A stretch of 64,000 nt of DNA from Sipunculus nudus (lineage: Eukaryota; Annelida; Sipuncula; Golfingiida; Sipunculidae): the NCBI GenBank assembly GCA_026874595.1, contig CM049322.1, forward strand, positions 41,288,840 to 41,352,839, in the 5' to 3' direction. The notes below the pieces were generated by a model. The model saw only the letters and a list, made by a program, of their open reading frames with translations. It did no database searches and had not been told where the DNA came from. The translations under genes were made by a program, and so were the position numbers. Below are positions 1 through 64,000 of the stretch, one piece after another (positions within the stretch are counted from its first letter, which is position 1; every line of letters begins with the position of its first letter).

Positions 1-229
1 GCACCGCATGTTTCATGTTGATAAATGTATCATTTTTCATCCGTTTAATACCACACGAATCCAGAGTAGCACGGGCAGCCGCCGACAGCCCTGAAATAAA
101 GCTTTTATCCAGAATTCCGCTCCAGTTACGGAAGCTACAGAGATAACATTTACTTTGAATACACACAGCGCATACTGAGGTACAGTGGAGTGAAACCAAT
201 AGAGCGGCAATCACTAAGGCAACGCGCAT
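1..229 (-). CDS. LRR-Ig receptor family member, N-terminus only (cut by window edge)
   Basis: The minus strand reads from an ATG at 229 down to base 1 without a stop, giving 76 codons and running off the left edge. It starts with a hydrophobic signal peptide of about 20 residues (MRVALVIAALLV...). Next comes the cysteine-tryptophan block shared by all the receptors here: CYLC, four residues, then WSGIL, followed by the start of LRR1 with LDSCGI. The same C-x2-C-x4-W-x-G-x-L and [L]xxC-x-I signatures occur in the four complete genes to the right, so this is a further member of the cluster, with its LRRs, Ig domain and tail lying left of the window. By family analogy it is a type I membrane receptor. 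It is nearest in style to the 14.6-18.1 kb and 27.4-29.5 kb genes (WSG). Orthology cannot be judged from 76 residues. Confidence 0.8.
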   Translation of the reverse strand, partial: MRVALVIAALLVSLHCTSVCAVCIQSKCYLCSFRNWSGILDKSFISGLSAAARATLDSCGIKRMKNDTFINMKHAV

Positions 230-571
230 CTTGTTGTCTACTCACGCCAAGTGATAGAGTCCCTCTGCTCCTGAAAGTAAAACCATATTATCTTGGTAAG
301 TACTGGGCAGTAAATACGTCATCCAGGATATGATGATTATTATAAGAGATCAACTAAAGCTGTGTTTAATATGCAGAAACTCAGTTCCTGGTGTCATATC
401 ATGACTTCCTGCATGATAAGGCTAAAAACCCTTACGATAATAAATAAAGAAGTAGTATTACTTTATGACAGTAAAAATAATAATAATAAGTCCGATGATA
501 TTACTGAAGATCCGGCCAATTTTCCGATAGTTGTACTCTCAGCACTAATGCTGCATTCTTTACCTGTGGGC

Positions 572-753
572 TATATGGTAAATACGAGTTGGTAAATTAT
601 ATTGTAAATACGAGTTGGTAAATTATATGGTAAATACGAGTTGGTAAATTTTATGACAAACACGAGTTGGTAAATTATATGGTAAATACGAGTTGGTAAA
701 TTATATGAAAAATACGAGTTGGTTAATTATATGGTTAATACGAGTCGACACAT
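572..753. repeat. 26-bp minisatellite, about 7 copies
   Basis: Seven head-to-tail units of 26 bp, each built on TATATGGTAAATACGAGTTG plus GTAAAT, start at 572, 598, 624, 650, 676, 702 and 728. The last is degenerate after about 746. Units 4 and 6 are the most diverged. The short open frame running across it (362-595) is not a gene. Confidence 0.9.
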
Positions 754-1452
754 GGAAAGCAGCGTGGCCCGAGTGGTAAATTCCACTGGCGAACAGGGGG
801 GTCACAATTATTTGTCACACTTAGCGACCTTCACCTTTAGCTACGGCAGTAACGGTATCCAGGGAACAAACAATGAGACCCCGATTAAAAAAAAAAAAAA
901 AAAAAAAAATTGTGGAAAATAAAACTGAACAAATGTGACGAAACATATGTTATAAATCAGTTCCTGTTTGGTTACTAGGGCAACCTAGACATCGGTCATT
1001 AGGACCATTATAATGTTAATTGGGCACCGAACGGTATGCGCCACTTGCTATCTGGTGGTCACCTTTAAATCCGAGAGGTTACGGCTGCAGCATTAAACAC
1101 GCACTCGTACCTACACACAGACCAGAAATACCCGGAAACCTACTCCCGGTACCTCTCCCATGGTCCCCGTTTTTACTTTTTTCTCTTGCATATTGATCAA
1201 TTGCAATTCACTCACTAAAACAGATACACATTAAAGACAAAAAGTTTGCCGTAAGAGATGAGTTTTAACTTAGTTTTAAATGATGCCATAGTAGGAGATG
1301 TTATAAGTTTATAGTGGGAGAACTAGGCTATCGGGGCTGTGAAATTAATGGAACGTATGACACTTTGATACTTTAAAAGATTGTCGCTGAAAGTAAAAGT
1401 TATACCTTAACAGGAACTAGAATTTTTCACTCACAGAGCACAGATCTCCATC
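754..1452. other. intergenic, no gene seen; 23-base A tract
   Basis: No coding signal is visible. There is a run of 23 A at 887-909. This could be the poly(A) end of a retroposed sequence, but no body or target-site duplication could be defined. Confidence 0.4.
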
Positions 1453-1800
1453 AAGGCAGCTCATTACCCCCGTATGACATATCAGAAATGTGTGATAAAC
1501 ACAGCAAGACCATCACTGAACGTTATGGCGTATTAGAAACACCATGGCCGATCTCTTTGGCTTCTGGCGGATTCAGCCGAGGTTTTCCGAATGCGTCAAA
1601 ACGTCCTCACACTGAGCGCCATCTAGTGGTAACAACTTACCATCTAGTGGTAACAACTTCCCCGAAATGGCATTGTCAAAAATGTGTGATAAATATGCAG
1701 GACAGTCGCAGAACGTTACAGCATACTGACACTGAGCGCCATCTAGTGGCAATAAACTTAACAAGGCAGCCCTTTACCCCCGTAGTATTAATAGTCATAA
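1453..1800. repeat. mosaic of short direct repeats carrying CTCF-core-like sites
   Basis: Several short modules recur in direct orientation. AAGGCAGC...TTACCCCCGTA occurs at 1453 and 1763, and AATGTGTGATAAA at 1485 and 1680. GCGCCATCTAGTGG occurs at 1616-1629 and 1736-1749, with a third partial copy (CCATCTAGTGG) at 1639-1649. Read on the minus strand, the full 14-mers are CCACTAGATGGCGC, which fits the vertebrate/Drosophila CTCF core CCASYAGRKGGCRS at every position. This is a sequence match only. Confidence 0.55.
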
Positions 1801-3104
1801 ATGCAGCATTTTTTTTTTAATTCCCTGATCCAGATGGTGATCCGAATAACCCCAAACATTAAATAAATTGTTTCTATCCTAAGCTATTCTGAAAATGTCA
1901 TCAGAATAATAACTTGTTGAGTAATGTTGCTAACAGACAAACAGGTAAACAAACAAACAAACCAACGCTGGTGAAAACATAACCTCCTTTGCGGAGGTAA
2001 TAATATTAACATTATTTCTTATGTACATTATAATGTTATGCCAGATCAAGCAACGCCAACGTTGCCGATCAATATTTTCACCTGGCCATTTAAGGCATAT
2101 TTACGGCAAAGTATATAAAACAAAACAGTTTCAAAATTACTTTGATATTATAAAAAAGGGTGGACGCGGGATGGTCTTTGGTTATATAATTATACACATA
2201 AAATGAGGCAGAGAAACAGCCTTGGTGTTATATTAACATAATTAACTCTAATTATCTGGTAACTGCTCTACGCCAGGCAGCCTCTGCAAATAGATTTCAA
2301 GATAACTTCTATTTTAACGTACGGGGAAGTTAATATAATGATTTCGTTGATAAGGTCTAAGAGCTGTTATAATCTAAAATTAGAAAAAAATGAACGCTGA
2401 AGTCCATTGAAGTACATAAGAGATCACTAATGGCCTGTAACGAATAAAGCATAGTTATATTTTACACATATATAAGTAGCATTTATATTCACGAGATTCC
2501 GTTCATGATTGCATGAGTAATGTTTTTAACATACACACACACACACACACACTCACACACTCTCTCTCTCACACACACACAAGCACACGCAAGAACGGGA
2601 ATTGACGCATACCATAAGGGCAAAGGCCAAAGACAGATAAACCTGGTGCCATAGCACGTTTTGTCAAGGTTATCAGGCGGAATGATATGGCCAATAAACT
2701 CTGTCTCCATTGTGTGATTATTGCCTCCGCTAGGATGAAATATGCATTCATCCCCATCCGTGTGTTCGTGTGTAGATGTGTGTGTTTGTTAAAAAAATAA
2801 CTCACGCAACGATAAACGGCATCTCTTGAAATTAAGGGGGCATTTAGGAAATGGGCCAATGAAGAATCGATTAGAATTTGGTGTGGATCCGGCACAAGAT
2901 CTTGATTCAGATGCGCCATCAAGGAACATTCCCAAATCAATGGTCACATATGCGCGAATTAACTTGTGAATATGAGCCGAACAAATGAACGGCAGATTCT
3001 TGTATTCAATAGAATGCAGATTTCTTATAACCATTTGAATTATCAATATCACATCTCTCTGTTGTCAAGTTGTTCTAAAATAAATCAAGCTTGGTGAAGC
3101 TCCA
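1801..3104. other. intergenic, no gene seen; CA/CT microsatellite
   Basis: AT-rich sequence without a supported gene. A (CA)n/(CT)n microsatellite lies at 2531-2580. Minus-strand open frames around 2489-3052 overlap each other and the microsatellite, with no domain or family signature. Confidence 0.4.
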
Positions 3105-3110
3105 TTTATT
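3105..3110 (-). terminator. putative poly(A) signal of the 3.2-5.3 kb receptor gene
   Basis: AATAAA on the minus strand, 56 bases past the stop codon of the receptor gene at 3166. Spacing is plausible for a poly(A) signal, but the hexamer is frequent by chance in AT-rich DNA. Confidence 0.4.
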
Positions 3111-3165
3111 TTGGTGTAAAAGAGCTCCATTTCCTTTGTGTAAACGCGTTGCAGTTACTACACGT

Positions 3166-5306
3166 TTAGATTGATTTCGGTTGACATTCAGTTTTCACTC
3201 TCACTACAGAGCATGTTTGCGATCCCACAATGCCTGGTTCATCATACGACAGTGGCTCCATGTAATATGGACTTGTTTCTTCTACATTAGAGTTCTGCTC
3301 GTTTCTGAAGCACAAGCAGTTTATATTGCTCTGCAACTTATCAGTTTCGTGAAGGGTCGGTAAATCGACGCATTCCTGTTGGCTCGGCATTTCCGGCTGA
3401 GTGACGTCATGGTATACATGCGCAGAGCCCGGGTTTAACTGTCTACGGCGGGTCCTATCCGCCTGATCAACAGCTTGTAAAGGCACGAGCGGCAGAGGGC
3501 GCTGCGATAGGCGACGTCTCCGTCGGTGTTTACGGTACATGGCCGAACACTTCCGATGAGAACAACCCACCACCATGGAGATAACCAACACTGCCAGGCC
3601 GATCACGAACCCTATCATCCAGAGATTGGTCTGAAAATATGCGTATTAACTAGATAAATAAATTAAACTTAAAAAAATATATCTAACAGAGCATAAAGTA
3701 CATGTACTTGGATCGTTTATCCAGAATAATATCATCCAAATCGGTCTTGGCGTTCAATTCATTTGAAGCAGATTAGAATTTCTTCCCCCTAAACAAGAGT
3801 ATTTGAGAATCAATAGGACTGACAATATTATAGCGAGAGGTGTGTTTACAAGATTGGGGTAAACCAATGATTTGTGAAGTATCCCTACATTAACATTAAG
3901 TAATAATAATAATAATAATAATATAATAATAATAATAAAAAAATAATAAAAATATTTATATAACATTATATAAAATTATATTGATGACAGATCTACAAGT
4001 TGCAAGAGTACCACTATACCTGATATTCAATACGTTTAGCAGTCTCCTCCGTTCGAGTGACGACCAGTTCAGTTCTCCAGGTCTCATGTTTATTTGTAAC
4101 GGATACACTGGAGAAAACGCCGCTATTTATAACAGAGAAGCTCGTGACGTCACTGGTTTCGATCTTTATTGTCTCATAGTATGATAACAATTCTTTCACA
4201 TGGGTTTGGCCCATGGTGCTGGATGCAACACAATGGTACTCGGAGAGCCCTTTCATTGGATCTACGGTCACTTTTACAGAGTGCGATTCTAAGTCCTGAA
4301 TGGTTTTCTCACTTTTCTGAGTTGCAGACCACAGCGTTACAATAGGAGGAGGAATCCCCTCCCCAACACAGATGACTTTCTCTTTGTTCATACTTATGTC
4401 TGCAGTTGGTACATCGCATATTTCCAGTTGATTTAAATAACCAATTGCAGTTTTCCACTTTTGCTTGTCCAGAACTACTTTCAGGCTACTAAATCCTAAT
4501 TCCTGCTTTCTTTCGACTACACTACTTAAATTCTCATAAATTTCTTTATAGGCCTGTGCACATTCAAAATGTATTTTGCACTGCTGAAAATCTACAGGAA
4601 TTGTGCCGTTTCGGCAACCGCAATAAATTGGATTGTTTCTCAGGACAATGGAAAATGTGCAATGAGAAAATAAAGGAATCAGAGGGATTTGGTTATTTTC
4701 TAGATTTATAGATGACATAAATGGCGGCCATGTTGTGTCCTCATAAATCGCGCGCAGGTGATTGTGGGATAGCTGCAAGTGAGACAGTTCCTTCATCTGT
4801 TGAAAGTAGCTGACACTTAGGTGATGTAATTTGTTCCTACTGAGATCTAAATACTGCAGTTGATTAAGCCCCCTGAACATATCGACCGTAACATTTTGTA
4901 GCAAATTCTCTGACAGAGATAGCATTCGTGCCGAATTCAGATCCTGAAAGGCACCCGGTCTGACCTCTGTAATCTTGTTTCTATCAAGTCTCACCACGCT
5001 TGCATTTAAGAGACTCTTAAATTGCGAAGAATTCATCGTACCAATATCATTATCTGTCATTGTCAGAGTTGTTATGTACGACACTTCTTGAAAAGCATTT
5101 TCATCAATTGAACGTATATTGCAGTTAATAAGACTCAGCTTCTTGGAAGCAGAAATCTTCCTCAGGAAATACTGGTTTAAATGTCCGGTCCAGGCGCTGG
5201 AGTCTCTGACAAAACACTTTGCCTCGGTGTACAGTTCCCTGTTAAACTCAAGTACTACCAGCAATGATAAATATGTACAAAATGCACGCAGCATTGCTAT
5301 TGACAT
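3166..5306 (-). CDS. LRR-Ig single-pass receptor with SH3/SH2-motif tail (gene 1)
   Basis: Two exons: 5306-4020 and 3630-3166, joined by a phase-0 intron of 389 bp (donor CAG|GTATAG, acceptor TTTTCAG). The product is 583 residues. Order: signal peptide (1 to about 28); N-terminal block CFVRDSSAWTGHL from Cys31; about seven LRRs (55-225); LRR C-cap with Cys229, 231, 243 and 249; one Ig-like domain (303-380, Cys313 and Cys359, with YHCVAS); Ser/Thr stalk; membrane helix (about 433-451); basic juxtamembrane stretch; RPLPLVP (473-479, an RxxPxxP class I SH3 ligand); Y502HDV; CLC at 534-536; Y552MEP and Y558DEP. It lacks the second N-terminal Cys (Arg instead) and the YDEI end found in paralogues, and is the most diverged of the complete genes. 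By architecture it is a surface recognition or adhesion receptor signalling through tyrosine motifs. The ligand is unknown. Confidence 0.87.
3899..3950. repeat. (TAA)n microsatellite in gene 1 intron
   Basis: Imperfect TAA/ATA trinucleotide run inside the intron between the ectodomain and tail exons. Confidence 0.85.
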
Positions 5307-7030
5307 GACTGAAATATCATAGATTATAAAGTTGGGGAAAATCTTGATAATCTACAAATGTGCATGACCGCGAGCTTCCTGCCGACTTTTCTGCACGTCC
5401 TTACTATTGTAACATAACCTGCATATGATGTTATCAAAATTATTTGATTACGTCTTTGTTTCAGGTGGAAAAACCACCTATTACCACAGCCAGAGGATCG
5501 CCACCTTCTGATATAGTATTAATGATGTCTTCTATGACGGGAAAATTTGCTCATTCAGCAACCACATTTTTCATTCTTACAATCCACTGAAGCGCCAGCT
5601 TCAATAACTCTAACATGAAAGCCATGGCGTAATATTTCTGTACATAAAAACCCAAATATTAACTAAGTTCTTTCACATCTGAACATTTATCATATAGCTA
5701 TAAAGAACAATTCTGACAATTCAGCATAGTCATCATAATAGTAAAAACAACAGTTGGGATTGATTTACTGCAGACATCAATACATTAACGCGCTTGGCGA
5801 ATTTGCAACGCTTGGTGTATATACAGTCTATGTTTATAGAGCTTCTATTTTTGTTCTTATTTATAAGCAGAATGCAATTATCCCTGCTGTGTAATAGTGA
5901 TAATCACGTCTATCTCGGGAAAGTCATGTTTTAAGGGGATAATTACCAGTTTAGTTACCGGGAGTACAGTTCTCAAATTAGGTTTTAACTGGTCTGATCC
6001 TTGTTCCCTATTTAAAGAAAATAATAACATATTTTTTTATTGGATAATAAATAGGAAAATTATTGAAACTTAACCACTAGCTAGCTTTTGACTATTATAA
6101 TTATTACTTATATCAGTAATCTCTCACCGTACCTCCGTTTTTTATGGTAAATATTGACACTGGGCCTTCCTTTAATAATACAAGGGTTTGCGCATTAATT
6201 ATATCATATATTATATCATTATACAAAGTACACGCTCTGTTCCCAGAGAACTATGTTTCCTATAAATCAAAGTCGGTAACTTATCAGAACGTATTCTACT
6301 AACTCTCCCGATCCGTCTCATATTACTTCATTTAGTTGTAAAAGTTATCGCTATATGTCAGTTTGTGCGGATTTTACAAAGACCAAACAAAACATTCCAT
6401 GTCTGAGTAATTTAAATTTGCCCACCCACCTACCTTTGGAAAAGAATTTGTGTGATTTCTTGCTTCCTCTGTGTATATATTAATTATCTAAAGGTAATTC
6501 TGGGTATGAAAAGTTCTTATAAGGCCCCCGTGAAGGATGTATGAACTTGTTTATCAACAACATGTTTGTAAACACAGCAATGTTGACAAACGGGGAAAAA
6601 ACCATGTAACCTAAAGTGATAGGTTGCATTTATGCAGAGGTAGAAAGATCCCTTGTTGCAAAACGCCATTTGCAAAGCTCTTGCTCATCTTACTCGTCAC
6701 CAGATGCCCTTGTTGAATTTGTTTTATTTTGGTGGGCCCCAGATATTATAAACATGTTGATATAAACAAAAAAAGCAGCCTCTGTGCTGTGATATCCACG
6801 TTTTCTAGCCTATTTTTATGTAAGCTCCAAGGGATTACCTTTAGTTTATAAAGGTCACATGGGTGATTGGGCCCCTTTAACCGATGTGGTTTTCTCCGGG
6901 TTCTCTGATTTTCTTCACCTCTAGACACTACCTAACGTCACCTACCCACCCATGCAGAGCGGCTTGTATTAATATAATAATTGTATGTACAATCCATGTA
7001 AAACTAGACATTTCTTGGCACCGCCGGTGC
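5307..7030. other. upstream of gene 1, no gene seen
   Basis: AT-rich intergenic sequence. No open frame with family signatures, no tandem array and no clear promoter motif conserved with the paralogues were seen. Confidence 0.4.
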
Positions 7031-7034
7031 CAGA

Positions 7035-8999
7035 GTATCCCCAGACATAGTAGCCCCCCTTTAAGAATAGACCCCCATTTTTAGCAGCATATACTGACAC
7101 TTTGCATATTTATTGTTTCTTCCATCTAACAATCCCCAATCTTGTTGAAGATGTTGGTCCTGTGACCTTGATCTTTTAAAAGACGTGTCCCCTGACCTTG
7201 ACCTTTGACCTCATGACCCCAAAATCAATTTGGGTCTCGCTTTTCTAATGGGACATATGCAAGTCAAGTTTGAAATCTATACATCAATAAAGCAGGAATT
7301 ATCACCCAGAAAGTAATTTTTGGACAGATGGCTCCTGTGACCTTCACCTTTGACCTTGTGACCTCAAAACTGATAGTGTTCTTCCTCTCTTGGCAGGAGA
7401 ACTATATGTGCAAGATGAAAGATCTGAGATGAATTGTTTGGCTGAAAATGCATCCACAATCTTTATAAAGAGGTTTCCTGTGACCTTGACCTTTGACCTC
7501 ATGACCCCAAAATCAATTTGGGTCTTGCTTTTCCAGTGGGACATATACAAGTCAAGTTTGAAATCCATACATCAATAAAAGCAGGAATTATTATCCAGAA
7601 ACTAATTTTTGGACAGATGGCTCCTGTGACCTTCACCTTTGACCATGTGAGCTCAAAATTGATAGGGGTCTTCCACTCGTGGCAGGTAAACTCTACGTGC
7701 AAGATGAAAGATCTGAGATGAATTGTTTGGCTGAAAAGGCATCCACATCTTTTTAAAGATGTGTCCTGTGACCTTGACCTTTGACCTCATGACCCCAAAA
7801 TCAATTTTGGTCTTGCTTTTCCAATGGGACATATACAAGTCAAGTATGAAATCATACATCAATAAAAGCAGGAATTATCATCCAGAACTAATTTTTGGAC
7901 AGATGGCTCCTGTGACCTTCACCTTTGACATTGTGACCTCAAAATTGATAGGGGTTTTCAATCTTGGCAGGAGAACTATATGTGCAAGATGAAAGATCTG
8001 AGATGAATTGTATGGCTGAAAATGCATCCACAATCTTTTTAAAGATGTGTCCTGTGACCTTGACCTTTGACCTCATGACCCCAAAATCAATTTGGGTCTT
8101 GCTTTTCCAATGGGACATATACAAGTCAAGTATGAAATCCATACAGCAAGAAAAGCTGGAATTATCATCCAGAAACAAATTTTTGGACAGATAGCTCCTG
8201 TGGCCTTGACCTTTGACCTTGTGATCCAAAATTTATATGGATCATCCACTATTGGCAAGTGAGCTATATATTCAAGATGGAAGACCTAGGATGAAAGTTT
8301 GGCTTAAAATGCATCCACAGTATCTTTAAAAATGCCAGTCCATTGACCTTGACCTTTGACCTCATGACCCTAGAACCTATAGGGTTCTTACTTCAGTTGT
8401 GGGCCATACATAAGTCATGTTTAAAATCCATATGGCTATCAACACTGGAGATATCATAAGAGGTGTGTGATTTTCACCATATATGGCAATATTCAAGGTC
8501 AAGGCCACTATCATAGGAAAGGTCATGACCCCAATTTAAATAAACATCATCCCATAACCCATACCTATGTATATGCATAATATAAAAGAAATCTGTCCAT
8601 TAGTTTTTGACTTATAATGCTCACAGTACTGTAAGGTGGCAATTTTGGGGGTATTAAACGGCAAGAAAACAAGTAAAGAATAATAGGTGGCGCCACCAGT
8701 TTCTGGAACATGACAACCCTATCCATGATCTTCCATCAACCTGATTTTGGGATAAATCCATGCAAGATTTCTTCAGATATTAAAGAAATTGTGTGATTTT
8801 CCCCAAAATTGGACCTATTCAAGGTCAAGGACACTCTCCTAGGAAAGGTCATGACCTCATTTTAAATAGGCGTCGTCCTCTTACCCAAGTTTGGTAAAGT
8901 TCCGTGAAATATTTTTTGGGTTATCGCGCCAGCAAGATTTATATGCGGCGGCGGGACCGGTATGAAAACATAGTATCCCCCGACTTTGTCTGGGGATAC
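7035..8999. repeat. five-unit ~288-bp tandem repeat with DR1-like half-site motifs, flanked by inverted 13-mers
   Basis: Units of about 288 bp repeat from roughly 7150 to 8430. Each contains the same pair of blocks: one with CCTTGACCTTTGACCTCATGA, the other with CTTCACCTTTGACC in most units. Perfect TGACCTTTGACCT occurs at 7199, 7487, 7775, 8061 and 8350 (spacing 286-289) and again at 8207. On the minus strand this is AGGTCAAAGGTCA, the textbook DR1 nuclear-receptor element. From 8430 to 8940 related but non-tandem sequence carries AAGGTCAAGG and GGTCATGACC. GTATCCCCAGACA at 7035-7047 recurs inverted at 8987-8999, and the right copy also folds with GTATCCCCCGAC into a 12-bp stem with a TTT loop. 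The open frames across the array on both strands are by-products of the repeat. Confidence 0.85.
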
Positions 9000-9000
9000 A

Positions 9001-11346
9001 ATAAATATTGTTTATTAGTTTAAGATTACTAAACAAAGAATAAGACCGTCTCAGCTTTTTCTGACTGCAACCATACCTGCTTTTGGAATCATTAAAACTC
9101 TAAAAGCTTTCGAAGTATCACTCGACCCAATTCTCTCATATACTTACACTAGATATTGTTAAACATGAATATTATTAGCAACCTCACAACTTTGAAAGCA
9201 ACTTTGGCATCAGATAAATTAACCCAAGCCTGTTAGACTCATGTATTGCAAGCAATTATTCAATTTAGAAAGCAGCTTTGTCAACTAGCAGAGAGGTGGT
9301 CAGGCTTCAAACACGCAAACTGTTAGCAACTTTTCAACCTTAAAGGAGATTAGGACCCCCCGGCTTTGAAACAAGCGACTTGCTAGCAATTTTGTCGAAC
9401 ACGCAAGTTGCTTGCAAGTGTGACAGCCGGGAGTTCCTCTCCGACGAATTTCGAAGTTTGCTTCGAAGTTGCTTAATTGCTAACATTACGTTACCTCTAC
9501 CGGTTGGCAGTGTTGCTCCCAGATTTGTAAAATTCCTATCTCTTTATGTGTATGAAAGCCTGGAGGTCCTCTCTACTAAGTTAGTGCAGTACTGAGAATT
9601 AACATGCACGAAAATCAGATTGACCACGTATATGTAACCATAGTGCAGGATATAGATGGTTGGGGGGGGGGGGGGGGGGGGGGGGGGGAGGTCCATGATT
9701 TCAGCACCTGCGTTATAATAGTACTCTGATTATTTTATTCAGCAATTATCCTGATGAACAGAGCTCCCCTCTAGAAAATTGCAAGTCAATCCAAGAAAAA
9801 CTTCAAAACTTCCTGATATACTAACTTACTCTTAAACACAATTTGGGATAGGATGACTATATCTGTTACCCTGTCTTACTTTTACAGCACAAGAGATATT
9901 GTTAATATTATTGGTTTGGTAGAGACAAATGCTTATGTAGAATGATATTATCTATAAGAGTTAGAAACCTCTCTGATTCCATATTTTACTAATAAGTGTC
10001 CGGCTGTCAGGCGATTTCTTGCTATGAATTATGGCTAAGGATGTTTGGATTGTTGCAACGTCTTTCATTATATTCATTGCACAGGTTGGTTCCACTCTGT
10101 TATAAACGTCCCCTTGGCTTGTTGTTAGCAAGGGCTTGTTTTACAATAAGGCTCAAAACAGACACTCAATAAAAGATAACTGGGACACTTATGCATGTAA
10201 ACGTGCCATCATAAACTCAAACTACGTACATTTGATGCAGGTATTGTATAAAATACAACATACGGCGTTGACCCGGATCCCCTATCATCCTTACAATGTA
10301 CGGCAATTTCCCCGAACCCCTATCTCACCCAAATGTCCTACAATGGCCCAGAACTTCTATAAAAAAACAACGTATACACGGCAATAGCCCAGAATTCTTT
10401 CCCGCCAGTGATACATGAGAGATAAATCGATGACATAAATTATTTTTAACGCTGGATGTCATCTTTATCCAGTGTAAACAACAAAGGAACAAATAAAACA
10501 CTTCATTGAAAAATACCGATGGCGTCACAGAACAAAACATTATGGAAAATATATAAACAAAACTTAATTCTAAAATAATATACAGTGTCCCACGGTACTC
10601 AAGCATATATTTCTACCCTGCACATGTCCACACTACGGTGTGGAATGTGAACGATTCCCCCACGAGTCTTTTGATTCTTCCCCATAAACCTAGAATGAAA
10701 TCAGTAATTGTTTTAGTTTCGCAGCCTACTCCCAAATCTGATTTAACCAGTCCTTATACTACAAAATTTCTTTGATATAAATAAGTTTTTATTTGGTCAC
10801 CGAAAAACAACCAAAGACACAAAAACAGGTAACATTAGGCCTCATTCATACAAAACTGAGCAACTTCTTGTTAAATGGTTTACACAATACTCTCTGATAA
10901 TATGTAGTCTCATTTACTGAATGTTGTGGTTCACTAAAATCTGATGGTTGCTCCCAGGACCGGCAGGTGCGATAGACACCGGGCCTGGGTGACACCAGGA
11001 TACAAAATAATATGATAGGAAGCGAGAGCTACCACCATGTCAGGTAGTCCCAAACCAAAAATGAACTCTGAAGATGTACATAATTAGATTAAGAATTTAT
11101 AAGGGGGCATAAAAAATGGAGACGGTTACCTCCACCAAAAAAGAAAAAAACAATCTGGTGACTGAGGTGAATTCACCTTTGATACAAGTGATCATAAAAT
11201 AAAAGGAGGCTGAAAAATCAAGTTTTAGATCATAATATCAATTCAGGGATAAAGAAATAATTAAACAAAGAATCAAACTGATGGCATAAAAAATTAATGA
11301 TCCTATACATAGATCTCACATCGAGAATTAATTAAATTGAGAGTTG
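9001..11346. other. intergenic, no gene seen; 27-base G tract
   Basis: A run of 27 G lies at 9662-9688 (possible G-quadruplex or assembly-prone site). A short block near 10960-11130 (GGTGCGATAGA, GTGTCACC-like and GGAAGCGA segments) resembles a block at about 34930-35060, so it is a dispersed repeat. No gene is supported. Confidence 0.4.
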
Positions 11347-13396
11347 TTAAATTTCGGTCTCTTCAACTTCTGCCTCTTCAACCGGCAAGTCATAATTATC
11401 AGACAGTCTCGCAGAAGAGGGTTCCTCGTATCCTATAGGTTCTATATATTCTGTTTGAACCTCTGGCTGCTCAACTATAGTGTCTATATGTTTTATACAT
11501 GGGCAGCATTTCGCCTCCTTCTTTTCTGCTAGTTTACTTGATACTGCGTCATGTCTTATTTCCATGACGTCCGCATAGATGTGCGTCGACTCACGTCTAA
11601 TTCTTCTGCGTTTACTTTCAGCGTAGTCAATAGCATGCACAGGAACCAGAGGCAGAGGGCGCTGGCGTCTCCGACATGAGTCTAAGGTCCCCGAGCACTT
11701 CCGGTACGAGCAATAGACAACAGCAGCGATCACCAGGATCCCGAGGCCGATCAGAACGCCACCTATCAGGAATAATTCCTGAAATAATGATTCAACCAAA
11801 GAATATCTTAACATTTACAGTAGATATATGTATCGGTAATAAATCTGTAACTGGAGCTCCTATATGATACTAACATTGTTGCCATTCTAAGTATTGTTTA
11901 GTTTTTAAATGCTGTGAATCGCTCTCCTATAGTGAAATAAAGGTTATGTCATCAAGAAACCGATCAGACACAGAGGCTAACTCTACTGTTTCACTTAAGG
12001 TAATAATTAAAGGTGTATTCGTGTGCTTGAGATGAATATTTTTTCCAGCGTCCGTATTTGCTGAAAACTGTACAGCACATAACACATAACCCGTGTAAAC
12101 ACTAACCCGATCTCCTAAGTGCCCAGTTGAATCCGTTGCCTTTGTACCGACCATTGTGATAATGTTGAAGGGAGAGGTACGACGGTCCTCGTGACGTGTT
12201 CGCGAAATGCCTCCTGGGATACCAGAGCTGTCCGTTGGCTTTGGTGATGTCCATGGCGGCCATGTCAATACCTGAGTCACTTTCCCGAGGTAGTTAACCG
12301 CTAGGCATGAATAACTGGAAGACACTTTTCTGATCTCCACAGAGACCCTCACCGACTCATTATTTGAATCAAGTCCGACTTTGTTGCTCTTTTGTACAGG
12401 AGACGATAAAGTCACATTAGGAGCTGGGTTTCCACTTCCTGTGCAAATCACGTTATCGTTCTCTATATGCATTGCGATCTCAGGGTAACTACAATAATCC
12501 ATATTGTTATTGGATATTATAAATCTCTCCCATACCGTTTTATTTTGTTTTACTTCAGGATAGGTGAAGCCCAAAATATGTTGTTTATCATCCAACGAAC
12601 TTGAGTTCGGAAGATTTGTCATTTCTTTTGGTCCTTGGCATTGGAAGTGCATTTTACAGTCCTCCATTTTCTCAATAAGAAGTGTAATATTCCGACAACC
12701 GCAATACAGAGGATTGTCTCTCATATCCAGTGAAAAGTTGCAGTGATTAAAAGGAGGAATAAGAGAAAAAAGATTACTGTTTAACTCCATGGAATTCAGT
12801 CCAGGTGGCCACGATGTATCTTCTTCTAGACCTCGCAAAGCATTATGGGACAACCGAATGCAGAACACAGACTGTAACCCTTGCAAACTGCTTGAGCTTA
12901 CGTAGCTTATTTTATTGTAGCTAAGGTCTAAAAACCTGAGATGTGTTAAACCAATGAACATTTCTGCCTTTATAAATTCCAGCAGATTTCCAGATAAAGA
13001 CAGAATTTCAGCTGCATGAAGATCTTGCATTGCACCTGTTTCAATCTTCTTTATGTTGTTCCTACTGAGGTCAATATCTGTTACATATTTCAGGCCATCA
13101 AACTGAGATGTGTTGAGTGACCATATATTATTATCGGTCATCTTAAATATCTTCACATATGATTGTTTCAGGAATGAGTCTTTCTTAATGGTAATAATAC
13201 TACAGTTTTTAAGATTTAGATTTGGCGATGCTGAAACATCGCTTAAAAATTCCGGACCAAGGTGGCCATCCCAGCCTTTGAAGTCGCAAACGAAACATCT
13301 GGCCTTAATGCAGCATAGACGGGGTTCGAAAAATGATATCACAACCAGAAATAAATACATTGTGATACACTTTTTGCAATGACCAGTTACCTTCAT
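11347..13396 (-). CDS. LRR-Ig single-pass receptor with SH3/SH2-motif tail (gene 2)
   Basis: Exons 13396-12107 and 11778-11347, with a phase-0 intron of 328 bp (donor CGG|GTTAGT, acceptor ATTTCAG). Product 573 residues. I start at the ATG at 13396 because it gives a signal peptide aligned with the paralogues (MKV...). The frame stays open upstream to a TTG near 13486 that is unlikely to be used. Order: signal peptide; CFVCDFKGWDGHL; about seven LRRs including the EDTSWPP insert; LRR C-cap (NPLYCGC); Ig-like domain ending YSCLAVNYLG; a Thr/Ser/Pro-rich stalk; membrane helix (about 431-453); RPLPLVP at 470-476; Y498ADV; CCPC at 521-524; Y541IEP, Y547EEP and Y559DLP. If the intron were retained, the frame would read 60 further residues with no family similarity, which supports splicing. 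Role by analogy: surface recognition receptor signalling through tyrosine motifs. Confidence 0.87.
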
Positions 13397-13487
13397 GATG
13401 CTTGTCCTATTACAATAATGTGTGCCTACCGTAAGCATATGTTCCCGTAACTGATAAAAAAGGTTAAACTCATATACCAGACTCAAA

Positions 13488-13494
13488 TTTTATA
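13488..13494 (-). promoter_or_regulatory. possible TATA box of gene 2
   Basis: TATAAAA on the minus strand, about 92 bases upstream of the chosen ATG, which leaves room for a 5' UTR of roughly 60 bases. A single short motif in AT-rich DNA. Confidence 0.3.
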
Positions 13495-13532
13495 AAGCGT
13501 TTCATATAAGAAGGCCCATATAACGCGTTCCA

Positions 13533-14561
13533 GAGATGGCCGGACAACGTTCTTAGGTCAGTTATGCGAGTTCTGGGTTCCTCTCTGTAAATGTGTCTAA
13601 AATGCTGTGGTATGATATATTCATTCATACATTTTACAACAACCCACTCTCGTTCGAGGATGTTTACATATAAAACACACTACGGAACCCTTATAGAAAT
13701 AATGTAAATACCGATATTAAGGTTTAAGGAAGTTTTGCGTACACGTATAATCGTTGCAAATATTGGCTAGAATGTTAACAACTCCAACAAAACAGTAGAA
13801 TTATGATACGCATTTGTCGGATCTACAACTGAAACAATTATTGCGGATAGTCAACTAAAGGATATTTGAATGGTTGTTTCGTCTTGATAAATGCATGGAA
13901 GTGACAATGATGACTGTCTTTCAGTTACTTCCTGTTATTGTGTGAATGGCCATGAAAACATATCTTGGTAAGCACAAGGCAATATCAATATTTGTATATA
14001 TTATCTTCCTCAAATGGTATAACAGTTTCGATTATCCACATTTATATAACATCTAAAAATCCGGTTAAAAATATAAAATCTATGTGGATAAGCTATACCA
14101 TTTGGCTGTGTTCAAACCTGGAAGTTCCTCTCCGAAGCCAAATCCCTGACTCTTTTGATAACACTTTTTTTACATAATGTTGTAATATATTTAAATGTTT
14201 AAAATATAGAACATATATAAAAGTTAATATCATATATAATTGATGTCATGAATCACTAATAATGCTTATGGTTTATGAATATGCATCCATCAAATGTGTT
14301 TACAAAGACATATGCCCTTAAAATATTAAACTGTATAATGGTCACAATATATCAAATGCATTCATGGTCACACTTTTTTTAGGTTATCTATAAAAAAATA
14401 GTTTCCTTAGTATATATGAGTGATATCGAATAGTCAATATTGGACGTGTAAATTATAAAATAAAAATAAATAAAGCCAAACAATAATAAAGATGCTCTAA
14501 ACAACACAAACAATCAAGCTTTGAATAAAAAAGAGAATCAAAATGGCAGAAGAAAGATCAT
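13533..14561. repeat. 3' flank of gene 3, duplicated at 26440-27349
   Basis: From GAGATGGCCGGACAACG at 13533 to the stop codon of gene 3, this non-coding stretch aligns in order with 26440-27349 in front of the last gene. Shared blocks include TGTGGTATGATATATTCATT and ACACGTATAATCGTTGCAAA. The duplicated unit therefore included about 1 kb of 3' flank. No gene is seen within it. Confidence 0.75.
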
Positions 14562-17500
14562 TCAAATTTCATCATAAACTTCTGTTTCTATATCCGGACT
14601 GTTATCAAGCTCTGACTCCTCGCATACAGTTGCTATGGTTACAGACCCCTCGTGACCAAAGGGAGCGTTGCCTATGGTGACAGGTTCTTCGTAACCAAGG
14701 GGATCAATATATTCTTCTGGTGGTGAATGAGAACCCTCAGATATTATATCAGACTTTGTAATGCAAGTACAACAGTTTTTATCTCTGTTTGTCGTAGGTT
14801 CACCACGACTGATTCCGGGGTCAGGGCTGTACATATCGGGCTCTGTAGGATCAGCGTAGATATGGACTGACCGTCTTAAAGTTGCTTTCCTGCGTTTCCC
14901 TTCTGTGTAGTCAATGGCAACGAGTGGAACTATGGGTAAAGGGCGTCTTGGTAACTGACGTTTCCTAAACCATTCCCGACAAGTCTCCAGACATTTCTTG
15001 TATAGACAGTAAACACAAAGGGACAACAATAAGGTTGCAAATCCTGCAACTGCCCCGCCGATCCAGACTTTTATCTGCAAGATGCAAAATTCATTATTGT
15101 ATTAATAATTATAAAAAATTACTACTGTCTGCATATGTAAGCCTATATATCATATGCAGCTCTAATATAGAAGTTATGCAAAGAGATGGCGACCCAGTCA
15201 CCAGACTCACTGCATTCTATATGTCACAAGCCTTGGTCCTTCATGGCTGACATGCTAACAAAGCAACTGGCCCTCCACTTTAATCAGCTAGTATGGAAAA
15301 TAGCTTTTACACCTACAATGGCATGTGTAAGGCCTATATCACATTTCGCAGTTTTGATAAAAAATAAATTCATCGATATAGATAGGTTTCTCTAATGGAG
15401 GTTGACATATTGTCTGTCCCTAGTATGAACCTTCCATTGTATTTGTTTACTTGATATTCATTTCTAATAAAACTCAAAACAAGACGACCAGAGGTCGCGC
15501 GCTCTCCGGAAATGGCGTAGAGATAGAAATTATTGTGGGTAATGACGTAGAGGAAGAAAATGAGCCATAGTTGGTATAGACAGGACCAAAATTAACAAAG
15601 TTATGAGGAAAATAAAATGTTGATGTGTTTTGATGACCTTGAACTTGACCTTTGACCTATTTAGACAATACACATAGAACTTCCAGAAAGCCTAAAGATA
15701 TACGAAATATGTAAGTTACAAAGTGACACAGGAAAACCGAGGCCTGCAGAATGTTATATGTTAGCCAGATGAACCATCAGCAAGCAGGCGAATTCGAGAA
15801 CAGCTGACAAACAGACAGACATACTGACAAAGTGACCCAAAGGGGTGGACAGTGGACTAGACCAGGTTATGAAGAAGACAAAGAGGAAGAATATGAAGCC
15901 AATGTTTGTAATAAAAGAACCAATATTGAATAAGTAATGAGGAAAATAAGACTTTAACATATTTTCATGACCCTGACCTTTGACCTATATAAATAATATA
16001 TATATATATATGTCTTCAAGAAATCATTCCGATATGCAATATGCGTAAGTTATAAAGTGATTTCTGCAAAGCTATGGCCTGTAGAATACTATATGTAAGA
16101 CGCAAGAACCAACCAGCAGGCGAAATAGAGGACAACTGAAAAAAAGACAGACATATTGACAAAGTGACACAAGGTTGACACCTAATGGGTTAACTAGGTT
16201 ATGAAGAAGACCCGGGGAAAGAAAATAAACTACAGATTATGTAATTGAGGTGCATAATTTTGGAGATATGGCCAAAATATAATATGATGTGGAGGTTTGA
16301 GTGCAGCGCCCCCTATTGGTCATATCTCGAAAATAAAAAAGCACTTTCGAGATATCAGTATAAAACGTAAGATGTACTAGTTTCAAAATGATTCCTGCAA
16401 AACTGTGACCTGTAGAATGCTAATTGTAAGAAGAATGTACCAGTAAGAAAGCGACATTGAGGACAAGTGACAGACAGACATACTGACAAAGCGACACAAG
16501 ATTGAGACCAGTTGACTAGACCCAGTTATGGAGAAGACCTAGGGAATAAAATGAGCCTAGGCCTGTGAGGATACGACAAAAATTGACGAAGTTATGACAA
16601 AAAAAGAATTTCGTCTTGATCTTTGACTTATATTGAATAAAATCAACAGGCTTTGGGGACTTTTGTTTTTCTATCAAATGTGTCAGTTTTAAAGCGATCG
16701 CTGCAAAAATGTGGTCAGAAAAGTGGGGACAGAAAAATAGACAAACAAACAAACAGACAAACACACATACAGAACTGACTAACAAGATTTTAGGCAAACA
16801 ATTAAAATATATGATCAGAATAAAACCCATTTTTAAAATCGTAAAAGGAATATTACGTGTTGCTTTACTACCTGACTGTTCAAGCCGTTTTCAGCATTGG
16901 GCGTGGTCGGTCGTTTTCCCTGTGTCATCTGACCATCAATAGAGGGGCTTGTAGAATGATGGGCATAGGTCACGGTAGGTGTGACAGTTGATACCTTTGC
17001 GTGATGGCCACTCGTGAAGCTTTTGCGAATATGGTCTGTTCCGATACCATTGGAAGCTTGACATGTATAACTAGCGGTTCCTTTGATAGGCGTCATTGAA
17101 ACAATCAATCTTTGCTCTTGTAAAGGCCCTCCATCCTTCTTATATTCTCCATGAGCTGTTACCAAAGTAACTACCGGAGGGGGGTTTCCGTTTCCGGTAC
17201 AAATGATTACGTCATCATCTTGTTTTAGATCCACAATCGGAGAACGACACATAGTTGACCCATTCAGAATGTTGAGGAATTCTTCCCATATTATATTCTG
17301 TGTCGCTTCATAATATGTAAACGTTTGATGGACTTTGCTCTCCAGAGAATTTATATGACCGAGGTTTTTCATTACTTTAGGGCCATTGCATGCAAAGTAG
17401 ATCTTACATTTAAGCAGTGGACTTAACTTATCTGAGGGATACTTGCATCCGCAGTAGAGAGGATTTCCAGTGAGCTGTATTGAAAATGCACAGTGCTGTA

Positions 17501-18119
17501 TTATAGGAAACACTGTCATACTGTTATTGCTGAAATCTATGAACCTTACCTCCTTGGGCCAAGAATCATCCTCTTGTATGGACAAAATCACATTGCCAGC
17601 TAGAAGTAGTACCAATAACTTTTGCAAATTTTTAAAGTGACTGGTTCTGAAATGGGTCAGTCGATTATGACTCAAGTCCAAATATTGCAAGTTGTCCAGA
17701 TTCCGAAAGGTCTTGTTTGAAAGTCTTTGTATCTGATTACTGTTAAGTAAGATCAGTTCAACGCTTTCCAGACCATTAAATGCTCCATCTTGTATTAGAC
17801 GAATCTTATTTCTATCTAAGAATATTTTTTGTGCTCCCCTCCAATCTTTGAACAAAGAAGTGTTTAAACTTTCAATCAGGTTGCCAGTAAGTATCAGTTT
17901 TTTAGTGTTTTTCAGGTGTTCAAATGATCCTGTGTTAATAGTTCGGATATCACATGATCCAAGTTTAACATTTGGCAAGGCAGACATTCCTTGCAAAAAG
18001 CTCTGATCTAAATGTCCACTCCAGTTCTGGTATACACAAATGGAACATTTGTCTGGAAGACAGCAATATTGCAAATCAAGATGGAGGAAAATTACTATGA
18101 AGTTGAATACCACTTTCAT
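14562..18119 (-). CDS. LRR-Ig single-pass receptor, YDEI-tail subfamily (gene 3)
   Basis: Exons 18119-16872 and 15074-14562 with a phase-0 intron of 1797 bp (donor CAG|GTAGTA, acceptor CTTGCAG). Product 586 residues. The ATG at 18119 is conserved in position with gene 5; the open frame further upstream begins at a GTG. Order: signal peptide; CSICVYQNWSGHL (Cys25, Cys28); LRR1 with GSCDI; about seven LRRs with the EDDSWP insert; LRR C-cap NPLYCGCKYP; Ig-like domain (ICTGNGNPPP ... YTCQASNGIGT); Thr/Ser/His stalk; membrane helix (about 420-440); RPLPIVP at 460-466; Y489ADP; CCTC at 517-520; Y538IDP; Y544EEP; C-terminal Y583DEI. YxxP fits Crk-type and YDEI fits Src-type SH2 preferences, so ligand-dependent tyrosine signalling is inferred. 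The intron is four times longer than in paralogues because of a repeat insertion. Confidence 0.88.
15540..16790. repeat. ~330-bp tandem repeat inserted in gene 3 intron
   Basis: Three to four diverged units of about 330 bp. The block GACAGACATACTGACAAAGTGAC recurs, with changes, near 15810, 16146 and 16470, and a GTTATGAGGAAAATAA-type block near 15600, 15930 and 16588. Units start with a TGACCTTTGACCT-type motif (perfect at 15646 and 15974, decayed near 16616), which links it to the 7.0-9.0 kb array. Paralogous introns lack all of this, so it inserted after the duplication or was lost elsewhere. At 16305-16320 there is AGCGCCCCCTATTGG, close to the CTCF core on the minus strand. Confidence 0.8.
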
Positions 18120-18209
18120 TGTCGCTTCGTGCACCCTTTATAACAGGAAGACACGCGAGCCCTCAATGCTTCCACATAAAATGAGTTAAACGAGGATGTA
18201 CACGGGAAT

Positions 18210-18222
18210 CTCTTTATATTTG
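18210..18222 (-). promoter_or_regulatory. conserved TATA-like element of gene 3
   Basis: CAAATATAAAGAG on the minus strand about 90 bases upstream of the ATG. It is identical in gene 5 (29628-29640) and sits in a conserved block followed by ATTCCCGTGTACATCCTCG here. Conservation between two diverged 5' flanks and the TATAAA core suggest the core promoter. Confidence 0.5.
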
Positions 18223-19179
18223 CTTTTCTTACGAATATAGGAACAGCCAAGAGGTATTCAAAGCATATACTATCATAATATATTGTTTTACATATTTGAG
18301 TATGATTAAATTAATGTATTGCCTGGTTAAATGTGAGTGTGGACGATTTTGTTAATTGTGCTAATCCTGCACAGTGCGAGATAATATACTTAAGGAACGT
18401 GTGTCCTTATATGCGAACCCATGGAATTTTCGGTCCCGTATACGTACATATTTGCACATGGCGGTATTTGTTTGAGACGAGTCTTTGTATATCAGGGAGA
18501 CAGGTACACGAGTACACTATGCTTACATTTACAAGTTTGCAAATAAAAATCTTTTTACATCTTCTTCATTTTTCCGTTACATGACGTTAAAGATATAATA
18601 TATGGAATATTTTCTTGGTCCACACTTAAAAGAAGTACCGAAAGAAAAGCAAATGCTGGTTTAACGAATTGACTCCAATAGTTATAGATAATTGATCGGT
18701 GGCATGTTTCATATGTGTGTTTAGAGGTTACTGCATGGGTGCAAAGTGTTTGATTTTTATAATATTTAATCTAATTGCAGATTCTACTATGTTTCAATAT
18801 AAAATTAATAAAATACAAAATAAAAGTTTTAAAGAGATATGCAGTTTAATCATAAGATTGTAACAATCATCTACATGTTTTACTTCTACCAGCAGAATTG
18901 AACACATCCTTCAATACCTTAACTCCGTATACTGCACAAGCACACACAAATACATTTATATATATATATTTAAATGTTTTAAATATTAAATAGTATACAT
19001 TTAAGCTTATGTATCAAAATTAACGTTTTTCTTTCTTTAAAATATATGTGAGTGATATCCAGTTTTTGGACAATTATAAAAAAATATAAAGCACAAAAAT
19101 ATTACAGCTGCACTATACAGTACACGAAAGAGCGAGCTTCAGATAAAAATGAAAACGAAACAGGCAGAAGAGAGATTAG
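18223..19179. other. intergenic, no gene seen
   Basis: Upstream flank of gene 3. It shows patchy similarity to the flank of gene 5 (for example GGCATGTTTCATATGTG near 18701 against the segment near 30073). AT-rich, with a short TA run near 18957. No coding sequence. Confidence 0.45.
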
Positions 19180-20488
19180 TCAAATTTCATCATAAATCTC
19201 TACTTCTATTTCCGGACTTTTATCATGCTCTGACTCATCGTGTTATGTTGCTACGGTTGCAGGCCTTTTGTAACCAAGGGGATCACTTCGTTTGGTGACA
19301 TGTTCTTCGTTACCAAGGTGATCATTGTATTCTTTCGGTGGTGAATGAGAATCCTCAAATATATTATCCGATTCGGTAATGCAAGTACAAACGTTTTGAT
19401 CTTTGATGGTCTAAGGTTCACCACGATTGATTCCGCGGTCAGGGCCGTACAAATTGGGCTCTGTAGGATCATCTGTGTAGTCAATGGCAACGAGTGGAAC
19501 TATCGGTAATGGGCACCTTGGTAACTGACGTTTGCTAAACCAGTCCCGATAAGTAGCCTTGCATTTTATGTATATACAGAAACACAAAGTGACAAAAATA
19601 AGGCTGCAAATCCGGCAACTGCCCCGCCTATCCAGACTTTTATCTGCAAGATGCACTATTCATAACTGTATTTATAATTTTTAAATGTTACTACTGTCTG
19701 CCTGTGTAGGGCTGTATATCATATCGAGCTGTAACATGAAATTTCTGTAAAAAGGTGACGGACCATCACCTGAAGCACTCTATTTTACCCTGTCACAAGC
19801 CTTGGTCATGTATGGCTTAAATACTGATAAAGCCAATTGTTTCATATAAACGAATACTTTTAACTCTTCTTGTTTTAATTAATTCCTACATTTAAAATTT
19901 TGCGCAATCATGATGAAAAATCAAATCGTGGATACAAGTAGGAATCCCCAGTTGAGGTTGACATCTTGCATGTCCTCATTACATACCTTCCTTATATCTC
20001 ACTACTTTATATTCATTTGCAATAAATGTTTAGATAAATATATATAATTGAAGGGATTAAAACGTTTTTTTTCATTATAAAATGAATATTTTGTGTTGCT
20101 TCACTACCTGACTATTCCATCCGTTTTCAGCAAGAGGTGTGGTCGGTCGTTTTCCCTGTGTCATCTGTCCAACAATGGAGGATGTAGAATGGAAGCTTGA
20201 CATGTATAATTAGCGGTTCCTCTGACAGGCGTCATACAAACACTCTTCTTAGATTCTACATGAGCTGTTATAAAAGTAACTACCCCAGGGGGGTTTCCGT
20301 TTCCAGTACAAATTAAAACTTCATCATCTTGTTTTAGATTTACAATCGGAGAACGACAAATAGTTGACCTATTCAGAATATTTAGGAATTCTTCCCAATT
20401 TTTATTCTGAGTCGCTTCATAATATGTAATCGTTTGATGAACTTTGCTCTCCGGAGAATTTATATGACCGAAGGTTTTTCATTACTTT
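19180..20488 (-). pseudogene. internally deleted LRR-Ig receptor pseudogene
   Basis: Remnants of both exons of the gene 3/gene 5 type. The tail exon (19643-19180) keeps the acceptor CTTGCAG and IKVWIGGAVAGF, but loses one base just after SLCV and so shifts frame. It also lacks about 17 codons between AIDYT and DPTEP, and has a stop after RGEP. The remaining sequence still ends with the IYDEI* codons. The ectodomain exon survives only as 20488-20108: the donor CAG|GTAG is intact, about 105 bases are missing in the stalk, and everything 5' of the LRR C-cap/Ig junction is gone. Just beyond, 20557-20640 resembles DNA located about 570-680 bases upstream of the gene 5 ATG. A deletion therefore fused the upstream flank to the Ig part and removed signal peptide and LRRs. 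Confidence 0.85.
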
Positions 20489-20638
20489 AGATGTTATTAA
20501 TTGCCTGCAAGTTTAATATACGCTTAAGCTTAATATCAAGGCTAATTTGTTAAAGGTGGTGATACAATATAAACTAGTTTCCTTGAGCGTTTACATACTT
20601 ATTGTAAATTGTGATGCGCGCTCAATAACAATAACAAT

Positions 20639-20640
<2 letters not shown>

Positions 20641-20698
<58 letters not shown>
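20641..20698. repeat. (TA)29 microsatellite
   Basis: Uninterrupted AT dinucleotide run directly abutting the tandem array that begins at 20701. Confidence 0.95.
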
Positions 20699-20700
<2 letters not shown>

Positions 20701-20702
<2 letters not shown>

Positions 20703-22920
20703 ACGGGGTGCACATAAAAGCGGACCGAACTATCTCGCTAGTGAAGCTTGCTTTGCTAGCGAAGCGGTTGGTTCGGCGGACTTGTCCGCCACCGACCTGG
20801 TTTCGACTCCCGGACCGGCCCAGGATTTTTCCACTCAACAATTTGCCTTCGTAACAAAAGGGGGCTCGTCCTAGAGGACGATAAAACTTTGTGGCCCAGG
20901 CTCAAAGCTCACCAAAGTGTGACTCCTGGGGAAAATTAGTCTTGTCCTAATAGCAGAACGCTCATAAGAGGGTGTGTGTTACGGGGAGCAAATAAAAGCG
21001 GACCGAACTGTCTCGCTATTGAAGCGGTAGGTTCGTCGGACTTGTGCGCTACCGACTTGGGTTCGAAACCGGGATCGGCCCAGGATTTTTCCCCTCAACA
21101 GTATGTCTTCGTTACAAAATGGGGGCTCGTCTAACGTGACGTTTAACTTTGTGGCCCAGGGAATAAGCTCACAAAAGTGTGACTCCTGGGGAAAATTAGT
21201 CTTGTTCTGATAGCAGAACGCTCTTAAAAGGGGGTGTGTTACGGGGAGCAAATAAAAGCGGACCGAACTGTCTCGCTATTGAAGCGGTAGGTTCGTCGGA
21301 CTTGTGCGCTACCGACTTGGGTTCGAAACCGGGATCGGCCCAGGATTTTTCCCCTCAACAGTATGTCTTCGTTACAAAATGGGGGCTCGTCTAACGTGAC
21401 GGTTAACTTTGTGGCCCATTGAATAAGCTCACAAAAGTGTGACTCCTGGGGAAAATTAGTCTTGTTCTGATAGCAGAACGCTCTTAAAAGGGGGTGTGTT
21501 ACGGGGTGCACATAAAAGCGAGCTGAACTGTCTCGCTAGTGAAGCTTGCTTTGCTAGCGAAGCGGTTGGTACGCCGGACTTGTGCGCCACCGACCTGGGT
21601 TCGACTCCCAGATCGGCCCAGGATTTTTCCACTCAACAATTTGCCTTCGTAACAAAAGGGGGCTCGTCCTAGAGGACGATAAAACTTTGTGGCCCAGGCT
21701 CAAAGCTCACCAAAGTGTGACTCCTGGGGAAAATTAGTCTTGTCCTAATAGCAGAACGCTCATAAGAGGGTGTGTGTTACGGGGAGCAAATAAAAGCGGA
21801 CCGAACTGTCTCGCTATTGAAGCGGTAGGTTCGTCGGACTTGTGCGCTACCGACTTGGGTTCGAAACCGGGATCGGCCCAGGATTTTTCCCCTCAACAAT
21901 ATGTCTTCGTTACAAAATGGGGGCTCGTCTAATGTGACGGTTAACTTTGTGGCCCAGGGAATAAGCTCACAAAAGTGTGACTCCTGGGGAAAATTAGTCT
22001 TGTTCTGATAGCAGAACGCTCTTAAAAGGGGGTGTGTTACGGGGTGCACATAAAAGCGAGCTGAACTGTCTCGCTAGTGAAGCTTGCTTTGCTAGCGAAG
22101 CGGTTGGTACGCCGGACTTGTGCGCCACCGACCTGGGTTCGACTCCCAGATCGGCCCAGGATTTTTCCACTCAACAATTTGCCTTCGTAACAAAAGGGGG
22201 CTGGTCCGGGAGGACGATAAAACTTTGTGGCCCAGGCTCAAAGCTCACCAAAGTGTGACTCCTGGGGGAAATTAGTCTTGTCCTAATAGCAGAACGCTCA
22301 TAAGAGGGTGTGTGTTACGGGGAGCAAATAAAAGCGGACCGACCTGACTCGCTATTGAAGCGGTAGGTTCGTCGGACTTGTGCGCTACCGACTTGGGTTC
22401 GAAACCGGGATCGGCCCAGGATTTTTCCCCTCAACAATATGTCTTCGTTACAAAATGGGGGTTCGTCTAACGTGACGGTTAACTTTGTGGCCAAGGGAAT
22501 AAGCTCACAAAAGTGTGACTCCTGGGGAAAATTAGTCTTGTTCTGATAGCAGAACGCTCTTAAAAGGGGGTGTGTTACGGGATGCACATAAAAGCGAGCT
22601 GAACTGTCTCGCTAGTGAAGCTTGCTTTGCTAGCGAAGCGGTTGGTACGCCGGACTTGTGCGCCACCGACCTGGGTTCGACTCCCAGATCGGCCCAGGAT
22701 TTTTCCACTCGTTTGCCTTCGTAACAAAAGGGGGCTGGTCCGGGAGGACGATAAAACTTTGTTGCCAAGGTTAAAGCTCACCAAAGTGTGACTCCTGGGG
22801 AAAATCAGTCTTGTTCTGATAGCAGAACGCTCTTAAGAGGGGGTGTGTTACGGGGTTCACAAAAAAGCGGCTAGCGAAGCTGTTGGTTCGCCGGACTTGT
22901 GCGCCACCGACCTGGGCTCT
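20701..22920. repeat. tandem array of 260/278-bp units with tRNA-like pol III boxes
   Basis: Units begin at TTACGGGG at 20701, 20979, 21239, 21499, 21777, 22037, 22315, 22575 (TTACGGGA) and 22848. Two types alternate: long (278 bp, GTGCACATAAAAG) and short (260 bp, GAGCAAATAAAAG), in the order L S S L S L S L and a broken last unit ending near 22920. In long units TAGCGAAGCGG (for example 21555-21565) fits a pol III A box. GGTTCGACTCC (21598-21608) is a perfect B box inside a perfect T-arm: CTGGG, a 7-base loop, CCCAG. About 65 bases later most units carry a short hairpin, CGTCC-TAGA-GGACG in long units and CGTC-TAACGT-GACG in short ones. The 90-codon minus-strand frames repeated in the short units are repeat by-products. 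Confidence 0.85.
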
Positions 22921-25900
22921 CCCTCCCCTCACCCTGATATTTTTATAATATATTTAAAGTTCTTGTATTTAGAAACTCTGGCATATCTTTCTTTCACGTT
23001 TCTATTCATTATTTCACCCCAATTTTTGTTACAGCAATCATTTTTTAAGAAACACAACTTATAAACAAATACAAAACATAGAGACAGAGACATATATAAA
23101 ACGGATACAAATACATTCCATACATATAAAATAACATAGAAAGACATATAGCCAAATCATGTATGTTTTATATAATATGTTTGAGGTTTCACTCATGGAT
23201 GCTTATTCAGATGTTAAATGCAGTATTTATTTGATAATGATATATATGTGTTAATAAGGGTTTTTAAGAACAAAAAGAAAAAAAAAAGAGAATAAATTTT
23301 TTTATTCCTTTTTGTTTCTAAAAGATAATATGAATATTTTCCCATTAATCCATGTGACTCTTGATTTTATCACGTGTTATGATCGTTTTATGAACGTGTT
23401 TTACATATATTTTGAAAGTACTCAGTGTTAGGATTGTTTTGTTGCATGTACAATTATATATAATTTTCTTTGTTAATAGAAGTAATTTATCAATCACACT
23501 ATTTTTGGTTGAATTGAATATAACAGATTTTATATCAAACATCTCTTCATATATCCCATTATGTAGAGTTGAGAACCACATTTTTACTTGATATATTATC
23601 TGTTTAGTTTCTGTACAGTGCTAAAAAAGAAGTAATAATTTCACTTTTTCAGAGGTGCATAAAGAGAAAAGTGTTGTTTCCTTTTTTCCAATGATAAATA
23701 AAAATGGCTTAAAGGCAATAAATTGATGAATAGTTAAACTTGAACATTCTCAGTTCCTCTGATATGGTTATTCTTTACATATTCCGAAACGCTTCAAATA
23801 CAGTTTCTTGATAATTTTAATGCATATCTCTGTTCCATTTTTTTTCTCAATTTTGAAGGTGCTGTATATATCTAAAGTGTAAATTATTTATATATTGTGT
23901 ATGCTACTTTTCTCTTTTTTTTATATGTCTAAATATGAATTAAAGACACGTTTTGATTTTTTATCTGTTACCAATGCTTCCTTCCACCTTAACGGGATTG
24001 CATCCACTATACTCATGTATTGCATTTATTTAATATTTATTTACTGTTATCTGTTAGTTCTCTGTGGGACAGAAAGACATATTTTTCTCCATTATGCCCT
24101 TTGATATCCATTATACTTTTTATTCCAGCTATATGCAAAGTTTTATTGTAAACTATTTTATTACCGAATTTTATATGAGAGTTTTAAAATATAACTTCAA
24201 TTAGAATTTAATAACAAGTATTTACATGTTTAAAGTTAAATTTGCCCAAAATGTCAAATACTAGTACTTCTCTCCAAAATGTATGAAATATATTCCTGAA
24301 ATGGCGAAAATCATCAAATTTTAAATTACATCGGAATATAACTGATTCTAATATTTTAAGCTGAACATTAACTTTGTCTCCATCCGTCATGTATTATTCC
24401 AAAGAAAAATCTTTTAACCCATTCTATTTTTAATGCGTATATTTTGGATTTTATATGTGTCATGTAGAACCCTCTTTATCAATCGGTGCAAGTAAAGGTC
24501 GTTCTTTTTTATTTATTCTTTTTCATTTCCACCCACAGAAAAAAACTTATACAAGAGATAATCACTTTCTTTTAAATTATTTAGCGAAATATTTGACAAA
24601 ACTTGAAATGCATAGGTTAATTGTGATAAGATATTGACTTTTATAACAGCATTTTTACCTGAGAGTGACGTTATTCTTGTTGCCCATATATTTAAATTGG
24701 CTTTGGTTTTACTTAGTTTTTCTTTTAAATCTTTCATTTTTCGCTAATCTGAATGTATATATATTATCAAATATACCATGAATCTTTATAGGTTCTGTGC
24801 CCCACTTCAGTCCTAAGTTTTTCATACTGTCACATATATGTATAGTGTTTTATATTACTGGCATAACTATCTAAATTCATCTTAAGGCCTGAATTTTTCA
24901 AAAATTCAGAAATATTAAAATGGCTTATTTTATTGATTCCTGCCCTCCAGTAAGAAAGACAGCAAATCATCTGCATATTGTTTTAATTTATAGTCTTTAC
25001 AAGCGACATCTATCCCTTTTATTTTTATATTAATTTGTAATTTATTTGCCAATATTTCTGAAGGTAATAAAAATAAATATGGAGATGAAGGGCATTCTTG
25101 TCTAACACCTAGGGTAAGTAAAACAGTTGGTTGCCCACGCTCTGTTTATAACACAGCTACTGTCTGAATTTAATATATTAATCCTTTTTTAAAATGCAGT
25201 TCCAAAATGACACATAGGTAAAGTGTTTTGAATATGAGACTATTAAAAAAATCGAAATCTTTTTCAAAATCTATTGTAAAGAAGTAACTCTCTATATTAT
25301 GTCTATGAATAAGCAAATAAATCTAAAATTTTAACTATATTCTCCCAAATGTATCTATTTGTAATAAAACCTGTTTGATCTGGAATTATTAAAATGTATA
25401 AAACTGATTTAGGTTTGTTGTTTAGGGGTTTGGCAATAATTTTGTAATCCATGTTTTAAAAATGAGAGAGTGCGCCAGTTCTTTAAAACAAGTGTATCTT
25501 TATCTTTCTTAGATATTAGGCACAGGATCCTTTGACGCATAGTGGTTGTTAAGGATCCAGTTCGAAAGAGTATTTAATTGCATTAATATAGTATTCTTTA
25601 ATATGAATAAAAGAAAACTATAATAATCAGCAGAAAAGCCATCTAGGCCTGGTGTTTTTTTCATCTGAAGAGTTTCTATGTACTAAATAGCTCTGCAGGA
25701 TTAATATCTTTATCACACATTTGTTTATCTTCCTGTGGCAGGATTTAAATGTTATCTAACGATTCATATTTTTTTAATGGAATTTTCCATGTTAACTCTG
25801 TATATTGAGATTTATAAAATTTTATCTGTTCTTCAAGAGTACCTTCTGTGTCACTATTTATTATCTGTCAGAATGTGAATCAATTTTTTGTTCGTAGTTT

Positions 25901-26080
25901 TTTATCTATGTTTAAAAAATATTTTGTTAGTTTGTTTCCTTCTGTATACCATTTACATTTACATATTACCATGGCAGCTGCCTTAACCTTTCTCAACAAA
26001 TTCTTTGTGTATTTACTGTAACTTCCGATCTTAATTTATCTGCAATACTGATCATTAAGTAATGTTGGTTTTGAGCTTTA

Positions 26081-26126
<46 letters not shown>

Positions 26127-26420
26127 GCTATAATGTTGTTATTATAATTTTTCTTTTTGTTGGTAGCAAATAAAGGGTTTCTTCTCTTATTTGGCATTTT
26201 AGTGTGTCCCATAATAGGGCTGAATTTGCATCTTTATTGTTCAATACTGTTTGATGTATACAACTTTCAATGTTGTTCAGTGATAAGTTCAGTTTCCAAT
26301 AGCCCGGTCCCCTTTTAAAATTACTTAAGCTTAACTTTATTTATATATCAACGAATCGTCTGTTTTTATATGCTGACTCAATGTCTGAGAAGTCTTTATA
26401 GTTACCTAGGCTTTCGCTTA
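22921..26420 (-). pseudogene. decayed non-LTR (LINE, L1/Tx1-like) retrotransposon, minus strand
   Basis: Fragments of one LINE ORF2 appear in order down the minus strand, in shifting frames. The endonuclease-RT linker GPGYWKLNLSLNN is near 26310, with LLWDTLKCQIREETL near 26200. The RT block TPGLDGFSADYY is near 25640, GVRQECPSSPYLFLLPSEIL near 25100 and the catalytic QYADD near 24985. The post-RT region, with LNIWATRITSLSGKNAVIK, is at 24737-24513. Remnant 3'-ORF sequence lies near 23581-23345. Only the last two pieces are open for more than 70 codons. Many stops and indels mark it as dead. The 5' end (AP-endonuclease) is missing or unrecognisable, and a (CT)n tract interrupts it at 26085-26124. 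Clade placement is by motif style only. Confidence 0.8.
26085..26124. repeat. (TC)20 microsatellite
   Basis: Perfect TC run inside the decayed LINE. Confidence 0.95.
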
Positions 26421-26439
26421 TTATAAATAATCTAACCCG

Positions 26440-27349
26440 GAGATGGCTGGACAGCGTTCATAGGTTAGTTATGCGAGCTCTGTGTTTCCTCTCTATACAT
26501 GTACCTACAGTTCTGTGGTATGATATATTCATTCATACATTTGAATAACTACCCTAACTCTTTCGAGGATGTTTACATATGAAACACTGTGAAACTCTTA
26601 TAGAGGAAAAGTAAATACCGTTAATAACTCTAATGGAAATTGAGCAGAATATGCCTACACGTATAATCGTTGCAAATATTTGCTAGAATGTTAACAGCTC
26701 CAAGGAAAGAATAAAATAATAATATAATCTAATATAAATTTGTCAGATCTACAACTGAAACTACAGTTTGTGCGGATAATTAAACAAAAGATATTAAAAT
26801 GGTAGTTTCGTCTTGATAAATGCTTGGATATGGCAATGCTAATGTCATGACATTACTTCCTGTTACTGCGTGAATAGCCATTAAACACATATTTGGGTAA
26901 AGAAAGACAATACCAATATATGTATCTATTATCTTCTTTTAACGGTATAACATTGTCTATCATCCACATTTATTATCACATCTCACAATCCCATTAATAA
27001 TTACAACTTCTATGTGGATAGGCTTATACCATTTGGCTGTGTTCAAACATGGGAGTTCGACTACGAATCCAAACTCTGTTCCCTTTGATAACACCCTTTA
27101 TACATGATATTGTATTATTATTTAATATATTTAATTAAAATATTGAACTGTATAATGGTCATAATATGTTAAATGCATTCAAGGTCACATTTGTCTCGGT
27201 CATCTATAGTTTCCGTTCATGAAAGTATATATCAGTGTTGCGGAGTAGCCAAAATTGGACGTGTAAGTTATAAAAATAATATATAGCCAAACAAGCTACA
27301 ACTACACGGTACACAAAAGAACAAGCTTTTAATAAAGAAGAAAGATCAG
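26440..27349. repeat. 3' flank of gene 5, duplicate of 13533-14561
   Basis: Starts at GAGATGGCTGGACAGCG and follows 13533-14561 block by block up to the stop codon of the receptor gene. The breakpoint near 26440 marks one edge of the segmental duplication that produced genes 3 and 5. No gene is seen in it. Confidence 0.75.
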
Positions 27350-29536
27350 TCAAATTTCATCATAAATCTCTACTTCTATATCTGGACTTGTATCAAGCTC
27401 TGAATCATCGTGTTCGGTTGCTTGGGTTACAGACCTCTCGTGGAAAAGGGGATCTTTAAGTGTTGTGACAGGTTCTTCGTAACCAAGGGGATCCATATAT
27501 TCTTCTGGTGGTAAATGAGAATCTTCAGATATTATATCCGACTTTGTAATGCAAGTACAACAGTTTTTATCTCTGGTTGTCTTAGGTTCTCCACGACTGA
27601 TTCCAGGGTCAGGGCTGTACATATCGGGCTCAGTAGGATCAGCGTAGATATGGGCTGACCGTCTTGAGGTTACTTTCCTGCGTTTCCCTTCTGTGTAGTC
27701 AATGGCAACGAGTGGAACCATCGGTAATGGGCGCCTTGGTAGCTGTCGTTTCCTAAACCATTCCCGACAGGACTCCAGACATTTCTTGTATACACAGAAC
27801 ACACACAGTAACAGAAATAAAGCTGTAAATCCGGCAACTGCCCCACCGATCCAAACTTTTATCTGCAAGTACCATATTCATAATTGCATTAATAAGTTAT
27901 AAAAGTCACTGCAGTCTAACTAAATAAGGCTATATATCATATCGAGCTCATAGAAATTCTGGGAAAAGATTACGACCTTCTTATTTCAACCCTCGGTCAT
28001 CTTTGGATAAAATACTGACAGAGCAGTTTTATCATATGAACGAATACTTATAATTTTTGTTGTTTGTTTACATTTTGCTTTTCTGTTTTATCGCAATTAT
28101 GATGAGAAAGCAATGCATCGACATAGATAACAAGCTCCAATGGAGGGTGACATTTGTATGGTGACTTTCTTTATATCTGCCTTTTTCCATATTCAATTAC
28201 AATTAATATTTAAATAAAAATATATAATTGATGGGATTTAAAAAAGTTTTTCTTATTGTAAAATGGCCATTAAGTGTTGCTGCACTACCTGACTTTTCCA
28301 GCCGTTTTCAGTACGAGGCGTGGTCGGTCGTGTTTCCTCTGTCGTCTGCTCAACAATAGAGGGACTTGTAGAATGATGGGCATAGGTCACGGTATGTGTG
28401 GTAGTTATTACTTTTGCGTGATGACCACTGGTGAAGCTTTGGTGAATATGGTGTGTGCCGATACCATTGGAAGCTTGACATGTATAATTAGCGGTTCCTT
28501 TGACTGGCTTCATATAAACACTCAAACTCTGCTCTTGTAAAGGCCCTCCATCTATCTTGAATTCTCCGTGAGCAGTTACCAAAGTAACTCCCGGAGGGGG
28601 GTTTCCGTTCCCGGTACAAATTATTGCGTCCTCATCTTGTTTTAGATTCACAATCGGAGAACGACAAATAGTTGACCCATTCAGAATGTTTAGGAATTTT
28701 TCCCATTTTTTATTCTGTGTAACGTCATAATATATAAACGATTGATAGACCTTGTTCTCCAGAGAATTTATATGACCGAGGTTTTCCATTTCTTTAGGGC
28801 CATCGCATGCAAAGTAGATCTTACATTTAAGCAGTGGACTTAACTTATCTGAGGGATACTTGCATCCGCAGTAGAGAGGATTTCCAGTGAGCTGTATTGA
28901 AAATGCACAGTGCTGTATTATAGGAAACACTGGTATACTGTTATTGCTGAAATCTATGAACTTTACCCCCTGGGGCCAGGAAGCATCTTCTTGTATAGAT
29001 ACAATCTCATTGCCATCTAGAAGTAGCACCAATATCCTCTTCAAATTCTTAAAATGACTGCACTTGAAATGAGTTAGTACATTATGACTTAGGTCCAAAT
29101 ATCGTAGGTTGTCCAAACCCTGAAAGGTCTTGTTAGAAAGTGTCCGTATCTGATTATTGTTAATTGATAGCACTTCAATGCTTTCTATACCATCAAATGC
29201 CCCATTGTGTATTAGACGGATGTTATTTTTATCTAAGAATAATTTTTTTGCTCCCCTCCAACCTTTGAACAAAGATGTGTTTAGACTGTCAATCAAGTTA
29301 CCAGTTAGTACCAGTCTTTCAGTGTTTTCCAGGTCTTTAAACGATCCTCTCTCTATGGTTCGGATATCACATGATTCAAGTCGGATATGGTGCAAGGCAG
29401 ATATTCCTCGCATAAAGCTGTGATCTAAATATCCACTCCAGTTTTGATATCCACAAAAGAAACACACCTCAGGAAGACAGCAATAATGAAAATCAAAATG
29501 GAGAAAAATTACCATGAAGCTGAATACCACTTTCAT
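27350..29536 (-). CDS. LRR-Ig single-pass receptor, YDEI-tail subfamily (gene 5)
   Basis: Exons 29536-28289 and 27862-27350, phase-0 intron of 426 bp (donor CAG|GTAGTG, acceptor CTTGCAG). Product 586 residues, the same length as gene 3. An in-frame ATG also occurs at 29584 and another between; I chose the ATG at 29536 (MKVVFSF) because it matches gene 3 and gives a clean signal peptide. Order: signal peptide; CFFCGYQNWSGYL; LRR1 with ESCDI; about seven LRRs with EDASWP; LRR C-cap NPLYCGCKYP; Ig-like domain (ICTGNGNPPP ... YTCQASNGIGT); stalk; membrane helix; RPLPMVP at 460-466; Y489ADP; CCTC at 517-520; Y538MDP; Y544EEP; Y583DEI. The N-terminal LRRs differ much more from gene 3 than the LRR C-cap and tail do. 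Role by architecture: tyrosine-signalling surface receptor of unknown ligand. Confidence 0.88.
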
Positions 29537-29627
29537 TGTTGTTTCGTGCACTGTCATCAAGAGGAAGGCACGCGAGCCTTGCATGCTTCTTCATTGTATG
29601 ATTCTACACTAGGATGTACGTAGGAAC

Positions 29628-29640
29628 CTCTTTATATTTG
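29628..29640 (-). promoter_or_regulatory. conserved TATA-like element of gene 5
   Basis: CAAATATAAAGAG on the minus strand, about 92 bases upstream of the ATG. It is identical to 18210-18222 in front of gene 3 and embedded in a shared block. Confidence 0.5.
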
Positions 29641-31448
29641 TTTGTCTGTCGAATCTAGAAAAGCGACATAGAGTAGATAATTCAGTTATATATTGGTTTG
29701 CATATTTGAGTATGTTTGCATGAAAGTATTACATGAGTAAACTTGAGCTTAGGCCATTATGGTTATTGTGATATTACTGCAAACCGCCCGGAAAATATAA
29801 CCTATTTAGTGTGGGATGATATGCGAGTACATTGAGTTTTCTGTCCCCTGAACATAAATATTTCTAAATATGAATATTCGTATGAGTCGAATCATTTGTT
29901 TATCATGGAGATAGTTACACAAAACCCAATACATATATTTACATGTTTCCAGATGCTGTGATGCTACATCTTCTACATCTTCCTCATTTTACCGGTAAAT
30001 GATGTGAAGGGTATGAGTTTGGGAATATATACTTGGCCTTCACATAGAGAAACAGTTATTCAACTGATTGATGGCATGTTTTATATGTGCGTAGGTTAAT
30101 TGCTTATGCTGGTGATACAATATATACATTCATTAGAACAATTAGGCATGTCTGTTTCCTCAAGCGTTTACACACTTATTATAAATTATGACACACTTTC
30201 AATTACAATATAAATATATACATTCATGTCAAGTATATGCGGCTAAAATCAATTAGGCAAACCCTTATTCATGTATAATTATTTTTCAAACAAAGTAGGA
30301 CGTCCTCGTTCTTGGCAAAATTGCAATATTTTCATTAATCTGTCTTAATCGGTTCACTGGTACTCATTATTAAGTTTTTAGGGTTTATGATCTTACTCTC
30401 ATCCTACTTTACAATTAACTTTCTGGTCTTTTGGGCCTGTTCAATCTTGTAGCCTTTCTCACTTACCTCTGGAATATGCAAGCAAGCAGCCACGCACGGC
30501 TTTTTTTCTACATTTTGTCTGCTGCCTATACTTGACCAGCACCAATTCAGGGGCCTCCTGCATCAAGATGTGAAAATGAAGGGGCTGATCCAGTAGGCTG
30601 GAGTAGGGGGTTTAAAGTTATCTCAGCGTGAGAAATTACTTTTAGCAGTATTTCTAGTAAAACAGTTTAAGGCTACCCCCCTCCTTCCCTTTTAACGTAT
30701 TAGTACTGTGTATGAATTGACTCCTTCCTTAGAAAATTCATAGAGAACCCCCCCCCCCCCCCGAAATTGTCAAAGAATATTAAGAATACATGTATTTAGA
30801 AAACGTTTGGGTTTTTTACACTCAATACGTTTATAATTATTTTACATTTTTTAAAAGCAACTGAATATCAGTCACATGACCCCCATGATTTGCCTGTTTC
30901 CTGTCTGTGTAGCAGTTATACACCTCTTGCTAAATGTCATGGTCCAGGTCTTTTAGTCAAACAAATCGGGGTTTCATTATGAACTACAGTATTATAATAG
31001 CTTATACTAAACATTGAGAACTTACCTCTCACTCAATTGTACATGAACTATTTCATAATGTAGGCTAAAAGCAAAGTCGTATCATTTCGTAAAATGTACA
31101 TGCTTTGCTTAGGACAAAGATAATGTTAAGTAAACCTATAAAACGTACAGGAAAGGAGTGATCGTTCAGTGGTGTAATCGCCTTTTAAACCCGCCATAAC
31201 CAGCGATCATCGTTAACATCAAGATTTGGCTTGGAGCTGGATATTTTCATGCAGGTCTTTACGAAAATAGGTCCCTTCATTTGCATTCTCCATTTTCCAA
31301 TCTCTCTCGGGTCACTCGGTAATTCAACAGCATGGTATCTGGTATTTATATTCAGAATAGAGCAATTTCAAAAATGGATAATACTTTGAAAACTAATTAA
31401 AACACTGAACCTTGCGTTTAAGGTTGCGTTTTATATGGCCAATCTATC
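29641..31448. other. upstream flank of gene 5 and intergenic DNA, no gene seen
   Basis: The proximal 600 bases are related to the flanks of gene 3 and of the pseudogene (30109-30215 resembles 20557-20640). The rest has no coding signal. A 14-base C tract lies near 30750. Confidence 0.45.
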
Positions 31449-31595
31449 ATTTTATTGTATTTACATGATATTTTATTATAGTTACATTATATTTTATTGT
31501 ATTCATATGACATTTTATTGTATTTTCATGATATTGTATTGTATTTACATTACATTTTATTGTATTTACATTAAATGTTATTGTATATACATCAT
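31449..31595. repeat. 21-bp minisatellite, 7 copies
   Basis: Seven units of 21 bp on the pattern ATTTTATTGTATTTACATGAT, without length variation but with several substitutions per unit. Confidence 0.85.
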
Positions 31596-31814
31596 ACTCG
31601 TTATATAAGATTTCGGGAAAGATACTCTGTTCTCCGGAACGAAGTATAGTGTAATTTGCTCTGACAATTAAAATAATAATAATATTGTGCCCTACGTGAT
31701 TCTTATTTGAAATCCATTTTGATCATGGAAACCCTAGTTTTTTTTCTACCGAACTGGTATACCAAAACAATAATTATTTATACTCATACGAGATCACTGT
31801 TTGTGGTATTACAG

Positions 31815-32770
31815 AGCTGATATCGGTGAAAATGGAAAATGTATAGATTTTGGATTATGGGACAGTCGTGGAACACCTAGAACATATTATCTGATTTATA
31901 GAGCTATTGTAGAACAAATTGTCAGTTTAGGAAAATAATTAATTATAGATATAGAGGGATGTAAGTTAATGTGTCACACACAATCAGGAATTAAACAAGT
32001 TGAAGAAACAATTACAAACGAAATGTATGACAATCAAATTGACCAGAAAAGACCTAAACTTTATTCAGAAAATGCTAAATTAACTCAAAAATATAATCTA
32101 AATGAGACAGAATGGAGCTTCCATTTCCAGGTGCTACAAAATATAACAAAGGTTAGGAAATATGTTGAATTTCAATATAAGATATATCATAACTGTCTAT
32201 TTAAACAAAAACAATTTATTCAAGTGGACGATTATAAAAAAATAAAAATGTACGTTTTGTAAACAAAACGAAGAAAACGACACAGTTCTGGAAAGGTGTT
32301 TATAGAAAATTTCATTTTGAATCATATTTGGAAGAGGAAAAATATAAAATATTAGGCATGTCAGGGGATGATATGGCTTTCAATAAGGTTGCGATACATG
32401 CACGTTACTTTATTAATAAATGTAAATTATCTGACAGAAAACCAAAGTTTCATGGATTTTTTAAATTTTCTAAATATATGAAAAAGATTGAACGTACGGG
32501 CACAAAAGAAAGCACGACTTGTATTAAAACATGAGTAAAAATGTGGGATCTCATTCCCTTACCTAAAGGGAAAAAGGAATAAGACAAATATTGCTAAGTC
32601 AGTTTATATTGTTTAATGTAATCTCATGCTTGGACTCTATTTTGTTTGTTCTTGTTTACTGTTTATATGTTGTGTCGTATGTAAGTATGTTCTTTGTATG
32701 TAAATTGTTGTAATATAGTATGTGTTAAAAATACCAGATCACAAGAGAAGTTGAATTCAAAGAAGAGAAT
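31815..32770 (+). pseudogene. LINE 3'-end fragment (ORF2 C-terminus), plus strand
   Basis: Open stretches at 31969-32262 and 32328-32534, with the frame shifted between them, resemble the C-terminal region of LINE ORF2 proteins. WSFHFQVLQNITK and FQYKIYHN are followed by a Cys motif, KCTFCKQNEEN...LERC, near 32250-32300, and then GDDMAFNKVAIHARYFI. No RT domain is present, so it is a 5'-truncated copy, as expected for target-primed integration. The AT-rich tail to about 32770 would be its 3' UTR. Recognition rests on motif order and is moderately secure. Confidence 0.65.
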
Positions 32771-35215
32771 TAAACATTGTGTCTTTGTTTTCGTTCAATT
32801 GAATTGAATGTCAAAGCTTGAAGAATATAATGTCACGGAAATAAAAATGACTATAAAAACCAATATTGTAATACTTACGGCCATAATAAAACATGTATAA
32901 TAGTCTAGTCATGCTTATGCAAAAACGTAATTGATTTTCAGTTCGAAAAAAAAATCAAGATATATTTTAGATCTAAAATGTTGTAATCTCTTCATTCTAT
33001 TGTACACGGCATAATTCATTTGAAGGACCATTGATCCCCTGAAAATCCATCAGTTGCATGACAACCATGCTTTGATTGTTTCCACTCTATGTAGCAGTGA
33101 TATATCTCTTGTTTAAGATCATGATCGAGATGGTTCATAAAAAGGTGCGGTCTTAGTGCGAAATATAGTAAACATGGTTTGGCTCATAACAGCGTTTTCT
33201 TACTACATAGGTGATGAACACATCCAAAATGATTATCCAATTTCGTATGCAACAAAAAAAAGGGGAAAAAATCAAAATACGCAGGCATATGACGAATGGG
33301 ACATTTACAAAACTTTCCATCGCAAGACTTTGGTCATATCCATGTCAGCAGGATGAATTTTGAAAATGATGCATGCTTTCGGAAAAGGTTCCATTTTTTA
33401 TCTGACCAATTTGTTTATTATATTGTATTTGGGTTACATTGTTTTCTGTTTTATTTAAAATTTACATTAGGGTTATATTAGATTAAGAGAACGATACTTT
33501 ATGCTCTTTTACAAAGTATATGTGGACTTTGCTGTAGCAATGATAATAATAATAATTATAATAACAATAATATCAATATCATGTTGATTTGATACTCTGA
33601 TGGAAACTCTGAGCTTTCAAACTTAACAGTTGTTATTATTTATGATTAACACATATTTTTTATATCCATTCTAATACAGTGAAATGAAGACCACCAATGG
33701 GACTCCGAGGTAGCATTTTCTCGTCTATGCGAGGTGTCATATAAAGATAAAATTAGAATCGAGACGGAGATAAAGTGACCGTTATTTTGAGGTGATCGCT
33801 AAAATGATGTAGTCGTTATAAGAGGTTTTACTGTACCATATTTAAAAGAAACTCAGATTTTAGGTGCCGATGAAAATACAGCAAAATATATAATAATTAA
33901 ATTCGACAGTCTTAAACACTCGTTTTGTGGTCTCGCAGAATAAATGTCAATATTTACGATGAAATTTTACCAGCACTTGTCTGGACTTTAAAGAGGAACT
34001 TCTGTGTCTAACATTTACTATCTGAGACTCACACAATGACGATGGATGTTATTATTAAGAATTGGATTATGCAGTCCAAGTAAAGTTCAACTATATTGAA
34101 AAATATATATAACTATACAATGGATGTTTTCTTCTCCATATATATTTAATTATATATTTAAATAGAGAACAGGAGGTAGAAAGGATATGCTTCCGATGAT
34201 GGCAAAAGGCAGAATGAAATCACCAGTCTACTCATACAACCCACCTATTAGGAAAAAAGTATCCTAATTATATGCATGTTGGTAGTTTGTGCGGATTTGA
34301 CGTACGTTTTTCGGTTCCCGCCCGTACACTGTTGCTGTATTACATATGATCACTATTTCAGTGCCTTTGCGTGTGATTGGTGCAATTTAATTTTCAAGCT
34401 TTGCCATTGGATCATCTATGCTGAAGCACGAAATCAGTAGTTTAATCTATCTAAGATCATGGAGATATCCAAGCATATATTGAATTCATGGACTTAATTC
34501 CAGATGCATACGCGGATGATTTTAAACACCGAGATAAAAGAATATAGAACTGCGTCCTGCGGTTTACTCATTCTGTTACACTTTTCCACCCAATATACAA
34601 AGATTGGGATAAATGTTTTTCACAAATGAACCTGTAAAGGTATTAGTATAACATGAAAAAAAGGAAAAGGGTAATATTCTCTGCTAAGGAACATTTCTGA
34701 CACGTTTGTACCGTTATTTTGATGGGCTCCCTTGCTTTAGGAGTAAAGCAAACTACTCAGGGCAGGGATTATGGGTTCAACTAGCCGAACAGCAGTAAGA
34801 ATTTTCACGGTCACCCCCTCTCAAGGGGAGAGCCCTAAAGGCTTAATAGGAAATCTGTATACAAAAGGCGTGAACAGTTCACAAACGTTGGCGCCTGTGG
34901 TGGTCTTTCGTTTCTATGACCCAGTAATGGGGTTGATGCCTCAGAGAGGTCCTCGCAGGTGCGATAGAAAATAAGGCTTGAGTGTCACCAGTATATAAAT
35001 GATCGGAAGCGATGGTTTCTACCTTGTCTTGATACCTCAACACAAATATAATTCTATAAATGTATAAACTTATGTCAATGATCTGGGAAATTATTAATTT
35101 AAAATCTGATGTTTACTTTTACTTGAAATGACAATAGGAAAATGACCACCGGGCAGTTAACCCTGACAATGGCCCCCATAAATACATTTTAAAGTATATA
35201 TTTTGCAACAAAGAG

Positions 35216-35217
<2 letters not shown>
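32771..35217. other. intergenic, no gene seen
   Basis: AT-rich. A TAA/TAATAA run lies near 33543-33570. A short block near 34930-35060 resembles 10960-11130 (dispersed repeat). Open frames of 60-67 codons show no family features. Confidence 0.4.

Positions 35218-35282
<65 letters not shown>
35218..35282. repeat. (TA)32 microsatellite
   Basis: Uninterrupted TA run. Confidence 0.95.
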
Positions 35283-35285
<3 letters not shown>

Positions 35286-36111
35286 GTGATCAATTTACAT
35301 GTTTGTCAGTTGCATTCAGTGTTTATTGTTAGGGGTTTTCTGTCTCTAGTTGATTGGGTAGTTGTCGAGGATAATTAAAAGTTGGCAAGATAAAGGTTAA
35401 ATGAAACTTCTTTTTCACATCTGGAATTAAACTGGAAAATTACTTGCATATGATTTTTATTCGAAATCTGAATATCATGCACAAGGAAAAATGGTAAATC
35501 AATGGCTATTTCTATAGATTTGGTTTAAGTATTTTCGTGTCTACTTTGGAGATAAAGTAAAATCAGATTAACAAGGCATATAAAAACGTGTGTGTTTTCA
35601 ATATGTCAAAATAATATTCTTCAACATACATTACCTTATTCTCTAGTATTATGTTGTAAAACATTATTGAAAGGGAATGCTTAATGTTAATAAACCTGCC
35701 TTAAAAATGGAAAAAAAATTACAGAACATATGCGTATTGATATAGCATAAGTATGTAAGTTCATCTAAGTACACTATTCATTTATGTCCAGGCTGGAAAC
35801 TCTGACTCAGTTCCATCTTTTTATGTTCTGCATTATAAATTTAATCAATAGATCCAATGCCACCACCAAGCATCTGTAGAGCGATGCAAGTGTTGACTCT
35901 TTCTGTCCCATAAAGACGCTCCTGCGCTGGAGCAATATTTGAAACTTGCTTTCCGATGAAAAAAAACTATAAAACGCTGCAACCACGTTCAGACCGAGAA
36001 ATGATACGCATAACGATACGCGATTGGAAAGCATAATACCACCATCACATTCCCAAGAGTGGTACAAGACAAAAGTAGAAGTCTATCAAATGCTGCAGTA
36101 CATGAACACAT
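35283..36111. other. intergenic, no gene seen
   Basis: AT-rich with no supported gene or repeat. Confidence 0.35.
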
Positions 36112-36360
36112 ATATACACATACATACACGCACACACATACATACATACACATACATACACATACATAAAAACATACATACAGTACATACATACATACAT
36201 ACATACACACAGATACATATAAACAAAGACAAACATACATACATGCACACACATACATACATACAAACATAAATACATGCACACACATACATACATACAG
36301 ACATACATGCATACACATACATACATACAGACATATAATAACATGTATACATACATACCT
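36112..36360. repeat. (CATA)n tetranucleotide microsatellite with CACA interruptions
   Basis: About 250 bp of ATACATAC steps mixed with CACACA and AACATA. Overlapping long frames on both strands (36024-36390) are rich in Cys-Met-Tyr-Val or His-Thr-Tyr-Ile only because of the repeat. Confidence 0.9.
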
Positions 36361-37277
36361 AGGAACGTACGCACCTAGGTACGTGCACACATACTGACAT
36401 ACCCGATTGCATAATCCTCGCCTTCCCTTTAGCCACAGAGAAATGACTAGATTTGCATTCTATCGCCCGAATGACTGCCTTTCTTACGTCTAGATATTGG
36501 TCGTAAACAGCATTATGATACTCCTTAAATAGGTTCGATCTAAGTTTATAAAGTAGCGGCATGAAAAGTGACAAGAACAAATGCTTGTGCAGCGAAACTC
36601 ACAGAAAGTCGGACTTCATGACGTAGCGGGAGACAATTAATTAGAGATTTGCTCTCCAAGCCCAGTTCTATATATTTCACATTGCAATTACAACAATAAA
36701 AGAACCAGATTATTCGTGACGTTGCATCAAAATAGTACATAGACCCTCATAAATGTTATGAGTGTGCAAATAGTGATACCAGTATCAGGATAATACTTGC
36801 TTTTTAACCAAGATATAATACCAAGGAGTTCCCTTAATTTATTAAGCCTGTTCATGTAAACCGTATACCTTTCTATAGTTATCCTTAACTGCATCCATGT
36901 CTTTAACGATAAAGATAAAAAATATGATTGCGATCGTTGTTTATCTGAACGAGTTTGACTATAAATATACATGTACATGATTATTGCCCAATAATATTGT
37001 TGTACTACATGACAAGAATGCCTACCCCTGAACAAGTACACATAACTCATGCCAAAGTGCGCGTTAAGCGATTGTTGAGTGTTGTGATCTCGATTAAATT
37101 CAGCAATAATCAACGATAAATGTTAATGCCTAGTGTTAGTTTAGCGTTGGAAATTGTTATGCTGGCAGGTACGCAAATCGGGGGATCAGTTCACTTGTGT
37201 CACCGATTTTGCCTCCCTCTTTGATTATTTGATCATTTTACCTCAGGATATTTGGGAGTCATCTTCTGATTAAAGCT
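36361..37277. other. upstream of the transporter pseudogene, no gene seen
   Basis: No coding or repeat structure recognised. The sequence immediately before 37278 shows no clear promoter motif. Confidence 0.35.
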
Positions 37278-39825
37278 ATGGCTAAAACAAAACACAATCT
37301 GCTGACCAGGCAGGGCTGCATGCTGGGCTACCGAGGACCTCCAAACGGTGGATACGGCTGGGTTGTAATGGTGGCTAGCTTTTTCTTGCAGCTTGGCAGC
37401 CTTGGATTTTCGCTAGTAGGTGCGGTCTTCATCAAAGAGCTACTGGACGTGTTTCATGCAGGGAGGCAGTTACCGCCTTAACCTGCTCTTTGTACCTCAG
37501 CTTATGCTGTTTGCTGGGTAAGAGGTACCGTTATATGAATACGGGGTTGTGTTTGGTGTGAGAAGAACATTTCTTTAAAATTTTATACACATATATTTAT
37601 ATATATATATATATATATATGTATAATTGTGAATAATCTGTTGATAAAATGTGTTAACACATGTTGTTTCCCCTGTCATTGACACATATTAATTAAAAAG
37701 TCTCTGTCTCTCTCCCCCTCTCTCTATATATTTATATACATATAACTAAAAAAAACTGTGACATTTTCTTCCAAGGACCCCTTTCGACCTTGCTGGCTTA
37801 TCGGTTTGGATTTCGGGCGGTTGTAATCTGGTCACCGCGGGTTATTTGGTTTGTGGCTTATCTACCAATATCTTCACGATATTGACTGGAAATGGCATTC
37901 TTGTTGGTAAGCTTTTTTTAGTATCATCTTTCATATACTACAGCTCAAAAGCATTGTTTCGATATTACAATTAGAACCTTATGAATAGTTAATAATGTGG
38001 ATAAACAACTCTTGTTCAGATTTTATAAATACTTTATTTCTATTAATGAGCGGAACAAATTTAATTTTGTTTCGGAAGATATATAAACGATGACAGAATA
38101 AATAGGTCTAATTTGTGTTGTAGTTAAAATACCCATCGTTTTCAAAAGCAATATGGTCATCACAAATCCTTTTATTATGTAACGCAAGCAAGGTTTGAAG
38201 AGTTTGTTGTCATGAAAAGGCGTTTCGTTTTAGATTATTAAAAATGTTGCATTAATCTTATATTACCAATAAAACCTGACAAAGGTTCAAGCGACAGAAT
38301 TCTACATTCCCTGACCCAATACATATTAAAAGATCATGATCTTGCTACGCAGGTCTTGGTCAAGGACTGATAATCACGCCAAGCACAGTTGTCATCGCTA
38401 ATTATTTTACAAGCAAGCTCCCTCTCGCATTGGCTTTGGCATTTATTGGTCAAACTATGGGACCATTGGCTATGACTCATGTCACGACAGGTTTGATCGG
38501 ACATTTTGGATGGTGAGGAGCATACAAGATCATGGCTGGTCAGTCCTTTAACATGTGTCTGATGGGAGCGGTGCTAAGACCAGTCGATGATGTCTCGACA
38601 CTGGATCACGTGATTAAAGACACCGACAGCAAAAATACAACAAGAAGCAAGCAACACGGCCACAAATTATTTGATGTGGGAGTACTTAAGAGTCCTGCAC
38701 AATGGGCTATGGTATATTGCCTGTTCTCCTGGCATCTGCCCGCTAGCGTTTTATACATTTTAAATCCAGAGTATGCCATATTCCGAGGAGTTCCTAGGGA
38801 GCTAGCTCCATGGACAGTATCTATCATCGGCTTCTTCAATATTTTAGGGCGGATTATTGTAGGAACATTACCAAATACTGCATCATTTGATAGACTCCTC
38901 CTTCTCTCAGTTAGCTCTTTTGCAGGTGGGGTGGTAACATTCTGCGTTCCACCAGCCGTCTCATTGGTCAGTCTCATGATTGTTGGAGCGATTTACGGCT
39001 TCTTATTTGGAATGCAAGTGGCAGTCCTTGTTCCAGCACAAGAACGTCTTTATGGGGCAAAAACAGTCAACACTGGCATCGGTCTACAGATGTCTGGTGG
39101 CGGCATCGCAGTTATTATTGGACCTCCTTTCGCAGGTGAGCTTTACTTAAACTCAATAAATAAGTTTACGACAAGGTTAATGGGATCAAACACTGTTATA
39201 AAGGCTTAAAGATGAATTTATTACATTTGTTTCAGATCTACATCAAAGGTTTTAGCCTGGTTAATGCAATAGAATTGAGATGGATTCTTGTCTTACTCTT
39301 AAATGTGATCTTGGACAACCTACAACGCGGATTTGAAAATTAAAAAGTTAATGTTGGTCATGTTAAAAAAATGTTACATGAAAAGAAAAATGTTTTATGT
39401 CAAAGGTAAGTGAACTATACATTGAGGGGAAAGGGGTTAAAACAAGGGGTGTCGAACCGTTCTATATCTAGCCACAGTTTATGTACCAGCTTCATCTGTA
39501 ATAAAAAGTGTTTGAAAACTGAATAACTAAACTAATGCGACGATATTTAGATAGGAATCCTGTACAAATAATTAACATGTCACCTACGGAAAACGGATCA
39601 GGTATAAACTACTAAGCATAAAAGGACAAGCTCTCGTTAGAAAGAAAATCACATGTACACACATATACTTGTGTGAACATATAAAATCAAGTCTTTCCAA
39701 CAGGCTGGTTATATGAAAGGACTGGTGATTACGGCCTTCAATATTTCATCACTGGAGGCATAGCCGTTCTGCATGCAGTAATCTACTTCATAATATACTT
39801 ATGGAGACGAAAAACTACCGTTTGA
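37278..39825 (+). pseudogene. monocarboxylate-transporter-like (SLC16/MFS) pseudogene, four exons
   Basis: Exons 37278-37517, 37776-37906, 38353-39135 and 39704-39825; introns GT-AG and phase 1 throughout. Exon 1 carries the MCT first-helix signature PPNGGYGWVVMVASFF. Exon 3 carries helices 4-11 (GLGQGLIITPSTVVIANYF, GAVLRPVDD, ILGRIIVG). Exon 4 ends YLWRRKTTV*. Family members are 12-helix proton-linked carriers of lactate, pyruvate and related acids. Three lesions are visible. In exon 1 the frame is lost by one base in the GGGAGG run near 37460, after LLDVFHAG. In exon 2 the frame changes between RFG and ISGG near 37820. In exon 3 the conserved W-R-G-A reads W-TGA-G-A (TGA at 38514-38516), consistent with CGA to TGA. 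Splice sites are all intact, so inactivation is recent, or some lesions are sequencing errors. Confidence 0.85.
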
Positions 39826-40369
39826 AGGTAGGATATATATTTTGCTATAGAACTCTCTGGTCTTATTTATCGACCACACAACTAAAGATGGTCGTATTTG
39901 TATCACATCAAAATTATATTCTGAGATCTTGAGTATGTATAATTATTGTTTTAAAGAAAATAAGTATCAAATGGTGGACCTGTAACATTTTTATTTTATA
40001 TACATGCGTTATTTACTTATTAGATTATATATTGTTTGATTTGTCTTACTTTATACTAAGAAGAGTTCCGATTAAACTTCAAGACGGCAACCTGATTTCC
40101 ATTTACCTTCTAGGATGTACCAAGGATGAACATGCTTATTGTCGAATGATGAACTACAAGTACTACAATGTACATGTAATACAATGTACATGTTCTACGA
40201 TGATGTACATTAAATTACATAAAAATATTGACATAGATTTAAACATATTGTTCACTTGTCGCTCTTTTATGCCTTTTTCATCACATGTAAAATATGGAAT
40301 GCTTATATGTAATATGGCCCTGCCAGAACATCTGCCATTGTTTTACAGAGACGTATTTAATTTTTGACC
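39826..40369. other. intergenic, no gene seen
   Basis: AT-rich. A short inverted TACAATGTACATG motif pair lies near 40160-40190. No coding features. Confidence 0.35.
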
Positions 40370-41290
40370 AAACTGAAAAAAAAATTCCAGCCCGCTTCTA
40401 AAGAAGACGTCATGAAAGAAAGAATATGGTTTAATAACAACATACATATAGATGGTAGATCTGTTTTGTTCCCAAGGTGGTACAAAGCTGGAATAAAACT
40501 ATTGGGGACATCATAGATGAGAAAGGTTTCTTCCTTTCGATTAGTGCATTGAAAGATAAATTTGGGATCGAGGTCAACTACCTTACATTCCATGGATTAA
40601 AATGTTCTTTATTAATGTCATGGAAAAACCTACTTCGCAGTGATAAAAATGTGTGTACAACAGAAGATCATATCCTTAATTTACAAATCCCCGGAGACAT
40701 CAATTCCATAAATAAATTGTCATAAAAATTAATAAGCAGATGGTTAATTCTTTTAAAACATGAATACCCCTCAGAAGTACAGAAATGGAGCAATGATCTG
40801 AACATCCCGGACGATGACTAGCCGAATATTTTTCGTTACCCTTATACATGCACCGAACAAGAGATTTTACAAGATTTACAAAACAGCATAGAATTGTATC
40901 AGACGATAAATGGCTTTATCATATAAAAATTACGATTCCCCTCTGTGCAAAAACTGCAAAGCCGAAGAGGAGACATTGACACTCAAGTACTGTATTTGTG
41001 TGGATGTTAACATTTTCTGGCAAGAGTTTATTAACTGGTGGAATAACATCTTCTGTTCACATGAACAACTTGATTCGCTTGACATAAGATTCGGACGATT
41101 CATTGATAATAAAAACAACACTTTAATTACTGTCTATTATTAGGAAGATATTTCATCAATATAAACAGATATAAGGAAAACCCTGTTTCACTAACGGTTT
41201 TCAAGAGCTTTTTAAAAATCCACATCAATGTCGAATATCATCTCAATTTGAAAGACCAGGAACTGGATGCCTGATAGAAAATATTGTCTA
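40370..41290 (+). pseudogene. LINE 3'-end fragment (ORF2 C-terminus), plus strand
   Basis: Shifting frames preserve the order typical of LINE ORF2 C-termini. VVQSWNKTIGDIIDEKGFFLS then LKDKFGIEVNYLTFHGL is at 40477-40725. A Cys/His-type motif, CKNCKAEEETLTLKYC, followed by FWQEFINWWN, is at 40910-41143. No RT domain is present. It is probably related to the elements at 23-26 kb and 31.8-32.8 kb, and is dead by frameshifts and stops. Confidence 0.7.
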
Positions 41291-41628
41291 CTCTTTAAAT
41301 AGGTATACTCATCGTATGTGGATCGATTCAGAACATGCATATTTATAAGTATGTCAATCAATATGTTCAAATATATAAATTTTTATACTTCTTTAAAGGA
41401 GTTTATTTACTGAAGAATTTAATTTCATACTGACTGTCTGTACTTTGCTTGTTTATGATTATATTTACATATTGGTATGTATAAAAAAAATCCGCCACCT
41501 GGCGGGCAAATTACTCTGCCGATCGCGACCAGAAAACTGCAATGTTATTTTAAAGCGATTATGTGTATAAGGCGAAAAAATCGTCAAACCACAAAAAATA
41601 TAACGTGCTTTAGTACACTTAATATTGC

Positions 41629-41772
41629 CTATGTACATTAGGGGATATAGAACAAGAATACATAGAAAAAGTCGGATCACCCCGTATGATCCGACTTTTT
41701 CTCTGTATTCTTGTTCTATATCTCCATGTGATGGACCAGCATGGCTAATCAAACATCTTTCTATGTACATTA
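41629..41772. other. 39-bp-arm hairpin within a 120-bp segment flanked by 12-bp direct repeats
   Basis: Arms 41641-41679 and 41687-41725 are inverted copies with two mismatches (37 of 39), separated by the loop CCCCGTA. The hairpin sits at the left end of a 120-bp segment (41641-41760) bounded by identical CTATGTACATTA repeats at 41629-41640 and 41761-41772. It could be an inserted snap-back element with a target duplication, a duplication formed by template switching, or a precursor-type small-RNA hairpin. Frames crossing it have no family features. Confidence 0.75.
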
Positions 41773-42582
41773 CTTATTCGTACGAATATGTATACATATG
41801 TCACTCATTGTATAAGCATGTTATAGCAGTGTAAATATCCGTGTTTCAAAATTTGGTTACATTATTACTGTTTCAATATTTGACAAATTGGATGTCGATG
41901 ATGATACTTATAAAAAAAAGATTGTGAATAACATTTCTGAGACTTCAATAAAGAAAAGAAAAAAAATATGGAATGCTTGATTTTGTCATGTGTTTACTTT
42001 GTCATGAAATGAAAATTCAATAAAATACATTATCTTGAGTAAAATTATTTTACCTCGGAGGCTCTTCTGTTTAGCCAGCACGTATGTTACAATAGTGTGC
42101 TCGACCGTTACTGAAGTGAACTGATAACTTCGATATATCAATTTTACTCCAATTGAAGGTTACAGCCTGCGATGTCAACTGGTTTACAATGAACCATCAA
42201 TGTTTCCAAAGCCACAATGTTGATATGAAATCAGGGTATACTGATGGTTTTGTATGCATTCGTAATATTTCAAAATGATTTCTGTCAAGTATAAAATAAT
42301 ATAGTGTACAAGGAGTTATTGCTATTTTAAGTCATATATACATAAATAGTTTATTTGTGTAATGAAAATAATCAATCATGTACAGGACTTTACTTATTCA
42401 ACCAAACATGGTGTTAGAGGACCCGATAGCATCTAAGATGGTAAAGAGGGTGCCTGTGTTGTAAAAAAGTCGGCGTCCCATTCTTTTAATGGCAGGCTAT
42501 TTTATACTCGTACACATTCATTCTAAATGTCAAGGCTGAGATGTGAATTATCCTGTTAGTGGTAAAATCCCCAGTAGTTGTA
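41773..42582. other. intergenic, no gene seen
   Basis: AT-rich with no coding or repeat structure recognised. Confidence 0.35.
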
Positions 42583-43592
42583 CAGTGGAACCCCGCCTTG
42601 CGACCACCCCACAATTGCGACCATTTTGCTTGGTCCCGAATTGTTTTTAGTTTATTTATGTTTAAAAATGACTCAAAATTACGACCACCCCTGAATTCAG
42701 AATTACGACCAGATTTCCTGGCCCCAGCGCTGATGCGACCCCGCTAATGCGACCACCGCCGAGAAGTACTGAAACAACATTTGTCACGAGTCAATGGCTG
42801 CGTCTTGTCACAGGCGCCTTAACGAAAGATCAAAGCGGGTAAAAAGGTTTCTTAACCCGAGGGTTAATCTGGTTCCGCATATCTTCCCGACTCGGTGTCT
42901 TCGCTGAGACTCGTTGAGGTGTAGGTTATAGATCAAAGAGGGTAACCATCGGCCTGATTACTTAATGAGCCGGTCTGACCTGGGGTCAGATGCTAATTGC
43001 CCCTCAGTGATCACCTGTATTACAGCTAGCCTAAGTGTGGGGTTGTGGGCTTAATATTTCAACTAATCACATATTGTTCGATCCTCATTGGTAAAATTAA
43101 CGACCTAGTTAATCCTAAATGTGTTCATATCTTACTGACAGTGAGTATTGAGCAGTCAGTAAAATGTAGAAACTCAGCAGTTTAGCGTAGGGAAAACTAG
43201 AGTGCACGCAATATATACTCAAGCGGAAGGCTAAATATATGACAGCCACGTATTATGTTCAATATGCATTCAGTAGGTTGTAATCGTATTTCCTTTGTGT
43301 TATTTTTGTTAATTATCAGTCACTACGTATTAGTACATGTATATTAATTTTTATCATGAATAAATATGTTCAGCTACACACACACAAAAAAACATTCATA
43401 ATAAGGGTCCTTCGCCAGGTAAAATATTTTGTTATAATTCACATTACAGATATGCAATAGATAAACTCTGATACACATTAAATATCAGCGTGTTATATGC
43501 GACCACGGTAAGAGTTTCACAAATACGACCACCCCCAAATTACGACCATTTTGCTCAGTCCCCAGGGTGGTCGTAATTGTGGGGTTCCACTG
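42583..43592. mobile_element. non-autonomous DNA transposon, CAGTGGAACCCC termini, TA target site
   Basis: The left end CAGTGGAACCCC at 42583 is repeated inverted at 43581-43592, and TA dinucleotides flank both ends. Both subterminal regions carry several GCGACCA/ACGACCACCCC-type motifs in opposite orientation. This termini/TA/subterminal pattern fits the Tc1-mariner-pogo superfamily. There is no transposase frame in its 1010 bp. Interior sequence at about 43000-43268 recurs in inverted orientation at 63559-64000, where the copy has roughly 200 bases more. Confidence 0.75.
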
Positions 43593-46239
43593 TATATACT
43601 TTTAAAACGTTCAGGGGATGGCATTCGTGATTATCCCGTCATGTTGTGTTCATTAAAATTACCAACACCATAATTACCCAAATAACCATAGGTGCTGGTA
43701 CTTTTTAAAAATTAATAAATAAATCGTGTCTCACAAACGGTTATTCTATAATATCATCACAGTTTATTATGTTTTATACTTGAAACAATATGAAGATATT
43801 TTAACTTAAAAACATAAGGGATTACAAAATGCCCATATATCTGTATTCATAATACAAATGAATTACCTCTATCGACCAGTGTTTTCACTTAAGAGTGGAT
43901 ATTTGGTTATAATGGTATGATCGAGGTATGTTTTCTTCTGCGTTTGAAAATCATCCACAACATGGACTACAATCAAGAGTATATGTCTAAAATTGTGGTT
44001 CGGCTATAAGATACTTTTATGCATGGAGTAAATATTATTTGTAATTTAAGTTAAACTTCATTACATATTCTGTGGAGGTTTAGTCTAATCTATACAACAA
44101 AAAATTAAAATACACTATGGTCTGTTTCATCTTCTCATGTCCAGCTGTTTTTTGTTCTATTTTTTTTTATTATTAACATTTAAGGGAAACAATTATAGTG
44201 AAGTGTAGAGGATTAATGGACCTAATTTTCAACGAGGTGATTAATACCTATCATATACCTTATTTAAGTAGCAGACGTATTTTAAAATATGCGAGTTCAG
44301 TCTACAATTTGCAACATAAGTTTGGCGGTCAAGGTAATTGGTCACATGCAAAAACAGCCTCAATTGACAGCTGACAATAAGATGATGTCATGTAATTACT
44401 CTAAAAATTATAACCGGCTAAAAAAAGATGGCTACTAATGCAGGGACACATCATATCTGTCCGATGATTGTGAAGAAACTAACAAGCTGTGAAACATAAA
44501 CTGGTGATTTACTGTAAAATTCTTTATTTTCATACACTGTTGTCACTTCCATATGCAGTTTTTGAAAATTATTGAAAAATATCAAACTTTAAAAAAAATC
44601 ATCTACAGAAAAATGTAGACAGCAGGTGATTAAACGGACTGTGACACTAAAATATTCAACGATGGATTCAAGGTTTCTATTGTCTTTATGGGGTACTTTC
44701 TATAGTGCATTGAAATTTACTTCGTGGTTACACAAGGATTATTTTGAGTCTCTCTTTTAAAGTATAATTATGCAGATGAAAAACTTATCTAATTACAAAT
44801 CTCGAAAATCTAAACATCCCTGTCGTAAATGTACGTTTGGTGAAATGGATTCCGAGTCTTGTACTATTTTTATTACTTTCGCCAAGCCTAGCGGTGGGGG
44901 TTATGTTTAAGGCAACGTATGTTTGTTTTTTTTTCATCTGTTAATCTCTTTATCTGTTTATCTGTTTGCCTGTTAGCACGATAACACAAAAAGTCCTCAA
45001 TGAGGTTTGATGAAATGTTCAGGATAGCTCGGCCATGATCCAAGAAACAATTGATTTAATTTTGGGGGCGATCGATGTGTGAATATCTCCGGAATGAGCT
45101 TTATTTTTTTTTTTGGGGGGGGGGGGGGTCTATTGCATATTTGTTTACACTGGGACGTAGCAGGTGACAATGGCAATATTTGGTGTTAGTCGTGACGTCA
45201 TAGACAATGACGTAACATTACGAAAGGTGTCAGTTAATCAACGTACAGCATGAGGTCCACGATTGTTGTTCGTTGTTTTTATAGTCCTGGGCCTAGTTGT
45301 AATAATAAAGAAAATGACTAAAGCGCCTCCAATCCCAAACCCCCACGGGAGATGGGCCCAAAAGCCCGACTTAGGCAAGTTTCAAGGACTAGTTTCTTAA
45401 GTAGTAACATGTAAGATTCCTTATGTTTGGAATATGGAATGTGTGTTGAGAAATTTCACATGAACTTGCACGGCGGCATGTATTTTTTTTCTGTGTTGCC
45501 CCTGGATACATTCCAGAAACTTAAAAATTCACTACAAGTAGCGACCGTTTTGCCGGATAGGCATTCCGCATTACGGATCCGCGCATGACGAATCTCACCT
45601 TCTTTATTTCTCAATACTTGTACCGATTTTATACCCATTCCGCATTCCACATTGACTAGATTAGAAATCTAAGCTTTAGTCTGCAAATATATTCGATTTT
45701 ACCGGATGGCGGAGGGCTTGTCCAAATTTCTTAGCGATTTGCAACTTTGCCCGAAAAAAAATATGGTCGGGGCATGTGAGCAGATTGCAAAATAAGTTGC
45801 GAGTGAATCCTGGTCCCCGGAGAACGAGCAGGAGACTGGGAGGTCTTACTTTCAAGGTTGTTGGCAATTAGCCCCTTCTCTACGGTCATTCAGAAAAGTT
45901 TGATTCGCCAATTGCCAGCAAATTATCACACATCCTCCAAACAATTTAATGGGGCAAATTTACAATTAACTTTGTAAGCACAACCCCTTTCTCCTGGCCG
46001 CCATGCATGCTATTCTGTCATCACAATAAATTGGCCGGTTGGTGTTCGTAAATGAATACCAACATGCAAATCGGTCTCCGTTTCACTAACAGAAGCGAGG
46101 GGTTTTACTTTCAAAATGGCAACTTGCTTGCAATATGTTAGTTTGGCCTCCCAAAATATTTGCCAGGAAAAGTGGGCAAATTGCTAGCATCAGACTTTCC
46201 CGGGACTCGATCCGATAAATCCTCCATACTGTTTCTCTT
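43593..46239. other. intergenic, no gene seen; dispersed repeat near 44.9-45.1 kb
   Basis: The stretch about 44876-45110 (CTGTTAGCACGATAACACAAAAAGT ... ATGATCCAAGAAACAA ... TTTTGGGGGCGATCGATG) has the look of a conserved dispersed repeat ending in a long T then G tract (45100-45129). Nothing else is supported. Frames at 45456-45867 lack family features. Confidence 0.4.
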
Positions 46240-46794
46240 TCACTCAGTACAACCTAAATTTTTATAACCATGGCATGAAAAGCAAAATCCAAAAAGAATT
46301 TGCCTTTTTATTTCTAGTCAAACAAGATATATTGTAGTAATCGCAGTTATATACCTGTATATATGTGTCGATGACATGTGGAACGGTGTGATTTAGGGCT
46401 ACAAAGAGGCAACATCATATTTATTCTTCTTTTACCAGTATGTATAAGACAAAACAATCATTTAAGGTACGTGCCGTTCACCTTTGTGATATTATTGGCC
46501 ACGCGCAACATAATTCTATATTAAGAGATGTAAAGATTGACAGCACCCAATAAGAGGGCATGTACTCCTACTGGGATGGTTCAAATATCGATGTGTTTAT
46601 TCCTCGCTTAGCTACACGGTGACATCATGGACTCCGAAGTATGTTTGATTTCCTCTCGTTTTGTCTCGTACTTAATCTGTAGTTGTTTGTTTGAATTTCT
46701 AACAGCATTTTACTATCTAACCATTTCCCTTTACATTCTGTCTTTTTATGCTGTATAATTACCCTTGCTTTCCCTCAGATTTCCACCTACACAT

Positions 46795-47006
46795 CAGGGG
46801 AGGATCCAGCATTTTCCAAAAATGAGGGTTCAATCCAGGAGGATTAATGACAACGCTTAAAAAAGGTCCTCAGGTCCAGAAAAGGGGGGGGGAGCAAGGA
46901 CGCAAAGTCGGTCTGAAACCCTTAAAAAAGGTTCCGGCGGCTGATAAAGGGGGGTCCAGGAGGGGGTCCGGACCCCCCAGCCCCCGACTCCCTGGATCCA
47001 CTTCTG
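46795..47006. mobile_element. 212-bp MITE-like insertion, CACAT target duplication
   Basis: Flanked by CACAT at 46790-46794 and 47007-47011, with imperfect terminal inverted repeats of 15 bp (12 of 15 matching; core GGATCCAG/CTGGATCC). It is absent at the equivalent place in duplication copy 2 (near 55917), which shows a clean insertion. No coding capacity. Confidence 0.75.
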
Positions 47007-47159
47007 CACATACAGATATATGATGTACAGATTCTGACAGTCCCCGACTTTTCACCACTAGTTTAATTTGCAGATGCCGTGTTTTTTTTCTTACATCCCG
47101 GCACATTCCAGCACAAATTCCTTACTCCTTGTATATTCTATATTTTTTATTCTACATAC

Positions 47160-47353
47160 TGTTACAGATGTCTGTTTTAATGTGTGCAGGTATGTTCATG
47201 TGTTGTTGACATTTGGTTCGTGTGGCATGCGTGGCTCGCTGCTGTAGCAACCTCGCCTGGCCGGGTGCGGCCCACGTGTGAACTCTACACAGCACACGGT
47301 TTAATCCGTGCTGGGTGAACCCCAGCGTATAAAGACACAGCGCTCATCTGGAC
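47160..47353 (+). repeat. 5' LTR, truncated
   Basis: Aligns with the first part of the 3' LTR (52309 to about 52457) and carries a 44-base segment (CTCGCTGCTGTAGC...GGCCCAC) that the 3' LTR lacks. It stops at GCGCTCATCTGGA, so more than 600 bases of LTR are deleted. Confidence 0.8.
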
Positions 47354-47468
47354 CTTGACACAATGTTTACAATACATTGTTTACAAGATTACAAATTGTT
47401 CACATTACATTGTTTACAAGATTTATTTCAGCGGGTTTTTGTTATTGATTTTACATCTTAACCTGGCA

Positions 47469-48478
47469 GATTTCAAACCTGAGACATTTGTCGAAGATCC
47501 CGACCCTGATCAACTTGAACAGTTGACAAAAGATCAGGTGTTGCGTTTGGGACAACTCTTAGGGCTAATTGTGAAAAAAGCTTCGAGAAAGCCTGATACC
47601 ATTGCTAAAATCATGCAAGATCTAGTTAGCAAAGGTTTGATTGAAGAGAGTGAAGTGGAAACATCAAGAAATGGTAGCCTTCCTATGCAGTTGGAATTTA
47701 AAAAGTTAGAAATGCAACATGAGCTAGCATTTAAAGCGTTAGAGAGGGAAGAACATGAAAGGTTAGAAAGAGAAAGACTAGAAAAAGTTAAAAAGAAATT
47801 GAAATAAAACGACTGGAGGTAGAAAGACTTAAACTAGAACATTGTCTACGTGCTGCCCCAACTCACAGTTCTGATGTTATTAAACACATTAAACTTGTCT
47901 CACCTGTTCAAGAAAAAGAGGTTGATAAATATTTCTTACACTTTGAGAAGATAGCTGAAAATTTAAAATGGCCTAAGATAAATTGGACTATGCTATTACA
48001 AAGTGTATTGACTGGCAAGGCCAGAGAAATTTATACCGAGCTTTCAGTAGAAGCCGCTGCTGACTATGACCAGGTTAAACAGTTAATCCTAGAAGGTTAT
48101 GAGTTAGTTCCGGAGGCTTACCTCCAGAAATTCGGAAATTGAGAAAAGCATAAAGAACAGACCTATGTCGAATTTGCTAGGACAAAAGGGCAGTTGTTCT
48201 ATCACTGGTTTAGTTCTAAAAATATAATGAAAGATTATGACAATTTGCGCCAGTTGATTTTACTTGAAGAATTTAAGCGCTGCATTAATGTACATGTTAA
48301 AACTTTTCTGGATGAGAAAAGTCCTGAAACATTTGACATTGCTGCTCAATTAGCTGATGAATTTTCACTAACACACAAAATGTCCTTTACTAGCAAATCA
48401 AAATGGTCATTCACAAAAAAGAATGTAAATCGGTATGGTCAAAAGCATAGCACAAGAGCCAAGCTCTTTTCGTGTTAA
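47469..48478 (+). pseudogene. gypsy gag remnant (SCAN-like capsid region)
   Basis: A coiled, charged N-terminal part (to about 47807, rich in LEREEHERLERERLEK) is followed, after a frame change, by a capsid-like region. The segment YVEFARTKGQLFYHW...LRQLILLEEFKRC (about 48170-48300) resembles the SCAN-like domain of Gmr1/gypsy-type Gag proteins. At least two disruptions are present: a frameshift near 47806 and an in-frame TGA near 48140. The zinc-knuckle region is not recognisable. Confidence 0.7.
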
Positions 48479-48877
48479 TAAGGGGTACAACTCCTTTATT
48501 GACTCTAATAAAGAATTGATGCTACGGAGGCAAACGTGCCGTCTGACTCCAAAGAAGAATACGTAGCTTGCGGGGTAAAAATCTCATTTGATTCCTGCGA
48601 GCAATTTAATAAGCCTAGGTCTTTTCAAGACTCCTGCGAGGAGTATCCTTTAAATAAGGCTAAGTCCTTTCATGACTCTTGCGAGAGTATTTCAAATGAG
48701 GCTAGAAGTTTGTTTCTGCTGAGGAAAATTCCTCTGTTGACTCCTATCAGGAGTTTGATTGTAATAAGGATGTAGATTACTTTAATGACTCTGAAAAAAG
48801 AGTTAATGACTGACAAAATCAGTGTCAGTTCTTTGTTTGAGGAAACTGAGGTAGTAGATTCCTGACCTTACTCCGAA

Positions 48878-49114
48878 ATGAAGTTATTTGAGTCATTCAT
48901 ACATGATGGTTTTGTGTCAAGTTCAAGTGATTTTTCAGATTCTACCCCTATTAGAATTTTGAGGGACACTGGTTCAGGCCAAACTCTCCTGTTAGCAAAC
49001 AAACTGCCATTTTCTAATAGGTCGTTTACTGGATCACATGCACTTGTTAATGGTGTGTTTTCAGACAGGCACACTTCAGTTCCGCTTCATAGTAAACATT
49101 TTAGTCAGATTTGA
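48878..49114 (+). pseudogene. gypsy retropepsin fragment
   Basis: Contains ILRDTGSGQTLL with the DTG active-site triad of aspartic retropepsins, followed by LPFSNRSFTGSHALVNGVF. The stretch between gag and this (48480-48870) and between it and integrase (49115-49630) is frameshifted and only partly recognisable. Confidence 0.7.
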
Positions 49115-49634
49115 TCACTTGGAATATTACAGTGGGCATAAGAACTACTTTACCCTTTAAGGGAGTTCAGTTGCTGCTAGGCAATGATGTTGCAAGTGAC
49201 AAAGTACAGCCTGTACCAATAGTGACAGAAAAGCCGTCACTTGATAAGGATACTGATCCTGAAAGTCAGGAAATTCCTGGTTTGTATCCTTTATGTGCTG
49301 TAACTAGATCTGTTGCCCAGAAAACTCACATGAGGATAATGGTCCAGATAATAACAATCTGGGAGTCACTAGTTCTAACGATTCGACCGTACAGGATGCA
49401 GCATTTATAAGGTCAGAACTGATCGCAGAACAGCATAAGGACCCTGATATTTCTTGTTTTTTTCCCAAGACAGTTTGTAAAGATGAACTGTCACAGAACC
49501 CAGTTTGTTTTGTATGTCAAAAATGGAGTGCTTATGCGTAAATGGCGACCACCTGATGTATGCGCTGATGATGAGTAGGCCATCAAACATCAAATAGAAA
49601 TGTACAAAAGCTTTTGCAATGAAAACATCTAAGC

Positions 49635-50811
49635 ATGGCACATGAGGCTCCTTTGTTTGGCCATTTGGGTATAAATAAAACTTATCAGAAAGTTAGTACA
49701 CACTTCTATTGGCCTAACCTCAGGACTGATGTTGTACAAAATTGTAAATCATACCATACATGCCAGATGGTGGGTAAGCCCAATCAGAATCCTCCTAAAA
49801 TGCCACTTAGGCCTATTCCTGCTTTCGAGGAACCATTTAGTAGGGTTATTATTGACTGTGTTGGACCACTGCCCAAAACAAAATCTGAACGTGAATACTT
49901 GCTGACTATTATGTGCGCATCTAACAGGTTCCCTGAGGCAATACCATTGCGCAAAATTAATGCCAAAAGTGTTGTCAAAGCTTTGGCCAAATTTTTTACA
50001 ACTTTTGGATTACCAAAATCCGTCCAGTCTGAATTAGGGTCTAATTTTATGTCTGGCTTATTCCAGCAAGTTATAAAACAGTACAGCTCTTTGCCATACC
50101 ATCCCGAAAGTCAGGGCGTCCTCGAGCGTTTTTTTCACCAGACAATAAACGTGATTAGGACCCATTGCTATGGCACACAGAAAGACTGGGATGAAGGAAT
50201 CCACCTATTGCTGTTTGCTGCCAGAAAATCCTTTCAAGAGTCCTTGGGTTTCAGTCCCTTTGAACTAGTTTTTGGACACTCAGTTCGTCGGCCATTAAAA
50301 CTGCTTAAAGAAAAACTCTTGTGTGAAAATCCTGATTTTCTTATATGTTGCAGTATTTCTCAGACTTTCGCACTGAACTACACAATGCTTGTGAGATTGT
50401 AAAGTCTAATCTAAAATTTGCACAAAGTAAAATGAAAATAAAGTATGACAAGCACAGTGTAAGTAGGGCGTTTGAGCCTGGTGAAAAGGTCCTTGCCTTA
50501 CTACCATCCCTAGCAGACCTCTACAAGCAAGATATTTTGGTCCTTACATTGTTGACAAGAAAGGCAGTGATTTAAATTACATACTGTTGACACCAGATCG
50601 GCGAAAGAAAAAACAACTGTGCCACCTTAACATGTTGAAACCATATTATGACAGAAATAGCACATCAGATGTTGTACATAATGTTACTGCTCTTAACTGT
50701 GTAAAAACTTACCCTGACCCAGTTAACGTAGATACTGATTATGAGTGTGATGTAGACATTCAGTGTGGAACAGTACAACTAAAAAATCTCAGACGTGCTA
50801 AACAACCTTGA
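49635..50811 (+). pseudogene. gypsy integrase, located upstream of RT
   Basis: The zinc-binding HHCC region is recognisable (HLG, then CKSYHTC). The catalytic core has IIDCVGPLP (first Asp) and YHPESQGVLERF (Glu). The second catalytic position reads SELGSNF, with Glu where integrases have Asp, so activity is doubtful. A C-terminal piece with CHLNMLKPYYDR at 50587-50811 follows after a frame change. That tail runs straight into the RT region within about 20 bases, so the INT-RT order is original and not an artefact of rearrangement. Confidence 0.8.
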
Positions 50812-52150
50812 TGCCAAACTTGCACACCTTACCGCACAACAACAACAAGACCTCAAGAACCTGCTGCGGAATCATGAACATTTGTTTAGTGACATTCCAA
50901 CGCGAACTAATATATTGTGCCATGAGGTCGATGTTGGCGAGGCAGACGCAGTCAAGCAGCATCCTTATAGAATGAATCCAGAAAACCAAAAGTATCTACA
51001 GGATGAGTTTCAATATTTGCTGGACAATGATATTATTGAACCTAGTAACAGTAACTGGAGTTCACCATGTATTCTTGTGCCAAAACCTGATGAAAGTTAC
51101 CGTATGTGCACAGATTATCGAAAACTGAACTCTGTCACCAAGACTGACACGTTCCCGATTTCGAGATCGATGATTGTATTAGTAGCTCCAGATATGTTTC
51201 CAAGTTTGACTTGCTAAAAGGTTTCTGGCAAGTTCCGCTGACAGAACGAGCGAAAGAAGTGTCCGCATTTGTGAAGCCGCAAGGGCTGTACCAGTACAAA
51301 GTTATGCCTTCGCCAGCCACGTTCCAGCTCCTCATCCACATGGTTGTCAAGGACATTCAGGGCTGCTACGCATATATTGATGACCTCATCGTGTACAGGA
51401 ACACCTGGGAGAAACATCTGTAAATTCTTAGCGACCTCTTCGAAAGACTCAGTGAAGCACGTCTGATCTTCAACTTAGTTAAATCTTAGATTTGTCATGC
51501 ACAAGTAACATTTTTGGGTCATATTGTAGGGCAGGGTCAAGAAACACCTGTTGATGCTAAAATAAGTGCTATTTCTGAATTTCCTAGACCAAAAAACAAA
51601 AAGCAAATAATGCGTTTTCTTGGTAATGTTGGATACTAGAGAAAGTTTTGTCCAAATTTTTCTGCTGTAGCTGAACCTTTGACTAAATTGTTAAAGAAGA
51701 AACAAAAGTTTGTATGGAATGTTCAGTGTGAAAATGAATTTCAGACTTTGAAAGCAATTCTGCAAAGTTCACGAGTTTTGGTAGCTCCAGACTTTTCTGT
51801 ACCTTTTAAGTTAGCTGTAGATGCTGGTGTTACTGCTGCTGGTGCTGTGTTGTTACAAAAAGGCAGTGATGGCATAAATCATCAAATTTGTTATTTTTCA
51901 AGAAAGTTTAATGCAAACCAGAAAAACTACTCCATTTTTAAAAAGAATTTTTGGCTTTCATTTTGGAATTGCAAAATTTTGAAATTTATGTTACTTCATC
52001 AGTCAAACCTACATTGTCTTCAGTGATCACAATCCACTGACGTTCATAAACAAGGGTAATTGCAAAATTTAAAGACTGTTGAGATGGAGTTTGTTATTTA
52101 CAGGATTACAATCTTGAAATCAGACACATTCAAAGGAAATACAATGTACT
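50795..52150 (+). pseudogene. gypsy reverse transcriptase-RNase H
   Basis: RT begins with a linker and the block HPYRMNPENQKYLQDEF, then SSPCILVPKPD and MCTDYRKLN. After a frameshift near 51160 it continues with FDLLKGFWQVPLT, a small deletion where VMPFGMKNAPATFQ-type sequence is expected, and the catalytic YIDD near 51380. RNase H follows (51679-52026), with KLAVDAG and CYFSRKFNANQKNYS. It then decays through stops, with recognisable DHNPLTF and LEIRHIQRKYN pieces to about 52150. Dead. Confidence 0.82.
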
Positions 52151-52308
52151 TCTGATTGCTTATTGAGATGTTTATGAAATGTTGTAGACAAGATGTTTAT
52201 GTAATGTTGCAAATAAGATGATTTTTAAAATATTGTAACAATTTTGTGATTGTGATCGTTAAAAGAAAGTTTTTGAGAAAACTTTCCTTTTTTCTACAGA
52301 AGGGGGAG

Positions 52309-53097
52309 TGTTACAGATGTCTGTTTTATTGTGTATATGGGTGTTCCATGCATTGTTGACATTTGGTTCATGTGGCACGCGTGTGAACTCTACAAAGCGC
52401 TCGGTTTAATCCGTGCTGGGTGAACCCTAGCGTGTAAAGACACAGCGCTCACCTGGAATATTCTGGACTGGTCGCGCTGTATGAGCGCGTGTCTTGTAAT
52501 GTTCTTTCGGCGTGTATATTATGTATTGTTGGGTTCTTTAGATTGTTCGTGAAAAAGAAGTTTCCAGAGTGCGAGTCAGTTTTGGGCCTTTCCGATAACT
52601 GCAGCAGATATAGATCTTCTTCAAAATTGTAATGGATTTTAATTCGGGTTCAGTTTGCCTTTGGGATCACTATCAGAACTTCTCTTTTATATTACAACAA
52701 GTTGATTTTGTGATTGAACTGGACTTTTATTCTCTGAGAAGATTTATGTGAACTGTTCATCTGTTTTATACATTTTAAAGGACTTGTTGTCGCTGTGACA
52801 GCGGTGGTATCCAGGTACTGTACACTTTGTTTAATATACTGTGTAATTGTATTGATTGCTGTTGTACTGTTGTTATACTGTGAAATTGTATTGATTTTGT
52901 GTATTGTAATGTTAGGATTGTTTTATTAATAAATTATAATTATTTGTTAACATAAAAAAAACCACTGACTTCTTTATTCATTCCCGTAGACATTTCACGC
53001 TGCCTAGTGTTACAGGATCTGTTCTTTTATCTTCATAACAGAATTTGTGCTCGTCATGACTGCGTGATCTGTTGATATTAGGTTAGGTTCCGTAACA
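52309..53097 (+). repeat. 3' LTR of the gypsy element
   Basis: TGTTAC ... GTAACA termini, 789 bp, directly after the AGGGGGAG polypurine tract. It contains the region shared with the truncated 5' LTR. The right boundary is inferred from the inverted termini and the resumption of duplication copy 1 at 53098. Confidence 0.7.
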
Positions 53098-53426
53098 ATA
53101 TGTGGAATTTCCTTTTCTAAGTTGTTAGATCAAAATAACTGACTGCCTCTGGGCTGCCTTCTCTCAGTCTGTCCAAGTAGTAGTTATATATGTTGACGAC
53201 AGACAGACCCAATAATTATTACCCATATAAAAATACGCACATTATATTACTACTTTCCTGACAGAAAACGCTTTTTAAGATTTTTTCCGAATCTCAATTA
53301 AAGTTATACTAAGCCTCTCGTGATTTCCCGGATATAATGTTGAAATCCTTTAGGCTTATAGGGACCGTCCATAATAGATAATAAGCAGAAGAGCACAGGG
53401 TGGCCAAAATGCCCACTTTACAGAAG

Positions 53427-53431
<5 letters not shown>

Positions 53432-53480
<49 letters not shown>
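53432..53480. repeat. (TA)n microsatellite in duplication copy 1
   Basis: Perfect TA run at the position corresponding to the CT/TA microsatellite where BEL inserted in copy 2. Confidence 0.9.
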
Positions 53481-53482
<2 letters not shown>

Positions 53483-53700
53483 GGATATCTGATGGGTTTT
53501 GCCCCGACCTGTATCAAATATCAAACAGCAATCCAGCTAGGTAACATACAAAGAAACTTTGAGTATCCAACGTGTCAAATTAATATCAAATGAGGCATAT
53601 CGTTTAGGGCTAGTTGATGATAGGTCCAAAAATATCAGGCGATCAGGTACAACATTGTTTTATGTCATGATGACACATGTACAGGTTAGAGTGCATGGAA

Positions 53701-54852
53701 AACCTTTCGAGTACTTTCGTCCCTCATCGGAGACCTGCTTTATTTTAGCACAAGGCATTTTGGTTGTAAACAGTGTCTAATTAGAAGTTGATTTGATGTC
53801 TTTCATTATATATATATATATATTTATATATTTATATGTATAATTATAATTTATTCTTAAAATATATATATGATTCCTTGGGGTGCATGTATTAACGTTT
53901 TACTCCGATCAATAGCAGAGAGCCATCAATCATTTTATCGCACCTGTACCAAGCTGCAGAAGACACGTAAACAAAACATGCAGATCACCTTCTTACTGCT
54001 TTGCCATATCACAAGACCTTACGGAAACAATAACTCACACCAAGGTGTAGGAATATTACCTGCACCCAATGTGAGGACAGTCCCTATATATAGCATGTTA
54101 CATCGCCCTATGTTATGCTCCCTTAGCTCAGTCCAGTGAATTCAAATATACCTGTTTCTCTGTTTACTCCGCGCTCCATGTAATTACCCCGGGATACTTT
54201 CCTTTTAATTACTTTTCATACTACGAAATTTCAAAACCAAATGCGTCTGAAATGATAAATTGAATATTCTCCAAATGTAATTTGGCTATATTAGAGTTTT
54301 ATGTTCAAATGTAACAAATTCAGTTCTAGCTTCACAGAGGATAAGTTTGTGAAAATCTAGGTTTTAATGTCTGGTACATGTATTAGTAATATGATTTACG
54401 CTGGTTCTTATATACTGATTTTTACCTGTTCAAATAACTTTGTTTTATCAGCATATTAAGGATATTTGTTTCTATGTTTGCGGAAAATGTCACTCAAAGG
54501 AGATGTCTACAGTGAAAATTGCATCGGACATATGATACAATATAAATTTGTGGTTAAAGTTGAGCGTTTGAAACTTGGATGGTATTATGTTGAGGTAGAC
54601 ATATTAGGAAAGGTCGATACCAATTTAATACAGATCAACAGAAACCGAAGCGTATCGACAGTCAATTATAATCAATGTCAGATATTACCATTGTAATACA
54701 GTGTTCTATATAAGAACTTCACTTCTTAAACAAGACTTTTTGAAACGTATAACATAACATTGTTATGTTTAATACAGGTTTTCCCAGAGAAAGCATGGGT
54801 AACAGAGATAAAGTGATCACTTATTAAAACGTGAGGATAAAGATAATCAATG

Positions 54853-54914
<62 letters not shown>

Positions 54915-55349
54915 ATTTATTCTAGATTAAAATAATCAAGGTTGTGACACTTTTAGTTAATTTGTTAAACCTTGCAGAGAATCTCACATATAACTTGACT
55001 TCAGAGTCATGCATCACAATCGTGATAAAGTTGTAATCACTAACTACAAGGATACCCTAAGCCACAATCAGGGTTTCCATTTATGATACACATGCAGGCG
55101 TAGATGGAGCGGGAGTAAGCTCATTGTGCATGCAGAAACGTTGAGGCATAAAGTGCAACAACTTGTAAAATGTTAAACCAGTTGGCACAACCACTTCATT
55201 ATATTGATAGGATTCTTTGGAAAAACTACATACTTAATTGAGGGACAAACATAAAACATCAGGCAAAACAAAACAGGTTTTCTCGAGTAAAATTGGTTGT
55301 GATCTCACTTGATCAGGTAATTATCTATGGCGAATTTACCTTTAGCACG
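53701..55349. other. spacer between duplication copies, no gene seen; (TA)n at 54855-54911
   Basis: No gene is supported. The longest plus frames (53870-54139, 54466-54696) have no recognisable domain. A long TA run lies at 54855-54911, with shorter ones near 53810-53840. Confidence 0.4.
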
Positions 55350-56525
55350 TGCTCAGTACCTTTCATCCTTTTTTTTTCAGCAAAGCCAAAATATATTTGC
55401 ATCCTAGCATGAAAAGGAAAATTCGGAAATAGTTTGCATTTTATAATAGTGAAACAATATAACTTGTTGTGAGTAATATATATGTTTATGAATGCTCGTG
55501 TTGTGGGCGTGCGGACCAGTGTGATTTAGTACTACAAGAATAGGAGACGTATCAATAATATCCATCCTACTTGTACCAGTCTGTGGAAGACACAAATAAC
55601 ATGTAAGGTACAAGCCGGCAACCTCTGTGACATTGCGGGCCATGCGCCAAGATAAGTTTATATTAAGAGAGATAAATATTGCTAGCACTGATAAGAGGGC
55701 ATGTACTCCCAATGAGATTATGCGAATATCGATGTGTTTATTCCTCACCATGCAACATGGAACATCATGGATCCCTAATATGTTTGATTGCCCAGCAGTC
55801 TCGTATGTATCATATGCATAGTCTGCAGTTGTATGTTTCACCATCAAATACGACCATTATCTCTTTTTATGCTGTATATTTACCTTTGCTTTCCATCACA
55901 CTCCAACCTACACATAATGATGCCTGTTGGACTGCTGCTTACGACAGGTCCCGACTTGTAACCACTAGCTTAATTTGAAGATGTTGTCCATTTCTACATC
56001 CCAACACATTCCAGCAATATTCCTTTCCCCATGTATATTCTACATTTGTTATTCTCTGTCTGAAAATTTCTTTTTCGCAGTTGTTCATTACGATCCTTTA
56101 TATCTGGTAAGATTAAGAATCCTATATCAGTTAAATTAGTCTACATTTTGGAATAATAAATGATCCATTTCTCTAATTACAGTCTGCCTCTAGTCTGACT
56201 GTCTCTCATTCTCTTCCAGTAGTCATGTTTACAGGTGTACAATGAGGATAGTTCCCCATGCGTAATACCTCATAATAATAATACGCATATTATACTATTA
56301 TTTTTCTAACAGAAAACATCTTTAAAATTCTTTCCGGAAACTCAGTTGAAGTTATGCTAAGTCTGTCGTGATTTCCCTGATATAATGTTGAAATCACTAA
56401 GGCTTGGAGAGACCGTCTACTTTAAGGACGAATCCATTAAATAGATGCAAGTGACGCATCATAGATAATGAGTAGAAGAGAACATGGAGGCCAAAATGGT
56501 CTCTCTCTCTCTCTTTCTCTCTCTC

Positions 56526-56894
56526 TGTCGGAAAGTATAAGTGCATGTACTGGGATTTACTGGTCCCTTGTCATCCTGCCTCGCTCCAGTTTTAGTCCAT
56601 AGTAATACGACCTAACAAAGGATCTCAATGTAAACATGTAACATGTCTCTCAAGAAACAGAACTCATTCTGACACGCATTAAGATTAATTCTCTTTGTTT
56701 CCCACAATGTCTAGACAGAACCCTTATATGCATATGTCTCAAGGCAAGAGCCCCGCTGTAGTTTATGTGAATAAACAGTAATGATTTGTATCTTCAAGTG
56801 AAAACACGTCTCTTGTTGTTCATCCGTTCCAACCAATTCAAATCGAACCCGCTTCTGTGGGAAAAGCTAGTGAACTTTATTTGTCATTCCTACA
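56526..56894 (+). repeat. 5' LTR of BEL/Pao element
   Basis: Begins TGTCGGAAAGTATAAG and ends CATTCCTACA just before the primer-binding site. AATAAA occurs in its 3' part (GTGAATAAACAGTAATG, near 56770). Confidence 0.9.
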
Positions 56895-56938
56895 TTGGTG
56901 CCGAGACCAGGATTGAATTAGTTATAAAGAGAAAGAAG

Positions 56939-58324
56939 ATGCCTAACCGCGATGAAAACACAACAGGAGACACTTCAGTTATTGCTCCGGTACCCCGGCC
57001 GAAAAAGTCAAGGGCTGGGCACCGTATTCGTATGGAAAGAATGTTCGAAGAGGCCGCAGATATCATGTCTTTGCCAGATAACACTGATCGTCTCGACACT
57101 TTAAGTGGACTAATCAAATCACTTAGGGACAAGCTCGAAGTGATAAAAAGACTGGATACACAGATACTTGAAATCATTGATGATGAACACTGTGAGAGAG
57201 AATTCTTAGAGCAAGACGAAGCCACGACAGCTTACGGCATACGCGTAGAAAAGATCGAACGATTCTTCATCCGCCAAGAAACGCAAATTACCTTACCAAT
57301 TATGGCATCATCACCAAGCGCAGCTCCAGTGCCAAAGACCGTAAGTACGAGATCAGTTAATCTGCCCAAGTTACCCCTACCCCGTTTCTCTGGTGATCTG
57401 CTCCAGTGGAAAACTTTCCATGACACATTTGATTCGGCTGTCCATCAAGACCCATCCCTCTCAAATGTACAGAAGTTCCAGTATCTAAGAGGACAGCTGG
57501 AGAGTGAAGCTAGCCGTGTCATTGAAGGGCTAGCACTCACCAATGATAACTATGAAAAGGCAATGGGACTTTTGTTAGAAAGATATGGACAATCTCACAA
57601 GCTAGTCAGTGCATACATGAAAGCGCTCTGGAAGATCCCCACACCAAAAGACACTACCGCAAGTCTAAGACTGTTCTACGATACGCTAGAGAGCTATGTG
57701 AGAGGACTAGAATCCTTAGAAAAGACACAAGACTCGTATGGTGATTTACTGGTACCAGTAATAATGGACAGACTGCCGGGAAGAGTTAGAACACTGATTA
57801 CGAGAGACCATGGTGATAAAGCATGGCAGTTGCAAGACCTCCGCGCAGCTATACTGCGAGAAATTCAAGCAGCAGAAGGCGGCACCGCTAATAGTTTCTA
57901 TATGTGTGACATATCCACTGATGAATATTCGCCAACCGCAGCCTTTCTAGTAAAAGGAAAGAAAGTTAGTGCTACACCTCAGCGCCAGTTCTCGTCAACA
58001 AGCAAGTGCGCTTTCTGTAAGGGGCATCACAAGTCAACAGAGTGTCCGATCGTTCCAGATCCCGCCAAACGGCTTGAAATCGCTAAACGAGACCGAATGT
58101 GCTTCAATTGCCTGGGAACACACAGAGTTATGTATTGTAACTCCACGAACCGCTGTAGAAAGTGCAAAAGGAAACACCACACCGCGCTCTGTGACCCCAA
58201 TCGCGTTTCCATCCAAAAGACCCCAAACACGGACAATAACATCGATCTGAGCAAGCTGCCGCTACAGTTCATAATAACCTTGCCATGGGAGAAAAGATGC
58301 ACCAGCCTGGACCTGTACTGTTAA
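56939..58324 (+). CDS. BEL/Pao gag (DUF1759-type) with CCHC zinc knuckles
   Basis: A 461-residue open frame from the ATG at 56939; the frame is open further upstream into the LTR, but the first internal-region Met is chosen. The N-terminal half is helical and charged. The conserved gag block LPKLPLPRFSGDLLQWKTF then SNVQKFQYLRGQLES is characteristic of BEL/Pao elements. Near the C-terminus are zinc-knuckle motifs CAFCKGHHKSTEC and CFNCLGTHRVMYC, with a third Cys cluster CRKCKRKHHTALC. The protein would form particles and bind RNA. The frame ends at 58324 just after the protease frame opens, so pol is in a different frame (two forward or one back). Confidence 0.88.
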   Translation: MPNRDENTTGDTSVIAPVPRPKKSRAGHRIRMERMFEEAADIMSLPDNTDRLDTLSGLIKSLRDKLEVIKRLDTQILEIIDDEHCEREFLEQDEATTAYGIRVEKIERFFIRQETQITLPIMASSPSAAPVPKTVSTRSVNLPKLPLPRFSGDLLQWKTFHDTFDSAVHQDPSLSNVQKFQYLRGQLESEASRVIEGLALTNDNYEKAMGLLLERYGQSHKLVSAYMKALWKIPTPKDTTASLRLFYDTLESYVRGLESLEKTQDSYGDLLVPVIMDRLPGRVRTLITRDHGDKAWQLQDLRAAILREIQAAEGGTANSFYMCDISTDEYSPTAAFLVKGKKVSATPQRQFSSTSKCAFCKGHHKSTECPIVPDPAKRLEIAKRDRMCFNCLGTHRVMYCNSTNRCRKCKRKHHTALCDPNRVSIQKTPNTDNNIDLSKLPLQFIITLPWEKRCTSLDLYC

Positions 58325-58570
58325 AAACAGCCAGAACAACAGCAATCAGTGGCAGCAAACGCTTCAACGTAAATGTACTGCTCGATGAAGGCTCCCAGCG
58401 ATCGTTTATAACCAGCAACTGCGTGGATTTACTACAGCTGACACCAGAAAATACAGAAGTCGTAAAACTGGCGTCCTTTGGTGCGACATCAGACGCCGTG
58501 CGCGCGATGAATACCACTACAGTTTCACTTAAAACTGTTACTGGACCTGAAATCGCTCCAGGTATTTATT
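58285..58570 (+). CDS. BEL/Pao protease segment
   Basis: Frame overlapping the end of gag by 40 bases. It contains NVLLDEGSQRSFIT, where the usual retropepsin D-[ST]-G is D-E-G in this A17-type peptidase family. The frame is open to 58671, but the family similarity passes to the next frame near 58560 (VPSISTPI), so one indel separates it from RT. It would release the Gag and Pol products. Confidence 0.7.
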
Positions 58571-60058
58571 GTGCCAAGTATTTCCACGCCGATCAGAAAT
58601 CACGTTTCATCTTCTGTGCTAAATCTGCCACACTTGAAGGATTTAAACATAGCTCATTGCATGGACTCTGAGGCCATCGAGATTGACATTCTGATTGGTG
58701 CAGATTACTATTGGTCAGTCGTGGAGGACGATGTACGGAGAGGTCCTGGACCTACCGCTGTATCCACCAAATTTGGATATTTACTATCCGGTCCTGTCCC
58801 TTGCGAAAACGCCGATGTTCGATCCTCCGCCGCCATTCTACACGTCATGGTAGATTCTACTGTTGATGAAAGGATAATGTCGCAGTATTGGGACCTAGAG
58901 ACCCTAGGGATAAAGGATCAGTGTTCAGATAGCTTGGTAAGTGAACACAGTGCATATAAACTATACAAAGAAACACACATAAACAGATTAGGAAATGGAA
59001 AGTATGAAGCCGGCTTTCCATGGCGCGAAGACCATCCACCACTCCCCTCGAATTATGCAACAGCTAGTGCCAGAACGCGGTCGATGGTACGTAGACTTGA
59101 ACCCGACATTCGCAAAGTATACAACGAAATCATTGCTGGTCAAGTAGAAAGAGGCTTCATAAGTAAAATTCCGAACGCAAATCGTGAACAGGGTCACTAT
59201 CTGCCTCATCACGCTATCAAGAAAGAATCATCCACCACGCCAATTCGCATTGCCTATGACTGTAGTTGTAAACAATCAGACCTCCCAAGTTTAAATGATT
59301 GCCTGGATGCAGGACCGCCGCTCCTGAATGACATGTGTGCTATACTTCTGCGGTTCCATATAAATGCTGTAGGATTGGCAAGTGATATAGAAAAGGCATT
59401 TCTACAGATACAGTTAGCAGAGCAAGATCGCGATTTCACAAAATTCCTATGGATTTCAGATCCCGAAAATTCCAAGAGCCGCTTCGATACCTATCACTTC
59501 AATGTGATACTGTTCGGTGCAGTATGTTCGCCATTCATCCTGAATTCGGTTGTCAAAACACACCTGGAAGAAAACCGCTCGGGAACAGCATCTGACATAC
59601 AACAAAACATCTACGTGGACAATATTTTAAGTGGGACTGATGGCAGCGAATCCGCTGTTAGTTATTACAATGAAGCAAACCGAATGATGCAATCATGTGG
59701 ATTTCACCTTCGGTCCTGGTCGTCAAATGACAAGGCCCTCAAAGATATCGCTACAAAGGAAGGTATATCTGAACAGAAATCCGAAGTAAACGCACTTGGC
59801 ATGCGATGGATAACAGACTCAGACATAATAACGTATTCGAGAAAACGTGTCCCTGAAGTTTATCCCCTCACTAAACGCGAGATTGTACGCATGTCATCTA
59901 GTCTCTTTGATCCGCTAGGATACCTTTCTCCGTACCATATCAGCGCAAAATCGCTCATTCAAGAGTTATGGGCACAACGACTGGGCTGGGACGATCCCAT
60001 TCCTGATCCCCTACAGGAATATGGCACGCGATCGCAACAGAGTTACAGGCAGCTCTGA
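58571..60058 (+). CDS. BEL/Pao reverse transcriptase
   Basis: A 495-codon frame. It carries DILIGADYYWSVV, GPTAVSTKFGYLLSGP, then the RT core HYLPHHAIKKESSTTPIRI, the first catalytic Asp in ASDIEKAFLQI and the second site as NIYVDNILSG (YVDN in place of the usual YxDD), followed by SSSLFDPLGYLSPY and LGWDDPIP. The frame is lost by an indel near 60020: the family-type continuation reads in the next frame just before the stop at 60058. Confidence 0.85.
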   Translation: MPSISTPIRNHVSSSVLNLPHLKDLNIAHCMDSEAIEIDILIGADYYWSVVEDDVRRGPGPTAVSTKFGYLLSGPVPCENADVRSSAAILHVMVDSTVDERIMSQYWDLETLGIKDQCSDSLVSEHSAYKLYKETHINRLGNGKYEAGFPWREDHPPLPSNYATASARTRSMVRRLEPDIRKVYNEIIAGQVERGFISKIPNANREQGHYLPHHAIKKESSTTPIRIAYDCSCKQSDLPSLNDCLDAGPPLLNDMCAILLRFHINAVGLASDIEKAFLQIQLAEQDRDFTKFLWISDPENSKSRFDTYHFNVILFGAVCSPFILNSVVKTHLEENRSGTASDIQQNIYVDNILSGTDGSESAVSYYNEANRMMQSCGFHLRSWSSNDKALKDIATKEGISEQKSEVNALGMRWITDSDIITYSRKRVPEVYPLTKREIVRMSSSLFDPLGYLSPYHISAKSLIQELWAQRLGWDDPIPDPLQEYGTRSQQSYRQL

Positions 60059-62328
60059 CGGTGAGGATTGACCGTCAGTTTATCAAGGGACTAAAGAATG
60101 GCGACGAATGTAAGCTGCACGTCTTCATAGATGGAAGTCCGCAAGCATACGGTACAGCTATATACATCAGCTGTAATGGCGAAACGTCCCTCGTAATGGC
60201 CAAAACCCGAGTTAAACCACTCAAACCTATCACCATACCACGCATGGAACTTATGGGAGCAGTTATAGGGACAAGACTGGCTAAGTTTGTAATAAATGCA
60301 TTACAAAACAAACTGCGCATTACAAGAACAATCATGTGGATTGACAGCCAAATAGTGATTCACTGGATTAAAGGAAACAAGAAACTCCCTACTTTCGTTC
60401 ACAATAGAGTGAAAGACATAAAAGAAATGGGCTGTGAAGTGAGATATTGCCCAACGAAAGACAACCCCGCAGACTTGCTGACAAGAGGCATAACAGCAAG
60501 TGCCCTGGAGAAATCTGATCTATGGTGGAAAGGGCCCAATTGGCTCAGCGACGGTGACTGGCCGATCTGTGACACTTTTGACAGTCAAGTGTTACTCGCG
60601 CAAGATCAAAACAATGAAAATGAACCCGCTATTCCGGCACAAGTGCAAGATACAGGCATACACAAGGTCATGGATATTGAACGCTACAGCAGTCTGGACA
60701 AGCTGCTTCGCGTTACCGCGTTAGTTTTACGTTTCGTTGACATTCTCAAGTGCAAGATCACATCTGGACAGAAATGTCATTTGTCAGTGCAAGGACTTAC
60801 CAGAGCTGAAACTGTTTGGATTAAAACAACGCAGACAGAGACCATCAGCCACGAGATCGCCGCTATTCAAAACAAAGATTCGGTAAAGCCGAGTTTAGTT
60901 ACACAACTGCGCTTGTTTCTGGGCAGTGACGGTGTCGTCCGCTTAGGCGGGAGGCTACACAATGCGCCTGTTCCTAGGGATACAAAATTTCCAGTATTTC
61001 TGCCAAAGAAACACAGATTCACCACGCTTGTTGTACAAAACGCTCACGCAAAGGTTCTTCATTCTGGAATGCCAACAACAGTTACATACATTCGTCAAAG
61101 ATTTTGGATTCCTAGAATACATGAAATTGTGAAATCAGTAATAAGAAAATGTGTCACATGTTTGAGAATTACCGGCAAGCCTTACAGATCACCAATTTCA
61201 CCACCTCTTCAGTCATTCAAAGTTACTGAAGCGCCACCCTTCACAATAACTGGAATTGATTTTGCCGGTCCACTCTATGTCATATCACCAAAGATAAGTA
61301 CAGAAGACAAGGTTTACATATGTCTGTTCACCTGTGCAGTTACACGTGCAATTCACCTTGAAATCGTTAATGACCTATCAGCCGGGACATTCCTGAATGC
61401 ATTCAGACGATTTTGTGCAAGACGTTCAGTCCCAAGCAAAATCATATCCGATAACGCCATGTCATTCTTGTCTGCAGCAGATGAGATCGGAAAAATCACA
61501 AGGTCGCAAACTGTACAAAATCACATGATCAGTAATCGTGTAGAGTGGAAATTTATCCCTAAAAGAGCCCCATGGTTCGGGGGTTTCTGGGAAAGATTAA
61601 TCGGGCTCACCAAGACCGTCATGAAGAAGGTATTGGGACGCGCACGCGTTACGCTTGATGAACTAACCACAGTGACAACTGAGGTGGAATCAGTGCTTAA
61701 TGACCGCCCGCTTACATATGTCGGTGAAGATGAACCGCTGACATCATCACATTTGCTCCATGGTCGCATACTTAACACCATGCCCCACCAGAACAATGAT
61801 GCTGACGAGATCATGGACCCAAACTTCATATTGACGCGCCAGCGGACCATAGAGAAACGTGCGAAATACCTTGCGAAGATCCATCAAGATTTCTGGCAAC
61901 GTTGGGCAAGAGAGTATTTACCCGCGCTACGTGAAAGACACAGTGCTACTGGGAAAACAGATAATGCTATCAAAGTGGGCGATGTTGTTATTGTCCACAG
62001 CGATGACAAACGCAGGATATACTGGCACATGGCCATAGTGCAGGAGTTCAATCTCGGTAAAGATGGGCTAGCGCGATCGGCGGCCATCAGAACAAAACAA
62101 GGACTGACCACCCGTCCAATCACGAAACTCTATCCGCTCGAGATATCCTGCGACTCAGTGCAGGAGTTCAGTGATACAGTAAAACAAAGTGACACTCCCA
62201 GTGACAAATTGGTTAACGACAAGTCAACGACCTGTTGTCCTTCTAGGTCAAGACCTGCCACGCGCCGGGCAGCAGTCAGAGCACGCGAGCAAGTGAAAGC
62301 GTGGACAGATACATTACTAAGAGACTGA
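60022..62328 (+). CDS. BEL/Pao RNase H-integrase-DUF5641
   Basis: Open frame of about 770 codons. RNase H: VFIDGSPQAYG, IPRMELMG, MWIDSQ and NPADLLTRG supply the D-E-D-D residues. Integrase: a zinc-binding region from LHSG through CVTC (about 61060-61160); then GIDFAGPLYV (first Asp), SDNAMSF (second Asp) and APWFGGFWERLIG (Glu), so the catalytic triad is complete. The C-terminal WQRWAREYLPALRERH ... IKVGDVVIV matches the DUF5641 domain common in BEL/Pao polyproteins. No internal stop. The true protein would be continuous with RT. The stop codon is at 62326-62328. Confidence 0.88.
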   Translation, partial: WHAIATELQAALTVRIDRQFIKGLKNGDECKLHVFIDGSPQAYGTAIYISCNGETSLVMAKTRVKPLKPITIPRMELMGAVIGTRLAKFVINALQNKLRITRTIMWIDSQIVIHWIKGNKKLPTFVHNRVKDIKEMGCEVRYCPTKDNPADLLTRGITASALEKSDLWWKGPNWLSDGDWPICDTFDSQVLLAQDQNNENEPAIPAQVQDTGIHKVMDIERYSSLDKLLRVTALVLRFVDILKCKITSGQKCHLSVQGLTRAETVWIKTTQTETISHEIAAIQNKDSVKPSLVTQLRLFLGSDGVVRLGGRLHNAPVPRDTKFPVFLPKKHRFTTLVVQNAHAKVLHSGMPTTVTYIRQRFWIPRIHEIVKSVIRKCVTCLRITGKPYRSPISPPLQSFKVTEAPPFTITGIDFAGPLYVISPKISTEDKVYICLFTCAVTRAIHLEIVNDLSAGTFLNAFRRFCARRSVPSKIISDNAMSFLSAADEIGKITRSQTVQNHMISNRVEWKFIPKRAPWFGGFWERLIGLTKTVMKKVLGRARVTLDELTTVTTEVESVLNDRPLTYVGEDEPLTSSHLLHGRILNTMPHQNNDADEIMDPNFILTRQRTIEKRAKYLAKIHQDFWQRWAREYLPALRERHSATGKTDNAIKVGDVVIVHSDDKRRIYWHMAIVQEFNLGKDGLARSAAIRTKQGLTTRPITKLYPLEISCDSVQEFSDTVKQSDTPSDKLVNDKSTTCCPSRSRPATRRAAVRAREQVKAWTDTLLRD

Positions 62329-62786
62329 TTTATTACGGACTCGTCATGTTATGATTTGATCATATACCCATTTATACGCTCATAGTTATTATACGTGCAT
62401 GAATAGTTTCGTATTTATAGATTGCATTAATTGAGATATTTTAGCATATTGGGCGTATTGAAGCCTTTTTTTAATTACTCCTTATTCAAAGTACTGTCTG
62501 AACATAAATTACACGAAGCGTTACGCTCTATTGCGAAGTTTATTACATTTAGTGCTTGAGTTTTTGAAGAGGTTCATTGCTTTAGATATACCGTAGACTA
62601 AATATATGTTCTACATATATAGTTATATATTGAATATTGATAGTATTGGTAATCTTATTTTGATTACATTTTTTCAAGTATATTTTCATCATGCTATCAA
62701 GTATAAGTTTTCGTAAGTATTCAGATCATTTTTATAAGACGTAGGATAATTTCACTCCATCTTCTCCCCCCCCCCCCCCCGGAGGA

Positions 62787-63156
62787 TGTCGGAAAGTATA
62801 AGTGCATGTACTGGGATTTACTGGTCCTTGGTCATCCTGCCTTGCTTCAGTTTTAGTCCATAGTAATACGACCTAACAAAGGATCTCAATGTAAACATGT
62901 AACATGTCTCTCAAGAAACAGAACTCATTCTGACACGCATTAAGATTAATTCTCTTTGTTTCCCACAATGTCTAGACAGTACCCTTATATGGCATATGTC
63001 TCAAGGCAAGAGCCCCGCTGTAGTTTATGTGAATAAACAGTAATGATTTGTATCTTCAAGTGAAAACACGTCTCTTGTTGTTCATCCGTTCCAACCAATT
63101 CAAATCGAACCCGCTTCTGTGGGAAAAGCTAGTGAACTTTATTTGTCATTTCCACA
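62787..63156 (+). repeat. 3' LTR of BEL/Pao element
   Basis: Starts TGTCGG after C16-GGAGGA and ends CATTTCCACA, 370 bp. Differences from the 5' LTR are concentrated at CCCTTG/CCTTGG, CTCGCTCC/CTTGCTTC, one inserted G (TATGGCATATG) and the last 12 bases. The preceding interval 62329-62786 is the AT-rich 3' untranslated part. Confidence 0.9.
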
Positions 63157-63164
63157 CTCTCTCT

Positions 63165-63180
63165 TTCTATATATATATAG

Positions 63181-63226
<46 letters not shown>

Positions 63227-63234
63227 GATATATT

Positions 63235-63269
<35 letters not shown>

Positions 63270-63392
63270 ATTTATATACAAGTAGTATATGAGTGCTGAA
63301 CGAATCCAACAGTGCTCTATTAGCCTGATGCTAAGAGGTGATGCACAGAGTTTACAACTGAACATTTTCCTTTTAAATTATGTATACTGGTG

Positions 63393-63420
<28 letters not shown>
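63165..63420. repeat. CT/TA/TG compound microsatellite
   Basis: TATATA and CTCTCT runs from 63165 to about 63280, and TATATA then (TG)n at 63395-63422. This is the continuation of the CT tract in which the BEL element sits. Confidence 0.85.
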
Positions 63421-63423
<3 letters not shown>

Positions 63424-63558
63424 ATGGGAGTGTCTAATTTCAAATATCAAGCAGCAAGCCAGCGAAGTAACATACAAAATAACTTCGAGAATAAAGAAAA
63501 AGTCAAATCAGGCGATCAAGAACAATGTTTTTTGTATCATGATGACACTTGTAAAGGG

Positions 63559-64000
63559 ACATATTGAACATAAAACGTGGCTGTCAAATATTTAGCCCTC
63601 CGCCTGAGTATATATTGCGGGCACTTGAGTTTTACCGACGATTAACTGTTGAGCTAGTTGGCGCTGACTGCATCCTGGTGTTTCCGCCTTGATTAACACC
63701 ACTTTCTCATTCATGGAGCGCTCATTCCGAGGCATGGTCGCACAACAGCAAGCAATTTAAACGCAAACTGAACATGTAGAGAAATAAACTGACAGCGATT
63801 TATCTGATAAGGCAAGACAATGGATTTGCCCCAATGCAAGCTTTGTATTTATACATTTGACTGACTGCTCAATACTCAGTGTGAGTAAGGTATGAGCACA
63901 TTTAGGATTAACTAGATCATTAATTTGACCAGGGAGGATCGAACATTATGTGATGAGTAAAGATATTAAGCTCTCACTCCCGCACTTTTGGTAACTGTAA
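63559..64000 (-). mobile_element. partial second copy of sequence inside the 42.6-43.6 kb DNA transposon, inverted
   Basis: The reverse complement of 63559-63660 and 63850-64000 matches about 43000-43268 (GTGGCTGTCAAATATTTAGCC, GAGTATATATTGCGGGCAC, GACTGACTGCTCAATACTCA, ATTAGGATTAAC-type blocks). About 190 bases (63661-63850) are absent from the 43 kb copy. It abuts the right edge of duplication copy 2 and runs off the window, so no terminus is seen. Confidence 0.7.

Follow-up and report, generated by a model that had tools for sequence, protein, structure and literature searches.

Short cytoplasmic tails with a putative class I SH3 ligand near the membrane and a spaced pair of YxxP motifs are shared by a family of LRR-Ig receptor genes in the genome of Sipunculus nudus. 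The best explanation, to which we give even odds, is a single-pass receptor family that has p130Cas-type scaffold work built into its tail. The analyzed stretch of DNA, called the window throughout, comprises 64,000 nt of the assembly GCA_026874595.1 (CM049322.1, positions 41,288,840-41,352,839, forward strand).

The window contains four LRR-Ig receptor genes (genes 1-4), which are all intact and consist of two exons each (Table 1). The initial annotation had placed four genes with this layout at 3166..29536, and the coordinates turned out to be exact: the stop codon of gene 1 ends at position 3166, and the ATG of gene 4 begins at position 29536. In all four genes exon 1 encodes a signal peptide, the LRR, one Ig and a stalk, while exon 2 encodes the membrane segment and the tail. 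Judged from the splice signals, the exons are separated by phase-0 GT-AG introns of 389, 328, 1797, and 426 nt in genes 1-4, respectively. Each of the four proteins has two hydrophobic segments, one at the N-terminus and one just past the exon junction. The Pfam profile LRR_8 scored above the cut-off in all nine ectodomain or full frames scanned. The Ig domain that characterizes the LRR_Ig class is present, and it stayed under the Pfam cut-off in the nine frames scanned. In genes 3 and 4 a stalk of only about 50 residues leads from the single Ig to the membrane segment. The exon-2 frames of the four genes yielded no Pfam match at an E-value of 0.1. In addition, the window includes a decayed copy, which has lost the arginine of the SH3 ligand and the spaced YxxP pair and has retained the terminal YDEI; its splice signals can still be recognized.

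Table 1. Positions of receptor genes, selected domains and the decayed copy within the window.
Feature	Position	Strand	Evidence
Gene 1, exon 1: signal peptide, LRR, one Ig, stalk	4020..5306	-	open frame, splice donor, Pfam LRR_8
Gene 1, exon 2: membrane segment, tail (RPLPLVP, VYHDV, NCLC, YYMEPLSYDEP)	3166..3630	-	
Gene 2, exon 1	12107..13396	-	
Gene 2, exon 2: membrane segment, tail (RPLPLVP, IYADV, CCPC, YIEPIGYEEP, YDLP)	11347..11778	-	
Gene 3, exon 1	16872..18119	-	
Gene 3, exon 2: membrane segment, tail (RPLPIVP, IYADP, DMYSPDP, CCTC, YIDPLGYEEP, YDEI end)	14562..15074	-	
Gene 3, RPLPIVP codons, SH3-ligand form	14925..14945	-	
Gene 4, exon 1	28289..29536	-	sequence and structure model
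Gene 4, exon 2: membrane segment, tail (RPLPMVP, IYADP, DMYSPDP, CCTC, YMDPLGYEEP, YDEI end)	27350..27862	-	
Gene 4, Ig domain	28421..28675	-	segment model with pLDDT 91.7; best structural matches are Ig domains
Decayed copy, part of ectodomain, splice donor recognizable	20108..20478	-	
Decayed copy, tail (two in-frame stops, one frame change)	19183..19643	-	
Gene 0 (sixth gene), start of exon 1 with N-terminus; remainder left of the window	1..229	-	

For the characterization of the tail, 12 members were aligned, which represent 10 lineages once the close copies g4 and C9b are left out. Tail identity among these lineages is 21-53%, with a median of 30. Closest to the membrane is RPLPx[VLI]P; then follow a tyrosine, a double cysteine, and the spaced YxxP pair. 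Both RPLPx[VLI]P and Y..P..Y..P are present in all 12 tails (gene 0: YLSPSKYEEP), and the tighter form Y.[DEQ]P..Y.[DE]P in 10 of them. All 12 tails also contain Yx[DE]P (strict YxDP: 7/12) and an aligned membrane-near tyrosine with E, A, H, or D as the next residue, and 11 contain CC. The number of YxxP motifs per tail varies from 2 to 4. The motifs RPLPxVP, Y-x-D-[VP], CxC, and the YxxP tandem, which the initial annotation had reported, were all found in the four window tails.

Conservation in at least eight of the 10 lineages was observed for 17 of 26 motif columns vs. 2 of 73 other columns (99 well-filled columns; Fisher test, 8e-11). The motifs were defined on the four window genes, and thus eight of the 12 tails represent an outside test, yet these loci were found through tail similarity, so that the shared motifs are partly built in. 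When each tail was shuffled 5,000 times, Y..P..Y..P came up in 2 to 21 of the shuffles, and RPLPx[VL]P in none or one (11 tails). In 20,000 shuffles of each tail of genes 1-4, the observed count was reached in 0.05-0.19% for RxLPx[VILP]P, in 0.005-0.045% for Yx[DE][VP], and in 0.2-6% for YxxP; the CxC cluster alone is ordinary (13-22%). In five of the six pairs of window genes the synonymous sites are saturated, so that synonymous change is not estimable, and therefore the agreement of the motifs is attributed to selection and not to recent copying. The predicted SH3 ligand and the spaced YxxP pair are the part of the tail that has been retained by selection. For genes 3 and 4, the dN/dS ratio was about 0.55 (0.40-0.81) for the ectodomain and 0.36 (0.23-0.63) for the exon-2 part, with overlapping intervals, and the short LRR-cap and stalk segments had values of 1.03 and 1.17 (few sites).

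The C-terminal YDEI is confined to the sister genes 3 and 4, i.e., 2 of 12 tails, and to the decayed copy. It ends these two genes, as the initial annotation had stated. As a family-defining feature it is not supported, nor is the specific docking of Src-SH2 domains via YDEI that had been proposed. The remaining part of that interpretation was upheld: the LRR-Ig-membrane genes are paralogues and share a putative docking tail that is conserved. A Cbl-like DxYSxxP site occurs in four of the 12 tails (gene 0: DIYSPEP, genes 3 and 4: DMYSPDP, gene 6: DVYSEEP), and all four have Asp at position -2. These sites had been overlooked in the initial annotation. A motif scan of the 12 tails detected no ITAM, no ITSM, and no NPxY (0/12 each), and one case each of an ITIM-like motif (gene 6), YxxM, and YxN.

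The whole genome was searched (1,426,538,692 bases in 153 contigs; the window is located on contig C17), and further members were found outside of the window on four large contigs (C7, C9, C13, C17). The tail of gene 3 as query gave at least 14 matches at 13 loci, while at least 11 and 13 matches were obtained with the tails of one C9 gene and the C7 gene, respectively, and the match lists overlap. The array on C17 comprises gene 0, the tail of which sits just left of the window, genes 1-4, the decayed copy, and gene 6, which lies on the plus strand roughly 21 kb beyond the right end of the window. A distant C17 member is found at 43.33 Mb. C13 carries three members in tandem, one of them with a stop, and one fragment, C7 carries one member, and C9 two.

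Six of the genes are intact and consist of a single frame of 562, 568, 585, 599, 608, and 609 residues (from one stop to the next), which unites the LRR/Ig ectodomain, the membrane segment, and the tail. The initial annotation had named tail exons that are not joined to the ectodomain as a finding that would speak against its reading; the predicted single frames of the six paralogues run from the LRR to the tail, and therefore the tail is part of the receptor, the intron being characteristic of the C17 array. Splice signals are present also in genes 0 and 6. In gene 6 the membrane segment is interrupted by an insertion with perfect inverted arms of 29 nt that are 1,072 nt apart, and the gene is probably broken by it. 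Of the 12 members in the alignment, 11 appear intact, and the tail has been retained in all 12, in agreement with the earlier proposal that the receptors are not decoys.

A tree built from 11 full proteins placed the six genes of the C17 array together (support 90/90), as well as the C9 pair and the C13 pair (100 each). The C17 array was not recovered as a group in trees of the ectodomain only or the tail only, and thus the deeper branching order is unsure. Genes 3 and 4 share an identical stretch of 128 nt in the LRR-cap part; none of 20,000 permutations reached 128 nt, and a test with synonymous sites only gave P 0.0017, which suggests that gene conversion is behind this stretch. The C17 array appears to have grown by tandem duplication, accompanied by decay and probable gene conversion.

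The first two steps of the proposed mechanism are based on sequence and models, while we infer the four others. RPLPx[VLI]P conforms to the class I pattern [R/K]xxPxxP. Ligands of the type RxxPxxP are bound by many SH3 domains. LRRs and one Ig domain would be exposed outside the cell (step 1), and the predicted tail offers the class I SH3 ligand, the tyrosine, the double cysteine, and the YxxP pair (step 2). Upon ligand binding or cell contact the receptors might cluster (step 3). A Src-family kinase or another SH3 protein would then dock at RPLPx[VLI]P, and the tyrosines would be phosphorylated (step 4). Crk-type (pYxDP, pYxxP) and Nck-type SH2 adaptors could steer actin toward adhesion, engulfment, or guidance (step 5), and the Cbl-type DxYSxxP of genes 0, 3, 4, and 6 may add down-regulation (step 6). 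A palmitoylation of the double cysteine is a weak guess. The conserved docking sites thus suggest that an outside contact is relayed to the machinery for cell movement or uptake.

Several published motifs resemble those in the tails. A class I ligand in a solved complex with the Fyn-SH3 domain is PPRPLPVAPG according to the available part of PMC4877006, and the Crk motifs named in the accessible text of PMC4841779 are pYXXP and pYXDP/L. For p130Cas, the sections available of PMC2956669 describe binding of the Src SH3 domain to RPLPSPP and the recruitment of Crk and Nck by phosphorylated YxxP. The Cbl motif has the older form (D/N)XpY(S/T)XXP, and Asn at -2 or Arg at -1 was argued to matter in the part of PMC2943896 at hand; the Cbl reading of DxYSxxP is weakened by the Asp at -2. 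Other points against the mechanism are that many SH3 domains accept RxxPxxP, that the loci outside the window were found through tail similarity, that YDEI, the putative strongest Src-SH2 site, is so rare, that CxC is ordinary by itself, and that the dN/dS intervals of tail and ectodomain overlap for genes 3 and 4.

The alternative that survives best, with a probability not far below even, has the same anatomy and assigns the receptors to cell-cell adhesion or neuronal wiring (like SALM, LINGO, Islr2/Linx, or Kekkon), with a tail that tunes adhesion, and not to the recognition of microbes. It concerns the biology and is compatible with the docking mechanism. Recognition families usually show tandem arrays of this kind, in which some copies have decayed or been interrupted and a stretch resembles gene conversion. 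This speaks against the alternative and is not a proof, and the LRR matches are generic.

An unlikely alternative is that other partners are used, i.e., that the SH3 site serves p85, Abl, cortactin, or others, and that tyrosine and C-terminal sites serve sorting or PDZ binding, without a Src-Crk axis. The class I form alone does not specify the SH3 partner, and 10 of the 12 tails end with I, V, or L, five of them fitting a terminal [ST]x[VIL]. On the other hand, the tail ends vary otherwise, NPxY is missing from all 12 tails, and a YxxP pair with fixed spacing in every tail is better suited for a docking pair than for sorting signals.

Slightly less probable still is that the receptors are distant orthologues of a characterized LRR-Ig receptor of known function (Kekkon/LRRC24, LRIG, Trk, or IGLR-2 type) and that their tail has diverged. 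Kekkon has one Ig after the LRRs, as have IGLR-2 and the receptors described here, and LRIG1 was among the solved relatives by sequence. Evidence to the contrary is that neither a kinase nor a TIR match was obtained with exon-2 or full frames, and that one Ig stands against three in LRIG. That the copies are non-functional or unexpressed and the motifs are relics is very improbable in spite of the decayed copy, the stop in one C13 copy, and the split gene 6, as nearly all members look intact, the motif columns are strongly conserved, and genes 3 and 4 have a dN/dS ratio of less than 1.

The docking receptor with its own scaffold motifs is the preferred reading. If it is true, this would be an adhesion-type or phagocytic receptor family bearing its own scaffold. 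To our knowledge, signaling has been explained for only a minority of the invertebrate LRR-Ig receptor families that lack TIR and kinase domains. The tail is short and has few conserved sites, and the six single-frame genes can be cloned from genomic DNA, and therefore the docking hypothesis is directly testable with peptides and chimeras. A more far-reaching possibility is less likely than not: an old, undescribed family that combines a recognition ectodomain with a Cas-like tail and, upon recognition by the LRR-Ig part, activates actin signaling through Src and Crk/Nck with no need for a TIR, kinase, ITAM, or separate scaffold. Its tandem arrays would undergo turnover as in an immune recognition system, and some members of one branch would carry a Cbl-type off-switch.

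LRIG proteins have three Ig domains, and membership was rejected due to the single Ig and the short stalk in genes 3 and 4. SALM/LRFN proteins have an FN3 domain between Ig and membrane; FN3 had no Pfam match in nine frames, an absence that is weak because even the Ig stayed below the cut-off there. Trk receptors were rejected because, next to the exon-2 frames without any Pfam match, three of three full single frames contained no kinase, and Toll-like receptors because no TIR match was found in four of four exon-2 frames and three of three full single frames. ITAM/ITIM receptors likewise have tyrosine docking sites for SH2 proteins, and the motif scan excluded this type, as had been anticipated in the initial annotation. 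LRRIG proteins of scallop and oyster have been described. No receptor with such a tail was listed in searches of an open-access library, nor was one found in the available parts of PMC2996935, PMC11999971, PMC5877582, PMC9646362, and PMC4346834. For oysters, LRR and Ig families that are expanded or arranged in tandem have been described, in the accessible text without an LRR-Ig-Cas-like-tail architecture (PMC9646362, PMC4346834).

By architecture the receptors fall into the LRR_Ig class of extracellular LRR proteins (SALM/LRFN, LINGO, LRIG, Kekkon/LRRC24), which, in the available part of PMC2235866, combine an LRR and Ig ectodomain with one membrane segment. The receptor family differs by its one Ig, by the lack of a match to any further domain, and by a tail that carries RPLPx[VLI]P and Y..P..Y..P and has no Pfam match. 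Tails aside, IGLR-2 of C. elegans also has LRR, Ig, and a membrane segment, and it is required for host defence (PMC7734252, accessible part). The amphioxus FrLRR is also an invertebrate LRR receptor and is tied to the SH2/SH3 adaptor Grb2 and to phagocytosis; unlike the receptors described here, it has a folate-receptor domain and a predicted GPI anchor and, as far as the available text of PMC10199209 describes it, no cytoplasmic tail. The closest parallel in the tail is p130Cas/BCAR1, with an RPLP-type SH3 ligand for Src and YxxP repeats for the recruitment of Crk and Nck (PMC2956669, sections available), a pairing of putative sites that recurs in 12 of 12 tails. According to the same sections p130Cas is a cytosolic scaffold with its own N-terminal SH3 domain and 15 YxxP (PMC2956669); no SH3 domain was matched in the receptor frames scanned, and the family is not a member of p130Cas. 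In the receptor family, in contrast, the motifs are part of a receptor tail, in which the SH3 ligand comes first and the YxxP number only 2 to 4.

Genes 3 and 4, two of the intact two-exon LRR-Ig receptor genes on the minus strand of the window (16872-18119 and 28289-29536, respectively), share an identical stretch of 128 nt in the part encoding the LRR cap, whereas their LRRs exhibit only about 80-84% identity. The pattern of identity resembles gene conversion.

The tail of gene 0, the sixth gene, lies just left of the window (L025 3043-3888) and exceeds the other family tails by about 100 residues. It contains two copies of PPEYIEP and additional tyrosines, and the docking part looks as if it had been multiplied. 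On contig C9 the C9a tail is followed closely downstream by a second copy of its terminal part, with 86-87% identity (L036 9140-9304). Gene 6, the family member on C17 to the right of the window, is split within its membrane segment by an insertion (L028 3594-4723), which has perfect inverted arms of 29 nt each, separated by 1,072 nt.

Transporter exon, retroelements and tandem arrays in the window
Feature	Position	Strand	Remarks
BEL/Pao-type retroelement frames	56771-62328	+	DUF1759, RVT_1, Peptidase_A17, integrase zinc finger, DUF5641
Retroelement integrase, element other than the BEL/Pao-type one	49623-50402	+	Integrase_H2C2, rve
MFS transporter exon	38517-39209	+	closest likeness to monocarboxylate transporters
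Tandem array, ~260-bp units containing GGTTCGAAACCC	20761-22870		next to the decayed (degenerate) receptor copy
Tandem array, 4 x 288-bp units with TGACCTTGACCTTTGACCT runs	7171-8370		between genes 1 and 2

The motif GGTTCGAAACCC in the ~260-bp units is a tRNA-like B box.
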